Shown here: in pieces, positions 1-64,000 of the stretch | How the letters are laid out: each line of letters begins with the position of its first letter | Position numbering within the stretch: position 1 is the stretch's first letter | Assembly (NCBI GenBank): GCA_949317995.1 | Contig: OX439041.1 | Location: 11,730,001 to 11,794,000, forward strand | DNA: 64,000 nt | DNA from: Acholoe squamosa | Lineage: Eukaryota > Annelida > Polychaeta > Phyllodocida > Polynoidae | Reading direction: 5' to 3' | Position numbers and translations under genes: made by a program | The notes under the pieces: model-generated | The model's input: the letters and a program-made list of their open reading frames with translations, nothing else | What the model was told of the DNA's origin: nothing | Database searches by the model: none

Positions 1-80
1 GACAACGCGTGGCCCCAATTAAAGTTCTATTGGAGATGTGCAGAGGGGGTTTGCCAGGCCCTCCCCTAGGGGTTACTTAC

Positions 81-204
81 TGAGTGAGCAGTTGGGGAGA
101 GACTCGGGCAGGGATCGGGAGCAGCTCATAGTCAGTGAGAAGTGACTGAATGAGGGGTGAGTGATTGGGTCGGCACAGCAGCAGCAAGAGCTTACTCAGG
201 GTAG
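81..204 (-). CDS. Candidate 3' exon of the T-box gene (C-terminal region)
   Basis: The donor is strong: on the minus strand the reading frame runs into GTAAGTAA at position 80. The acceptor used here is CATCAG at 205-210, which gives a phase-2 start matching the phase-1 end of the exon at 2024-2094. The frame reads ATLSKLLLLLCRPNHSP and then LIQSLLTDYELLPIPARV, a non-repetitive leucine-rich stretch with no known domain that I recognise. An alternative acceptor, TTTCCCCAAG before 236, would give a longer phase-0 exon (81-236). It would need a different preceding exon, possibly 771-832. The gene would then continue off the left edge. No stop codon or polyadenylation site for the gene lies in the window. 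The open frame, donor and phase fit are what I see; membership in this gene is inferred. Confidence 0.42.
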
Positions 205-1020
205 CTGATGAGGGTTGTGTTTGTCGGAATATATACTTGGGGAAAGTATGGATAGGAAACTCAGTCCTAAGTTCATCCAGGTATAAGTTCACTGAACCTT
301 AACTAATGCTTTGTCAAGCAATATACCTAAATCGTTTACAAGGAGATGGAGCAGACCAAAAGAAATTCCTTCGGCTACATATCTTCATTTTCTTTTTATA
401 TAAATATTTGACATTTGCCTAAGAAATCCTTCTTGCTGTCAACATAGTAGCCCTCGCCCTGGAGTATAACTGGGTTGACTCTTGTATTGTGAGTAGCATG
501 ACTGTGAGGGTGTCCCTGCAATAAGTTCTGAAATTTTTAAGATATTGCGACTGTGATTCCATAGATGAATAACAAGTTCTTGAATTTTTAACCCCTTATT
601 CTGGAGTTCATATGAGTCTTAAACTGCAGTCTGAGGTTAGTCCTATAGTAGGGGTGATTAACGATGACTGGAAGGGTTAATAAGATCAGTGCTGCCCTCT
701 GTGTTTTCCCACACTGACCCCTTTGTTTCCTCTCCTGCCCCTCCTCACCCCCCCCCCCCCCTGCGCTCACCCCGGGACCCAGGAGGGCTTGTCCCAACAG
801 TCCCGGGTCCAATAATGAACCCTCCCCGGACCCTCAAATAGAATTACCGGCTGCTCCCTGACGTCGCCGTGATGGATGAAGTCGCTGTGGATGTGACGTG
901 AGAACGTCAATGACGTAAGGTGTTGCTATGGAGATGGATTTGGCCACGAGGGAACGCGGGATATTGGGACAACTGTCAGACCTTTAGTCCAGTAATGTTT
1001 TAATGCTGTATTCCCTGTTC

Positions 1021-1187
1021 TAACCATGATGCATGAATGCAACCCTGGTGAGTAACTCACCAAGGCTTCAATAATGCATCATGCCCACTCTATACAGGAT
1101 TGATACCATGGGGATCACTGCTTTGGTGCATCATGCCGACAAGGAGACATTGGCGTGGAGCCGTGATGCAATCCTTGGCGGCTTAAG
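1021..1187. repeat. Cloverleaf (nested-hairpin) element, partial
   Basis: It carries hairpin A (GATGCATGAATGC ... ATAATGCATCATGCC) around a GGTGAGTAACTCACC loop. The half of hairpin B that follows keeps only TTTGGTGCATCATGCCGAC. The left TTAA end is degenerate. It lies in the intron between the last two proposed T-box exons. Confidence 0.8.
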
Positions 1188-1700
1188 GTTATGGTACGTT
1201 ATACTCCACCAGCCGCTCCTCCATTGGACTCCATTAATCAGCAATAATTAAAATAGGTTTCACCTATCTAGAGCAACAACGCTAATATAGATTATGGATT
1301 TTGGAGAGGAAAATTTCAGGATTATGAATTTGCTTAGTGTTGGGGCGGGGGACACATGAGGGGCTTTCTTTCATACGTTAATGTTAAAGGTGGTGAAGCA
1401 AGCCCTCAAATTAAATCCTTGGACTTGCAAGCAAAGCCATACATGTACCCGCCTTATCCCATATAGGGGTGTTTTCTCTGCTTTACAACTCAAAGCGGCA
1501 CTTTTGGAATGATGAGTGCCGCGTAATTCCCATAATGCCCGGCTTTAGCCAGCCTATCTCCATCTACCTGGGGCTCAGGTGAGGCGAGGGTCATGGCTTA
1601 GTCTGGGATGATCCCTTGTTTTAGTGGCACCGGTTGAGATCAGCGTTTACTATTCCCAGGTTAATCTCAGCTGCCCGCGGCTAATCCTGGCTCCTATGTA

Positions 1701-1872
1701 TTAACCCTTTATGGACCACTGATGCAGGAGTGCAGCATGCTCATGCGCCATGATGCACCAATTAAACACTTCATTTGGGGCATCATGCCGACCATCCATG
1801 GGAGTTTCAGCCACAAAGCGTTGACATGATGCCAAGGCTGCATCCATGCATCTTGACGACCAATTGGCACCC
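1701..1872. repeat. Cloverleaf element, diverged
   Basis: It begins TTAACCCTTTATGGACC, the expected terminus. Hairpin B (GATGCACCAATT ... GGGGCATCATGCCGACC) precedes a decayed hairpin A (GCTGCATCCATGCATC), so this copy is in B-A order. The right terminus is lost. Confidence 0.8.
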
Positions 1873-2023
1873 ATACAAAGAGTTACCACCAATCCCATAA
1901 CCTCAGTTGGCCTTAGCTACCAGGGGGGCTTTTCTTGAGCTGTAAAAACTTGAGAAATGACCTCAAACATTGCTTGAATATAATGTGAATTATGACCCTG
2001 AGGATGTGACATTTTTTATTTAC

Positions 2024-2094
2024 CTTTGTCGTCATTGTGATCTGATGACGAGTCCAACGTGCTGAGAGGACGCTTCATGTGCAGTCTGTGCTCC
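2024..2094 (-). CDS. T-box gene exon following the DNA-binding domain
   Basis: The acceptor TTTTGTTTCTCAG and donor GTAAAT bound a 71-bp exon that starts in phase 2 (one base completes the AG|G arginine codon from the 3864-3931 exon) and ends in phase 1. It encodes EHRLHMKRPLSTLDSSSDHN followed by DDK. A basic patch (R..HMKR) directly after the T-box, then a serine/aspartate-rich acidic stretch, is usual at this point in Tbx2/3- and Tbx6-type proteins. There the basic residues can contribute to nuclear import; that role is inferred. Exact phase continuity with the preceding exon is the main support. Confidence 0.87.
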
Positions 2095-3863
2095 CTGAGA
2101 AACAAAACATAACCTACCATTAGTCACCATACTACACAAAACCAATCAGTAAGGCTGTAAAAACACTGGAAGGGCCAATACAGCATGAGTATGTCATGCC
2201 CATTGGTGGGAATGGTGCTGGTGATTTACCCATCCATGTACAAAGCTAACCACCCTACTGGGTCAATACTCCATCAATAGTTCTCAAATAATCCACCATT
2301 GTAGTTTTAATGCATTGGTTTAATACATGGCAACACTCCATTATTACAAGAGTGAAAAGTAGAAGTTATTTCATTCCATTACCATACAATCATAATCTTG
2401 TATAGGCCTACATTATAGGGCAATGTTTTAAGAATGATTTCGAAGAAAACACACACACAAAAAAAAAACAACAACATTGATATCATGATAGCTGAGTTGT
2501 TCCAATTAGCAGTGTTAATTAATGGCGTTGGGGGCCAATTTAAAGGGTCATAGTCAGCGTTCCGCCTTACAAAGAGCCGTAGGAGACACCGACCGTAGCA
2601 CTCCTCACCCACTGTGTCAATGCCCCAGGCAACATAGTCCCTTCCGGCAGCCACCGGAAGTGCTCTCAGACGCAGGGTGCGCGCGCAGACAGCGGCACTC
2701 ATTGCTAATAGGGGGCGCTACGGTCGACACTACAGCCTAATGGTCTACTTGTGTGGCCACAAGAGGGCGCCTCTTCCCCTCCAAGGTCAATGTCAAGGAC
2801 ACTGAAGGTGAAGGTCAAGGGAACGCTGCGGATGAGTTTGATCATTTGGTGATACGGGAATTTGAACTGTGACCTTTCCTGTGGCTCCCCAAGTGAACTG
2901 AGCAAATTGTGGTATTAAATCATTGATACCTGTTTTAGATGAGTTTTTCTTATAAAATGGTAACTTTTTTTGTTGTATTTCTTTTTAGAATTGAATAATG
3001 GTCAATGCTGCAGTTTGCACTGAGAGTAAAAAAATGCACAGTAGCTAAAATCTCAAAGGAATTTGTTTTGAACATATTGTCTTCCCTAAGAAGGCACAAT
3101 GCTGATGTCAATGTGACATTTGCCTATCCTGATTTCATTTATGTGTATGTGTTCACAAATGAATGTATGTAACATAAAGATAATAATCTACAAAAACGAC
3201 GACGACATCAAGAAGAACGACAACAAGAAATAAGAACTGAAGGTTAAATAAGGATGCTCACATGTTTGTGTTGGAATGGAGCCCTTGCCGACCGCCACCT
3301 CCGGGGCTGCTAGGGCAAAACACAGAACATGTAGAGCACCCATCACATGGGGAACAGAGTATAGTAACACAGTGTAGGAAATGAAGTATAGAAAAACATA
3401 GTATGTAGAATATAGGTGCTGCAGACAGTGTCTTAATCCTGTGAGGACCGCTAATTATAGCATGAGAGCATCATGCCCATTGGCCAGCATGATGCACCAA
3501 TGAAACCCTTCTTTAGAGCATCACCACATTGAAGCACTGCTGAGTCCGCTCATCAGCACTTCTATGTATCCTGACGACAAATGGATATGATGCACTAGTG
3601 AATTAGTGGGCCTAAAAGGGATGAAATGCACAGTCTGCCACAGAAAGGAAACTTATAACTTATAATAGGTTACAGAGAGAAATGAGACAGATGTCACAAT
3701 AGATACTAACTTAACATCATCAACCCAATATGAATGTAAAATAAAACAACAAATAAAATATGGTCAAATCAATATGAAATGCTTAACTTAATGTTATTTT
3801 TTTGGCCTAGTCAGAAAGAGGTTTTCTACCATGGTCATCTTTATAGTTGTAAATTTTACTCAC
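2095..3863. other. T-box intron
   Basis: No coding exon recognised. It contains a CpG-rich patch (about 2520-2740), one cloverleaf copy at 3434-3621 and a short GAC/AAC-rich simple stretch near 3190-3235. Confidence 0.6.
3434..3621. repeat. Cloverleaf element, diverged
   Basis: The outer-stem piece GAGGACCGCTAAT and the internal GAGCATCATGCCCATTGG, GCATGATGCACCAATGAA and GCTCATCAGCACTTC are recognisable. The stems are heavily substituted and both terminal TTAA motifs are weak, so this is an old copy. Confidence 0.7.
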
Positions 3864-3931
3864 CTTCGACCCATTCCATTATCTCTGAAACCTTTGGCGA
3901 ATGGATTGTTGTCTATCTTAAGTTGTGTGAT
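3864..3931 (-). CDS. T-box domain exon 4 (C-terminal end of the DNA-binding domain)
   Basis: It encodes [20 protein letters not shown] followed by GR and the first two bases of an arginine codon. [17 protein letters not shown] is the terminal T-box signature. The NPFAKGFR segment forms the short C-terminal helix that enters the DNA minor groove in T-box structures. The acceptor is TTCATTTACAG and the donor GTGAGT, and the 68-bp exon runs phase 0 to phase 2. The NGMGRR continuation resembles the RDTGNGRRE-type exit of Tbx2/3 more than Tbx4/5 (KGFRGSDD-type). It reads directly after the 4872-5018 exon. Confidence 0.97.
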
Positions 3932-4871
3932 CTGTAAATGAAACACAGGAAAAATTCTATAAAACACTAGAAGTGGATCTATATATATAGAAATGTGGCC
4001 CATTTATAGTTATTCAACCAAGTTTTAAGATGCATCACATCTTAACCTGGCCATGGGTGGGCGATAATTAAGGAAGGGAAGGGGGGTCATCGGCCGGAAG
4101 TTACCTTTTGCCTAAGGCCATGCACTCGGTGAACCCTCTTCTTAACCCCCACGACACTTCCAGTACCCCCCATCACGACCTCCCCCCACCATACAATCTC
4201 ACCAATTAGAGGATCCAAAGACATAATCACATCATCCTGGATTTTCTCACTAAGGCTTAAATAAATGCGCGCAAAAAATGTCGTCTGCTTTGTTGGTTTT
4301 AAGATGATTGGTCAGAAAAATAAACCAGCTGAGCCCAAGTATTTTTTATCAAAATTATTTTGGAGGAAAGAAATATGAAGTGGTTAAATTTGGGGAAAGT
4401 GAGACTTTTTAGGCTGAAGAAGCTCTTAATTAGGCTTAGTGTGTGGCCTCCAGGTTCTAGCACTTCTGTCATGCTGATTCACCTATGCAGCCATGCCGAC
4501 AAATTTGAGTTTTCAGGCCACCTAGATCTTGATTGAATTTTGATAAAACGAGTGTGCATTATAAAAAAGCGACCCCTCTCAATTAACCATTGATGCAGAG
4601 TAAAGAAGATTTTTATCTAAATGGTTCCATGTTGCTGGACCCGCACCTTTCTACATCCATATGTTTACGTATGCAGGCCCTATATATTCATTTATTCACT
4701 TATGTATCATTATCTATCCATTTGATTATTCTTTTATCTATTTGTGCCACCTGGGACTCTTTTAGTTCGTTCTTTGTTCATTCATCTAGTCATACATCAA
4801 TACACATAATTATTCATTTATCTATTGGCCCAACATACTAAGGCCTCTATAACACATTGCCATAAACATAC
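3932..4871. other. T-box intron (940 bp)
   Basis: No gene. It includes a copy of the recurrent AATGTCGTCTGC motif at 4277-4288 and a decayed run of TATTTAT/TCATTTAT-like repeats at about 4675-4830. The tail of a cloverleaf element may lie near 4470-4500. Confidence 0.6.
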
Positions 4872-5018
4872 CTGTTCGTTCTGGTAGGCGGTAACCCCAA
4901 TGAAGCTGGTCTCGTCAAAGGCGTACGTGTTGAAGGAGTTCCACCTCATGGTGAAGATGTCATTAGCCTGTACCACGTGAACACGGGGCTGGTACTTGTG
5001 CATCGAGTTCAGGATGAT
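4872..5018 (-). CDS. T-box domain exon 3
   Basis: Forty-nine complete codons, phase 0-0. The exon opens [20 protein letters not shown], then continues [20 protein letters not shown] and [21 protein letters not shown] and VTAYQN are hallmark T-box motifs of the beta-barrel core. VQANDI and the NTYAF.ET.FI pattern are closest to Tbx2/3-type domains. The donor is GTATGT. The acceptor reads CCCCCAGCAG, a tandem NAGNAG site, so a one-residue isoform (extra Gln before IILN) is possible. Introns at both ends fall where T-box family genes commonly have them. Confidence 0.98.
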
Positions 5019-5070
5019 CTGCTGGGGGCAACAAGAGTAGTCTGGTGAGACACCTTCATTACTGTTTCAA

Positions 5071-5212
5071 GGATAATGCACGAGTGCATCATGTGTCATG
5101 TCCATTGGTCGGCATGATGCACACATGAAGTGCTGGTGAGACTGCTCGCCAGCACTTCATTAGTGCATCATGCCAACCCTCCGGATGTGTATCAAAATTC
5201 GGCATGAGGCAT
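5071..5212. repeat. Cloverleaf element, half copy with intact hairpin B
   Basis: The outer-stem fragment GCACGAGTGCATCATG is followed by GGTCGGCATGATGC and a near-perfect B hairpin: GAAGTGCTGGTGAG ... CTCGCCAGCACTTC, closing with GTGCATCATGCCAACC. The A half has been lost; only ATTCGGCATGAGGC remains. Confidence 0.85.
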
Positions 5213-7420
5213 GTTCCATATATTTATGAATTTATTCCTGAGCTGACCCAAACAAAACCACCAATTTCGTATACTACTACCAAAGACTGAAAGACCGTGT
5301 CAACAGCGCCATCCTCCCGGGACCGCCAGCGCCTAACTCCGGGCAACCCCAGCCCTTCTCCTGGAGGGAGGAGGGAGGGATGATGGCGGAGTCTGGTTCG
5401 TGACGGGCGGCGACGACAGCGGTCGGCGAGCCTTCACACGCCGGGCGTCGATCCTCACACACCGGGAGATCCTGCTGACGCCCCCATCCCCATCCGCCAC
5501 CCCCAGGCCCTCCATGCAGTTCTCCCCCAAGCCGGCTCACTCTATACACTACTCACCAATGGAGATTTCTCTGATAGTATACCCCCCCCCAGCCCCAAAC
5601 AACAACACCACAAGCCCCTGCCCTCTTCCCCCCAGTTCCCCATCCACCACCGTTAGCTGCGGATTGACTCTACCTCCCCCCCCCCCCACCACCCCCTGTG
5701 CTGCTGTCTCCTGGAGCTTATGACTAGATATGGAGTGGGTTAGACCCGGTGATAAATCAAACTCCCTAGTTGTATCCTCTACAAGCCTTCTTAGTTCTAG
5801 ACGAGAAAAAAAAACACTCATTACGAGCTGGGGTATTTAGAAAAAAATAAAGAGATGATCTCAAACCGAAGGTTCGTCGATCACTGATTTTGGCCTATTA
5901 GATGCATATTACTTTCATTGCATTTCTGCATGTGTTTCTGTTTTCTCTTATATTTTCAGGTCAGAAAAAAATGCATTTTACAAGGTTGTAAAACAAGTCT
6001 CAATACGTCCTCAATCTCAGTTATTAAGTGAAATTAGTTGAGCATAAAAGATAGCCCATTGTAGTACCCACGGGCAGTCCTTTTTGCTTTCCTTCTCCCC
6101 AAATTGTCATCCACTACAATGGTCCGTCAATGTACTGTGTTTGTCGTGGGGTGGGGGTGGAAGGGGGTCCTTCCTCTCCCCCTCAATCGTCCCAGTATAT
6201 CCGGCTAAATCGTTGTGTCAACTCCGCCCGGTCCCGCCCACCCCACCAACTCCCCTCACGGCCTCCATATCAATTTGTACACGGATCTACCGGATCCGGA
6301 AATGATCCGTACCACGCCCCCTCCCGGCCGCATGAGATAACTCGTCTTTTGTGTCCTGCCTCACGAGGGGGGTGTATGGGGGGGGGGCTAGATAGGAGAG
6401 GGGAGTCTAGACTGACTAGAGAGGGAAACACACTGAAATGGACCATCGTCAACAATTTCTATCGTGTAGTCTTAGAAAGAGTCTATTGTTTATAGTTCGG
6501 GGATGATATTACTTCGATATAGCTACATGTACTTTTGTGTGTTTTTTTTCACCATCTAGATATTAAATTGGCTAGTACTGTATGCTAGTACTCTCCAAAA
6601 TCTATTCACCAATTCATTGACCGGAATTAGCCGAGCACTGTTCTAGCCACTGCCAGTACATGTGTATTCGCAAAGTCTAAGTAGTATAAGGGAAGTGTCT
6701 ATGGACTCTGGTATAGTCACTAGTGTACTGAACAATTTTGTGTACGCCATGAAACTTCAATGATTCATGTTAATTTATTATCATATTTTCAAAAACCAGA
6801 ACTACCTCTGACCAATGAAATGAATAAACAATAGCCCTGAAGGAACAGGCATGATCAGTTTGCAGCAGTTTCGATTTACATAAAATTCTCATAGGAAGTA
6901 GTATAAGGAAAGTGGCCACAGTTTCTGGTATTTTTCCAATGGCTATACTTATTTTGCCGAATTTAGTCTCGTATTTAGACATGGGAATGATCATAACAGC
7001 AGCCTTATTTCTAAAACAAACAGAATATGGCGGTGACCTTAGGTTACCCGGGCCGGAAGTACTATACAGACAGACCGGAAGACGCTGCCGCACGGCATGC
7101 CGGGGCATTATTTCGCTGGTGCCGTTCTGCTGTAGGTCATTAATCTTTGAGTGGACTGCTGACGCCGGGGGACCAGCTACCGGCTGTTTGACGACCCCTG
7201 CGTCTGATGAGACCGGACATGACCTGCCCCTCCCCCAGCGGCCGTCGCTAGGTGACAGGTCGAGCTGCGTGCGCAACCGGAAACGGTGTCCTTCCGTCAA
7301 CCACCGCCGGTGCTGATAACACTGAGGTATAGTCAGAGCCGGGAACCAGCGACAGCGCCGCCAGCGCCACCCGACGGGACGCAGCGGAATCAGATCAACT
7401 CTTTGAAGCCCACGGAGTGT

Positions 7421-7631
7421 TTTTATGCAGCATGCCAATTTATCATCATGATGCATGAATGCAGAGAGTAACTTCCCAGGACTGCATTCATGCATCATGC
7501 AGACCCTACAGGATTGATACATCCCGATGGGGTTGGCATGATGCATCAATGCAGTGCTAATACCACATTGGTGCATCATGACGACGAAGGAGCATGAAAC
7601 TGGAGGCATCATGCGGCCCTTTAAAGCTTAA
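7421..7631. repeat. Cloverleaf element, nearly full length (A-B order)
   Basis: Hairpin A (ATGATGCATGAATGCAG ... CTGCATTCATGCATCATGC) is followed by the central arm ACCCTACAGGATTGATAC and then hairpin B (GATGCATCAATGCAGTGC ... CATTGGTGCATCATGACGAC). The right end reads GGCATCATGCGGCCCTTTAA. It supplies much of the long minus-strand open frame here, which I do not regard as a gene. Confidence 0.88.
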
Positions 7632-8782
7632 TCCAGTCTCGTAACACCCCCATCACCCACGGGAGCAGTAGTGCCAGCCTCCCGCCTCTATTTATGATCA
7701 AAGCCCGAGACTATTACCCAAGGCTGGCGGGTTTAATTACCGTACAACATTACCGTAATTACCGTATAGCATTACGCATTCACTTTAATACGGCAGCGGA
7801 AGTAGGTAATGATTGGCGGGTTATGAGGGCAGCTGCCCGGCGTGCCTTTCTGTGGGATAGTATACCACGGACCAGGTACCAGCCAATGTTATGGCCGACA
7901 CTGGAATATTCTATGTTTATCTCCTATCAACCACTATGCACTAGGCAAACCACCCCCCCCCCGTATCTCTGACCCCCCGCCCGCCCCCAAACAAACACAT
8001 CCCTGATTCCAGCCACTGCTCCCTAGTACGTTGCTCTAGTAAATGTAGAGGTTTTGTTAAGAATATTGACAGCAAGAAAATAGTAGGCACGCCTTCATAC
8101 GTTGGCCTTTTAAGGGTGTATAATACATCTTTGATACAAAGTTCAAAGGACTGAGAAAAAATTGGAAAACACACCTGTTTTCAACTTGAGTTATATTTAA
8201 AGGATCCCTGTACAGTCATATATATGCACTAATCTAATTTCATGTACATGAAAAAACAAACTTAGTTCCCTTTACAAATGATTCATATTTGCCGTCCTCT
8301 GATGAATGGACAGACTCTACTTCCAATAATGGACCCTGCAGGATTTTCCCTTATCCCTTAAAACACCCTCAAACAGTGCCTGGTCTATGTTCTTTGGGCA
8401 CTGCTAGTGAGTTAACAAAGCCAACCCTGTATTGGGACACTCGTATGGCACCGAGGTAACCCTTTATGGTCGTTGTGTATACATGTACATGCAGGAATAC
8501 TGCACCCATCGGTATATGCTGCTGTGAAAGGGCTAACAATAAACCCAGCAAGGAAATAGAATAATGAAGCCGTCCCATATAAAACCTGCCCCAGCTCCAC
8601 TGTAAAGTTTAAGATAATTAGGTTGCAGGCTTACGGCCTCATTAGGTTAATTAGGCCATGTTCATCACGACGCATGCGCGGGGAGGAGTTCCGGTTGGAC
8701 CCTGGGAGTGGTTTGGTAAGGTCAAAAACAGCCTTCTCCCCATTATAGTGACAAATACACGGCACCTCTTCCCTTGTCACCT

Positions 8783-8875
8783 TTAATGGCCGCATGACGG
8801 TTTAATGCATCATGCTTCTTTGTTGTCACGATACTCAAAATGAAGCATCTGTATTGGTGCATCATGACGATAAAG
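8783..8875. repeat. Cloverleaf element, fragment
   Basis: TTTAATGGCCGCATGACGG, TTAATGCATCATGC and CTGTATTGGTGCATCATGACG are retained. The hairpin stems are incomplete. Confidence 0.6.
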
Positions 8876-8988
8876 TATTACACGTATGTATCGTCCTGGA
8901 AGCTCCAAGAAGCCCCTGATTTAATATGGCAGGAATATCTCCTTAACTCAATACAAGCTGCTGCGTGACATTATACATGTACTTACAG

Positions 8989-9055
8989 GATTGGCATGAT
9001 GTATGAAAGTAACAATGGCATGTTACTCGCCATTGTGACTCTATCAATGAATAAC
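8989..9055. repeat. Cloverleaf element, fragment of hairpin A
   Basis: TTGGCATGATGTATGAAAG, then ATGGCATGTTACTCGCCAT. Only one arm and the GTTACTCGCC loop remain. Confidence 0.5.
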
Positions 9056-9241
9056 ACCAACCCAACCTTCTTTGTCACCATAGTAAAATTTAGGAAAAAT
9101 AAAAGAGAAATAGGAGGGACAATGAACTAATAAAGAGATAAGAAATCTATGTCCTTTACACATTTATTGAATTATCAGAATCATAATAAAAGAAAGAATA
9201 AAAAAATATAGGAGCCTATAAGACTGATGAGCTCTACTCAC

Positions 9242-9509
9242 GTGTCCGTTCTGGTCCAGGTTGTTATTGGTGAGTTTAAGTTTGTGGAAGCAGACAGGTT
9301 GTTTCATCCAGTGAGCCCCAGAGGCGGGAGAGTCTGGGTGGATGTAGAGCCTACCCGGCATGTGAGGCTCAGCCTTACCCGTGACCACCCACTCCGAGTT
9401 ATGATACTTATAACGGCAGTCGTCCAATGGCACGATGTCCATCAACAGAATGTACTTGGCGTGGGGGTCCAGGCCCTCCAGAGACACCTTGAACGTCGGG
9501 AACATCCGC
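9242..9509 (-). CDS. T-box domain exon 2 (core of the DNA-binding domain)
   Basis: This 268-bp exon starts with the last base of an arginine codon and encodes [20 protein letters not shown], then [60 protein letters not shown] and [14 protein letters not shown], the KYILLMDIV strand, the [11 protein letters not shown] loop and FHKLKLTNN are diagnostic T-box motifs; the Arg of RMFP and the HPDSPA region contact DNA or the dimer partner in known structures. [16 protein letters not shown] and GAHWM resemble Tbx4/5, while [10 protein letters not shown] and [11 protein letters not shown] resemble Tbx2/3. The acceptor is CCAATTTCCAG and the donor GTGAGT. The class is Tbx2/3/4/5-like, with a Tbx6/16-type assignment not excluded. 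Confidence 0.98.
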
Positions 9510-10242
9510 CTGGAAATTGGGGATAAATTAAAGCTTTAAATTAGACCTGCCGAAGTGAATCAATATGTCTATTTTTTGGTTTGAAGGAGAAATAAATTGA
9601 TGCATTTAGCAATAATTCTTTTTGTTTCTACCCAATATTTTCTATTTCGGTTAAACTTTTTATTTTTTTAGGTGGCGCATCTATCGAGCTAGTATATCTT
9701 AATTTTCACATAGTATATAGAACAAATCTATTTAAATCTGTATACATGTGTATGCCCCTGGAATTATACTGTATGTCTATTTTTATGTGGTTAATTATAG
9801 ATGTATATTACACATGTTTCCCGCCATATTCCTTCACCAAAGGCCTTAGTATTTGAATCAAATTGAACAGAGATAGATGCATATATAGACCCTTTAAAGC
9901 AATTAGGGCTCATGGAGAAAAACACGATAAACAAATTAAAGGTAATTCCTAATCAAACCATAACACCTAGTTCTACCAACTCCTTTATTTATATGTAGGC
10001 CTAAGTATAGGCCTAAGGCCTAATTAGGGATTAACCCTTTGTGAGCTAAATTCAGGGTAAATTCAGACTGTGGTCACATGCCTACCTTACCCCTGTACCC
10101 TTTCATGTGGTAAACCGACCCCTGCACCATCCAATCAACAATTTCCTGGTCCCTTTGTCAAAACCTTTGTCAAGGTGGACAAAATCAACCAGAAATTGAA
10201 GTTGTAAGACCCTATCCTGAATACGTAATAAAGGATCACAGC

Positions 10243-10441
10243 CATTAACCCTCAAATGAGGGCATGGTGTATTAATGCATAATGTCCATGACTTGTATTG
10301 ATGCATGAATGCAGTCCTGGTGAGTCTGTCAGCCAAGGCTGCATTCGTGCATCATGCCAGTCCAATATGACTTAATGTTCATCATGATGCACCAATGCAG
10401 TGCAGGAGAGTAAAGAACTGCATTGGTGCATCATGCAACAT
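10243..10441. repeat. Cloverleaf element (A-B order)
   Basis: It begins ATTAACCCTCAAATGAGGGC. Hairpin A (TGATGCATGAATGCAG ... GCTGCATTCGTGCATCATGCC) and hairpin B (ATGATGCACCAATGCAGTGC ... ACTGCATTGGTGCATCATGC) are both strong. The right terminus is missing. Confidence 0.88.
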
Positions 10442-11324
10442 AGGAACATTTACCTTTAGTCAAAGGAACATAAGCCTTGAGTCTCTAAAGGTCTAAAATC
10501 TAGCCAATGGACATGGTCCAACATCTTGTTCAGATGATGTGGGATTGTGGGAACTGCCTGGACACCGCACATACTTGTATCTAGGGGCTGGATCTTAGTG
10601 AGGTCTTAATTGTGGTGACCGAGGCAGGAAACCAACAAACCATCATTATCTACCTAGCCACAAGTGGGGACCAAGTCTAAGATTAGGTGTTGGACTGTAT
10701 ATTATGGGAAGAAGAGCATTATGCAACAAACCAAGACTACAGGAGTCATTATCGAATCAATATGAGTCAGCCCAGTGACAAACCACTTCAAAAGGGCCAC
10801 ATCTTCTACATTTACAAAAAGAGTTTTACACGAAGTGTTTTGGCAAGAGTCCTATAGAAGGACGGGTAAATTACTAAATTCCGCAGCGACCATATATTTG
10901 TGGAGATATATATGTAAGTCTTTTTTTTTTTTTTTTGAAATTACAACTTTTCTTAGAACCTGAGAGCAATTTCAAAGACGGTCGGTGGGATAAAAAGCCC
11001 ATAACGTTTTAGTTGCTGAGACGGGACGCGCAGACGACAATTTATTGACGTTTCAAAAGGCGGGAACCAGCCCCGGCTTATTATCATGGCAACGTGCCCA
11101 TAATATCGCCCACAGTAAAGTGATTTCCCACTGCCATAAAGTAGTAAGATTTACAGCAGGGTGATGGGCTCATGTATGTGGGTATTGTGTCTAAGGTGGG
11201 CTGACAAAGGGCTAAACGTGATTTGGTTGAGGGGTAGGAGGCTGTAAAAATACACTTATCTCTTACATGTAAGTAGCTAAAATGCAGGTGAGTATCCTGG
11301 CGTTGATGTACACCTCAGGTAAAA

Positions 11325-11545
11325 TTAACCCTTTGAGGTCGACATGATGTTGCAGGAGTAAATGTTGATACTCCTGGTTTTAAGACGCAAAAAAATCAAT
11401 GCAGGTGATGGCCTTACACATTGTTTCATCATGCAGCCCCCCCTCCCCCCGTGTATGTATACATGGACGAAAATATGGCGTCAGCGTGATGCATGGATGC
11501 AGAGCTCGTGAGTAACTCGACACTGCTGCATTCATGTTGTCCTTA
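11325..11545. repeat. Cloverleaf element, badly broken
   Basis: TTAACCCTTTGAGGTCGACA and TGATGTTGCAGGAGT mark the left outer stem. GTGATGCATGGATGCAG ... CTGCTGCATTCATG is a remnant of hairpin A. About 100 bases between them are unrelated or degraded. Confidence 0.6.
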
Positions 11546-11599
11546 TGGGTTTCACTACAGTATACTATACGGGTATACACGTGGAACACCCTTTGTAGC

Positions 11600-11830
11600 T
11601 ACCAGAGGCCGCCCAGGTGCAAGCCCACACCATGACCTCGGATGACCTTGGCGGGCAGGTAAGTGCCCGTATGTGTCATGGCGGCCCTGTGAGGTGTAGC
11701 ACCCAAGGTGAGCAGTACTGCCACCTAGTGGGACGCCCAGGTGTGGTCAGGTGGGCGCCTGGAGTGCACCTCCAGGTGCTGGGGTCGGCAGGTAAACGTG
11801 TCCAGGTAGGCACATCGAGCCTTAACCCTC
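11600..11830. promoter_or_regulatory. CAGGTG (E-box) cluster
   Basis: About 230 bp contain CCCAGGTGC, CCCAGGTGT, TCAGGTGGG, CTCCAGGTGC and several CAGGTA/AGGTGT variants on one strand. CAGGTG is the binding core of Snail/Zeb and class I bHLH factors, and AGGTGT is a T-box half-site core. The cluster ends at the next cloverleaf element. A regulatory role is inferred from density only. Confidence 0.3.
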
Positions 11831-12069
11831 TAAGGACCGCATGATGCCTCCATGTCCATACTCCTTGGTCGGAATGATGCACCAATATAGTGCTGGAGTT
11901 CTACTCTCAAGCACTGCATTGTAGCATCATGCCAACAATTTTGGATTGTTTAAGTCCCATAGGGTCGGCATGATGCATGAATGTAGCCCTGGTTAGTCGT
12001 TCCCCATGGCTACATTCATGCATCATGCCGACCCTACTAGAGGTCTAGTGCAATCTGTGGCCCTTAAGG
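11822..12069. repeat. Cloverleaf element, near full length (B-A order)
   Basis: Left end TTAACCCTCTAAGGACCGC. Hairpin B (GATGCACCAATATAGTGC ... GCACTGCATTGTAGCATC) comes first, then the central stem CCCATAGGGTCGGCATGATG, then hairpin A (GCATGAATGTAGCCCTGG ... GGCTACATTCATGCATCATG). The right end is GTGGCCCTTAAGG. The order is reversed relative to 7421-7631, so both orientations occur. Confidence 0.92.
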
Positions 12070-12839
12070 TAGGTCTATAGGTGTACAGGTATACACATCC
12101 ACCACCAGATAAACGTCAAGAGGGCAAGCAGAGCCTCCATATCCTAAACCACTAACACACACCTAAAGCCTGCACACCCTGAGCTGTAACTCAATCAACA
12201 CACTCCTAGCACAGGCAGTCGTGTAGCATGTGAACATGCGATGTCATAGGTGGAAATAACAACATGTGAATGTTGGCACGACGCTGTGTGAGAAAACACA
12301 CATTGACCCTAAATCCCCACACCTTCAGGCACCCCACAGTAATAATGTTATATGCTCTTTTTTGGGGGTTAGTGTGACACTCTCTTAGAAGTAACCTTCA
12401 GTTCGGGCACCACAACATAAATGTAGCTAGACATAAAATGGTGGATTTGCGGGGACCAGCGTAACTTTTCGTCTTCATACAAACGAGTCTTGAATGTCCA
12501 TATAGATTCTACTGCCTATTGGAATAATACTTGGCATACACTTCCTATTTGAATTCTGCTCAACATAAAGGACCTTGTGAGATATTTCCTATTGTGTTTC
12601 ACTTTCAGACAACAACCAAACTTGGTAAGAAATTGCTATTGGCCTCGTGTATGTATGGAATACCAAGTGAAAGACTACACTCCGATGCAAACAGAAAATA
12701 GAGGATACACTACTGGTTAAAATTGACTCTGTCTGCGCCCATCTATTTTTATTTGCAGGGTTGAGTTCCATCATAGGGTCGTGTTCTTAGAGGGAGCTTT
12801 TTAAAGACCATCCATCTTCTACAGCCAGGTATCTCGGGC

Positions 12840-13340
12840 CTCATCTCGCGCCTTCTCGTCGCCGACGAGAGGTCACGACGCCATTTCCCACCCGCTCGTC
12901 ACGTGACCATCCGTTTTCCCGCCAGTCCCCGGATGGAGCTGGTTCCCGCGTCCGTGTAAATGACTTCATCCGGGGACCTCCTCGGGGGGCCCCGCAACAT
13001 GCATACTCAATCAGTTCGAGAGGCCTGCTCGCTAAATGGGCCAATAAATATTTCAGGACTGCAGACGGAGGGCCTGACTAAGCTCTGGCGTCTGTCCATT
13101 TGTCTCCAGTCTACGGACGCCGCCCCGCCATGCCGGAGTCCCCGGATGTTGATGGACGCCGCGCGGACACTGTTCGCAGAGCTCCACGCGGCAGCGCCGG
13201 TGGACGAGGAAGGAACTAAATAAACCAAAACCACTACGGCCAATTACGCGCGGCTATCCCAACCAAAGCCGTGCGATCATAACGCCATCAGCGCGTAATC
13301 CCGGTTTAATTAGTCTCATTGATTCCGGCCGCCGCCGTGA
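12840..13340. promoter_or_regulatory. CpG-rich patch inside the giant intron
   Basis: Dense CpG with GACGACGT-, CGCCGCC- and GCGCGTAATC-type words, and a TTTTCCCGCCAGT E2F-like site at about 12915. Open frames on both strands are a by-product of base composition. It could be an intronic promoter or enhancer; nothing shows a transcript. Confidence 0.25.
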
Positions 13341-14767
13341 GCGATGCGGAAACGACGACGTAGGAGGTGGAGAAGGATCGGGAGAATAGGGGAAGCGGGG
13401 GGGGGGGGGGTGAAGTGATCCGAGATGTGAGGGGGAACTAGTGCCTTGGTAAGTGAATAAAACGTGGGTTTTGTGTTTATCTGTGCAGTGTGGGACCTCC
13501 CCTCATTACAAGCCCAAGCAGGGTGTGACGGGCGGTCTAGGTTACACATGGAGAGGCGGCAGTGGCGGGGGTTGGGGCGGCACTCCCGGCGTGAAGGGCG
13601 GCACCTTGACGTGCCTTGGTTCCAGCGTCAAACTGTATAAAGAGCCACTCCAGGCGGCCTTCAGTCCCTCCCACGGCGTCCAACGGTGGGGCACATCTAG
13701 CGCCGAGTTTCACAGGTCTGTGGACGCCCTGTGAGCACTCTCTACCTCTCACCATAATGCCACACACACCCAGTCCTTCCCTTCACTGTATCGCATGTAG
13801 TCCAGAGCCACTCTATGCACCGCCCAGCCCTTGTCCCAATTACCCTCGTATACTTAACCGCCCACGTTTCACCAGGGTAACAATAAAACTAAAGAAGTAA
13901 AAAAAGAAAAAAAGTGGAGACAGTGAGAGGACTAGAAAAATGCCATAGAAAAAAATGACCGGGGAAAACAGAGCAAAGTACTAGTGGGAAAACATGGACG
14001 TGTCGCAAAAAAAAAACAGCGCCAGCCGTATGACGGCAGTGGTCCTAGTCACGTGAGTGGGGTTGTAGAGCAGCGTCCCATTGTGTGGGGTGTCCCATAG
14101 GGGTGCAGCGGGTCCCTAGGGGTGGGCTGGAGGTGTGGAGTACGTTAGATGTATCTCAGGCACCACCTGCTACCATGGAGGGCCATACAGTCTACCCTTC
14201 TTCCTGATTCAGTGATCCAAATGTTAAAATGTCTGTTTGCTGTGAATTATGGAGGCTTTTAAGAATAGCGGTGATAATTCATTTGCTAACAGCATATGAC
14301 AGAGACTGACAGAGACTATAACTTAGATGTTATCCTATATTGACAGCATCTATAAGTTGCTGTCAGACAGTCCCACTCTAGCTTCCAGTATTAGTTTAGT
14401 CACTGTCAGTTCCTTCCTACCCTGTGCCCATGACACTAACCATCCTAACTTCCACCCCACTAACCCCCATTTGCCTAAACAGCCTTTAACATTTGACCCC
14501 AAAGCCTCAAAGGAAGACCTTCTAAAATGGCCCTAAGCCTGAAGACCACTTTGCCCAATGGACTGTAACTGCACTGCAGGAATTTGTACCGGCTCAGGTC
14601 ACTGCTATGATCCGCCATTAGCCGACCACAATGCCCTCTGGCGACACTTCCGTTAGCGCATGCGCAGACAGGATGGGTCCCGGTATACCCAGAGGGAGGC
14701 TGATCGGATCATGAAGTGAGTTTTAATACCCAACTCTTGGGCTAAACCTGTTTGGGCGGTTTAGTGG

Positions 14768-14970
14768 TTTAATGTCTTTCACCTATTGGTCGTCATGATG
14801 AATGAATGAAGCCCTAACTCGCCAGGGCTGCATTCATGCATCATGCCGACCATGACACACACCACAATGCATGATCATGATGCCAGACTCGCCAGCACTG
14901 CATTGGCGCATCATGTCGACATGTAAGAAGCATGAACTTAGGTGGATTTTCCATTCCCTGAAGTGTTAAA
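14768..14970. repeat. Cloverleaf element (A-B order)
   Basis: The stem piece CACCTATTGGTCGTCATGAT leads into hairpin A (GAATGAATGAAGCCCTAACT ... GGGCTGCATTCATGCATCAT). A shortened B arm (AGACTCGCCAGCACTGCATT) follows. The right end GTTAAAAGG is degenerate. Confidence 0.85.
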
Positions 14971-15081
14971 AGGCTGGAGGTTTAAGGGTATCAGCCTAAT
15001 GGTCCTACCTGGCCGGCCTTAAAGGGTCCTACTTAACTAAATACATTAATACTTGATTATGTGCCGTAACTACGGCCTGGG

Positions 15082-15106
15082 GCAGCAGCAGCAGCAGCAG
15101 CAGCAG
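15082..15106 (+). repeat. (CAG)8 microsatellite
   Basis: Uninterrupted CAG trinucleotides in the giant intron, with no open frame of interest. Confidence 0.95.
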
Positions 15107-15271
15107 TAGGAGCCATTGTGGCCTCTAGTCTATTTCCTTCTTATGTATACTAATTACTGCAATACAGTGGCACAATGGTCGCAATTCTTGTGGTAAATCT
15201 ACAGTTTTGTTATTGACGCTTCAAAATGAGTCAAATTCCCGAGGTCACCTTCACGATGCGGGTCAACAAAC

Positions 15272-15321
15272 GTGCTGGCGAGTTACTCACCTACGCAACA
15301 TTCATGTATCATGATGACCAA
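15272..15321. repeat. Cloverleaf element, fragment
   Basis: CTGGCGAGTTACTCACC followed by ACATTCATGTATCATGATGA. Only the distal side of a hairpin A remains. Confidence 0.5.
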
Positions 15322-18134
15322 AAGGTTTCCTAGGTTATGCAGATGCCAAATCAGATTGGTGAAAATGGGAGCTCATTAGAGGTGCCTGAATCTAAGCCCA
15401 CTTTCCATATACTACTTCGATATACATGTACTACTAATACTTCGGTGCCTTATGTAGCCTATATATGCCCGCCTATGTGGTTCTTTTGTAGCTTCTACAA
15501 ACTGTATGCGACACATTATATACGGTTGTTTTATGCCTGAATACAACATGAAAAGCAAATCATGTGTGTTTACAGGATAGAAGTCTACTGATAGATATAC
15601 AAAGAAGAAGAGAATCAACAATGGCTCGTTATAATTAAGCTGACGATGAACACGCTACATTAGCTCACAGGTTGACTATAACGGGGATGGTGTGACTATT
15701 CATACGGCTAATTTCTCACTCCATACCCCCGGGTAAGACCATGGAGACCCTGTGTGTGAGTGTGTGTGGGGGGTGGGGGACAATAGGACGCAGCATAACG
15801 TCGCCTTCTGTGACGCACGCACGATTAGACCGTTACTGATAATTGTCCAACAGATGTTAGCGTTACGTTTGTTAACGTTACGCCGCCCATGCCGCACTGC
15901 TCGGCTAGTCGCACCTTGCCGTCATACACACTTCCGCCCACATCTGTTCCCGGCGTGTGTGCTTGTGGACAGGTAGGGTACCAGCGAAATTGATGAACAA
16001 ACTAAGGATATAATCCATTCATGCCCCTAAATTCCTATTCAGAAAACCCTCTGTCTCCCAGCCCTCTCCCTTTCTCGGTTTTCTCTCTTTTTATACTTAT
16101 GCTTTCCCTCTTCCCTTACCCTTGCTTCCTCTATTGTACCCTCTCAATTTCTGAATTTCATTTTCTACCCCCTTCCCCCATTCTCTCGATCCCCTTTTAA
16201 CCCATTCTTTCCCAAATATATGTGGGAACGTCCAGATCGTATACAGTAGTGGCAATAATGAATCACAGCCATTTCAGATTGCTTTCATGGGGAATAATGG
16301 GGCATTATGGGAACATAACGGCAGAACAAGCATACCTATGGTACTACTGGTAGTTATTAGAAGGTTGGGGGGGGGGCAGGCCACTGCCGGCTCTGGTAGG
16401 TAGCTCTCACGGACTGCGTCCGCCGTACGCCGGTAGGCGCGCGCCGGGTGACGTCCGCCCACCCACACGCCGCCCGGATAGACTTTCATCTATTGAGGTT
16501 CTTAAAGCGGCCCCGGTACAATACAAATGTAAACTAATTAGCGCAAATATGCCGGGCCGCTTAGCACACTGAGCACACAACTGGACATGAAAGGGTTCGT
16601 TGGCAGGGGAGGGGGCGTTTTGTTGAGCTGGAACTGGGGGGAGGTTTGTGTGTCCGCGCGCCGATAACGCCTGTGGCGGTGTGTGAGTAGTATACTGCAA
16701 GTGGGGTATAAACGTCAGAGCCACAGGACAGAGAGTGTTTTGTCTTTTGTATATTTCACACGGAATCTTTATGAAAAAAAAGAAGAACTTCAGCACAAGG
16801 GCATATTAGAGAAGATTATAGTAATGGGTGTAACTCTACAGTGCAATAACTACACATGGATTGAAGTAACTTGTGAGAAAGAAAAAAAAAACAGACTTGG
16901 AAATGGGTTAAATATCGATCAAATAGCAATATTGTTCAGCATGAAACTGTGGCTTATGGAGCCTTATGGGTGTGTGTTGAGGGGGGGGGGAGTTGGGAAT
17001 GTGGACTGTTGTCCAGTAATCCTATAACGACTCACCCTGCCAACCCTTGGTCAAACACTCTTATACCCCCCCCCCTCCATTTACCGCTCTCAGGGGGTGG
17101 TGTTAGCGTGTTGATACGTCGCCTGTGTGTGTATGGAGAGGGCGGGGGGCTCTGCTCTCTCTAACCCCCCCCCCCTGCCCATGCTCCATCACAGTTTACC
17201 GACAGAGGGCGCACAGGTGACGATCCAAGATAATCCCAGGTGCACCATAATCGGCCTACATCCTCACGGTCAACGAGCCTAAACCTCCCCGCCCGGCCTA
17301 GGTCCACACGATCAACGAGCCTAGCCTGCCCCGCCTGGGCCTAAATACACAAGAGTCAAAGAGTCTAAATCTTACAGTACACTGATACTGTACCCAGGGA
17401 GCTCTTAGAGAAAGTTAAACTATAATGCCTTTAAGGGTGTATTAAATAATTGTACCGAGAAAAATGTAATACTACTTTAAAACTATCATTTATCTCCTTC
17501 ACAGGAAGAAATCCTTTTTGTGTGTGGTAGATTATAAATGGAGACATCTGGGTTCAAATAAAGACAAAAGTCAAACATATTTCTTGGCAAGCTCTTGAAC
17601 CTGCACAGCTACACTTGAAGTCAAAGGTACATTATTCCTTCCAAACCTACTGCCACAAGTATTACAAAATATCTAGGCTTCCAATATGTATACACGTTTG
17701 TATAAGATAGAACACATAGTCCAATGTCTGTCCTTTTCATATTTGACTCAGAGGTTTTTCTATTGAGCCAAATTCAGGAAGATGTGACAGAAAAAAAGAA
17801 ATTTTCTGCATCGCCATGGAAACAAATAAGACGCATTGGAGCCAGAACATGGATGATCGTAGGGCTCAGAATGCATGATGAGAAAATCCCCGGGGAAAAT
17901 CTATATATGTGAGTGGGTGTGGGACATTTAGACAAAGGGTCCAGATTTGTTTATACACCATTAAGATTAGGTCCTGGTGGTGTTTCATTAACTCCAGTTG
18001 TGAATGATTGGTTTGTAATTAGCTACTGCAGACTCCTTCCCAGAGCAACGACTTCAATGTCCTTCAGGGGGAAAGGGGGGCTCCATAATAGAGGGGGGGG
18101 TGGGTGTTTAAGAAGCAATTCTCTGGTACCTTGA

Positions 18135-18296
18135 TTGATGCACCATGCCAGCTGTTTATGAGTTTTCAACCATGCTTAGATCCATGATGCACGAATGCTG
18201 AACTGGTGAGTCACCAACCAGGTCTGCATGCATTCATGCATCATGACAACCAACGGGATTCTCCCATGAAAGCATGGCGCTACCTTTAATGGGTTG
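18135..18296. repeat. Cloverleaf element, partial
   Basis: Hairpin A is visible as CCATGATGCACGAATGCTGA ... GTCTGCATGCATTCATGCAT with the loop CTGGTGAGTCACCAACCAG. It is followed by ACCAACGGGATTCTCCCATG and a TAATGGGTT end. Confidence 0.75.
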
Positions 18297-18923
18297 ACTA
18301 GGAACATTGAAGTTAGTAGGCCGTGTAGAGGTTTCCATTTTCTCTCCTGATGTGGGCGGAGTTGTAGAGATTTTGTGGTATTAAGGGGATTTGTCGTGGT
18401 CGTGATCAGCCTACAATTAGCTAGATCTACAAGATCTGATTGCCAGTCATCAAAGTTACTCAATCTTAACTTGCGAGTCGTTTTTTTTTAAATAGTTTGC
18501 TAAGGTATGGACACACATATCTTATCCTAGCTTGAGGAGGTATGTGCTGTTCACCAAGGACAAATCAGCAAGATAATGATAACTTATCTCTGTTCATACT
18601 TATACTCCAATACACATTCAAAGAAATACTAGATAGTAACTTCTCCTTAAAGCTAAACACACTGCATACATTTCTACCCATGTCTACAAGTGTAGAAGAA
18701 TGTATATAATCAAGGGTCAACTACAAAGCAATGTTATGATATGATACACCACATCATTCATCACACTCACTTGTGACCATGCATGTTGGTCTGGTCCACC
18801 TTTGATGAACTGATAACTGGTGATAACATGACCATCAAAGACACATTCACACCTGGGCGTCAAGAACATAGCGTGAGATACAGGTGTAGCAATTCTCCCT
18901 TCTCCTCTCCCGTCACATATTAT

Positions 18924-19045
18924 ACCCCTTAAAAGGCAGAATAGTGCTCTTTTATGGCCTTAATCATGATTAAATGCGGCCCTTGTGAGTAACTCGCATG
19001 TTCTTCATACATGCATCATGTCATGATGCATCAATGCACGTTCAC
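18924..19045. repeat. Cloverleaf element, fragment
   Basis: CCTTAAAAGGCAGAATAGTG, TGATTAAATGCGGCCCTTGT and ATACATGCATCATGTCATGA are recognisable. The copy is internally deleted. Confidence 0.6.
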
Positions 19046-20092
19046 CCCCGATACAAGTGAAAATGAAGCCTTGAGATATCAGGATGTTTTTAAAGGGCTA
19101 AAAGATATAATGGGAATTGTGAATGGCGTGCATGGTCACTGCCTGGAATCACATATAGGATATAAACTATCATTTTCAGGTCATTTTTTATGGTGTCTAT
19201 AATGGACCTAATGTGAAACCTCCAACGCCACCTGTTACTCGTGAATATAAATGTGATAAACAGTATCATGATGGTTCTATGTGTGCAGAGTGGGGTACTG
19301 GAATAACTAGTGCTGGACCTTATAGTTATGTACATTAAAGTCCTAAGTAAATGTAGAGTGCTTACAGCCATACCCTCCTGATCACAAATATAGAAAGAAA
19401 TGGCCGTGAATATTAACAATAGAAAAGTGATTTTAAAAATATACCTCAAACAGCAGAAACCATATGCTACATAGAGGCACTTTGGCAGAACCTTTTCTTT
19501 TTGTTTGATAGTAAATTGATCACTCTTGTTAACAGTATATGGCCAGGCTATTTCGCTGAAAGTTTTCCTCAATAAGGATCAAGTGTTTGTTTCTCCCCTC
19601 CATACATATAACACACTTCTATCTGAATAATGAGCACGCCACTATAGCACTGATATACAAAGTGTGACAGGGTTATTTACAGAGCTTGTACGCTGTCCTT
19701 ATGCACCATCATTCACCCTCTACCTTCCATGGCGCCATCGAGTGACCAGCAACATCAGCAATAACAGGAAAAGGCAATGCCGTCCTGTATACCAGACCAC
19801 ACGGCACCGACCGCTAACAGCTGCCGGCAAATCCCGGCCTCCACCCCGCCCCAAGGCCCCCGCTAACATATGCTCTTCTACCGGCCATGAAATTTACATG
19901 AGGATAAAGAGGAAAGCCCTCCATGCACCCTCCCACCCATCCGGTCCCCAGGCCGCATGCATCTCCCGCCGTCGTGGAGGCAGCTCCAGCTGCTGACACA
20001 GGAGTCCCTGCTATTAGTCAATAGTTTAGGGTTGACTATTACATTGTTTTACCTTGATTTTATCCAGAGAAGTAGTCAGTGTTGCACTCTCT

Positions 20093-20241
20093 TCACTGGC
20101 GGATTTGGACGCGGGCGCAGGGACGCGCGTCCCCTCCTTTTGGTCTTCACTAAAGAGTTTTTTATACTTATTTTGGACCCAAAATTTGCTCTAAAACCGA
20201 GCGGCGCCCCTGTATTTTTTCAAATGCTGGATCCGCCACTG
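20093..20241. mobile_element. Short TIR element with CACTGGCGGAT ends
   Basis: The left end CACTGGCGGATTTGG and right end GCTGGATCCGCCACTG are inverted. The interior contains GGGACGCGCGTCCCC and runs of T and G. The same ends occur at 46324 and 53822, and partly at 43485. It is non-autonomous, with no transposase frame. CAGTGGCGGAT-type ends are common on hAT-like and related DNA transposons in animals, so the superfamily is tentative. Confidence 0.75.
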
Positions 20242-21048
20242 GATCTTATATTATACGTCTTTACCCCTTATTACCCAAACGCTAGACGGGCTAGTGATTA
20301 GTGGCCTGTGCCGTGGGTAGTTGGTGTGTTGAAGGTAGGGCTAAAGCTGACGGACTCCCACCTCACCACTCCCGTCAACAATATGGCGCCCACCTCCTTC
20401 AACATGCCCCTCTGTGTCGGTATGCAATGGGTGGGATTGAACCAAACAATGTATATAAAACCCAAAGAAGCTAGAATGTTATTATTTTCTACAGGAGGCT
20501 GTCCTCAATAATGTAATATATATTTCAAATTAGTATCTGTCCATAGGATTGCAAAATGCTGGAAAATATTAAGTATAAGTAGGAACAAAAAAAGAAAAGT
20601 AATTAAAAAAAAACAAGAAAAAACACATGGAAATTCATCTGCCAGAGCTATATCCGATGAGAATGGTGAAATAACGTGTGGTGATAACTTCCTGGTTGTG
20701 CTTCTTTTTTTCTTTATTAAAAAAAATTGATTTGTTCAAGCTCTGGACTGTTAGCAGCACACTTTTATCATAAATGGTGTGTAAGTGTTTAACAGTACAG
20801 GTATAACTAGCCTCATACATAACAGGTTTGTAATATGCTATTACCGGGCTCCTACACACAATAGTGTGTATAACACAGCACCATACAGCGGCATCTGTCT
20901 TCTACCCACGCACAGTACTAACCCGCCCCAGGCTCACTTTCTGCACGGCTGGTACAGCCGCGAGAACTATCTGTTGGTGAGGGGATGGAGAGTAACTCTT
21001 CAAGGAGATATATTAATTTATAATGCCTTTATATGGCGATTCAGGGGT

Positions 21049-21205
21049 ATATCAATGCATTGTGCCGACCCTTCGGAAATGTTTTAATTAACCCTGTAGG
21101 GTCGGCATAGTACATGAAAATGATGAATGTAGCCCTGGCGAGTTACTCGCCAGGGCTACATTCATGGACCATGCCGACTAATGGGCATTATGCCCTCCTT
21201 AAAGT
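21049..21205. repeat. Cloverleaf element with perfect hairpin A
   Basis: GAATGTAGCCCTGGCGAG, two bases, then CTCGCCAGGGCTACATTC is an almost perfect stem. It is preceded by TAGGGTCGGCATAGTACATG and followed by CATGCCGACTAATGGGCA and CCTCCTTAAAG. The B half is reduced to ATCAATGCATTGTGCCGACC. Confidence 0.88.
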
Positions 21206-21305
21206 TTCATTAAGGGGAGGAGGATGTTGACTTTGCATCATCACACTCACACTCATGATGTAACTAACAGCGGTATTAATGTCCAAAGTCAATCTGTCAC
21301 CGACA

Positions 21306-21360
21306 GAGGGGGAGCTTTAAGCAGCCACTCAGTGACCAGAGGGACTTAAAGCTCCCTCTC
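21306..21360. repeat. Short imperfect hairpin
   Basis: GAGGGGGAGCTTTAAG and CTTAAAGCTCCCTCTC pair across about 22 bases containing two ACTCAGTGACC-like words. It is unrelated to the other families. Confidence 0.6.
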
Positions 21361-22439
21361 AAGGACCCACTCGATTTGTTGACTGGGGCGTGTATTAATC
21401 TATTAAAGGATATGCCTTTTATACAAGTGGGGATAGACTTTTTCTAGACATAATGATAAACCTTTATAAACATAAGGATAGACTTCTTGTAGACATAAGG
21501 TGGTATAAGAATGACAGCTTGATATACAGATAAAGGCTGTGCTTGGTGAACTGTAGGCTCAAGATGACACACGTAACAGGTTGAAGAGGGACTAAGATAT
21601 TCTTCTTTTTTTAAAAAGATTTTTTTTTCAAGCACAGGGTTTCCTCTGGGATATGTTCTACATACGGTTTGGGCTGTTGGGATGATCTATGTGTTTCCTA
21701 TGGTTCTTCCTCTTTGTGTGATCACAACTGTGTACTATAGCCTATAGGAGATAAAAGCTAGGCATGCAATTGAATATTTCCCTCGTCTAAGACATTGCAT
21801 CACATAAATGTACATGCTCTAGAATGTTGCAGAGAGAGTCTAAAATGTTTTCTATTTTGTCTTTTTCCCCATTGTAGCTGGCATAGACAAAGGCAGTAGT
21901 CCCTGGTTAGATTGTCACACATGCCCCCCTACCCTGCTCCTACCCACCACCCTTTGTCACTGTCCAACCCCCAGACCCCCCGCGTCGCCTCCTCACACCT
22001 TGGTTTCCCTCATTATCGCCCAGTCAAGGTCAGAGCATGGACATAAAGGGCAATGAGACGCCAATCATTGACAATAAAAACCGTCCTACCTTTGATGTGA
22101 GCTCTCTCTCCTATCCCCATCAAATGCCAAATCCTAAAAGTTCCCTCCTAACCATAACAGATCCAAACATCCGTTCCCTGTATTTCATTTCATTGTTCAC
22201 AAAAACAGAGGAAAATTGTGTGTTTTGATTTTTTATCTATTTTTTTTTTTCTTAAAGTTATTCGAAGACTGAGTCTAGTAAAAATGACATGCGTCGAGTC
22301 GTGGAGTAATTTTCTTACTGGGTTAGCCTTAAAATGTCTAAAATCAAAAAGTCTCTATATCTTAAAAAATGGTAGAATGTCTAGGGTCCTTGCATCACAA
22401 TCTTTCGCCATCTCCTTCACGTGCAGGTAGCTTCAATGC

Positions 22440-22700
22440 GGAAACAACAGACGCTAGATGCAGACGACATTTGCCTTTGAATTATTAAAATACCCAAAGC
22501 AACCTGCGATATACTTCCGGTAGGTTATTGCCGCTGGTACCAACATGTTTTTGTTCGGTGCTGAATATGTTTTATGCCACATCTGCCGGGTACAAGCTGC
22601 TGTATACAAAGGTACCAGCGGCAGATGGGATCGTCTGATGCGTCAGTCACGTCGTTAAGACGCCATCTTGCTGCCCTCCCGCCATATTGTTTTCTCTTCT
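22440..22700. promoter_or_regulatory. CpG/YY1-like patch with hairpin and recurrent motif
   Basis: It contains GCAGACGACATTTGCC at 22460, a 13-bp inverted repeat TGCCGCTGGTACC/GGTACCAGCGGCA (22529-22541 and 22611-22623) and GACGCCATCTTGCTGCC, a YY1-type CCATCTTG site, near 22660. The combination looks promoter-like, but no exon follows on either strand. Confidence 0.3.
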
Positions 22701-23257
22701 GGGTTTTTATTACAAAGTAATCGTTGTTTGTGTGTTTCACTGGCCACGCATCCGTGTCCTTGAGTGACAGATAAGATACAATTTGGCATTTACACCTGTT
22801 GTTCCCTGGGGGTAATATTACTGTATTTTCCATATATCAACCCAATTACAAATGTACAAAACTATTGTATCATGGTCGGTAGAAAAATGGAGAATTTCAT
22901 CAACCATATATATACAAAATAGAACTTATGGTTTGATGTGTGATGTACAGAATTCATAATATACGTTCTTCTCTTTTAGAGTGCGCGGGTGTAGCAACAC
23001 TCTAATTTCGAGGTTATTTAGACATCACGTCTAACATTGGCAGTATAAGATGTCTCAATATAGAATTAGAGTATAGTGTTGGTGGGAGTGGGTGATATTT
23101 CTGGGGCTACCACCTGCATACCAAGGTATAGTGTACGAACAGAAGGCTATATGTGACCCGGATATTGTACTGAACAATGTCCCAAACACGGCCTCCATGT
23201 CCCTAGGGACTCCAGGGTGTTTACAGAGGGGCTGTCCACATGTATTTAAGCCTCCTA

Positions 23258-23415
23258 ATGCCCCTACTGTATCAGCGCATCATACCTTTATAACGTATCA
23301 TTCATACACTACACGTTTGATGCACTCCTAAAAGGCTGACATTATGTAGCACTGCATCGGTGCATCATGACGACAAATATACATGAACCTGGAGACATCT
23401 TGCATCTACAGGGCG
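23258..23415. repeat. Cloverleaf element, decayed
   Basis: AGCGCATCATACC and GTAGCACTGCATCGGTGCAT with CATCATGACGACAAATATAC remain. Both stems are largely lost. Confidence 0.5.
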
Positions 23416-24139
23416 TTCCCATTATAGCCTAATCTGTGCATGTGTCTCTGCCCCCCCCCCCCTGTCTGTGCTGTTCAGTCTAAGTCTGACATGACATGAT
23501 AATAGGTATCATCATGTGTCAGTGATTACATGTAGAGATAGTTATTAGGGAGGGCAGCATGCGTCCTACCATTGTCTTAGTACATTGATATGGTGGTAAT
23601 CCGCCCAGGCTGCATTAATCCTCTTAGGATATATCTTCAGGTAGGAATGGACTGATCAACCCCCCATTACATGTGACATTGGACCCATCCCCTCCACTTA
23701 CCACTCCCCCTTTTGGACCACAGAGTGGATCTACCTCAGACATGCCCCCGCCTCTCTCCCCCAAAGAAGTAATACATGCAGTAAGAACTTATGTTGCTCA
23801 ATTTACTTTCGAGAAACTGACAAAAGACCATACAGCAGTCCCCCCTCTATAAAAAGTATTTATTTCACCAGTGTTTGGAAAATGTGTTGCTATAGATAAA
23901 TGGGTGGCAGTGGCATGTGTTGGGTTGGGGGGGGGGGGGTTGTTGGTTGAGTCCATAGGGAGCTGACCATACACTTTAGGGGGTGAGTGGGACATACCAT
24001 AGGTCAGGGTTATCCCCATGGGGGTGCGGCTTATAGAGTAGGAGAAGACAATGGGATGACTCTCTATCCATGTACGTCACTTTTACCTTCTCCACCCCCT
24101 TGTGGTCTTTAACCTTTAACGTGAACGTGACAGTGCCTC

Positions 24140-24362
24140 TCCAAGACTATATCGATGTATCATGCCCCTTGGTCGTCATGATGCTTGAATGAAACCCTGG
24201 TGAGTAACTCGCCACGGCTACATTCATGCATCATGCCGACCCTAACGGGATGATACACTCCCATAGGGTAGGCATGATGCAGCACTGAAGTGCTAGTGAG
24301 CACTTCATTTGTGCATCATGACGATCAGGGTGCACTTATGCACTAGCAGTCTTTAATGGGTT
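24140..24362. repeat. Cloverleaf element, near full length (A-B order)
   Basis: Outer stem CATGCCCCTTGGTCGTCATG. Hairpin A: GCTTGAATGAAACCCTGGTG ... CACGGCTACATTCATGCATC. Central arm ACACTCCCATAGGGTAGGCA. Hairpin B: CACTGAAGTGCTAGTGAGCA then CTTCATTTGTGCATCATGAC. The end is TTTAATGGGTTAA. Confidence 0.92.
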
Positions 24363-24673
24363 AAGGACCACCCTGGGAGGCAATGTTCTGCCTTGTGTGG
24401 AAATGATGCAACTAAGATTACTCATCCAAAAATACAAATGACAAATAATCATGACAATAAATTATGCACCTGTTAATTGATACCATTAATGTAATAGTCC
24501 TCCTATGTATGCACCAATATCGTTCTGCCATAATATGAAAATTGAGATGAATAAAACACAGAGGTCTCATTGATCTCGTGTGTTCACGTGGAGCAATGCT
24601 GAAACATTGTATCTATTCTCTCACCTGAATTAGTGTCATCAGTCTCCATGTGGGGTCTCTACTTGTCACCTGG

Positions 24674-24899
24674 TTAACCCTTTAAGGACAGCACGATGTA
24701 TTAAAAAATTTCATGGTGATTTTTCTCCTCGCCAGCAATGCATTGGTGCATCATGGTGGGTGTTTAGAAGTGTATCAACCCATACAATTACGATACGTGA
24801 ATGCAGTATTGTGGATCCATTAATAAGGGCTGCATTTTATGCGATTATGTGCACACCTAGTGAATTGATGTATACTACAACTGTATATATAAGGGTTAA
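24674..24899. repeat. Cloverleaf element, old full-length copy
   Basis: TTAACCCTTTAAGGACAGCA at the left and AAGGGTTAA at the right frame 226 bp. Inside, GCAATGCATTGGTGCATCAT and GTGAATGCAGTATTG ... AGGGCTGCATTTTATGC are remnants of B and A. The length between TTAA ends matches better copies. Confidence 0.75.
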
Positions 24900-25350
24900 C
24901 CCTTGGGGTTCCTATTGCACAAAACTACCATCGCCACACCCCTATAATGACACAGCAGAGTTAATCCTTTGTTTTGAGACTGTCGGTGGTGTTTAGCCCA
25001 TTGTTGTGTGACAAGGGTGTGTTGATGGGGTCATTACCAACATGGCAAGGTTATATCATCACTTGCGGATCCAGGAATATAAAGGGGTGTTGCGCTATGA
25101 GGAGAAAATTCTCCATCCGCCAAATCTGACATCAGAAGCAGTGATGAGGTATCAGTTCTTTCTTTTTTCTTTTGATTTACAAACTCTCCAAATTGCTACT
25201 GTGGCTCATGTCGCTCGAAGTGCTACCACCCCGGAGCTGTCACAGCCTAGGTACACCAATGTTATTTTCATTCCTGTATGTACCATTACACCAGTATAGT
25301 TCACATTGAGAGGGAATTCCCAGGTACCCCCACCCTCCTCTACCATCTCA

Positions 25351-25645
25351 GGAGGGTATCTCAAAAAGATTGGGAAACCAGTTCTCACTGTAACTATTTG
25401 ATCCTGCAGTTCTCCTACATTTCTCAACCTAAGAACAGACTTCCCTGCTTGACTTCTGCTACAAGTGAACTGCATGGAAATAGGTCGAGTTGCAAAATAA
25501 GAGACTGGACCCCTCCTATACCACTCCTATAACTGACTCCCTCTTTACAATACAAGAGGGAATCCACTCCAGAAGGTCAGTGAGTTCAATTTTGGAATTA
25601 TCACCTCCGACAGGATCAATTCCAAATCTTTTTGAGATACCCTCC
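25351..25645. mobile_element. 295-bp TIR element (GGAGGGTATCTCAAAAAGAT ends)
   Basis: GGAGGGTATCTCAAAAAGAT at 25351 is repeated in inverse as ATCTTTTTGAGATACCCTCC ending at 25645. The interior has no transposase frame, and I saw no clear target duplication. A single copy in the window, of non-autonomous MITE type. Confidence 0.85.
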
Positions 25646-26400
25646 GGCTGACCCCGTCCTCCCTTATTTCCCGCCTGTACTGCGGCTATCGTACCGGTAT
25701 TAGCCCCGGGATTCCCGTACATCCGCGCGCCGATTTGTCTAGGGCCGGGTCGGGCGGCCAAGGTGACAGGGGACGATCCCTCCAACTCCCTCCTACTTCT
25801 ACGGCCACTCCAACTCACTCCTTGGTGGATCTAGGGACTTGAATTCTCTAGATAAAGAGCGTGTGGGATGGTGTGTGTCGAGACGTGTGTATAGTCTACA
25901 CAACTCAATATCCATTGGTTTTGAAAAGGGATGGACATGCACACCCAATGATGTGTTCCCCCTACACCCTGCAATTTCCTAGCTGTAAGGCAGTAAGATT
26001 TTACATTGGCTATATCCCCTTCTCCGCGTCAGTCTATTTTACCCCCGGGATTTTACCCAAAGGGATGACCAAGCTCACAAGTGCTTTGTCATTATACTAT
26101 TTCTATAATCGTATTTACCTCAAGGGGGGAGGGAGAGGGAGTGACCGAGAAAAATGCAGCAATTCTGACTGTAGTAGATATGTCTTTTGACTGTCCATCG
26201 CTTGACTCTGTGGATTGCAGTGCCACCCCATGGCACGCCTCCCCATCATCCCACGATTGGCTTGACCACCCCAGACTACCCCCCCCCCCTCCACACACAC
26301 CCACGGATCCGATCCCCCCGTGTCCATACGATCCGTGATTTGCGGCTACTGTGTGCTTCTGACACGGCCATTAGGCTCATCAATGGTAAAACACGGATTT

Positions 26401-26616
26401 ATAACCCTTTACTGGCCGCTCATACAGGAGTGCATCATGCCCATTGGTCGTCATGATGCACCAATGAAGTGCTGATGAGTTGGCTTGCCAGCACTACATT
26501 GGAGCATCATGCCGACCATCTGGGAGTTAATCAGCCCCGTCGGGTCAGTGTGATGCAGGCCTGGCGAGTGATTGCATTCATACATCATGAGGACCAATAG
26601 GCTCTCATAGGGTTAA
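26401..26616. repeat. Cloverleaf element, near full length (B-A order)
   Basis: Left end AACCCTTTACTGGCCGCTCA, outer stem GAGTGCATCATGCCCATTGG, hairpin B ACCAATGAAGTGCTGATGAG ... GCCAGCACTACATTGGAGC, central CAGCCCCGTCGGGTCAGTGT, a shortened hairpin A and right end ATAGGGTTAA. Confidence 0.9.
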
Positions 26617-27767
26617 ACGATGAGACATGAGTAGGGGGGGGAGTGTAGGATGTAGGGGCTGATCCGCCCCCCCCCCCCTGTGACTCACTGGGAGGACGCC
26701 AAACGCAGCCTAAGCCGCACCAAATTGGGGCGGAAGCCGACCGCCCGCCTTCTGAGCCCGCGCATGCGCCGGCAGCAGCGTCCTTACGGCGCATGTGCAG
26801 ATAACTCCCGTGTAAATGGGCGAGGAGGGTCAGCGAGAATACTGGGAGGGCGGGGGGGGGGGAGGGGGTGATGGTCAAGAATTTGTGGGCAGAGTTTTGT
26901 ATAGGTGATGATGATGGGGAAATAGCATGGTGGTGGTAATGGTTGTACTAAATTGAGGGATTTCATGTTTTTTTTAAAAAAAAGATAAGTTTAAAAAAGA
27001 AGAAAAATAGAAACATAACCCCCCCCCTTCCGTCCAGCTCAATATGAGGTAAATCTCATGCTGTGGTGAACCCGTCTATACACCTGTCCTTGTAGTAACA
27101 ACAGGTTAGCACCTATCATCACACTGACCAAGCTGCACCAATAAGTGTTACCTTTGGTGCTATTCCAACTGCCTCAGAGACTGATTTGGTGAACGTGGCA
27201 GTAGTCGGACATAGGCCTACAGGGTCTAGGTAAGTATACTGGTGATAATTGGATTTCCAGAGGCGGGTTGGGAGTTCTCTCTATAACTCTTATTCCCAGT
27301 TGGAAGCCCTATAAGGAATGTGTATTTTTGTCCATTAAGCCCATTTCTCGCCATAGTGCAAGAATGTAGGTAGCACTGGTGATATGTGTGAGACATGATA
27401 CCAAATACACATCACACGGGGAAATTGTATCATGTAAACACATGGGAAGAAATGAATGAACAATTAAGTGGTACTGAAAGGCCGGTCTGAAAGGGTTAAG
27501 GCTACATGTCCATGCACTAGAGTAGAGTTTAACCCTATAGAGTCTATTCTGCGTGTCTACAGCCCCATACCCCACCTACTACACACCCACCATTATGTAA
27601 ATTTCCGTCTCTGTGATTCACGCCCACGTTAAGCTCCCGAGCTCCACACTCGCATGGCCCTCCACAAACCCACGACTCTATGTACTACTCACAGGGGAAG
27701 ACCACACGAGTAACTCACTATGGAACATAGCCAGGCACAACCCAACAACTCTGTGTACTACTCACAT

Positions 27768-27872
27768 GGAAGGACCGCATATAACTTGGATATCTGTCGT
27801 GCCATGGTGCATGCATGCATCCCTAGTGAGTCTGGCTTTTCAGGGCTGCATTGATGCATCATGACGACCAAC
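27768..27872. repeat. Cloverleaf element, partial
   Basis: GAAGGACCGCATATAACTTG and one arm GTGCATGCATGCATCCCTAG ... CAGGGCTGCATTGATGCATC are present. A C10A17 homopolymer follows immediately at about 27878. Confidence 0.65.
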
Positions 27873-28229
27873 CGACCCCCCCCCCCAAAAAAAAAAAAAA
27901 AAGAAGAAAAAAAAAAAGAGAGAATCTCGAGATCGTGAGATATTATGGCGACACAAAACATCTCTATAGAGCTCTGTAACCATTTTTACTGCCTATTATT
28001 CTAATTTTACCCCATTAAGGTAAAATCGGTGTGCAGAAAATTTAGCATCAAAGCACTTAAAGGGTTAATAGACTTGTAGCGGACATTTCATGACTAGCCT
28101 CATGTCCTTAACAACCTTCATTAACCCTTTATTTACCCCGCTCCAATCTCCGACATCACCCACTAAGTGGCTGCTATCTGAGTGAGTGCTTTGATGATGA
28201 CACTGCGCCCATTGATTAGAGGGGCTAGG

Positions 28230-28395
28230 TTAACCCTTAAAAGACAGCATGTTACATGTTATACCCTATACCCACAGCATGATGCAGGAATACAGGTAAG
28301 TATCTCGCCAAGGCTGCATTCGTACATAACTCTGTTCTCAGGGTCTGCATACTTCACCAATGGCGATGATAGGGCATTGGTGTATTGCTAACCCA
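28230..28395. repeat. Cloverleaf element, partial
   Basis: TTAACCCTTAAAAGACAGCA, CAGCATGATGCAGGAATACA and ATCTCGCCAAGGCTGCATTC mark the left end and hairpin A. The B half is reduced to GGGCATTGGTGTATTGC. Confidence 0.65.
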
Positions 28396-28539
28396 TATGT
28401 GATTGGTGCCTTTCTCATAACAAAAAACCAATAGGAGATCGTGAGGTGTCATCCGGTGTCATGCAACATTTAGAGGGTTATTGTGGCGTGTTTTGATGGG
28501 AGCATTGGCCATTGATTGGCGTGTTGTGGGTTGTATTAA

Positions 28540-28800
28540 TGAACGTGGACGTGCCGTATTGGGCCGTAAGTGGTGCACGTTATTCCCTAATCTAACACGT
28601 TAATGACACGTGCTCCACGTGATTACATTCCCATACACGTCATGATCTCACAGTGACGTTAAGACAACGTCATAGTCAAAGACAACCTTGTAATGCCCAA
28701 CGTTAGCATGTTGTTGGTTTGGTGGACGTTACTCCCTATCCTAACACGTTAATTAATGGCTCGTGTGCCTCGTGATAACATCATCGTACGTCACGATCTC
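28540..28800. promoter_or_regulatory. ACGT/CACGTG-rich duplicated module beside the first T-box exon
   Basis: Two related blocks about 155 bp apart share CACGTTATTCCCTAATCTAA versus GACGTTACTCCCTATCCTAA, then ACACGTTAAT, CTCGTGATnACAT-type words and CACGTCATGATCTC versus TACGTCACGATCTC. The segment holds more than a dozen ACGT cores, including CACGTG E-boxes and TGACGT CRE-like sites. It ends about 130 bp from the splice donor at 28928. Intronic enhancer function is inferred. Confidence 0.4.
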
Positions 28801-28928
28801 TGCCTTGCTTACAGTAAGTAGGGAGTCATGTGTATGTGGTAAAATGGGAAAGAAATGTGTACAGATCCTCTAGCTCTATGTTGAAAAAAAACAGAAGAAA
28901 AAAGAATCAGAAATATTTGTTCACTCAC

Positions 28929-29100
28929 CGTCCGGTCTTGGTGATGATCATCTCGGTGCCGAGGGAGTGAAACTTGAGCCAGAGGTCACGTGTCTCGAGG
29001 CTGATCTTGATGTTTTTGTCCCTCTGCTCCCTCTGGGGTGGCGGCAACATCCTCTTGGGGTCGTGTCCCATGTGAAAGCCGCCGAACTGCTGGCTCTGAC
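28929..29100 (-). CDS. T-box domain exon 1 (start of the DNA-binding domain)
   Basis: The 172-bp form starts at the acceptor CACCATTCCTCCAG, phase 1, and reads [30 protein letters not shown], then [20 protein letters not shown] and [30 protein letters not shown] is the N-terminal T-box motif, and WLKFH is typical of Tbx4/5. The donor is CG|GTGAGT, leaving two bases of the second arginine codon, completed by the 9242-9509 exon. The acceptor phase matches the cassette exons at 33753 and 34640, so this form joins them in frame. The same frame stays open upstream to an ATG at 29332 (next entry). Confidence 0.95.
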
Positions 29101-29332
29101 CTGGAGGAATGGTGGTGGATGTGGAGAGGTTAGATACATGGGGGTAGGTTGTAGGAGTACTGGATGAGGATGTACTGGAGGACGGGGGAGGGGACGGCGT
29201 CGGCGTCATGATGGCGGTATGGAGCGCGGCGGCAGCGCGGTATGCAGGGTGGTAGTGGTAGGGTGAGGGGTGGTGCGGACCACCATATCCGGTCACCGCT
29301 GCCGGAAACATATCCAGCACCCCTAGCGACAT
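28929..29332 (-). CDS. Alternative long first exon of the T-box gene
   Basis: If the internal acceptor is not used, the frame extends upstream without a stop to ATG at 29332: [18 protein letters not shown], then [20 protein letters not shown] and a Pro/Ser/Thr-rich tract before GQSQQF. Histidine/tyrosine/alanine- and serine/proline-rich tails of this kind are common at T-box protein N termini. The 5' flank (29341-30060) is CpG-rich. The exon is therefore a candidate alternative promoter/start giving a different N terminus on the same DNA-binding domain. Low sequence complexity means the open frame alone is weak evidence. Confidence 0.5.
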
Positions 29333-29340
29333 GACGACCT

Positions 29341-30060
29341 CACCGCACGACGTGCAGCGCTAAGAATTAATATAATCCGGAGTCGTGTCCTTGTCGCGTC
29401 CTGCAAAATTTATGGCGACTCCAATTGAATCATGGCTGGTAGCCTGTAATCGTGAATAAAGTCATAATAATCCACATCCGACTTAGACGTGCGTCACTAC
29501 CGGTCGCGACAAGGGCATTTCCGGTAGCTCAGCTATTACATAGTATCTTCATCTATGTCAGCAGCATACTGGGTGTACATTATGATATCACTGATATAGC
29601 AGCAATGGCGGCGGTGGTGTCAGTGATGGGCCTGGTCGCGGCGCTGTGCTGGTGACGCTGTATAGCGCTGTCGATGACGGTGACGGGCGCGGGGCGGCGT
29701 GTCCTGTCTGCTCTCTGATGGAGAGCCGCGTCCGCCGTCCGTCGCCGCCCGCGTCAACTGAACATCCTGCCTCCAGCCCAGGTTCCACGGAGAGGGAACG
29801 TGTAGCAGGGGTGGGGAGTGGGGGTGGAGATGAAATGGGCAGGTCGGCAGGAGAAGGCAGGCGGTCGGCGCTGCCCCCGGCTATGTTTATGTTGCTGACG
29901 ACTCTATTACCCGGCGCGGTGGGGCGGCGAATCCCGTCCGGCCCGGCAACCCCCAGATTGGGTGCGCGCCGGGCGACGCGGCCCTAAGCCCCCGGGATCA
30001 TGGCCGACGCCGACGGGCTCCCGGAGGCTCATTTATTCACATAAATTGCCGCGCGTAATC
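29341..30060. promoter_or_regulatory. CpG-rich putative promoter for the long first exon
   Basis: This is the most CpG-dense stretch near the T-box exons. A CCAAT word on the plus strand near 29417 and a CAATGGCGGCGG (YY1-like) word near 29603 lie within 300 bp upstream of the ATG at 29332. The open frames here change strand and frame and look compositional. Confidence 0.4.
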
Positions 30061-30333
30061 TCGACCAGATCCCACGAATTAGGCCCGGCAGGAAAAATTG
30101 AATACTCGTCTTAGAGTGGGTGGTTGTGTGTGTGTGTGGGGGGGGGGCAGGGTATAGAGGGTGAAAACTGAAGTGACTGACGAACTGGCTCTAGACAAAA
30201 CCCACAACAAGGGCATCAGCATCATGAGAGGAATGGGTAAGTAGTATAGGGAGAAAAAAGAACAAAGACACCCCCACCCAATGGTACAACTGTGTGCTAC
30301 TAGGTCATAGATTGTAGAGTAGCTTGGATGGCT

Positions 30334-30411
30334 CCAGGATCATGTTCCTTTTGTTGTCATGATGAACCAATGCAGTGCTGTTGTGTCACTTACATTGCTG
30401 GATCATGCAGG
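30334..30411. repeat. Cloverleaf element, fragment of hairpin B
   Basis: TTGTTGTCATGATGAACCAA, GCAGTGCTGTTG and CATTGCTGGATCATGCAGG only. Confidence 0.5.
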
Positions 30412-31173
30412 CTATTCTGGGGCAGCAAAAGCGATATGCTGCCTTGTAATGTTATTTAGACCTATGTGTGTGTGTGTGTGGGGGGGGGGGTGCAGAGGAA
30501 TTGGTTGTATCTGGTGGCCAGTGTAGTGGCTACAACACCGATCACATAAAGGAGGATCACACTGCCCACCTTTCAGCCCCTGTCTAGTATTAGCAGTAAT
30601 ACAAGCACTATTGGCCCAGGTGCCTGTCTAAACTCACAATGCTCTTACATCTAAGCTGTATAGAGTAACACAAGACGCTATTACTAGATCTTAATGAGGA
30701 TGACCCCCCTCAATGCTATCTATAGCTGATCTATCAGGCTAGTGTGTATCATTTGTCGCTTTTGTTCACAATTTAGAAATGATGACCAAGTGTAGACTAT
30801 AATTTTGTTTTAAACGATGCAATAATATGATGAAAAATGAACACTCTCTCAGTCGGAGTTTTTCTTTTCTTTTGTGATTTAATTTTAAATCTTTACAAAG
30901 ATTTACAAATTATAAACTTCAATATTTTTGTTTTTAGCAGATTAGAATTGATTCAGATGAGAAAGTAGGTGTACTCAGAAGTATAAGAACACTGCTAGCT
31001 CTAGTTCTTTCTGTTTGGCTATTTATATGTACTCGTCATACCGAAAAAAGAAAGAAAGAAATTCACCTAGACACCTCACTCTATACCTGAAGGTTGCTCA
31101 ACTGGCGGCAGACATCAAAGTTACCAGAGGATCATAAAACCCCCTATACTCCTCCCCAAACACCCAGGTGTTC

Positions 31174-31390
31174 TTAACCCTTTAGGTACTGCATTATGCA
31201 TTGATGCATCATGCCCATTGGGGCTGCATTTATGCATCATGAGGACGCTATGGGGTTGATACACTCCCGAAGGGTCAGCATGATGCACCAATGCAGTGCT
31301 GGCGAGGCTACTCGCCAGCACTTCATTGGTACATCATGCCGAGCAAGAAGGATGAACCTGGAGGCATCACGCTGCCCCTTATAGGGTTAG
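31174..31390. repeat. Cloverleaf element, near full length (A-B order)
   Basis: TTAACCCTTTAGGTACTGCA at the left. Hairpin A is collapsed to GGGGCTGCATTTATGCATC. The central arm is ACTCCCGAAGGGTCAGCATG. Hairpin B (ACCAATGCAGTGCTGGCGAG ... CTCGCCAGCACTTCATTGGT) is almost perfect. The right end is CTTATAGGGTTAG. Confidence 0.9.
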
Positions 31391-31566
31391 CGGTCTCTGC
31401 ACCTGAGGTGTACCTATAAGGTGTACCTGGAGTATACCTTACACACACTCCTCTTTCATCTTTATCTCACAAATCTCACCTTTTCAATTTGCCCCGACTC
31501 CTTACTTCACCGCCCCCTATCGGGGACTGTCTAACTCTACCCCCTTATACTAACACATGCGGGGTT

Positions 31567-31768
31567 AATAACCCTTTAAAGGAACCATAGATGAGTACCT
31601 CAAGATATAAGATATTTGGTCGCCATACTGCGCGAATGCAGTGCTGACCACTGCATTCGTGCATCATGCCATCCGTTCGGACTCGACCCTGCAGGGTCAG
31701 CTTGATCTGCGTATTGCTTCATCCTTGGCGAGGTAGTCGCCAGGACTGCATTTCTTACAGGTTTAATT
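31567..31768. repeat. Cloverleaf element, shortened
   Basis: AATAACCCTTTAAAGGAACC at the left. A tight stem CGCGAATGCAGTG ... CACTGCATTCGTGCATCATG replaces the first hairpin. The second arm is CCTTGGCGAGGTAGTCGCCA plus GGACTGCATTTC. Confidence 0.75.
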
Positions 31769-32624
31769 GATAACCTGGCTTTATATCTATCTAGACGACG
31801 GACAAGTCGGGTCATTTGGACGGAGGTATAATTACCTTCCCCCACCATTAAATCTAGCTATACGTTTGGAGCTCAGACTGGGAATTGAATTGGATCTTTC
31901 CAGTCTGTCATTATTAATCAGAATTGAATTAGAAGGTGGAACATGATTAGCTGCTGGGTTTGTTTGGATAGATTAGTTTAGTTTAGAGGATGTGAAAGAT
32001 GCATTCATACATTTGCTTATGTTCAGCCAAAATTGATATCATATTTTATGCTTATACTATGGGGTTCTGACATTTTAACATTATATTCTAACCACAGACC
32101 CCGCACAGACCCTTGAACGATTTGGCTCAACTCGGGGCACAAAGTAATAGAACCAAATGCGTCGACCAGTGGTGCATGTCTACGGCAGCGTGGGAATGTT
32201 CAAAGCTCATGTAGTGTCTATAAGAGAGACGTCAAATACAGATTACCCATGGTTTTGTGTGCCCGATTCCATACTAATTTATGGGCGAAGAAATACAGAA
32301 TTCTCCACAGTAAATTAGCACATGGTCATTAGCAACGACTCCGCCCCCCCCCCCCCCACCCACCACGCACATACCTATATTTACAGTGGCCCGCTTGTTG
32401 GTGTGGGATACTATAGCGACTAACTACACCCATGTATAATTCACAGGGTCTAATTCACAGCGTGATACAATAGACAGAATAGACAGTGGACGACCCAGGA
32501 GGTGCCAGTGGTAGTAGTGTAGGGAGAGGGGGTATTGGGGCAGGCGGGGCGTAGGCACGGAAGGGGTGTAGAGGCAACAAGGAGATAGAGAGATAGATAC
32601 CCTAGAAGAAAAAAAAAGAGGGGA

Positions 32625-32625
<1 letters not shown>

Positions 32626-32708
<83 letters not shown>
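32626..32708 (+). repeat. (GA)n microsatellite
   Basis: About 40 GA units, flanked by further GA-rich sequence to 32800. It produces long SLSLSLS/RERERE-type spurious frames. Confidence 0.98.
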
Positions 32709-32712
<4 letters not shown>

Positions 32713-33086
32713 GAGAGAGGACAGGCAGAGATAGAGACAAAGAGAAACTGAGAGAAACAGAGGCAGGGGCAGAGCAAAGAAGGCAGAGCGAGGAAGGGGC
32801 CCATCAAACGTTAAGGAAGGGGAGGGGGGTAGGTAGGAGGGTCGGAGACGGTTGGGTTGACCGGGAATTAGCGGCAGCTTACCCCGGACACGTGCCGGAT
32901 ACCAGCACAAGCCCGGGGCGACCAGCGCATTGAGATTCATAAGCGGCACTCGGCGGGAACCGTGAAAGGGGCTGGAAACATGTCGTTTGCTCGTCGTAGT
33001 GTCATCAGCGGTCACCAGATGGGGTGTAACAACGGGGTGGGGTGGTTCTATGGGTGGTAAAAGAGGGCTGTGGGCTCCTTTGACTA

Positions 33087-33344
33087 TTAACCCTATAAGT
33101 ACTGAATAGTGTACGACTCCCAATGGCTAAATCCATGCGTCATGCATGCCGACAGATAGCAGTTGGGAGTCGTGTACTCGCCAGGGGCTGCAGTCGTGCA
33201 GCATCGGGTTGATACACTCCCGAAGGATCGGCATGATGCGCCAATGAAGTGCTTTACGTAGGATTGCCAGCATTGCATCGGTGCATCATGCCGACGGCAA
33301 AGGAACAGGGGCCTCGAGGCATTACACGGGCATGACAGGGTTAA
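33087..33344. repeat. Cloverleaf element, full-length 258-bp reference copy
   Basis: Bounded by TTAACCCTATAAGTACTG and GGCATGACAGGGTTAA, with TTAA at both ends. Layout: left outer stem, arm A (here modified: an 11-base ACGACTCCCAA pairs with TTGGGAGTCGT, then TCGCCAGGGGCTGCAGTC), central arm GATACACTCCCGAAGGATCG, arm B (GCGCCAATGAAGTGCTTTAC ... GCCAGCATTGCATCGGTGCA), CATCATGCCGACGGC and right outer stem. Across copies the plan is outer stem, hairpin A (ATGAATGCAGCCCTGGCGAG), central arm (GGGTCGGCATGATGC), hairpin B (ACCAATGAAGTGCTGGCGAG), outer stem. A strand folds as a cloverleaf. No coding capacity. TTAA ends recall piggyBac-type target sites; this is inferred. Confidence 0.9.
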
Positions 33345-33752
33345 TGGTGGGTTTGTGGTCTTCTTTGGTTAGCTACAAATGAGGTTTGATTTACTAGGGG
33401 TCAATATTTGTTGCTAAATTGATTACTAGTGTATGTACCACGGAACATCTGTGTGTTCTTAATATTCAACCGTCTTTTCTATACAAACTCTGAAGACGTG
33501 AGGAAATGAGTTTACCAATATATACCAAATGGGTGTGCAAAAGCGATATTTACACAACATATGAGAGGTCATTTCATGCATGTTCAATGTCGGTTTTGAA
33601 AATATAACCCTATTATAGAGATCTAGCGTAAAAATAACCATGCATATGACATTTAAGAAATTCTATATACTTTAATACAATAAATGAATAATAAAAATAG
33701 GCAAAAGGGCAATTCAAAGAAAGAAAAAGAAAGTAGATAAAGCGGACATTAC

Positions 33753-33800
33753 CTGACAAAGCCATCGATTCGTAATCCCATGACCCATAGCCTCTGGTTC
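33753..33800 (-). CDS. 48-bp phase-1 cassette exon of the T-box gene
   Basis: The acceptor TGTGCAACTATAG and donor GTAATG bound a 48-bp exon, phase 1-1, encoding TRGYGSWDYESMALS plus split glycine codons. Skipping keeps the frame. It fits exactly between the exon ending ...HDPMSLA|G and the exon starting G|QSQQF. Its end (YESMALSG) echoes the end of the 147-bp exon (HDPMSLAG), so it may be a partial exon duplication. The tiny open frame alone would not be convincing. Phase agreement on both sides and clean splice sites support it. Confidence 0.7.
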
Positions 33801-34639
33801 CTATAGTTGCACAGACAAGACACAAAACATACTTAGAATAAAGGTATAAGCAAAGGCACACAACTTGTCATTCATATGTGTACATTTAGTATACCTATAC
33901 TACAGGCACAGCCAACATGCAGGTTATAATTAGATAACTAAAAGAAAACACAATGCATGGAAAGAGCATTTTATATAAAGGCGTTCTAGCAATTTTAGAT
34001 ACACATACATGCATGCGCTGTTTTCTTCTCATATGACGCTGATAAAATAGACCCTACATTTGTAGTAGCAACAGTTAACTTTCAGTTTTAAAGTGGCTAT
34101 TTTCATCTCTAGGCATCTACAAAATTTCGGGAACACATACAAAGATTCAGAAAACCCAGAACCCACACCTTCCTTTGAAGCTAATCCATATATGATAATC
34201 ATAGCATATTATTTGACCTTCGCCTGAAAGTATCAAGCCACAACATACATATTTATGCATGTAGGCCATAATGAATACCCTGATATATGTTTCAATTCCT
34301 CTGACTCTCAATAAGTTTTCTATGAAAGAGTTAACAGATAGAGCTATAGTTAAAATACAACACAAGAAAACGTTTGTGTCAGGTTTCTAGGTCTGAAAAG
34401 GTTGGATTTTACTGTCTAAAAATCAGACACTTTACTTTTGTCTCAAGGTTGAATAAAAGTTTCTCATTATCATTGTACAAGTATCATCGTAGTCAGAGAT
34501 GGGAACCTAAAAAACACCTTTCTTTTAGCCTACCCATATAATTTACGTGGGTACCCACATTAAAACAAACAAACAAAGAAATCATAGATAAAACCGGAAA
34601 AAAAGGAGAAAACACAAAAATGCAAAGTTTTAGACTTAC
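33801..34639. other. Short T-box intron
   Basis: AT-rich, with no repeats of the families above and no other exon seen. Confidence 0.6.
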
Positions 34640-34786
34640 CTGCCAGAGACATGGGGTCGTGTGCGGGGTGCATGGGGAAGCCGGTGAAGGGGAAGCTCTG
34701 AGGTGCGGCCGACATGAGGCCGTGAGACAGGCCGGGGAAGGAGCGGGCTCTCTGCCCCAACAGGTCGTCCTCAAACATGGTGGTAC
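34640..34786 (-). CDS. N-terminal coding exon of the T-box gene with candidate start Met
   Basis: A 147-bp exon, phase 1-1. The donor GTAAGT is consensus and the acceptor is CTGCCTCTACCTCAG. ATG at 34778 sits in a strong initiation context (ACCACCATG). It opens MFEDDLLGQRARSFPGLSHG, then LMSAAPQSFPFTGFPMHPAH and DPMSLAG. The acceptor 5' of the ATG implies an upstream exon, either untranslated or coding in phase 1 (see 42478-42621). Downstream it joins the 48-bp exon or, by skipping, the 28929-29100 exon, both in frame. The MFEDDLL start and FP-rich region have no domain I recognise. Confidence 0.8.
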
Positions 34787-35589
34787 CTGAGGTAGAGGCA
34801 GGCAGCAGGGAGAGCATCAGATACAGGTGGTAGACGCTGGAGGAACGCTGACCCTCAACTAGGCCTAATACAGGGGTATTGAGCCTGAACTGGGCCTAAT
34901 ACAAGAGGACTGAGCCTGATCTCTATGCCTAATATACAGGACCAAGAGGAGGCACAGGGCATATGCCTGTACAGGGCAATCTAGGCCTTGTAAACCAAGA
35001 TTGTAAGATAGTGTCTTTGTTTGTATCAAGTCCTGCTGATCCAGTGTATTGTGGTGTTCAGGAGTAAAACTCAAGTCAACTAGAGAGAAACAAACCCGAA
35101 AAAATATTCACCAGAAATGGTGATGAAATAAGATTTGGGTGCTCTGTCTTGACTTATATTAACACAAGAGCCTGGTTGTGATGGTAATGTTATTATGAGT
35201 CCAAGTCCAATGTGTGAAGGCTTCAAACTCAAGGTGTAAAAATGTCGTCTGTTCGTGTAAAAATGTCGTCTGCTGAGTAATTAAAGCCTGTGATACAGTA
35301 GAAAGGTGTGACTGCTATGTATATACGTATACCAGTAGTGGGGTATATAGAGCAGAGTACCCCTATGGTAGATGATCCAGTAGTGGTAGGTAGAGGATGT
35401 GTTGGTGTGAGGGGCGGCTGATACCGTGTGATGCTTCTCAGGGCCTGTGTCAGGTCTTATTGTACCTCGTGTGGCGGCTACAGCAGGGAGGGGCACGGCG
35501 GGTGTGGCTACTCTCACCAGCACCAAGTGGTCAGCCTCCAAACTACTGCAGCAGGAGCAGACTCTCCCTCTCTCCTAGTAGACAAGTAC

Positions 35590-35880
35590 ACGCTCAGTCC
35601 TCAGTGGACCCACGCCCAGTCCACCCCTAGCGGACACGCCCCTAATATGCCCCCCGGCGCCTCCACCCCCGCCCGCGCACCCTAGCGGCACTTGGAAGTG
35701 CGTCGCCGCGAGCGCCTATTGGCTGAGGGAGGTGTCAATCAAGGCGCCCTGGGCGGGGCATAGGTGGCAGTGGCGGCACCTGGCGGGAAGGCAGTGTACA
35801 GGGCACCAGGAGGAAGGGACGCCCTGTATGATGGCGGCGGGTTGGGGCGCCAGGAAGGTAGGGGTGGGTGAGGGTTGGAC
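35590..35880 (-). promoter_or_regulatory. Putative promoter upstream of the MFEDDLL exon
   Basis: It reads on the minus strand with CCAAT boxes (ATTGG at about 35719, TCAATCAA at 35735), GC boxes (GGGCGGGGC at 35751, CACGCCCC at 35634), CGCCGCGAGCGCC and a GGCGGGAAGG E2F-like word at 35779. It lies about 0.8-1.1 kb upstream of the exon at 34786. GGTGCTG|GTGAGAG near 35505 could be the donor of a leader exon. The core GCCCCGCCC-GGCGCCTT-GATTGACA recurs inverted at 38140. Confidence 0.45.
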
Positions 35881-35917
35881 TGAAGGGAGGAGAGAAAGTG
35901 TGGCTAAATCCCATTAG

Positions 35918-36091
35918 AAGCCGCGCTGTGCATTAATGCATCATACACATTTGATAACATTATCTACTGATGCCTTAAAACAGTCCTGGTGCATCATGCC
36001 AACCACTCCCAAAGGATTGGCATGATGCACCAATGAAGTGCTGGTGAGTACACTTGCCAACACTGCATTGGTGCATCAGGACGATCAAACA
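35918..36091. repeat. Cloverleaf element with strong hairpin B
   Basis: GAAGCCGCGCTGTGCATTAA at the left, a reduced A arm, then CTCCCAAAGGATTGGCATGA and hairpin B ACCAATGAAGTGCTGGTGAG ... TTGCCAACACTGCATTGGTG. The right outer stem is absent. Confidence 0.85.
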
Positions 36092-36669
36092 ATGTAGCAC
36101 TGACCAAACAGCCAAATAGTGAGGGGGATCCAAGCATTTTTTTGTTAAATTTCACAGTAATCTATTTGTACAACCTCAAAAACCTTAATAGGGGGATACA
36201 TGTACAACCCCCACACCCCACACAGCTCCACCGCAATTATAAGAACAAGAAACATTAACTCTGGCTCTGAGGCTCTGACGTAGGGGGTAGGCCTGTTACC
36301 CGCCTGTTACCCTAAAAGGATAAGGAATAGAGACCAGCAAAAGTCACACCAGTACGACTGGGTGCCCAGTCTAACAGTCTCCATTAAAGAGTCAGGGTAA
36401 ATTGGAAACTACAAGACAGATAGGTGTAATTCTACACCGCATGGTGTCGCACCGAGAGTGACTTCTGGTTAACCTAGTGGATGGGATCAGTAAATGCTGG
36501 TGGGCCTACAGTTTGTTTACAGAAGCACTGCCTGACAGAGCGTCTTCTCTATGTTTCTTTCATTTTGCTACAGAAGCAATGATAGCGTCCAGTCCCCCAA
36601 TATAACTTCACTGCATTGTAAATTATGACGATCATTTGTCTGGGGACTTTTCTCCATTCGCCGTCTGCA

Positions 36670-37260
36670 TAAGGCCGAAAAAGTGGTTTGTTTCCGGTAA
36701 CCCGACCGACCTCAGCTAAATAGGGTCGACCTCAGAATATTTTGAAGATTTTTCCTGATTTTCTAAAGGTTTTTTTGAAGATTTTTGAAGATTGTTTCAA
36801 CATTTTCAAAGATTCTCTTCCAAAATGATTATTTGATATGTATACACATATTTTCCAATGGTTTTCTAATATCCCATGCAGGCAATGAACATTTCTAACA
36901 CCCACCAGTGAAAAATCAAGCAAAGAATGACTATATGAGATCTTGGACCAAAAAAAAATTGAAAAAATAAAATCCTACCTACCGACCTCAACCCAGCAAA
37001 TTGTCTTGAGTCCTCGTCAACCTGTGTGAAATGGCTCACACATGTCGCTAGATGGAACACGACATTGTTATAGCACAAGATCACCAGGAATAGCAAATAC
37101 TATGCCATGTGAGTATAACACACAGTGGTGAAAGATGACGGAATGAGTTATCACTCAAAAAGGAGTCACCATTGATGACCAATCATGGCGACAGATGACG
37201 ACAATTTGCTGGGAACTTTCTAGACCATGTTACTGGAAACAATCCTTTTTTTTGGCCTAA
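36670..37260. mobile_element. GTTTCC-type MITE, copy 1, interrupted by another MITE
   Basis: The left end TAAGGCCGAAAAAGTGG plus GTTTCCGGTAACCCGACCGA and the right end CATGTTACTGGAAAC plus TTTTTTGGCCTAA are inverted. The element is AT-rich with no frame. A 212-bp CCCAGCAAATTG element sits inside it (37002-37213), which dates this copy as older. Sister copies are at 47272, 50339, 56000 and 57266. Confidence 0.88.
37002..37213. mobile_element. CCCAGCAAATTG MITE, copy 1 (nested)
   Basis: TIRs are CCCAGCAAATTGTC and GACGACAATTTGCTGGG. It is 212 bp, flanked by AA on both sides, inside the element at 36670-37260. Its interior matches the copy at 44924-45145 in the opposite orientation (GACGGAATGAGTTATCACTC versus GAGTGATAACTCATTCCGTC). 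Confidence 0.92.
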
Positions 37261-38039
37261 TGCATAATGGACCTGAGGAATGGACTACATTTCATTAGTC
37301 AAATAACACCCATAACTGACAGAGTTCACTTGCTGTGTCATTGGCAAAATGGTCCGACCTTTTTTTAAAAATCTTACTCGAGAACCCACATGTGCCCTAT
37401 ATGGTGTCCTGGGTCGTCATGAAACAGAAACCCAAGATCGCACACATCTGGAGAGCTGTATAACAAAATATGTTAGAATGATTACTTGTGATTATGGGTT
37501 TTGTTATTAGTGTATTATATTTCCTATTTCCTGATGAATGAGCACAGTTGAGAGGCATGTGTTTCTTTTTCTTTTCTTTTTTTTATAACAAAAAAACAAA
37601 CAAACAAACAAACCAACAAAACTACAGACTAATAAACTTGTGTTCCTCTTTCTCACAAACATAGAACACACAACCCTCTCCATTTAATTGGATTTTTAAT
37701 GCTTCCACTGACACTGACAGCCCCACTACCTTAGCTTTCAAAGAATTAATTACCATGTATACTTAACATTCAATTACAGAAGTCAGAGCACTGGAAATAA
37801 TATATTCAAAAGTAAACTGAATTCAATTGAGCAACCAGTGCCTATTGTGGAGATCTCACCTTGGAGACCTAAGTGTTTATTGGTTTTCACCGATTTTTCA
37901 CCAGTTTGTGACGCTGGGTGAGAAGTCCCGGATGAGTAGACGACTTTTGCCAAGTTTTGGTGACATATTTCCCGCCCAAACTCGCTACAACGTCCACACG
38001 TTAGGCTTTAACCCTCCCTCCCCCAGCCGCTAACTCCAC

Positions 38040-38280
38040 CAGCTCCTTTTGAAAACGCCTGCTGCAGACGACTTTCCCTTTTCCCACCACTCCGTCGGTA
38101 TGTGTCAATCACAGCACACTGACCACGCCTCCTCACCTTTAGCCCCGCCCATAGGCGCCTTTGATTGACAGTCCAGTGCTAATCTACCCCTGCGGCGTTA
38201 TTAACCCATTGTTTACCCAACAAAAAGGCCACCCGCGCCTAATAGCCACCGATTTGTACCGCCAACACAAGGTAGGGTTA
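38040..38280. promoter_or_regulatory. GC-box/CCAAT block with recurrent GCAGACGAC motif
   Basis: GCAGACGACTTTCCC at 38064, CACGCCTCCTCACC, AGCCCCGCCCATAGGCGCC and TTGATTGACAG occur together. TTTCCCGCCCAAA lies just upstream at 37968. It shares the GCCCCGCCC/GGCGCC/GATTGACA core with 35727-35758. No transcript evidence. Confidence 0.35.
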
Positions 38281-39062
38281 ATCTCACCCAGAGGGAGGGG
38301 GATCTCATTTTAGGGAAGCAGGTAAAAACAACCACCATACCCCCGTGTTTGAGCATCAGAGGTGATTGTCTGAGTCAAAGTGAAATTAATGAGAAGAGAT
38401 TGAGTGGGTTTAGATTGAGTTAGAGATGAGAGGGAGGTGTGGATGGTAGAGGGTCAAGGGGGTATATTAACAGGATTGGTTTTTGTCTATAATTCATCAA
38501 TACTTCCTGATCACTGGCCCTTTTATGGTGAATTAACACTCAATTAGACGCCTAGATATATGTACGCATAGATATAGCGGCGTGGGATGGGAAAATAATC
38601 AATGCTTGCTTCATATACGCATATTGTTAAATTGACTTGCATTGAATTTTCATAACTGTATTTCCTTACTCATCCGTTTTTGATTTTATTTACATACATG
38701 TATACATGTACATATGGTCGTATGTTGGTTGTATGTAAGAAACACCACTGGGGAATTATACATATTTTTGCAAAGATTAACGTGTAGGGAACGTTGACAA
38801 AATATTTCACTGCTTTCATGGCCCATGCAGGTGTATTGGTGTTTATTTTATGCAAATAACTTCTTCCCATACAGATAGCATTGGAGGGCTGATCGCCACA
38901 CCCTGAGTGGCGTAATATGTGCCGATCCACCACTGTGGCCAATCCACTACTGCAGCCTCGTTCTGGGCAGGTAAACAAACAAAATGGTGGACCGCCACTT
39001 GTACTGGGAGTTATGGTAAAGGATTTTGTTAATTTTTATTTAATTAAACCTTCTAAAAGCAT

Positions 39063-39184
39063 AAAATAAATAGAGAACTAAACTCCCCTGATGGCCGATC
39101 CACCCCTCGGGGGGGGGGGATGTCCCCCTCGTGGTGGATCGGCCACCTTGTACACCACGGTCGTTTAGTTCTCTCTATTTATTG
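39063..39184. repeat. 122-bp imperfect palindrome
   Basis: AAATAGAGAACTAAAC pairs with GTTTAGTTCTCTCTATTT, and the inner GATGGCCGATCCACC pairs with GGTGGATCGGCCACC around a G-rich centre. GCCGATCCACCACTGTGGCC just to the left (about 38925) is related. A possible foldback transposon, with no second copy seen. Confidence 0.8.
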
Positions 39185-40002
39185 TACACCAGACAGCCCG
39201 TGGGAAGCATATAAAGTTATGTTGGAAGCGACCCCTATCTATACGCTCCTTGGCTCCAGGCTCTTATTTGAAACCCAGGTCATGGGTTACAGATTATTCC
39301 TTCTCATGAAATAATTCCTCGTGAAATAATCTCTTACTCTACCAGGGAACATCATATCAACATTAGTTTTTTATACATATCATTCTTAGTTTCACATGGG
39401 GATACATGAAGATGATGTAAAATCGATATGTGTATTTATTCTCTAGACATGTCAAGGGTTGGACATGACCATACAGGTATGGTAATGCTTAAACACTACT
39501 AAATTTAGTGGCATATCCCGGGGCATATCACACTTGGTTTGTATTCAAGTTCGGGGTTGGGGGTGAAAACATGATCATTCACTGAACACAACCCACCTTT
39601 TTTTTTACAAACATCAATGGGGGGGTGTATCAACCTAGTAAAGTTGATCGGCGTCTGGGTGTGACATTCTTTTTTATTGCCAATACTAAACGAAAATTCT
39701 GATCTAAACTCTGCACCAGAAATCCAGAACCTATCACGCAGCCACTAACAAAAACAGTGCTGTCCCCGCGTGGTAAAATCCGGAACTAATCTTTGCTAAC
39801 ATCTTCAATGTCGTCTGCCCGCAGCGACCAAATGGCGTAAAGTGGACGCTACGTCGACGCAGACGACGTCTTTTTGAGAGGGAGAAAATTGTTTTATGAC
39901 GGGGTGTGTGATTGGGGGTGGTTAGAGGGATATGTATTCTGAGCTTTACACAATGGAGAAGCCGGTGTGTAGTTCTTTAAGGTGCAGGAGAATTTCTAGT
40001 CT

Positions 40003-40275
40003 AGAGTATGATGCACCAATGCAGTTCTGGTGAGTCTATTGGCCACTTGCTGATTTGGAGCTGGTTCTGGCGACACCTACTGATAAGAACTGATAAGATG
40101 GGACCAGCATATCCCTGGAAGTGGGTGTTAACCAGGGACAAGGTACCCATCATGGTATGTGTTATCAGTGGGTTTTACCTCAACCAGCGAAATCCAATAT
40201 GGCGGCTCCACTAGGCCTCCATACTGAGTCCTCTAGTAGCCAGTCTGTAATAGCATCATGCTGCCAGTTTGGGGA
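40003..40275. repeat. Cloverleaf element split by a 200-bp insertion
   Basis: GTATGATGCACCAATGCAGT and TCTGGTGAGTCTATTGG form the left part. After the insert (40040-40243), AATAGCATCATGCTGCCAG resumes. The rest is lost. Confidence 0.6.
40040..40243 (+). mobile_element. 200-bp MITE with TGGCYACTAG ends, copy 1
   Basis: It matches 42063-42260 in inverted orientation over nearly its whole length, including GGTACCCATCATGGTATGTG, AACTGATAAGATGGGACCAG and CCACTAGGCCTCCATACT. Its ends TGGCCACT.GC and AGTAGCCA are short inverted repeats. It sits inside a cloverleaf element. A decayed third copy starts near 60015. Confidence 0.85.
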
Positions 40276-40346
40276 GTTTCTGAATCTATATGGTTAGCGT
40301 GTTGGTGGATATCTGCACACCATCGCTGCATTTATATATTATGACA

Positions 40347-40652
40347 TTAACCCTTTACGCCCGCTATGATGCAGGAGTATATATTATGACATTAACCCTT
40401 TACGACCCCGCCCGCTATATATATGATGCAGGGGGGATTTTTCAGGGGTCATCATGCCCTTTGGTCGCCACGAAACACCAATGACGTGCTGGCGAGTCTT
40501 CACTGGAGCATCATGCAGTTCTCCGAGAGTGTATCAACCCCATAGGGTCGGCATGATGCATGAATGCAGCCCTGTCGAGTTACTCGCCAGGGCTATATCC
40601 ATGCATCATGCTGACCAATGGCATTACTGGATTAGTTGCCCTAAAAGGATTG
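40347..40652. repeat. Cloverleaf element (B-A order) with duplicated terminus
   Basis: The left end is tandemly duplicated: TATATTATGACATTAACCCT occurs twice, 45 bp apart. Then CATCATGCCCTTTGGTCGCC, a short B arm (ACACCAATGACGTGCTGGCG), central CCCCATAGGGTCGGCATGAT and a strong A arm (ATGCAGCCCTGTCGAGTTAC ... CAGGGCTATATCCATGCATC). Confidence 0.88.
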
Positions 40653-41576
40653 ATCAGTGGTCTTAAGACGTTATGTCGCACCTAAAGGGTTTTTAAGTGA
40701 TAGATAAAAGATGCCGACAGGTATTCTGACCACCCTGTAGCCCCCGGCTGTAGCATCAGTACCCACGTGGGGGACCTAAACCATACAGGGGGTAATTTGT
40801 ACACCCTGAGCAGGGCATAGGATTCACTTACAAGCCTAGCTATATATACAGAAAAAGCAGGGTCTTTAAATGGCAAAACTCTCCAAAAAGTTGTCAGTGC
40901 AGTGTATTTTTTGAAAACACTAGGACCGGGTGTTAGTACAAATCCAATGACCCTACAGTAGATTGTCATGTACCCAGTGCAGTGGTCTTTGCTGCCGATT
41001 TACAATTCGGGCTGAGATTGTAGGGTCTACATATCAATTGTTTCTACGTAGATTAATTAATCAGTCTCATCAGAAACCAACGATCTAGACAACATGTGCA
41101 TGTAGAAGCTTTGATTTTAAATGTACACCTACCCATACACAACAACAAATAACGGGTTATAAATCTGTGAAGATGGGCAGACGACATTGAGAGAGACGCC
41201 GCTAAGACGCCATCATGGCGCGTGCTGGACAAGTGCATTGTATTACCACAAGAGAATCCATGCACAATGTATTTTGTGCCCCTTCTAAAGACGCCATGGA
41301 CGGCAGCATTGTTTTGACTTTCTCGTCACGTTCTCGGGTAATCTCGTGTAATCCCACGTCTAATCCCATCTGCTGTTAGTTTAGGGACGCTTTGATCTCC
41401 CCCCGGAGGACCTACTCTCCCTCGGATACGTCGTAATCCCTTTACGGAAACAATAGCTCCTGCGTGACCCTGAGACAAACTCCCGTTTTCAAGGGAAACA
41501 TGGCGCAGACGACAATTGACGGTGTTCTAATATTTACAAACATGCTGCCTCTTTATAATCAATACCTCTTGTGGGT

Positions 41577-41672
41577 TAAACATTGATGCATCATGCCGAC
41601 CATGATACGATCCCAAAGGGGAGGTACCGTAGGAGTATGGTGATGCATGAATGTGGCCTTGTGAGTCTTTAT
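41577..41672. repeat. Cloverleaf element, truncated next to a MITE
   Basis: GGTTAAACATTGATGCATCA, TCATGCCGACCATGATACGA and GGTGATGCATGAATGTGGCC end 12 bp before the 41684 MITE. Confidence 0.7.
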
Positions 41673-41683
41673 TGTTTTACTAG

Positions 41684-41925
41684 TACCGTATTCATTCTAA
41701 TAAGCGCACATGTTCTAATAAGCGCACACCCCACTTTTTGGGACCTCAAATCATACAAACACAGTGAAATAACAGAGATTTTGAGAGCAAAAACAACGAT
41801 TATGAGGGCAAAAACAAAGATTTTAGGCTTTAAGGGGTGCGCTTATTAGAATTAATTTTGTATTTATGTTTTTAGCATCTAACAATTACATTTTTACATG
41901 TGCGCTTATTAGAATGAATACGGTA
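41684..41925. mobile_element. 242-bp TA-flanked MITE (TACCGTATTCATTC ends)
   Basis: Perfect 26-bp TIRs begin TACCGTATTCATTCTAATAA. A second subterminal repeat, TAATAAGCGCAC/GTGCGCTTATTA, lies inside. The TA at each tip could be the target duplication of a Tc1/mariner-type element. No transposase. Confidence 0.92.
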
Positions 41926-42062
41926 ATCACAATATGAGGTTAAGCATTTTAGGTTGATAAAGTGTGTTGAAAAATAGGACAAGACAATTTTTTGCATCAT
42001 GTTAAACTCGAAACACCTATATCAAGCAGTGTACCTATAAAGAGTTCAATAGCTTTCTGTTC

Positions 42063-42260
42063 TATAGGACTTAGTATGGAGGCCTAGTGGAGCCACCATC
42101 TTGAATTTCGCTGGTTGAGGTAACACCCACTGATAAGACATACCATGATGGGTACCTTGTCCATGGTTAACACCCACTTTCAGGGACATGCTGGTCCCAT
42201 CTTATCAGTTCTTATCAGTGTGTGTCGCCGGAACCAGCTCCAGACCAGCTAGTGGCCAAT
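42063..42260 (-). mobile_element. 200-bp MITE with TGGCYACTAG ends, copy 2 (inverted)
   Basis: It is the inverted partner of 40040-40243. TAGGACTTAGTATGGAGGCC at the left and CCAGCTAGTGGCCAATA at the right. The two copies could pair to form a 200-bp stem with a 1.8-kb loop in a transcript. Confidence 0.87.
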
Positions 42261-42477
42261 AAACAAATTGTTGATTTCTGTATGTTTGCCTTTGTGTATG
42301 GGGCATGAGTTCATATTTATAAATAATCTATTAAGATCTGTTTGAATAGAACATTGATTAAGATATGACCATGCTATGGACCAATATATAAGTGAATATA
42401 AGGGTTAATGGGAAAATGTTAGCAGATATAGAGGTAGATAAATACATTAGAACAGTAAACATCAGCGCAGCACGTAC

Positions 42478-42621
42478 CAGAGTTGTGGGACCACATAGTA
42501 GTATATGGCGTGGTGGCCGGGGCAGGAGGAGAGGAGACCGTGTCCGTGCTGCAGGTGGATGCCGGCTGGGCAGGCCGGGATGCCGTGTACACACACCGGC
42601 CCACGTCCGTACCACCCGGGC
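42478..42621 (-). CDS. Possible far-upstream 144-bp exon of the T-box gene
   Basis: An excellent acceptor (TGTTGCTACCTTCCTGCAG) and an acceptable donor (CTCTG|GTACGT) bound 144 bp. In phase 1-1 it reads PGGTDVGRCVYTASRPAQPA, STCSTDTVSSPPAPATTPYT, TMWSHNS, and would join G|TTMFEDDLL in frame. All three frames are open, and another (PGWYGRGPVCVHGIPACPAG) is equally GC3-rich, so the frame is not decided. It may be a leader exon, or part of an unrelated gene. Confidence 0.36.
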
Positions 42622-43204
42622 CTGCAGGAAGGTAGCAACAGACACAAAGACACATCATGAGTACTGTTTTTTTTTTTTAATTTTCTTTCTAAAAGTCGAC
42701 GCATGAAAAGCCTCAAATTATCTGTGTTTAATAAACTCGTATTTTGTAATTGAGAAGTGTGCATTACGTCCTGACTTGTATAGATTTACCTTATGTATAT
42801 ATGTTTTGGGTTTTGTTGGAGAATGACTATGGATGTAGATATTACAAACCAGTAAGAATACAACAACAACAACTGCAACAACTGTTACAAACTCTAGGCG
42901 GGGCAATGTCAAATCTCTCGGTTCTCAAGTTTTGTGGTTGTTCTTGTGGTTGTGTCTGGGGGTTAACATGACGGTAGTGAGAATTATGTCTATATATTTA
43001 TAACCTGGGACAAATACCACGTCTCAGGAAGCAAAAGGCTGGGTCTGACAGTCACCCTCGGTAGGGGAGAGCCGGGAGGAGGAGGAGTATTGTGGGTTGG
43101 TGTGTGACAGACAATCAGTCACTCACAGTTATAAATGGTGCTCACCTACACCACCATGCTACAACCTCAATACCTTATACCCATAGTCCACTACACCTCA
43201 ATAC

Positions 43205-43395
43205 CTTATACCCATAGTCCACTAGACCTCTGTCATAGAAATTTATATAGGAAATGTATGGCTTAATCGCGAGACAGAGGCCAGGTGGACTATCGACATT
43301 AAACCCATAGTCCACTTGGCCTCTATCACGCGATTGAGCCATACATTTCCTATATAAATTTCTGTGACAGAGGCCTAGTGGATTATGGGTATAAG
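43205..43395. mobile_element. 191-bp foldback (hairpin) element
   Basis: CTTATACCCATAGTCCACTA ... ATTTATATAGGAAATGTATG pairs with CATACATTTCCTATATAAAT ... AGTGGATTATGGGTATAAG almost throughout, with a short loop near 43300. The left tip (ATACCTTATACCCATAGTCC) is duplicated at 43169. Confidence 0.9.
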
Positions 43396-43484
43396 TCACT
43401 CTGTCACACACTCACTTCTACATGTATTGAACCCCATTGCTACAATGTGGGCCTGTGGCAGCTACAGGTCTTTCGAGGGACAGC

Positions 43485-43667
43485 AATAGCGGATTCAGAA
43501 TTTGGAAAAGTAGGGATGGACTGAAAAGGAGGGGACGCATCCCCTAATGATGGCTAATCCTATTAGATTCCTAAGCAATTTTTGGGATCCACCAATCAAA
43601 TGAAATAATAATGACAATAAAAACTCTTAATTATAGAAATAAAATATGGCGCGTCCCTGTATTGAAC
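43485..43667. mobile_element. CACTGGCGGAT-type element, degenerate
   Basis: AATAGCGGATTCAGAATTTG, GGAGGGGACGCATCCCC and ATATGGCGCGTCCCTG match the left part and interior of the copies at 46324 and 53822. The right TIR was not found. Confidence 0.55.
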
Positions 43668-44463
43668 AAAGGCGCTCAACATGCAGAAAACAGGGGGTGG
43701 GGTTTTGTTTTCTCCAGATGGTTGGTATCTTACAGAAAGTCTTACTTGCATTGATAAACATCAACGGACAAAAATACAACGCCCAGGATCCCATTGGAGG
43801 TGTATAAATTAATCCCAATTGACTTCAGTCCCTCAATGTTATACAATTTACAGTAGGCCTCCTGTCAGGTTGTTCTTTTGGGGGCGTTGCCTTTTTCCTT
43901 TGATTAATGGCTTAATTACAGGCCTCTAAACAGGAAGCCATTACAGGCGCCAGTATAAATTTGTCCTTCATTATATTGGATAGAGATCTCAAGGTCAAAG
44001 AATGAACCAAAGCCATTAAAGGTGAAAGAAATTGGACGTGGGTAGTTTAGGGCCCTACATCCTAACACCTTGTAAGATCAGAGGATCATAATCTCGCTGG
44101 TTCTTCATAATTAGCAGTGCCCACCAACCTGCCCAACACCAGCAGACGTCGCGCAGACGACTTTTGCAGCCCGTGCGATGGTATCGTTCACCCCGTAGCG
44201 TGACCAATGTGAAAATTAGCGCCAATTGTGTCTGTATTAATTGCCTAAAGCATACCTTTGGTATAGATCAACCTTTGAGGGCTTCATATAATAACAGGGG
44301 CGTAGGTAAATGAGGTGGGGCCTGAGTGTGTCTCCCCCCCCCCCCAACTTTTGCCAAGAATTCATAATAGATTGGATAAGAAGTTAAAACTTTCATTTAA
44401 AAAATGATGAAAATGGGGGCCTGGGCTTCATATCAGATCTAAATTTCACCATAACTTATTTTT

Positions 44464-44511
44464 CGATACAATTCTATATAGGAATGTTCGATACAATTCT
44501 ATATAGGAATG
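44464..44511 (+). repeat. Tandem duplication, 24-bp unit
   Basis: TCGATACAATTCTATATAGG occurs twice back to back. Confidence 0.9.
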
Positions 44512-44607
44512 TATAGGCGCCATCACACTTGGGCCGACAATTCAAGGTGGTCATGATGGGCCCCCAGCTGCCCCCCCCCCATAAAGATTTGCTTCCTACG
44601 CCTCTGT

Positions 44608-44763
44608 AATACCTCCAGGCTCGTGTTCCTTTGTTGTGGTAATGCACCAATGTAGTGCTTGCTAATACTCCAACACTGCATCGGTGCATCATGTCGACCT
44701 TTTGATTTAGGAGTCCTAAAGCAAAGCCAAAGGATGCATTCACATATATCATGCTGACAAAAC
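44608..44763. repeat. Cloverleaf element, partial
   Basis: AATGCACCAATGTAGTGCTT ... CAACACTGCATCGGTGCATC (hairpin B) and AGGATGCATTCACATATATC (remnant of A). Confidence 0.7.
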
Positions 44764-44873
44764 TACATATTATATCAACTGGTTGAAAAGTCAAAACAGG
44801 CCTGTGCCCAACAGAAAAATACCACTGAATGTCTGTTAACAAGCAACACATTTGTTCCTTGACATATTACATG

Positions 44874-45392
44874 TACCGTAATCTCCTGCGTATAAGGTAC
44901 AGCCCGCGTATAAGGCATACCTACCCAGCAAATTGTCGTCATCTGTCGTCATGATTGGTCATCAATGGTGACTCCTTTTTGAGTGATAACTCATTCCGTC
45001 ATCTTTCGCCACTGTGTGTTAGACTCACGTGGCATAGCAATTGCTATTCCTGGTGATCTTGTGCTATAACGACGTCGTGTTCCATCTAGCGACATGGGTG
45101 AGCCACTTCACACAGGTTGACGAGGACTCACGACAATTTGCTGGGTAGAGTTTTGGGAAATTCTCAAAAAAATGAACAGTTCATAACTTTGGTTCCACTG
45201 AATGAATTTTCAAAATTTAAAGACAGATGTGTAACTTGGGCCCCATGGACCCCCCTGGGCCCCATAATATCCTATTATGGCTAAGGGGGCATGTTACATT
45301 TCAAAAGAAAGGTCTTGGAGTCCCCCTTGTGGATGCAATGAGAACTAAAACCCCCCGTATAAGAGGCGCCTTATACGCGGGAGATTATGGTA
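44874..45392. mobile_element. TACCGTAATCTCC MITE (outer) carrying a nested MITE
   Basis: TIRs: TACCGTAATCTCCTGCGTAT plus AAGG, and CCTTATACGCGGGAGATTAT plus GGTA. The interior is split by the 44924-45145 element. The TA tips resemble those of 41684-41925, but the inner TIR sequence differs. Confidence 0.88.
44924..45145. mobile_element. CCCAGCAAATTG MITE, copy 2 (nested)
   Basis: 222 bp with CCCAGCAAATTGTCGTC and GACAATTTGCTGGG ends and TA on both sides. Inverted relative to 37002-37213. Confidence 0.93.
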
Positions 45393-46228
45393 TATGTTCC
45401 ATGCACCTGTGAAAAGGTTATTATACATCAATGTTCTATGCACCTTTTAAAGAGTTAATGTATCAATGCTCTATATAGTTTTTAAAGGGCTATAATTGAA
45501 TAAACCATCCCATAGTAACTACCGTATAATACCCCCAAACAGTACCCATCCACAATGCAGTGCGGGCTATCGACTTCCGTTTGAGCAGACGACATTCAGA
45601 GGACACATCAAAGCGCTGGTTCCTGGCGAAGACAAGGAGGACTGAAGGTGGACATTGGGGACCAGTGAGGTGTAAATGGGGCCCGGATTGAGGTGCTAAA
45701 TAGACCGGCAGCAGACGTGCGTCTGTCACCTTCAAAGGGAATTTAGCTAAGATTAAGGCCGGCCTTCCAAAAGAGCAGACCATAATACATATGGCGCCAA
45801 AATGGACATCAGCCGCCTTAGGGCTTTTATTTAGTATGATACCAGCGTCCAGGAGTCTCTGGTACATCATTCTGAGGGAGATCCAATTCAGTGTTTTGTT
45901 GTATACCATGTAAACTACAAAGGTATTGATTGTTTCTTTGGAATGACGGGGGAATGTCTTCTGTGTATGGTTTCTTACATGTACCTATTTGTAGCCATCC
46001 TAGGGCAAAACATTAATCCTCACTTGAATCACCTGGGAGCTATACATTGTAAATTACAGGGCTAGCTCTATGTTGGCTCAATTGACCTCACCCCATGTAT
46101 TTAACATATACAGATGGTTGAATTCTTACATTAGAGGGTGATTTGTTTTCTCTGCTGAAATCCCAACTAAAACTCATTGGTCACATTGAGTGATTATTTA
46201 GAAACTGAGGGGTCGCACCGGTATTTAT

Positions 46229-46230
<2 letters not shown>

Positions 46231-46298
<68 letters not shown>
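46231..46298 (+). repeat. (CT)n microsatellite
   Basis: About 34 CT units next to a CAGTGGCGGATCC element. Confidence 0.98.
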
Positions 46299-46299
<1 letters not shown>

Positions 46300-46323
46300 A
46301 ACGTTGCGAATTTATGAATTTAA

Positions 46324-46478
46324 CAGTGGCGGATCCAGGATTTGAAAAAGGAGGGGACGCGTCCAAAAGGAGATATCTTTCAGCAAATTCGTAGCCCCAA
46401 AATAAACAAACTCTTATAAAGTGCTGACAGAAAAGGGGGGCCGCCCCCACGCGCCCTTCTAAATCCTCCTCTAGAATT
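46324..46478. mobile_element. CAGTGGCGGATCC element, copy
   Basis: The left end CAGTGGCGGATCCAGGATTT and AGGAGGGGACGCGTCC are clear. The right end is degraded (CGCGCCCTTCTAAATCC). Confidence 0.75.
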
Positions 46479-47271
46479 TGTAACTATTAGCAAAAAACCT
46501 GTAATTGATGGTACTACTCATTGGTACATATACACCCGATCCCTGTGCGGTGTTTCAGAAGCCGGACATGATAATAAACATTACATATCTGTTTCTAAAA
46601 CTGTTAGATTCTAAGCTTACAACTAAAACCATTATCATCTCTCACCAGTCATATAGTTATAGACACAGTAAGGTAATGGTAATGTTTTAGAAACACATGC
46701 AGGTATAAGCCTACAATCACTATTAAAACTGTTATCATATCTCCTTATGACCGGTTGTAAACATTACCTGCTTCTGAAACACCGCACTGGGACGGCAACC
46801 CGCCCGGCTACCCACTAATTTTAATTCGCCGTTGCATACTAAACTAGATCTACCCTATGAAGTGACTTCCCAAGAGATGACTCTAACGTTACATTTAGCC
46901 ATTGTTTCACCACAAGTAACACAATCACAGGTCCCTATAGTTATACTCAAAGTGCCCACAACAAAGGCCAATCATAATCATTGTATTATTTCTGTGGCAA
47001 GGACAATTACCGCGCATGCGTCACGCCCGCGCATTGGTTACCAATTATCACAGGAGGTGAGAAAGTTATCAAGGCTGTCACGTGATGGTAGCGGACATGC
47101 GCAGTGCGGATAGTGAGGTGTGGCGCCACCTGGTCCTATCCGCGTGTACTAGAGTCATTATTCAACTATGAGCATCGATTCAAATGGAAATGAAGATTGT
47201 AGAATATGCCGGGAGAATATGAGAGACTGTATCTCATTATATATACCCTTCTATTAGGGTAATAACAGAAA

Positions 47272-47660
47272 TTAGGGCCTATTTGTTTCCAGTAACATGA
47301 CTTGAAAAGCTAGGGTCGATAAGTCGGATTTTTTATTCATTCTTTATTTTTTATTTATTTTCAATTAATAAATGTAGGAAATGCCCGAGAGGAAATATTA
47401 GGGCAGATATCAATGAATATATCAAATAAGAAAGGAAAAGTCGTAACAAATACGAACGAGGAGAAGAACATCTATAGAGATACGGAAAGATGGATGAGAA
47501 AAAAATTGAGCAATGAAAAAAATCCAAAACATTATGAAAAGGTTATAAAAAAAAATGATTTTTTTTTCTCAAACAAAAGAAAACCCCCAAAAATGTAGGG
47601 TCAGCCCTGTTTTGCTAGGGTCGGTTGGGAGACTGGAAACACAATTTTTTTTAGACCTTA
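47272..47660. mobile_element. GTTTCC-type MITE, copy 2
   Basis: TTAGGGCCTATTTGTTTCC plus AGTAACATGAC at the left and GGGAGACTGGAAAC plus TTTTAGACCTTA at the right. Inside, GGGTCAGCCCTGTTTTGCTA is shared with copies 4 and 5. Confidence 0.87.
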
Positions 47661-48348
47661 CCCTTAAATAAAGCAAGATTAAAAGGGGGTCGATTCCCCG
47701 GGGTCAATTCATAACTTTTAAAGAAGTTTCTTTCCGCAAAAGGACCAAGCTGAGTTGATTGTTTTAGGCGGAGAATAATACTCTTAAAAAAAGAAGTTAG
47801 TTTTTTTTTGTTTACCTTTGAGAATGAGTAATCAGACAAATCATTGTCCTTTAAACAGCCAATTTTGGTTTAAAGAAGAATTGTATATTACTAACTTTTC
47901 CTCGAAGAGGGAAAATGCTTGTACGAAATAACACCCTACTGTAGAATATATTTATCACTGAGAGGATAAATGCAATGGGTAAACGTCCACTGGTGTTTTA
48001 ACTGCATAAAATATTGACCAATTGGCATGAAAAGTACATCAACAAATGTGTATTGGTTGTTAAAAAGGTGGTAGCAGTCTGCCTCCTCCACGCGACCTCA
48101 CAGGTGTCTAGGTGTCTAACTTGGCGTCTGCTCAGCGTTTGGTTGGCGTCTGTTGTAGCAGACGACTTTTCACCTGCGTCCTCCATGACGTGTTTATAAT
48201 TATGAGTTCTGCTCACAGAGAGGTGTCCCTCACCCCGCACCTGTGTGTGAACCACCCGCGCCGAGCTTCCCGCCAAAACCGCGCGCCCTAAAGTAGTCCC
48301 ATCCAAATGTCGTCTGCTGACGAGACGCTGACAATTTGAAGGCAGCTG

Positions 48349-48455
48349 ATGCAACTAATGCATCACCCAAATTTGTCGTTATGACGCATGAATGCAGCCC
48401 GGGTGAGTAACTCACTAGGCCTGTATTCGTGCACCATGCGTACCTCACTGGATAT
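48349..48455. repeat. Cloverleaf element, partial (hairpin A)
   Basis: GACGCATGAATGCAGCCCGG, GTGAGTAACTCAC, GGCCTGTATTCGTGCACCAT. It is embedded in a CpG-rich patch. Confidence 0.75.
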
Positions 48456-49319
48456 AGGAGTGCTTCCGGCGAAATGTCGACTGCTGCTTTCGGACGCCGA
48501 CGAGACGCAGCAGACATAAACGCGTCGTGCTCGCACCCAGTCCGACACCAGTCAGGTAGCAGGGTGTGGAGGTAGTGTGGAGGCTGTGGGGAAGGGGTGT
48601 GACTCCTCACGAGTTTCTACTGAGACTAGAAGTTGCTGCAATTGCCACTGTTAAGTGAAAAACGTTTCAGGGCGAATTGAGAGAGGGTCGGTGAGTTGGC
48701 GCCACGCACCTTACAGCAAGGTGTTGCGTCTCACCCTCGTCCCACTCAGCGTCTCACGTACTGACGTAGCGTCTCACTCTGGGTGTCGTCTGCTCAATTT
48801 AAGTGCCGACTACACCTAGGGGTGGTGGGATACATTTTCACATATGTACCCTGGTAGTACCCTCGGTACTTTTGTGGCAAAAAGGGTGCTGAAAGTTTCA
48901 CTTGTTTGTATATCAGTGCACTGTCTAACACAAAAACCTACATATATAAAAAACATCCAGCAGGGAAAAATATCAATTCAGTGCACTGTTTAGTACACAT
49001 GCACCAAATCATTACATTTTAATGTCTCCTCTTTTAAACAAGTTAATTCTCTCCACATGATTATTGTTGTACTAAAGACTTTACTTTAGAAAGAGAGGTT
49101 ATTAATGACAAATTAGACTTCATAATATCATGTATAGGCCCATGTTCTAATTCCTTCAAAAACTGGTAAGACAACAAACAAACAAACAAAAAAACAAGCA
49201 ACAAAAACGGCAACAGTAACTCCGAATAAACACTTGTACTCACTTCGTTCTGGCTCTTGGGGATCCAGAGTGAATCCTTTTGGTGGGAAAACCGACAACA
49301 ACAGCAGCAGAGAGTAGCC

Positions 49320-49640
49320 GACAATCAAACAGACCTTTCCCGCCAAATTTGGCAGCAGACGATCAAAGCGTTAGCCACAGCAGACGACAATGGATCCCAG
49401 TAGCAGCTGCAGCAGGAGTGACTGGAATTATGCCCTGAGAGGAGGAGGAAGACTTGACAGTCTGAGGTGGCACCCCTGTAGGTGTTGTACTGGTGAAGGG
49501 GCGAAAGCAGACGGCAATGAGGACAGAAGCAGACGGCTTTTGGAGGAGAGCAGTCAGTGCCAGCAGCAGGATGAGCAGCAGGAAATCGGTGCTGGTGGAG
49601 CTTGGTGCTTGGTGGTGCCATGCAGGACCGCCCCCGTGTG
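49320..49640. promoter_or_regulatory. Promoter-like patch with E2F site and four GCAGACG motifs
   Basis: TTTCCCGCCAAA (49336-49347) is a consensus E2F site. GCAGACGATC (49355), GCAGACGACAAT (49380), GCAGACGGCAAT (49507) and GCAGACGGCTTT (49529) follow. Minus-strand frames here are open but lack a supported start. Confidence 0.35.
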
Positions 49641-50229
49641 ATCTGTAGTGTGCCGAATAACAGCACATGTCTGAGGAACTGCGGCCAGAGGTGGGAGGGT
49701 GGAGGGGTGGGTGGGACTGGAAGGATGATCTGTAGGGGAGTGGAGAGGAGCAGAGAAGATGGAGGGGACAGAGAAGGAAAGGAAGCAAGGGGTGACAGGG
49801 GATGAATGGGAGATGAGGAGGGAAGCTGGAGGGTGTTGCTCCTATTGTAAATAGAGGTGTGAGTATGTGCCCTCTTTTCTAAACAAGTCGTGCACTGCTT
49901 CACCTAAGACTAAGTACTTGCACTCACTATATTAGTCTGAAAAGTCACCTGCCTTGTTTAAAATAGAGAGAGCTGCACTAGCAGGTACCTACTCATGTCA
50001 CACGCTCTATAGTTTATTGTACTGACTGACTTCTCCCAACTAGGTACCTACTCAAATCCCCCTTTTTTAGCACCGTACTAGGGCAAGGGCATTTTTAGCC
50101 AGCTCTTCCCTTTACTATAGGAGCAACACCCTCCAGAGATGCATGGAGTAAGGGATTGACACCGCAAAGAAGGGAGGGAGACAGAGAGAGCCAGAGAGGA
50201 AGAGAGCCAGAGAGGGTGATGGGGTATGC

Positions 50230-51325
50230 GATGCACTCTAAAAAATGTGTTTAAACTAAAAACACATTTTGTTGTAAAACACATTGTCAACACTTTTCCT
50301 AAAAACACTTTTACACTTTTCCTGCAAAAGTGTTCAGGTTAGGCCAAAAAAAAAAGGTTTCCGGTCACCCGACCGACCTCAGACCAAAGGGGCCGACCTG
50401 AGATTTTTTTGAGAATTTTTCCAAATATTTCTGATTTTGTTGAGAATTTTTCCAAATTTTATTGAAGATTTTTACAAAATTCACCATTTAAAGTTTATAA
50501 TTATACTCGTATTTTTCCTTCATCTCTTCAAATTCTATGCAGGAAACCATCATTTCTCATTATAACTAGTGAAAACGTAGCAAAGTTTGACCATATGAAG
50601 CCTTGTATACGAAAAAACAAAAAAGAATCCGACCTACCTACCTCAACTTTTTGGGCCATGTTACCGGAAAATCAATTTTTTTTGGCCTTAATAAAAGTGT
50701 TTTAATACTTGGTTCCAATCCAACTCACTAGGTGACAGGGGCCACCTACGATGGTACTACTGTAACATTCATATGGACACAGATGTCTAAATTTATCTAT
50801 AAATGATAATAATACACAACATCTCAACAGAACATTACATTAACACTTTATTTTAGAATCAATTTGTAAAAGAAATGTCTAAAAAAATCCCTTTATATAA
50901 CCTTGATTACAATGTAACCCATGATAAACACCCATTTTGTAGCATTTAGGATCAATACATACATCCTGGTCCTAAACTAACTAACTAACTCTGTGCATTA
51001 AAGTGTTTGAACTTGTCTTGACTCTAGCCTGGTTAGCACATAATCAATGTTGATAAATGAATGATCAACGTTCATCAACTGCTATCAACATTGATTCAAT
51101 ATTCTCTCCTTGCAGAGAGACAACAATATGCAGTAGGAGGGACTCCTAATACTGGGGCCATGGGTTTATGAAATATAATGAAATAATGTCAAGGTCGTTA
51201 ATTTGCCTGAAACTCATTTCAAACATGTTTGGACCTAAACACTTTATTCTCAGAATCATTTAAACACATTTCAATCAAAACACTTTTGAATTTTTAAACA
51301 CTTCTTTGAAAAATTGTTAGAGCTG
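50230..51325. mobile_element. AAACACTTT-rich element carrying a nested GTTTCC MITE
   Basis: The left GCACTCTAAAAAATGTGTTT and right AAAAATTGTTAGAGCTGC tips are loosely inverted. Subterminal AAACACATTT/AAACACTTTT words repeat in both arms. The MITE at 50339-50690 interrupts it. Boundaries are approximate. Confidence 0.55.
50339..50690. mobile_element. GTTTCC-type MITE, copy 3
   Basis: TTAGGCCAAAAAAAAAAGG, TTTCCGGTCACCCGACCGAC and the right end CATGTTACCGGAAAATC plus TTTTGGCCTTA. 352 bp, the shortest copy. Confidence 0.9.
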
Positions 51326-51336
51326 CTCATTCCTAA

Positions 51337-51803
51337 CATAAGCCAACTTGTTACAATGTGTTGATCAAATCTCATTCTGTTTTGTGAGCTCTAGCTTATT
51401 CCAAGGATAGAGATGTGAAAAAAATAAAATGCTTCCAGCATTTTATCCATGTTAACAAACACCTTATTAGACCAGGTTAGTGGCTCTATCTGTTATGTAA
51501 TAAATCAGACTGGTACTCTATGGTGAAAAGAGCTCTGCATTTGGGCACCTGACTATTCAGCCCTGCCACCTGGGGAAATTATTTGAAACTATTTAGCTGA
51601 CTGTTGTCCCTTCCCACCAAAAAACGGACAGCAGCTGAGACGTAAGTCCTTAGCTGTATGTATCCAAGCTCACCTCTCACCAAAATGAATGGCACTGGAT
51701 ATGAGGAAAGGCGGTGTAGAATTGTCTGAGACAGAGGTTAGAGAAGGGTATTCCAACATTTTTATTACATGGAAAGGAGAGAGAGACAGAGAGACAGAGA
51801 GGC

Positions 51804-51834
<31 letters not shown>

Positions 51835-52006
51835 CAGAGACAGACAGAGAGGAAGAGACAGAGAGACAGACAGAAAGAAGGGAATGGGGGATGGAGTAAA
51901 AGCTGCAATTTAATTTTTTCACATCTCTATCCTTGGAATTAGCACGGCTAGAGCTCACAAAACAGAATGAGATTTAACCAACACATTGTAACAAGTGGGC
52001 TTATGG
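51337..52006. mobile_element. 670-bp element with about 90-bp inverted arms
   Basis: The left arm CATAAGCCAACTTGTTACAA ... GGATAGAGATGTGAAAAAA matches the right arm TTTTTTCACATCTCTATCC ... TTGTAACAAGTGGGCTTATG. The roughly 480-bp centre holds a GA-rich microsatellite and no frame. Confidence 0.88.
51778..51880 (+). repeat. GA/GACA-rich simple repeat
   Basis: Degenerate GAGA/GACAGA tract between the arms of 51337-52006. Confidence 0.9.
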
Positions 52007-52519
52007 TAGAAATGAAGAAAATGAAAAATCTACATATTTCACGTTTTGTAGCAGCTTTAAGGTGGGCAATAAGATAGGGTTGAAGATCTTTGCATGACAT
52101 ACAGAGGTATGGAGAGGGTAGAATGAAAGGCAGAGGGAGAGAGAGGGGGGACAATGGATGAAAGGAACTCTGAGAGAGGAAATGGCTCGAGGATCAGAGG
52201 CAGGACAGAGAAGGGTCATATCTAAATACATACCATAGCTACAGCAAAGTAGCTACTCCAAATACCCCTATTACCGCCCACCCGTCTTCTATCCATCAGA
52301 TGTCGCTGTGGGTGTCCACCCCCACCCCCCACACACATTCCCCAAGTGGACAATGGCCTGTAGGTGAGAGTGTCAAGAAAGTAGAGAATAACTCGGCAAT
52401 AGATGACTGTTTCCCAGCACTGCAATGGTATGGGTAGACGTGCCCTATGACTTGTACTCACCATAGAAAGCTCAATTGGTATAATTTACTCAGACATTAC
52501 ACTATGGGCTTATAAATTA

Positions 52520-52940
52520 AGCTAGTTGGGCTCGATCATTATTTTTTGACCCCAAGTATTGCATAACCTGCTCGTTGAGCTTACAGATTACATTTTGAGT
52601 TCATAAGTTGTTTGCTGCTCGTCAATACTGATAGTTATTCTTTGAGGTCAGATGAAAAAAAAAACCAACTCTTTGAACCCGTGAATTGAGCTCCTTGAGC
52701 TCTTGTATTGCTCGTTCAACTCGGCTATTGCTCATGAAGCCTACGATTTGGTCATTTCGCCAATGTTGAAGATGCTCTCTCATACAGCTCAGTACGGGAG
52801 GTTGATCTCACGTGTTGCTCTTTGATCTCATGTATTGCTCATTGAACCCAGAAATAACTTGTTTGAGTTTATTGATACTGCTCGTACAGATAAGAAATTG
52901 CACACTAAGCTCATTGATCGCTCGTTGACCTCCCAAATGC
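52520..52940 (+). repeat. Decayed minisatellite, about 20-23 bp period
   Basis: Recurring words include GTTGATCTCACGTGTTGCTC, TTGATCTCATGTATTGCTCA, TTGAGCTCTTGTATTGCTCG and GAGTTTATTGATACTGCTCG. Each combines (T)TGA(G/T)CTCA with a variable spacer and TTGCTC. The copies differ widely. Confidence 0.75.
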
Positions 52941-53193
52941 TCATATGTGGTAAATTTACCCCAATTTCCCTCTGACAGCTAGGTACCAACCACGTCTAGT
53001 GTTGCATGAGAATAGACCCACCCGCCGCCCGGGGAACAGCGCCAGGATGTACAGTCGGAAGTAGAGGGCGCTCCGGGACGCAGCAGGCCCGACCAGTCGA
53101 TCATCGGGCCGCAAGGCGCAGGCGCGAGGATTAAAATGATAGATGGTGGTGGGGGTGCGACATTAAGGCGTGGGCACATTAAGGGACCACTGG

Positions 53194-53592
53194 TTAACTC
53201 TGTAAGGGTCAGATAGTGATTTAATGCATCATACCCATTGGTCGTCATGATGCAAGAATGCAGACCTGGTGAGTAACTCGCCAGGGCTACATTCATGCAT
53301 CATGCCAACCCTACAGGATTGATAGACTCCAGAGGATCCTTCAGCATGGTACCGCGATAAAGTGCTGGCGAGTCTGCAATTCTATTGGTGCATCATTACC
53401 CATGGGCATGATGCACTCCTGTGTCAGCGACCCTTGTAGGGCTGCATTCATGCATCATGCTGACTGTCCCCGAAGGATCTACCTGATGCACGAATGCAGT
53501 GCTGGCGAGTAGGATCACCAGCATTGCATTAGTGCATCATGCCTAACAGTGAAGATGGAAATGGAGGCATCATGTAGCCATTTGAGGTTTAA
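53194..53592. repeat. Cloverleaf element, compound copy
   Basis: TTAACTCTGTAAGGGTCAGA at the left. Hairpin A, a reduced B, then an extra outer-stem piece (CATGGGCATGATGCACTCCT, GTGTCAGCGACCC), another A half (GGGCTGCATTCATGCATCAT) and a full B (GCACGAATGCAGTGCTGGCG ... CACCAGCATTGCATTAGTGC). The end is TTTGAGGTTTAAG. It looks like two units fused head to tail with the join retained. Confidence 0.85.
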
Positions 53593-53821
53593 GGGCCTGC
53601 CACTGGTGGCACGCAGTCCTCCAAATGTAATCATCCCCGGCCGACAAATGGACTGCAGGTTCGGGGCCAGCCCGACAGGTGGCGGCTCCACCGTCGGCGT
53701 CCCAGAGGTCCGCCATAACGTAATAGTCACGTGATGCCGACCGTAAAACGACGGCGTTCTGGTAAAAGACACAAACGTTGCCGCAAGAAGAGGGTGAATT
53801 ATGCCAGCAGACGCACAGGGG

Positions 53822-54217
53822 CATTGGCGGATCCAGGATTTGGAAAAGGAGGGGGCGCGGCCCACAAGGAGGGGCACACCCCCTAATTTTGGACAAATTT
53901 TGGGTTCCAAAATATGTAGTTAAACTCATAAGTACTTGGGGGTCTAGATGGGGGGTTCCAATGTCCCTTGTCGATTTTAAGAAAAGCCCATGTCAAATGT
54001 AACTAAACTTGTATTTTCCTTTGTCCTTGTCCCTAAGCACCATGCCACATGTTGATTTTAAGAAAAGTCTATGTCCCCTGTCACTATCTTCTTTGCCCCA
54101 TGTCCTTGTCCCTAAAAGGTGCATGTCCTTTGTCGATTTTAAGAAAAGGCCATGCCACACTGTCGATTTTATGGGTCTAGGGCGCCCACCCCCCTCACCC
54201 CTCTAAATCCGCCACTG
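53822..54217. mobile_element. GGCGGATCCAGG element with internal tandem repeats
   Basis: The left end ATTGGCGGATCCAGGATTTG and right end CTAAATCCGCCACTG are inverted. Inside, GTCGATTTTAAGAAAAG-like units occur at about 53959, 54052 and 54135, with a truncated one at 54162, alternating with CCATGTCC words. Confidence 0.85.
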
Positions 54218-55148
54218 CCTCAGGGGTGTAGAATTTCAATTTTTGCAGTTACTCTTACCCAAAAGCTATGTTCTTTTTCTGATCCAGAAATTTAATTTTT
54301 GCATTTCATCTTACCAAGGAACTTGATTTTGGCTTCCATCTTATCTTGATACTAGTCTACTCTTGATAGAGCATGTCGTCCTTGCAAAGTACAGAAGACA
54401 ATATAAGGTCAATCCAGGAATGCCCCATGCCAACAAGATGCACCTTTGAAGTTGAGCTAAGCTCTCTCAAATTTGCCCAGAACTCTCCAACGTTGTCCAA
54501 AAATGAACGCATATGCGTAACAAATGGCTTTTGAAAGCTGCCGAAATGGTGTGCCCTAAAAAAACCCCACACACAGTCATTTGGCCGTACAAATGGGGAC
54601 AACGCACCATATTGGATGAACATTATGCCGTTCTGAAAGGGTTGCTATGGTATCTTGAGGTACTACGCCATCTTCAAAGGGTTACTCTGTAACTCTACCA
54701 TTGACAGCGTCACAAACGCCACGTCAGAACGCAGACGATATTTGCGTCGTCCAATGTGTGAACAAAGCGCGGGAAATAGCAGCGGGAGTTCTGATGATGC
54801 AGGCGACTTTTACCTTATCAACGGACGCCGGCATTCATCTGCGCATGCGCGATAAGCCACCAGCAGACTACATTTTGACGGGATCTTAAATATACTCGTC
54901 ACTTCCTAGAGTGTGACGTCACTTCCGATCTAACTGACGTGTAAGCGATAATGAGGGACTGGACGTCAAAGTAGGGAGTGGAAATGATGGTAAATTAATG
55001 TGTTTTATATCACAAATAGACCGGCAAGAAGAAGGCTGTGCGTCTCTCACATTCAGTGGTGGGAATGTGAGAAATGCCATTGATTTTCTTGATGAAAGTA
55101 GCACCTGTGGCATATATGGCGAACTGATAAGATGCACACAATGGCCTA

Positions 55149-55556
55149 TTAACTCTATGAGGGCCGCTAACGCACTACTGTATCATTACCCATTGGTCGT
55201 CATGATGCATGAATGCAGTCCTTGTCATGGACGCATTAATGCATCATGACGACCCTAATGAGTTAATAAACTCCTGGAGGGTCAGCACGATGCCCCAAAG
55301 AAGTGCTGACTCACTAGCACATTATTTTGTGCATCGTGTGCCTTTATAGCCATGATGCACCAATGAAGTGCTCACCCTGTATCATTATGCCAACCTTCCG
55401 ACAGTGTACCAACACTGCAAAAGAGTCATGATGCATGAATGCAGCACTGGCGAGTTACTCACTAGGCCTGTATCAATGGAGCATAATTACATGTATAACA
55501 ACCAACGGTCATGGTTCTTTATTGCACTATGCGGTCCTTAACGGATTAAAGGGTTA
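55149..55556. repeat. Cloverleaf element, compound copy
   Basis: TTAACTCTATGAGGGCCGCT at the left and CGGTCCTTAACGG plus ATTAAAGGGTTAG at the right enclose 408 bp with A-, B-, B- and A-type arms in turn. It reads as two copies fused, possibly by recombination between units. Confidence 0.85.
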
Positions 55557-55807
55557 GTCCTCTGGGCTATATCAGCACATGACGGAGGTCCCGATTGGCT
55601 GATTCCTTATCCACACCTAGGAAATGATTGTATCCAAAACTTATGAGGGCCTTTTTCCTGATCTATTTTTTGTGTCTGTGAAAGACTGACTGGGACGTAA
55701 ACAAAGTCCACACTGATGAAAATGAACGCTATCTGGATAGACAATCAGTTTCCTCAGACAGAACACTCTGACAAGTAACTAGTAAAAAGGTCAGGCCTTG
55801 TTCCAGT

Positions 55808-56453
55808 GTGAGGTTATTGCATCAATGCATCATGCCCATGGGTCGTCATGATGCATGAATGCAGCCATGGTGAGTAACTCGCCAGGACTGCACCCATGCA
55901 TCATAAAGACACTGCAGAGTTTATATACACCTGTAAGGTGGGCATGATGCTCCAATGAAGTACTCTTAAGCAGGTTATCTGCACTTCATTGGTGCATGAT
56001 AAGACCAAAAAAAAAATGAAGTTGTGTTTCCAGTTACATGCCTCAAATATCTAGGGTCGGTAGGTCGGATTTTTTTTTCTAAATTTTTTTTTTGATTTGT
56101 ATAGAAATTTATGGGCAGACATGTTGGATCCTATGATTTTACAATAGAAATATGAAAAACATTAGAAATGTGAAGCACATGTAAAAGATATGAATGACTG
56201 TTATGAACTGTATACCAATAGATGAGGACCTAGATAAACTCCATGAAAAGTTGGTGAAAAAATATGAAAATTACGGGCAAAATGACTAAGATTTGCCAAA
56301 ATACCTCAAAAATTCACAAAATAAAAAAGAAATAATTCCAGGATTGGCCCTGTTTTGCTAGGGTCGTTCGGGTAACTGGAAACAAACCTTTTTTTAGGCT
56401 TAATGACCAATGGGTATGATCCACTCCTACATCAGCGGTCCTTACAGGGTTGA
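55808..56453. repeat. Cloverleaf element interrupted by a GTTTCC MITE
   Basis: A arm (GCATGAATGCAGCCATGGTG ... CCAGGACTGCACCCATGCAT), central TAAGGTGGGCATGATG, B arm (CTCCAATGAAGTACTC ... CTGCACTTCATTGGTGCATG). After the MITE (56000-56402) the right outer stem resumes: CCAATGGGTATGATCCACTC, CAGCGGTCCTTACAGGGTT. Confidence 0.9.
56000..56402. mobile_element. GTTTCC-type MITE, copy 4 (nested)
   Basis: TAAGACCAAAAAAAAAATGA plus GTGTTTCCAGTTACATG at the left, and GGTAACTGGAAACAAACC plus TTTTTTTAGGCTTA at the right. It sits inside the cloverleaf copy at 55808-56453, so it is younger than that copy. Confidence 0.92.
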
Positions 56454-56874
56454 ATGTGGGAGCTGGGGTGGATTGCATTTGTAGAGATTTGGGAAGGGAT
56501 ACTTTCCACGAATAGGGGTGCTTTACACATGTACCAGGATCATGGACCGGGAGAAAGCCTTACTCAAATCATGTCACAGTATTTAAGACTATTCACATAG
56601 CCCGAGTACACGGCCCTTCTTTGTATACTACTTCGTCTATACTACTTGCTGTTAGTTCCCGTTCTCGCCAGTGGTGTCGCCACCAACAAGCCGGGGTTGA
56701 GTAGGTTTTACGTCAGAGCTAAAAGTAGTATATGAAGAGTGATATTTGCACGAGGCAATACGTATAGAGATCCATTTACTCTTACCTTTCAGAACAAGTG
56801 TGTAAGAAGCACAGTTGTATTGGAGGGGAGATGCAATAAATTCAGTGCTACTTGCGCTATTCGCTTGTACCTTA

Positions 56875-57183
56875 GGGAGTGATCATTTTTTTTAACAGCA
56901 GGGGGGGGGGGGGCTGGTGGGTTTGAGGGGGGATCAGAATTTTTTCTACCCTTGACCAGGGGGGGTCAAAATATTTTCACCTGTTTTCAGTGAAAAAGTC
57001 CCCCCCCCCTGCGCGTTACTATAGGTTAAAAGGGTGCGTTCGCACATGATTTCGGCCCTTAAGGGGGGGGGGGGGGTCAAAACTTATTGACTCATTGAGA
57101 GCGGGGGGGGGGCTGGGAATTTTTTTTCACGCATCCACGCGTAAACCCACCAGAACCCCCTGTTGTTAAAAAATGATTACTCC
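56875..57183. mobile_element. G-run MITE with GGGAGTRATCATTTTTT ends
   Basis: GGGAGTGATCATTTTTTTTA then ACAGCAGGGGG at the left mirrors CCCCCTGTTGTTAAAAAATG then ATTACTCCC at the right. GGTGGGTTT/AAACCCACC extends the TIR. The interior is rich in G10-14 and C10 runs. Confidence 0.9.
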
Positions 57184-57265
57184 CTTACAAGGTGAAAACA
57201 AAACAAGACAATATCTACAAGAACCATATCTTTTCCCTCTCCCCTTACTCTTCCTCCCTCCCACT

Positions 57266-57752
57266 GGGCCTAAAAAAAGGTTTGATTCCAGTTACCCGAC
57301 TGACCGTAGCAAAACAGGGCTGACCCTGCAATTTCTTTTTTATTTTGGGAATTTTTTTTTATATTTTTGGGGGAATTTTTGGCATTTTTCCCATAATCTT
57401 CAAAATATTTCATCAATTTTTTTGCGCAGCTTACCTAGATCCTCATCTATTGGTATACAGTTCATAACAGTCATTCTCAGCTAAGTCACTGCTTAGGGTG
57501 TGTGTGTGTGTGTGGGGGGGGGGGGTGGGGGGTCTTTGGGTTCCTCTATATGTTACATTCAAAAACAGTGACAAGGGGGGTGAGTGGGTCCTGAAAAATG
57601 CCTAAATACCGGTGACATAATTGTTGAACGCTCCCCAACATGTCTGCCAATACCTTTCTATACAAAATAAATAAATTAAAAAAAAAGACCTACTGACCCT
57701 GGACATTTGAGTCATGTAACTGGAAACGCACATCATTTTTTTTGTGGCCCTG
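57266..57752. mobile_element. GTTTCC-type MITE, copy 5
   Basis: GGGCCTAAAAAAAGG, TTTGATTCCAGTTACCCGAC and AGCAAAACAGGGCTGACCC at the left; CATGTAACTGGAAACGC and TTTTTTTTGTGGCCC at the right. 487 bp, with a G11 run and GT repeat inside. Confidence 0.87.
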
Positions 57753-58250
57753 TCAAAAACCGCTCGTCTCAAATGGATATGTCAGAGGGATGCTAAATGA
57801 ACTGCCTTCTATGTTGACCAATGACTGAAAGCTATTTAACAATAAATCAACTATAAGAAATATGACCCTGGTGGACGTCTGGACAGGAGACCGACTTTTG
57901 GCGTTTAGTTCTCGGGCCGCCCACCCCTACGTGCCGTGAATAATGTGATTACCGGTGTTATGTCGGGGATCGATGTGAACTGATGGTTCTCGTGACATAG
58001 ATAAAGTGATGGTGGCCTAGAAGTTTCACATTGAAAAACAAAGAAGAAAAAAATACCAAAAGATGAGGGAAAAAAAATATAAGGCCATAGTCATAGAGAA
58101 TGATATGTACTTGCAAGGGTAAACTATCCCTTATATAGCCTAAAATGTCCTATAACTTTGGTACATTGGTACCCAAAAATGACCCAAAATGAAGATGGTT
58201 TCTTAAGATTGCAAGGAAAGCTCTAGTCTTGTTGGTAGGTTCGGGTTGTA

Positions 58251-58252
<2 letters not shown>

Positions 58253-58316
<64 letters not shown>
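58253..58316 (+). repeat. (TA)n microsatellite
   Basis: About 31 TA units followed by AAATAAATAAA. Confidence 0.98.
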
Positions 58317-58326
<10 letters not shown>

Positions 58327-59003
58327 CTGCTTTTTGCCTGTAGATCTATTGGCCTAGCCATCTTCACCGGTAAATAATGTTAAAAATATCTAAACTAAAG
58401 ATAATCCAGCGGCCTGGCATCACTTATAATGCAGATGAACGAAACTGCGGCTGGTAAGTACTATGAACATATACATGCTTACTGCAAGGAGGGGGGCCAT
58501 TGAAAGGGCATCTTGTGGGGAATAGCTGAAGTACAATGGACAGGTCTTATTGACCTTACCAAACACATGTCACAGTATCCTGCATTAAACTACTTAATAT
58601 CCTTAATTCCTTGATTCCTTGCTGTAGCTACAATGAATAGTGTTTCACCCATCTACCTGCTACATGTTTGAGACATGTGGACACAGGTAAATGTAGCAAT
58701 CCTGCTGAATCAGTTGTCATTTTGTTTTCTGAATTTTCCAAAGTGAGTCTACTTTGAGAACATCCTGCAATCTTATTTGTGGGGGTTTCATAAGCATGTT
58801 CCTAGAAATGAAAAGTCTGATATTTACAGTGAAGAAAGAATAAGGGAGACCCTAAGGAGACCCTATGCTCATGCTTGAAAATCATGGTTACATTCGACTT
58901 CTATAGTGGTTTATGTAGGCCATCCCCATAAGGCCCAATACAAATTAGTTCCGGTTAAACTCACTAGGGGTCACTAGAGCTCTGTTGACTGACCACTGAA
59001 GGC

Positions 59004-59444
59004 TGCACTACACTAATTGTTTTCTCTCTATATTTCTATATAGGATTTGGGCCAAAATAAAATATCCTTGCTGTTCGTTGGGCTTAGCTACTATGATTTT
59101 CTTATAGCCACACATTTTTCCTAAAAAATTAGACCCGTTTGCATGGTTGCTTTGTGACTTAATTTTTTTACAGGCCATTTCCTGCGGACATACGCAAATC
59201 ATGCACTTTTGCAGTGAATATTTTGCATTAAATCAATAATTCCTTTTCACCTCAATTGCCCAATCTAACATCAAATTCCATCTTAGATACCACTCAAACC
59301 TGTTAGTATACACTATAAGGATTATTTTGATGCCTCATTTACATTTCCACTGTTGATTTTAGACCAATAATCTTTGTACAACACCCTTCAGTGCGGCAAA
59401 GCTTGTGTGACTTGCTGCCAATTAGCGTCAATTAGTGTAGTGCA
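59004..59444. mobile_element. Possible 441-bp TIR element
   Basis: TGCACTACACTAATTG at 59004-59019 is exactly inverted as CAATTAGTGTAGTGCA at 59429-59444. AT-rich interior, no frame. A single copy. Confidence 0.6.
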
Positions 59445-60014
59445 ACCTGAATACTCTCAATATTCACAGTTACACTTCTGATTTCCACCAGAGGGCCTCA
59501 CGCTTTGTACCTCCCCTTTTTACTGATTACTTTCCTATTCCGACCTAGCGTGTTTTGGGTGGCGCCTACGTGTCTAGCTGAAGCTGGTAACCAACATGTG
59601 CCTTACACTGGTTTCAGGGGTCAGTTATGTAATACCTGGTGAGAATCCAGTTTGTCCCACTCTACACAATAAAGGACTATTATGACTCATTAGATACCAC
59701 ATGTAGACTTGAAAATATTAATTACACCATCAAGGGTATGGTTAGTGTAGGATATCACTCATCACAGTCACCCATGCAGAGTGGCTTCTTGACCCCTGAA
59801 TGTGGTAAATCTCACGAGAATGCATGTTAATTAGGCCTGAGCTGGTGGCTGCAGTTAGAGCACACCTGTAGGGGCTGCCTGTATGGTACAAGCATCCACG
59901 GGACAACATGCATCCTCGGTTACAATAAAATAACTCCACACAAAGAACACAGAAATGCAAACTATCACAAAATACACCTTTCCTATTCTGAGGAAGCAGG
60001 TTGTCCCATGGGCG

Positions 60015-60185
60015 TGGCCATTGCTGGAGCTTGTTCCCAGCAAGTTCTACTGATAAGACCTATCAGATGGGTACCAGTTGGCCCTCGAAGGACCGCAGTG
60101 AATAGATTGGGGTTCTCTCATTGGCTAATAGTTAAACCTGCTAAGTCCGTATAGATCTCGGACCACCATAGCGGCCCGCAGTGAC
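60015..60185 (+). mobile_element. TGGCYACTAG MITE, decayed copy 3
   Basis: GTGGCCATTGCTGGAGCTTG, TACTGATAAGACCTATCAGA and ATGGGTACCAG align with 40040-40243. The distal half is poor. Confidence 0.55.
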
Positions 60186-61943
60186 GGCAATCATACTCGA
60201 GGCGTTCGGGCAGCGGTTTTCTAACCATATGCAGTGCATTGTGGGTGGGGCTGACCTCGAACGCTAACTACACAACCTTAGCTTGTTCCCTCCACCCCCT
60301 TCCACCCCAGCCAGGTCTGGCTAGGTACCAGTCACTAACTATGCTTGGGAGGGTAGTAAGTTGACTCAGGGATCAACATTGACCCACATGGGGAGGACCA
60401 ATAGGGGGTGGCCTTACAAACCAGCATTGATCACTCGGCCATACCACGAACGCAACGACAGTAAATGCAGGCACTTCAGAGATGGAGGCCCCTGATTGGT
60501 CTATGTTAGTGTGTGGAAATTATTGCCAGCTTTGCTATTAGGCGTCAGATAAATCACTGAACTGTGCTGATTCATTGAATATAAATTGTGGTTCACTGGC
60601 CTTATGGTTAGGCACTGTTAGGTGGCTTTGAAAAAGCAGTGACCACTGTGAAAACTGGATTGGTCAAACCTATATTTTTTTTCCGTCTCAGATCAAGGAT
60701 AAAACAATGTTCTAAAGATTTCCGGTCATTTTGAATGATTTGAATCATCGTAGACAGGTTTTATCAGCGGTTGAGCTATAATATAGTGAGAAATGTTTTG
60801 GTGGTCCAAGACATTAAGTGGCGATAGGACAGTAAGCCCGAGTATAGCTTGGAAATACTCAAAAGGCTATTTTTTTAGTTGAGATATATCATTACCAAAA
60901 AAGATAGAAATTTGCATGAAAAATATAGAAAACATGGAAAATCCAGGCTGTAGGGGTTTTGGTTTAATTGTGGACTTCATTGAATCTGACTTACAGGTCT
61001 TTCTATGCATATTACCACAGTTATAGACTGGTGGGGATGAGTCAATTCAAGGATTTGTGGGCAAAACAGGTTAATTGATCCCTCTCTAAAAAAAAACAAA
61101 CTATATTTCAGTACGGTTTTCATCAATTTCCCATGATATTTCAGGACCCCATGTAAAATCTAGGGATCAAAGCTCAAAAAAAGCATTTGTTTCATGTAGG
61201 AGAACAATTGGACGAAATCTATGCTGAATTTCAGTGTCCTAGGCTGTATATGTCTTGAGGAAACAGCTTACACATGTATGAGCTGTCGGTGAGTGAAAAC
61301 AGGCTGAAAGAGAGACCAATTTTCAGGGTTACGAGGGCATCTATTACAATCATTTTCTATGGTTTAGGGGCTTATAAGGCACCTTAAAAGTTACAATTTG
61401 ATGAAGTACACCTAAAGGTTTGTATAGGTGGTGTTTTGGTAAGTTATAGTCCTGAACCCCTCCTTATACAGCGGTAATGCCCCCTGGTGTGATTTTGTAC
61501 AACCATGAGATTTAGTTCAACCTTCTCCACTAGGTGGTGCAACAAGATTGCCAGACTGTGTTACCAGGTAGAGATATGTAGCCTGATAATGTAGGGATTA
61601 TGGCTATGATAAGGAGCTTTTTAAGGATCGATACTCATTTTTTCAGTTTATATATCAAAGCACTAGATTGCTGATGAATCCTGATGATACGTGAAACTGT
61701 TCATTGGCTGATCATCACCGCTACATAGAATATCAGGCTACATATTTCTAAAACCCCCAAATATATGCAGACGCCAATTACTTGTACAGCTTATGGACCT
61801 TTTATTTCATGATGTTTAACCAAACAAAAGATGACAAAGCACATGTCATCAGGTGTGTTGGATCACTAACAGCGAGTTCAGAATAGATGCTTGAAATATT
61901 GTCTGAAATTACCGGTACTAACACCTACTGAATATGCATAACA

Positions 61944-62067
61944 AGAAGCTTCCTTATCCACATAAGTAAATCGTAGAAGCTTCCTTATCCACATAAGTAA
62001 ATCATAGAAGCTTCCTTATCCACATAAGTAAATCGTAGAAGCTTCCTTATCCACATAAGTAAATCGT
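61944..62067 (+). repeat. 31-bp tandem repeat, four copies
   Basis: The unit begins AGAAGCTTCCTTATCCACAT and ends AAGTAAATCGT. Four head-to-tail copies are nearly identical (one G-to-A change), which suggests recent expansion. Confidence 0.97.
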
Positions 62068-62671
62068 AGAATATATCACTTAAGAGTACTGGGTTATAAA
62101 AGTTCTCGAAATATTCCTTTTATTATCAGGGACTGTCAGACAAGAGCAAACCAGGCACCTTTAGTATTTTATCATACCGTAAATGCTGCATAATCATGAG
62201 CGCAGTATAGAAGTTATGGTTTCCAGAGAATGAAACACACTGCTTGTTGAAGTAAGAAATGTGGAAAACATTTCAGACTTTTCAGAAAACTTTAATGAAG
62301 CAATGGGTATATGAAACAGCCCCTATACCGGTATTATAATGGAGTGATCAAAATATAAAGTCAATCACTGTATTATCATTATAATATAAAGAAATATTCT
62401 TATTAAACCATAATTTCATGGATTTGTATTCAAAATAAAATAGTTTTGGTTTTGCAATGTTAAACCACATTTTAAGCTAATGTGTTATGTCAAACAATCG
62501 TTACAAGTTGTAACGCCTCAATATGTTACTACAGCGAGCAGTTAACAATTTTAATAATAATGGGTGATATCGTGAAGAATTGAGGTACAAAAATAATAGA
62601 CCAATACAGATTAAATTGTTTAAAAACAACATGCTCTTTTAGTATTTTCTTTCCTAAAGAACTTAAAATAA

Positions 62672-62881
62672 GGTACCATGATGCCCGTGATGCACCAATG
62701 AACTGCTGGTGAGTCTGTTTGCCAGCACTTTGTTGGAGCATCATGCCGACCCTGTGGGAGTGTAACGACTCCACCGGGTAGGCATGATGCATGAATGCAG
62801 CCATGGTGCGTGAATCACCATGGCTGCATTCATGCATCGTGACGATCCATGGGCATGATGCAACAGTTCATTAAAGGGTCA
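62672..62881. repeat. Cloverleaf element abutting the GGT stop codon (B-A order)
   Basis: Hairpin B (ACCAATGAACTGCTGGTGAG ... GCCAGCACTTTGTTGGAGCA), central GACTCCACCGGGTAGGCATG, then a strong A arm (ATGAATGCAGCCATGGTG ... CACCATGGCTGCATTCATGC). The terminus ATTAAAGGGTCAA ends one base from the minus-strand stop codon at 62883-62885, so the element forms the start of the 3' untranslated region. Confidence 0.92.
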
Positions 62882-62882
62882 A

Positions 62883-63059
62883 TTAGTAGCCAAATGGTCC
62901 TCCTCCCTTCCTCCAGTCAGACACAGCGTGGATACAGGCATCGTCACAGCGTTTTCCTGGCCGGCAGTCAGGGCATGTGTTCTGCAAGGCTCCAATGAAA
63001 CTACTGATAGCCACCTGGTTAGTGTCATGACCCTTGGCCCTCAGACCTCTCAGTATGTC
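62883..63059 (-). CDS. Gamma-glutamyltransferase, terminal coding exon
   Basis: The acceptor CTTTCCCACAG opens a 59-codon phase-0 exon with stop TAA. It encodes DILRGLRAKGHDTNQVAISS, FIGALQNTCPDCRPGKRCDD, ACIHAVSDWRKGGGPFGY. The family (EC 2.3.2.2 and relatives; cell-surface N-terminal-nucleophile enzymes that cleave glutathione) ends with a 'GL...GH.....' helix, a hydrophobic strand and D.RKGG.P.GY, all seen here. The catalytic Thr and large subunit lie off the right edge. Odd feature: four cysteines (CPDCRPGKRCDDAC) sit where many homologues have a short glycine-rich turn. Family assignment is firm; the paralogue (GGT1/5-like or other) is not. Confidence 0.93.
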   Translation of the reverse strand, partial: DILRGLRAKGHDTNQVAISSFIGALQNTCPDCRPGKRCDDACIHAVSDWRKGGGPFGY

Positions 63060-63386
63060 CTGTGGGAAAGTTAGAAAGGGAGGAACAGACAGGTTTACTG
63101 TGATTCATAAATAGACCTTTCAGCAAGCTTCGTGTGTTTTTGCTATTCAATTCTAGTTTTAACGCCCGCCCCCCGCCTCAAAAAAAAATCTTAAAAACAT
63201 TCCACGTGTTAATTCGTTTTTTTATTCATTGTGTTTTCACAGTGACGTTTGAATAGAACTTTTTACAAACATTTGGTTTTGTGTCACAAGTAACTATAAT
63301 TATGGTAGTATGATTGAGGGTTAAAATCGATGTACAAGTTGCTATGTGACTTAGATTAAATGAAGTATAAAACTAAAAGTTGTTAC
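63060..63386. other. GGT intron
   Basis: 327 bp, AT-rich, no repeats recognised. Confidence 0.8.
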
Positions 63387-63500
63387 CTCGTTAAATCCTT
63401 CCTCGTACATGATGCTATTAGGCAGCAGCTGATGGTGCAGCCTCGGTCTGTCCGTTGCATCCCCTAGGTCCAACCCCAGGTACAGATTGTGTAGGGCTAC
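63387..63500 (-). CDS. Gamma-glutamyltransferase, penultimate coding exon
   Basis: A 114-bp phase-0 exon between acceptor TTATTTCACAG and donor GTAACA. It reads VALHNLYLGLDLGDATDRPR and LHHQLLPNSIMYEEGFNE, then joins DILRGLRAKGH. The '(N)NLY.G.....A...PRLH.QLLPN' block is a conserved small-subunit motif of gamma-glutamyltransferases, near the substrate pocket. A 20-base copy of the acceptor side (AGATTGTGTAGGGCTACCTG) is duplicated 40 bp upstream in the intron at 63524-63543. Confidence 0.95.
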
Positions 63501-64000
63501 CTGTGAAATAACATCAAATGCAGAGATTGTGTAGGGCTACCTGAAAATTAATATTAAATTTATTACTGTAAATCATTATGCCCTCAGGAGGTTAATTCAA
63601 AAGGCTCTGCCATGGCTACCTATGAGATGTTAGCGTAGGTACATCTCTTACCATCTCATAAGACCTAGTGTTACTACACTAAATTAGCTAGTGGTGTAAG
63701 GCCAGTCAGGAAAAGGAAGTACTACGCAGTCCTTCACTATTCCACTTCCAGTACTAACACCACCCCTTATTTTATTCTGAGAAACGATAGTGGTTTCCCC
63801 TGAGTGCAAGAGCACCTGTGTGGGGGACATTCCTCGTCACAAAAGTGAATGCACCTGCTGAGAGTCCTTGTGGGCTATTGAGGCTACTCATGAGTTAAGA
63901 GCATAGTAATGTCATGCTTCCCTTCTCTCTTTTAGTTGGTGACATACTTGAAGACATTTCAGAGTCAAGTGCACCCGACAGGGTATATATAATTAGCAGA
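63501..64000. other. GGT intron, continuing off the right edge
   Basis: Contains the duplicated exon-edge segment at 63524-63543. No further exon of the gene before the window end. Confidence 0.7.

Follow-up and report, generated by a model that had tools for sequence, protein, structure and literature searches.

Copies in the window

The window, meaning the whole 64-kb stretch of Acholoe squamosa DNA that was analysed, contains 36 copies of a short repeat identified with an nhmmer profile, together covering 5864 bases (9.2%). The first seed gave 39 merged matches covering 6269 bases (9.8%), and both counts agree with the original prediction of about 35 copies occupying roughly a tenth of the window. 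The motif GGTCGGCATGATGC had 52 matches with up to two mismatches compared with 0.22 expected, and an 18-mer from hairpin arm A had 26 matches with up to three mismatches compared with 0.04 expected. The profile set has 21 copies on the plus strand and 15 on the minus strand, and the first seed has 16 and 23, respectively; since the sequence is almost self-complementary, the strand called for a single copy varies with the seed. Two hairpin arms, A and B, were distinguished, and the copies are listed below with nhmmer scores.

987..1149, plus, copy with arm A, 58.5 bits
1701..1869, minus, copy with TTAA end kept, TTAACCCTTTATGGACC, 71.3 bits
2163..2342, plus, weak old copy, 20.6 bits
3434..3622, plus, copy with both ends recognisable, 57.4 bits
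5072..5213, minus, copy with arm B, 78.8 bits
7397..7630, plus, near full-length copy, 115.4 bits
8780..8872, plus, weak fragment, 21.7 bits
10246..10436, plus, copy A-B, 78.1 bits
11326..11536, minus, copy with arm A, 40.5 bits
11823..12069, minus, near full-length copy B-A, fold z -11.6, 108 bits
14744..14937, plus, copy A-B, 76.1 bits
15255..15332, minus, fragment with arm A, 22.3 bits
18130..18295, minus, copy with arm A, 50.6 bits
18946..19048, minus, fragment with arm A, 27.9 bits
21050..21196, minus, copy with arm A, 80.1 bits
23293..23407, plus, fragment, 23.2 bits
24150..24364, plus, copy A-B, right end TTAA, 142.8 bits
24727..24836, minus, fragment with arm B, 27 bits
26402..26603, minus, copy with arm B, 134.2 bits
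27801..27873, minus, fragment with arm A, 31.1 bits
28231..28387, plus, old copy, left end TTAA, 27 bits
30337..30422, plus, weak fragment, 18.6 bits
31175..31389, plus, copy with both ends, arm B (profile) and a shortened arm A (by eye), fold z -8.0, 111.1 bits
31569..31753, minus, copy, 55.6 bits
33088..33296, plus, copy with whole span 33087-33344 and TTAA at both ends, 64.2 bits
35912..36089, plus, copy with arm B, 72.4 bits
40437..40651, minus, copy B-A, 130.1 bits
44621..44702, minus, fragment with arm B, 28.4 bits
48332..48453, plus, fragment with arm A, 61.4 bits
53195..53441, plus, copy with the top score in the window, 149.5 bits
53438..53555, plus, fragment with arm B adjoining the 53195..53441 copy, 53.6 bits
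55150..55366, plus, four-arm element, first half, 104.2 bits
55383..55548, plus, four-arm element, second half, 32.5 bits
55813..56006, plus, copy A-B without right end, 118.2 bits
56399..56451, plus, lone terminus, 26.1 bits
62679..62876, minus, copy B-A, 123.3 bits

The density of the element in the window is local. Exact 15-mers of the element number 4233 genome-wide, and in a 200-kb sample of the genome it makes up 1.1% of the sequence and is confined to 4 of 20 stretches. The sampled copies are decaying, with a median divergence of 0.145, and the family is a genuine, abundant, and mostly decayed repeat. The local sequence set omits L003, and later also L044 and L045, as overlaps.

Termini

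The element is ∼258 bp long, with terminal inverted repeats (TIRs) of ∼50 bp and inverted TTAA-CCCT termini; being short, non-coding, and high in copy number, with TIRs, it has the features by which MITEs are recognized. The tip consensus of well-kept copies is TTAACCCTTTAARGGCCGC. From the outside inward, an end consists of TTAA, the tip CCCTTTAARGGCCGC (bp 1-15), and the palindrome TGATGCA-N4-TGCATCA (bp 16-33). The tip consensus contains CC[C/T]T, the tip motif of piggyBac elements (PMC2872659).

The prediction that good copies carry TTAA at both ends was borne out by exact TTAA at 17 of 29 ends picked blind to the four outer bases, and by 412 TTAA-bounded places genome-wide with perfect 12-bp ends 244-274 bp apart, compared with none for a reversed-pattern control. 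Among the places listed of these 412, 22 of 26 were family members by eye; the other four, from other or atypical families, were removed by eye and are still counted in the 33 C1 places. A pattern with two perfect 17-bp ends matched no place, owing to a small error in the early tip consensus. The joined flanks of three copies matched only their own two halves (3 of 3) and revealed no empty site, so TTAA stands as a presumed target duplication.

In 27 of 44 termini the most palindromic 18-mer begins at bp 16, compared with a mean of 1.1 and a maximum of 5 over 500 shuffles, although these termini are related, so the 27 are not independent events. The palindrome counts, like the architecture counts below, were drawn from places with perfect 12-bp ends and therefore favour well-kept copies. 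In piggyBac, the palindrome at bp 17-33 of the end is bound by a dimer of the cysteine-rich domain (CRD) of the transposase (PMC7351741).

Hairpin arms and architecture

The consensus sequences of arms A and B are identical at 30 of 35 positions, a value reached by 0 of 2000 shuffles, and by their sequence the arms are diverged copies of one another. Both open with GGTCGTCA-TGATGCA; in arm A this module is similar to the element end. Arm A resembles the TIR module (6 of 2000 shuffles reach the observed score) and the match of arm B is not significant (155 of 2000). The arms are perhaps also diverged copies of the end module. Arm stems measure 19 to ∼29 bp in predicted folds, depending on the position of a sliding junction.

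The single fixed plan originally proposed, an outer stem with two unlike hairpins, did not survive classification of 22 well-kept copies, of which 12 are A+B, 9 are B+B, and 1 is unclear; 21 of them carry arms at both ends. An A-B-A run was also found, as was a four-arm element, A-B-B-A, spanning 55149-55549, with its A arms identified by profile and its B arms by eye. What had been taken for a central arm, GGGTCGGCATGATGC, is arm B's base, a module repeated at the foot of the other arm strands; the hairpin truly at the centre is poorly preserved, with a pairing of 0.70. Both arm orders do occur as predicted, with four A-B and three B-A groups in the window. A 162-bp size class fits an element with one hairpin fewer, by length alone. 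No length excess was seen for three-arm elements, with 60 places at 340-370 bp versus 74 at 292-322 bp; lengths were taken from listed places, 50 of 94 and 50 of 74.

Tandem satellites and piggyBac relatives

Arm and tip units also form tandem satellites. A 38-bp satellite, with spacing taken from the first 31 of 3395 places, matches the element tip (0 of 2000 shuffles reach the observed match), and arm units form arrays of ∼77 bp in L004 and ∼99 bp in L045. As a satellite array, L004 was kept out of the architecture counts.

The genome has 90 matches to the transposase domain PF13843 (DDE_Tnp_1_7), of which the two strongest have open frames 486 and 443 codons long, and none of the matches listed lies inside the window. 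L033 is a 2.74-kb TTAA-bounded piggyBac copy (PF13843) with stops in frame; its right end has a palindrome at bp 16-33 (16 of 18 positions). The palindrome at this offset is absent from the left end of L033 and from both ends of a second piggyBac copy, L029, and was therefore found at one of four piggyBac ends examined. The MITE tip was not found as the own end of any piggyBac element in 20 stretches from the 90 matches, covering ∼1.5 kb around each; 18 of the 20 were rescanned, and some stretches belong to one element. Similar tips in L031 and L032 occur only in adjoining 38-bp satellite units.

Alternative explanations

Arms A and B could be independent repeats that merely lie together, a reading that might draw on the 23 of 30 arm groups in the window with a single arm at the profile threshold and on the arms standing alone in tandem arrays such as L004. 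It is contradicted by fixed spacing, as 13 of the 18 neighbouring arm pairs in the window, the sample, and the 15-mer loci (L004 excluded) are separated by 37 or 38 nt, and also by the single length window of the 412 TTAA-to-TTAA places and the arms at both ends of nearly all classified copies. In the window, a B arm lies no more than 140 bp from 7 of the 21 A arms, versus 1.4 expected by chance (at most 6 in 1000 randomizations). Independence is scarcely credible; as originally proposed, the hairpins are parts of one high-copy element. Selection on the cloverleaf itself, in a structured RNA or hairpin-precursor repeat such as a source of small RNAs, is very improbable, although folding is strong: three natural copies fold with z-scores of -11.6, -14.9, and -8.0, and z is below -3 in 20 of 26 window copies scoring at least 30 bits versus 1 of 26 control segments, confirming that copies fold far better than shuffled sequence. 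The arms are also better kept (identity to consensus 0.87-0.89) than the TIRs (0.80 and 0.84) or centre (0.81), but the arm values may be too high, since the arms were the main means of finding copies. Pairing in arm A is slightly above permutation (0.833 versus 0.813, 0 of 200 permutations reaching), an excess that could stem from subfamilies, whereas arm B shows no clear excess (40 of 200) and the outer stem and centre show none. Pairing in old copies is thus barely above permutation and selection on the fold, rejected as the main cause, is not supported; that both hairpins persist in old copies, as had been noted, looks like passive inheritance, apart from the slight excess in arm A. Searches of the window found no Rfam match at gathering score and no tRNA with ARAGORN, and a tRNA-like element, a tRNA-derived SINE, and a known RNA family were rejected; TIRs and TTAA ends are features of DNA transposons. 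An analogy with parvovirus termini, which have an outer stem and two arms, was discarded, given that TTAA and CCCT tips delimit the copies as in DNA transposons.

The element could instead be a MITE mobilized by some other superfamily that targets TTAA, as Kolobok and Sola3 do, with CCCT ends acquired by convergence; this is improbable. TTAA flanks are common to Kolobok (PMC6004289), and the piggyBac stretches scanned yielded no autonomous partner with identical ends. Against this, the position of the palindrome agrees with piggyBac, and Kolobok and T2-MITE ends begin with AG or AGGRR (PMC6004289) rather than CCCT, by which Kolobok/T2-MITE was rejected.

Proposed mechanism

The element looks like an atypical representative of an established class of mobile element, and the family is, judging from its sequence, most probably a non-autonomous piggyBac-type MITE with hairpin arms. 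A piggyBac-class transposase supplied by another element would recognize both ends, cut, and reinsert the element at TTAA, and by analogy with piggyBac its catalytic core would engage the tip, and a CRD dimer the palindrome. The interior carries the two arms, A and B, as diverged copies of one another, and gain, loss, and exchange of hairpin units have given A+B, B+B, A-B-A, four-arm, and probably one-arm forms, along with satellites of arm or tip units. The cloverleaf fold would follow from the construction of the element out of inverted copies of an apparent transposase landing site; the shape is probably the geometric outcome of about six site-like modules arrayed in alternating orientation, rather than an RNA structure.

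It may also be, as a tentative suggestion, that the element is a self-assembled array of putative transposase-binding modules, its body comprising about six alternating copies of the palindrome-bearing end unit. If so, the modules would be the evolutionary units, multiplying as extra arms and as tandem satellites; a DNA transposon would be dissolving into satellite families whose monomers each resemble a transposon end; and multivalent binding could give the MITE an advantage over its autonomous partner in competing for transposase. Up to ∼400 well-kept two-ended elements (the 412 places less other families) and many decayed ones form a resource in which internal palindromic modules differ in number, order, and type and the ends stay similar. 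With these elements one can test directly how internal transposase sites affect piggyBac-type mobility and how a transposon turns into satellite DNA.

Comparison with known systems

A literature search with the tip letters TTAACCCTTTAA returned no title on repeats, and the element was not named in any title or abstract opening found. The closest likeness is to coral CMITEs, which are short piggyBac-derived elements with TTAA flanks and a CC[C/T]T tip, whose full-sized copies also occur in tandem arrays and whose interior is of untraced origin (PMC2872659). CMITEs are ∼100 bp long, their conserved interior spans 75 bases, and their TIRs measure 13-14 bp (PMC2872659), whereas the element here is ∼258 bp with ∼50-bp TIRs and long hairpin arms; the words "palindrom" and "secondary structure" are absent from the main text of that paper. 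Xenopus Kolobok and T2-MITEs share the TTAA target and the many long-lived MITE copies (PMC6004289). In bivalves and other animals, satellites that arose from mobile elements likewise form short, genome-dispersed tandem arrays, but the arrays here are of tip-like and arm-like units.

In piggyBac, the tip is likewise followed by a palindrome (PMC7351741), and in piggyBat a unit of core motif and palindrome is repeated inward (PMC11707139). The body of the element here differs from both in having site-like modules in alternating orientation, with a palindrome sequence of its own. A palindrome near bp 17-33 is a trait of piggyBac itself and is not universal, as comparison with piggyBat indicates.

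Abundance and distribution

The high-copy repeat of the original prediction, which had put it at about 35 copies and a tenth of the window, is present: refined seeds recover 36 copies covering 9.2% of the window and the first seed 39 (9.8%), with no matches in a 200-kb Markov sequence used as a control for the search. An 18-mer from arm A, one of two internal hairpins (A and B), occurs 26 times in the window at up to three mismatches, against 0.04 expected. Across the genome searched (1.48 Gb, 63 contigs; window at G000:C7:11730001-11794000), the 15-mer TGCAGCCCTGGCGAG occurs 4233 times and its reversed control not at all. Twenty 10-kb stretches sampled at round coordinates held 14 copies (1.1% coverage), confined to four of the stretches, and the window is locally rich in the element compared with this sample. 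Of 33 TTAA-bounded places listed on contig C1, four of which belong to other or atypical families, 25 fall in that chromosome's outer 30% (binomial P 8e-8); judged on these listed places, the family is denser near chromosome ends.

Structure, termini and target site

Printed termini begin with TTAACCCTTTAARGGCCGC, followed by an end-specific palindrome (TGATGCA-TTAA-TGCATCA in end type T, TGATGCA-GGAG-TGCATCA in end type G) and then by TGCCCATTGGTCGTCATGATGCA, which runs into the first arm. The predicted fold of the 258-nt A-B model comprises an outer stem, the two arms A and B and, between them, a central hairpin. Arm stems measure 28-29 bp in one prediction and 19 bp in another; the arm junction can slide because the arm strands have GGTCGKCATGATGCA at their base. 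One natural copy (L027:1174-1434, in a fetched genome stretch) is predicted on its own to form nearly the whole cloverleaf, at -92.6 kcal/mol (z -14.9).

TTAA forms the outer four bases at 17 of 29 ends, these having been picked only by the 15 bases inside it, and no duplication extends past TTAA in seven copies whose flanks were read by eye. Searches for empty sites with the joined flanks of three copies returned only each query's own halves (3/3), so the TTAA duplication is one that we infer.

Pairing in 50 copies scoring 40 bits or more was compared with 200 permutations of partners among copies. Watson-Crick pairing reached 0.833 in arm A, against 0.813 when permuted (reached in 0/200), and 0.815 in arm B, against 0.807 (40/200); there was no excess in the outer stem (0.715 against 0.722; 169/200) or the centre (0.698 against 0.704; 159/200). 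Subfamilies could account for the slight excess in arm A. Taken with a median divergence from consensus of 0.145 outside CpG, these results make the hairpins appear inherited and then decaying, and nothing in the pairing or divergence data requires the fold to function after insertion.

Probable affiliation with piggyBac

The element is likely a piggyBac-type MITE family of unusual modular make-up. Its tip, CCCT, fits the piggyBac hallmark CC[C/T]T (PMC2872659), and Kolobok ends (PMC6004289) differ from it. In piggyBac, a palindrome at bp 17-33 is bound by a dimer of cysteine-rich domains (PMC7351741); the palindrome of the element termini lies at bp 16-33. Among 18-mers starting at bp 1-45, the most palindromic one began at bp 16 for 27 of the 44 termini. 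In 500 shuffled sets the corresponding count averaged 1.1 and never exceeded 5; the 27 cases are not independent events, since the termini share descent. The right end of L033, a 2.74-kb TTAA-bounded piggyBac copy of the same genome with stops in frame, carries GGGCCGAAAATTCGGCCC at bp 16-33; this palindrome was not seen at its left end or at either end of a second piggyBac copy, L029.

PF13843 has 90 matches in the genome, the best two with open frames, 486 and 443 codons long, that have no internal stop, and a piggyBac transposase source therefore exists or recently existed. The transposase class of the element would be piggyBac. In none of the 20 piggyBac stretches examined for an autonomous partner does the piggyBac element itself end in the MITE tip, and no published description of the element was found in the titles and abstract openings of the literature searched.

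Arms, length classes and tandem satellites

Of 22 classified places for which both termini were printed, 12 carry A+B and nine B+B, and one is unclear. Longer arm series also occur:

L009:8131-8434, A-B-A run with one recognised TIR
window 55149-55549, A-B-B-A element with a TIR on each side, its B arms identified by eye

Number of places whose 12-bp ends are perfect, by length in 31-bp bins
146-176 bp: 94
196-226 bp: 159
244-274 bp: 412
292-322 bp: 74
340-370 bp: 60

The shortest class measures exactly 162 bp in 10 of the 50 places listed, about the size expected for one hairpin unit fewer, and from length alone these would be one-arm forms. A three-arm class, sought at 340-370 bp, gave no excess (60 places against 74 at 292-322 bp). 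Within the 292-322 bp class, 18 of the 50 places listed are exactly 320 bp; such TTAACCCTTTAA-bounded units (e.g. G000:C5:16526469-16526788) are, going by length, probably a different, younger piggyBac-type MITE.

The two arm consensus sequences, A and B, are identical at 30 of the 35 positions compared (reached in 0/2000 shuffles). Likeness to the TIR module was reached in 6/2000 shuffles for arm A and was not significant for arm B (155/2000). A 38-bp satellite adjoining two piggyBac loci matches the element tip (0/2000 shuffles):

L031:1-230 and L032:3150-3489, 38-bp satellite, monomer resembling a transposon end

Its 27-mer has 3395 exact genome occurrences, and neighbour spacing among the first 31 places listed is a multiple of 38, within 1, in 27 of 29 cases. 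Stretch L004 holds tandem arm-A units (12 and 6, about 77 bp apart), and in L045, past a 38-bp array, two B-like units lie at a spacing of 99 bp, so that tip, arm A and arm B are all found in tandem form. The arms may be extra transposase-binding sites. That the whole body is an array of transposase-binding modules, alternating copies of the end's palindrome unit, is a tentative and rather unlikely reading, marked down because the third empty-site query returned only itself and the three-arm length class was absent; the same two results slightly lowered confidence in the piggyBac-type assignment.

Neighbouring genes and other repeats

The window surrounds a T-box gene (PF00907 in two of four frames scanned):

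window 9164-9532 and 28925-29356, minus strand, T-box gene exons (PF00907)

Elsewhere, a well-kept copy (L027:1175-1432) lies a few bases within an apparent intron, directly after an exon of 25 readable residues, read by eye and putatively from a DIS3-type exonuclease. Another TTAACCCTTTAA-ended family has repeated palindromic GCATCGACTATAGTCGACACC motifs (G000:C1:42764579-42764842; L023 ~5180-5570). One truncated element copy is directly adjoined by a separate dispersed repeat, which opens with an A-run and a stretch resembling GTGTTTCCAGTTACATGCCTCAAATATCTAGGGTC. This and other repeats are located as follows:

window 55813-56006 right flank, L008:2722-2875, window 57635-57743 and L009:9045-9130, A-run/GTGTTTCCAGTTACATGCCTCAAATATCTAGGGTC-like dispersed repeat
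window 32596-32774 and 51764-51918, simple-repeat stretches in 8-nt register
window 53961-54167, 81-bp tandem repeat, three units
window 61913-62098, 31-bp tandem array, about 4-5 units
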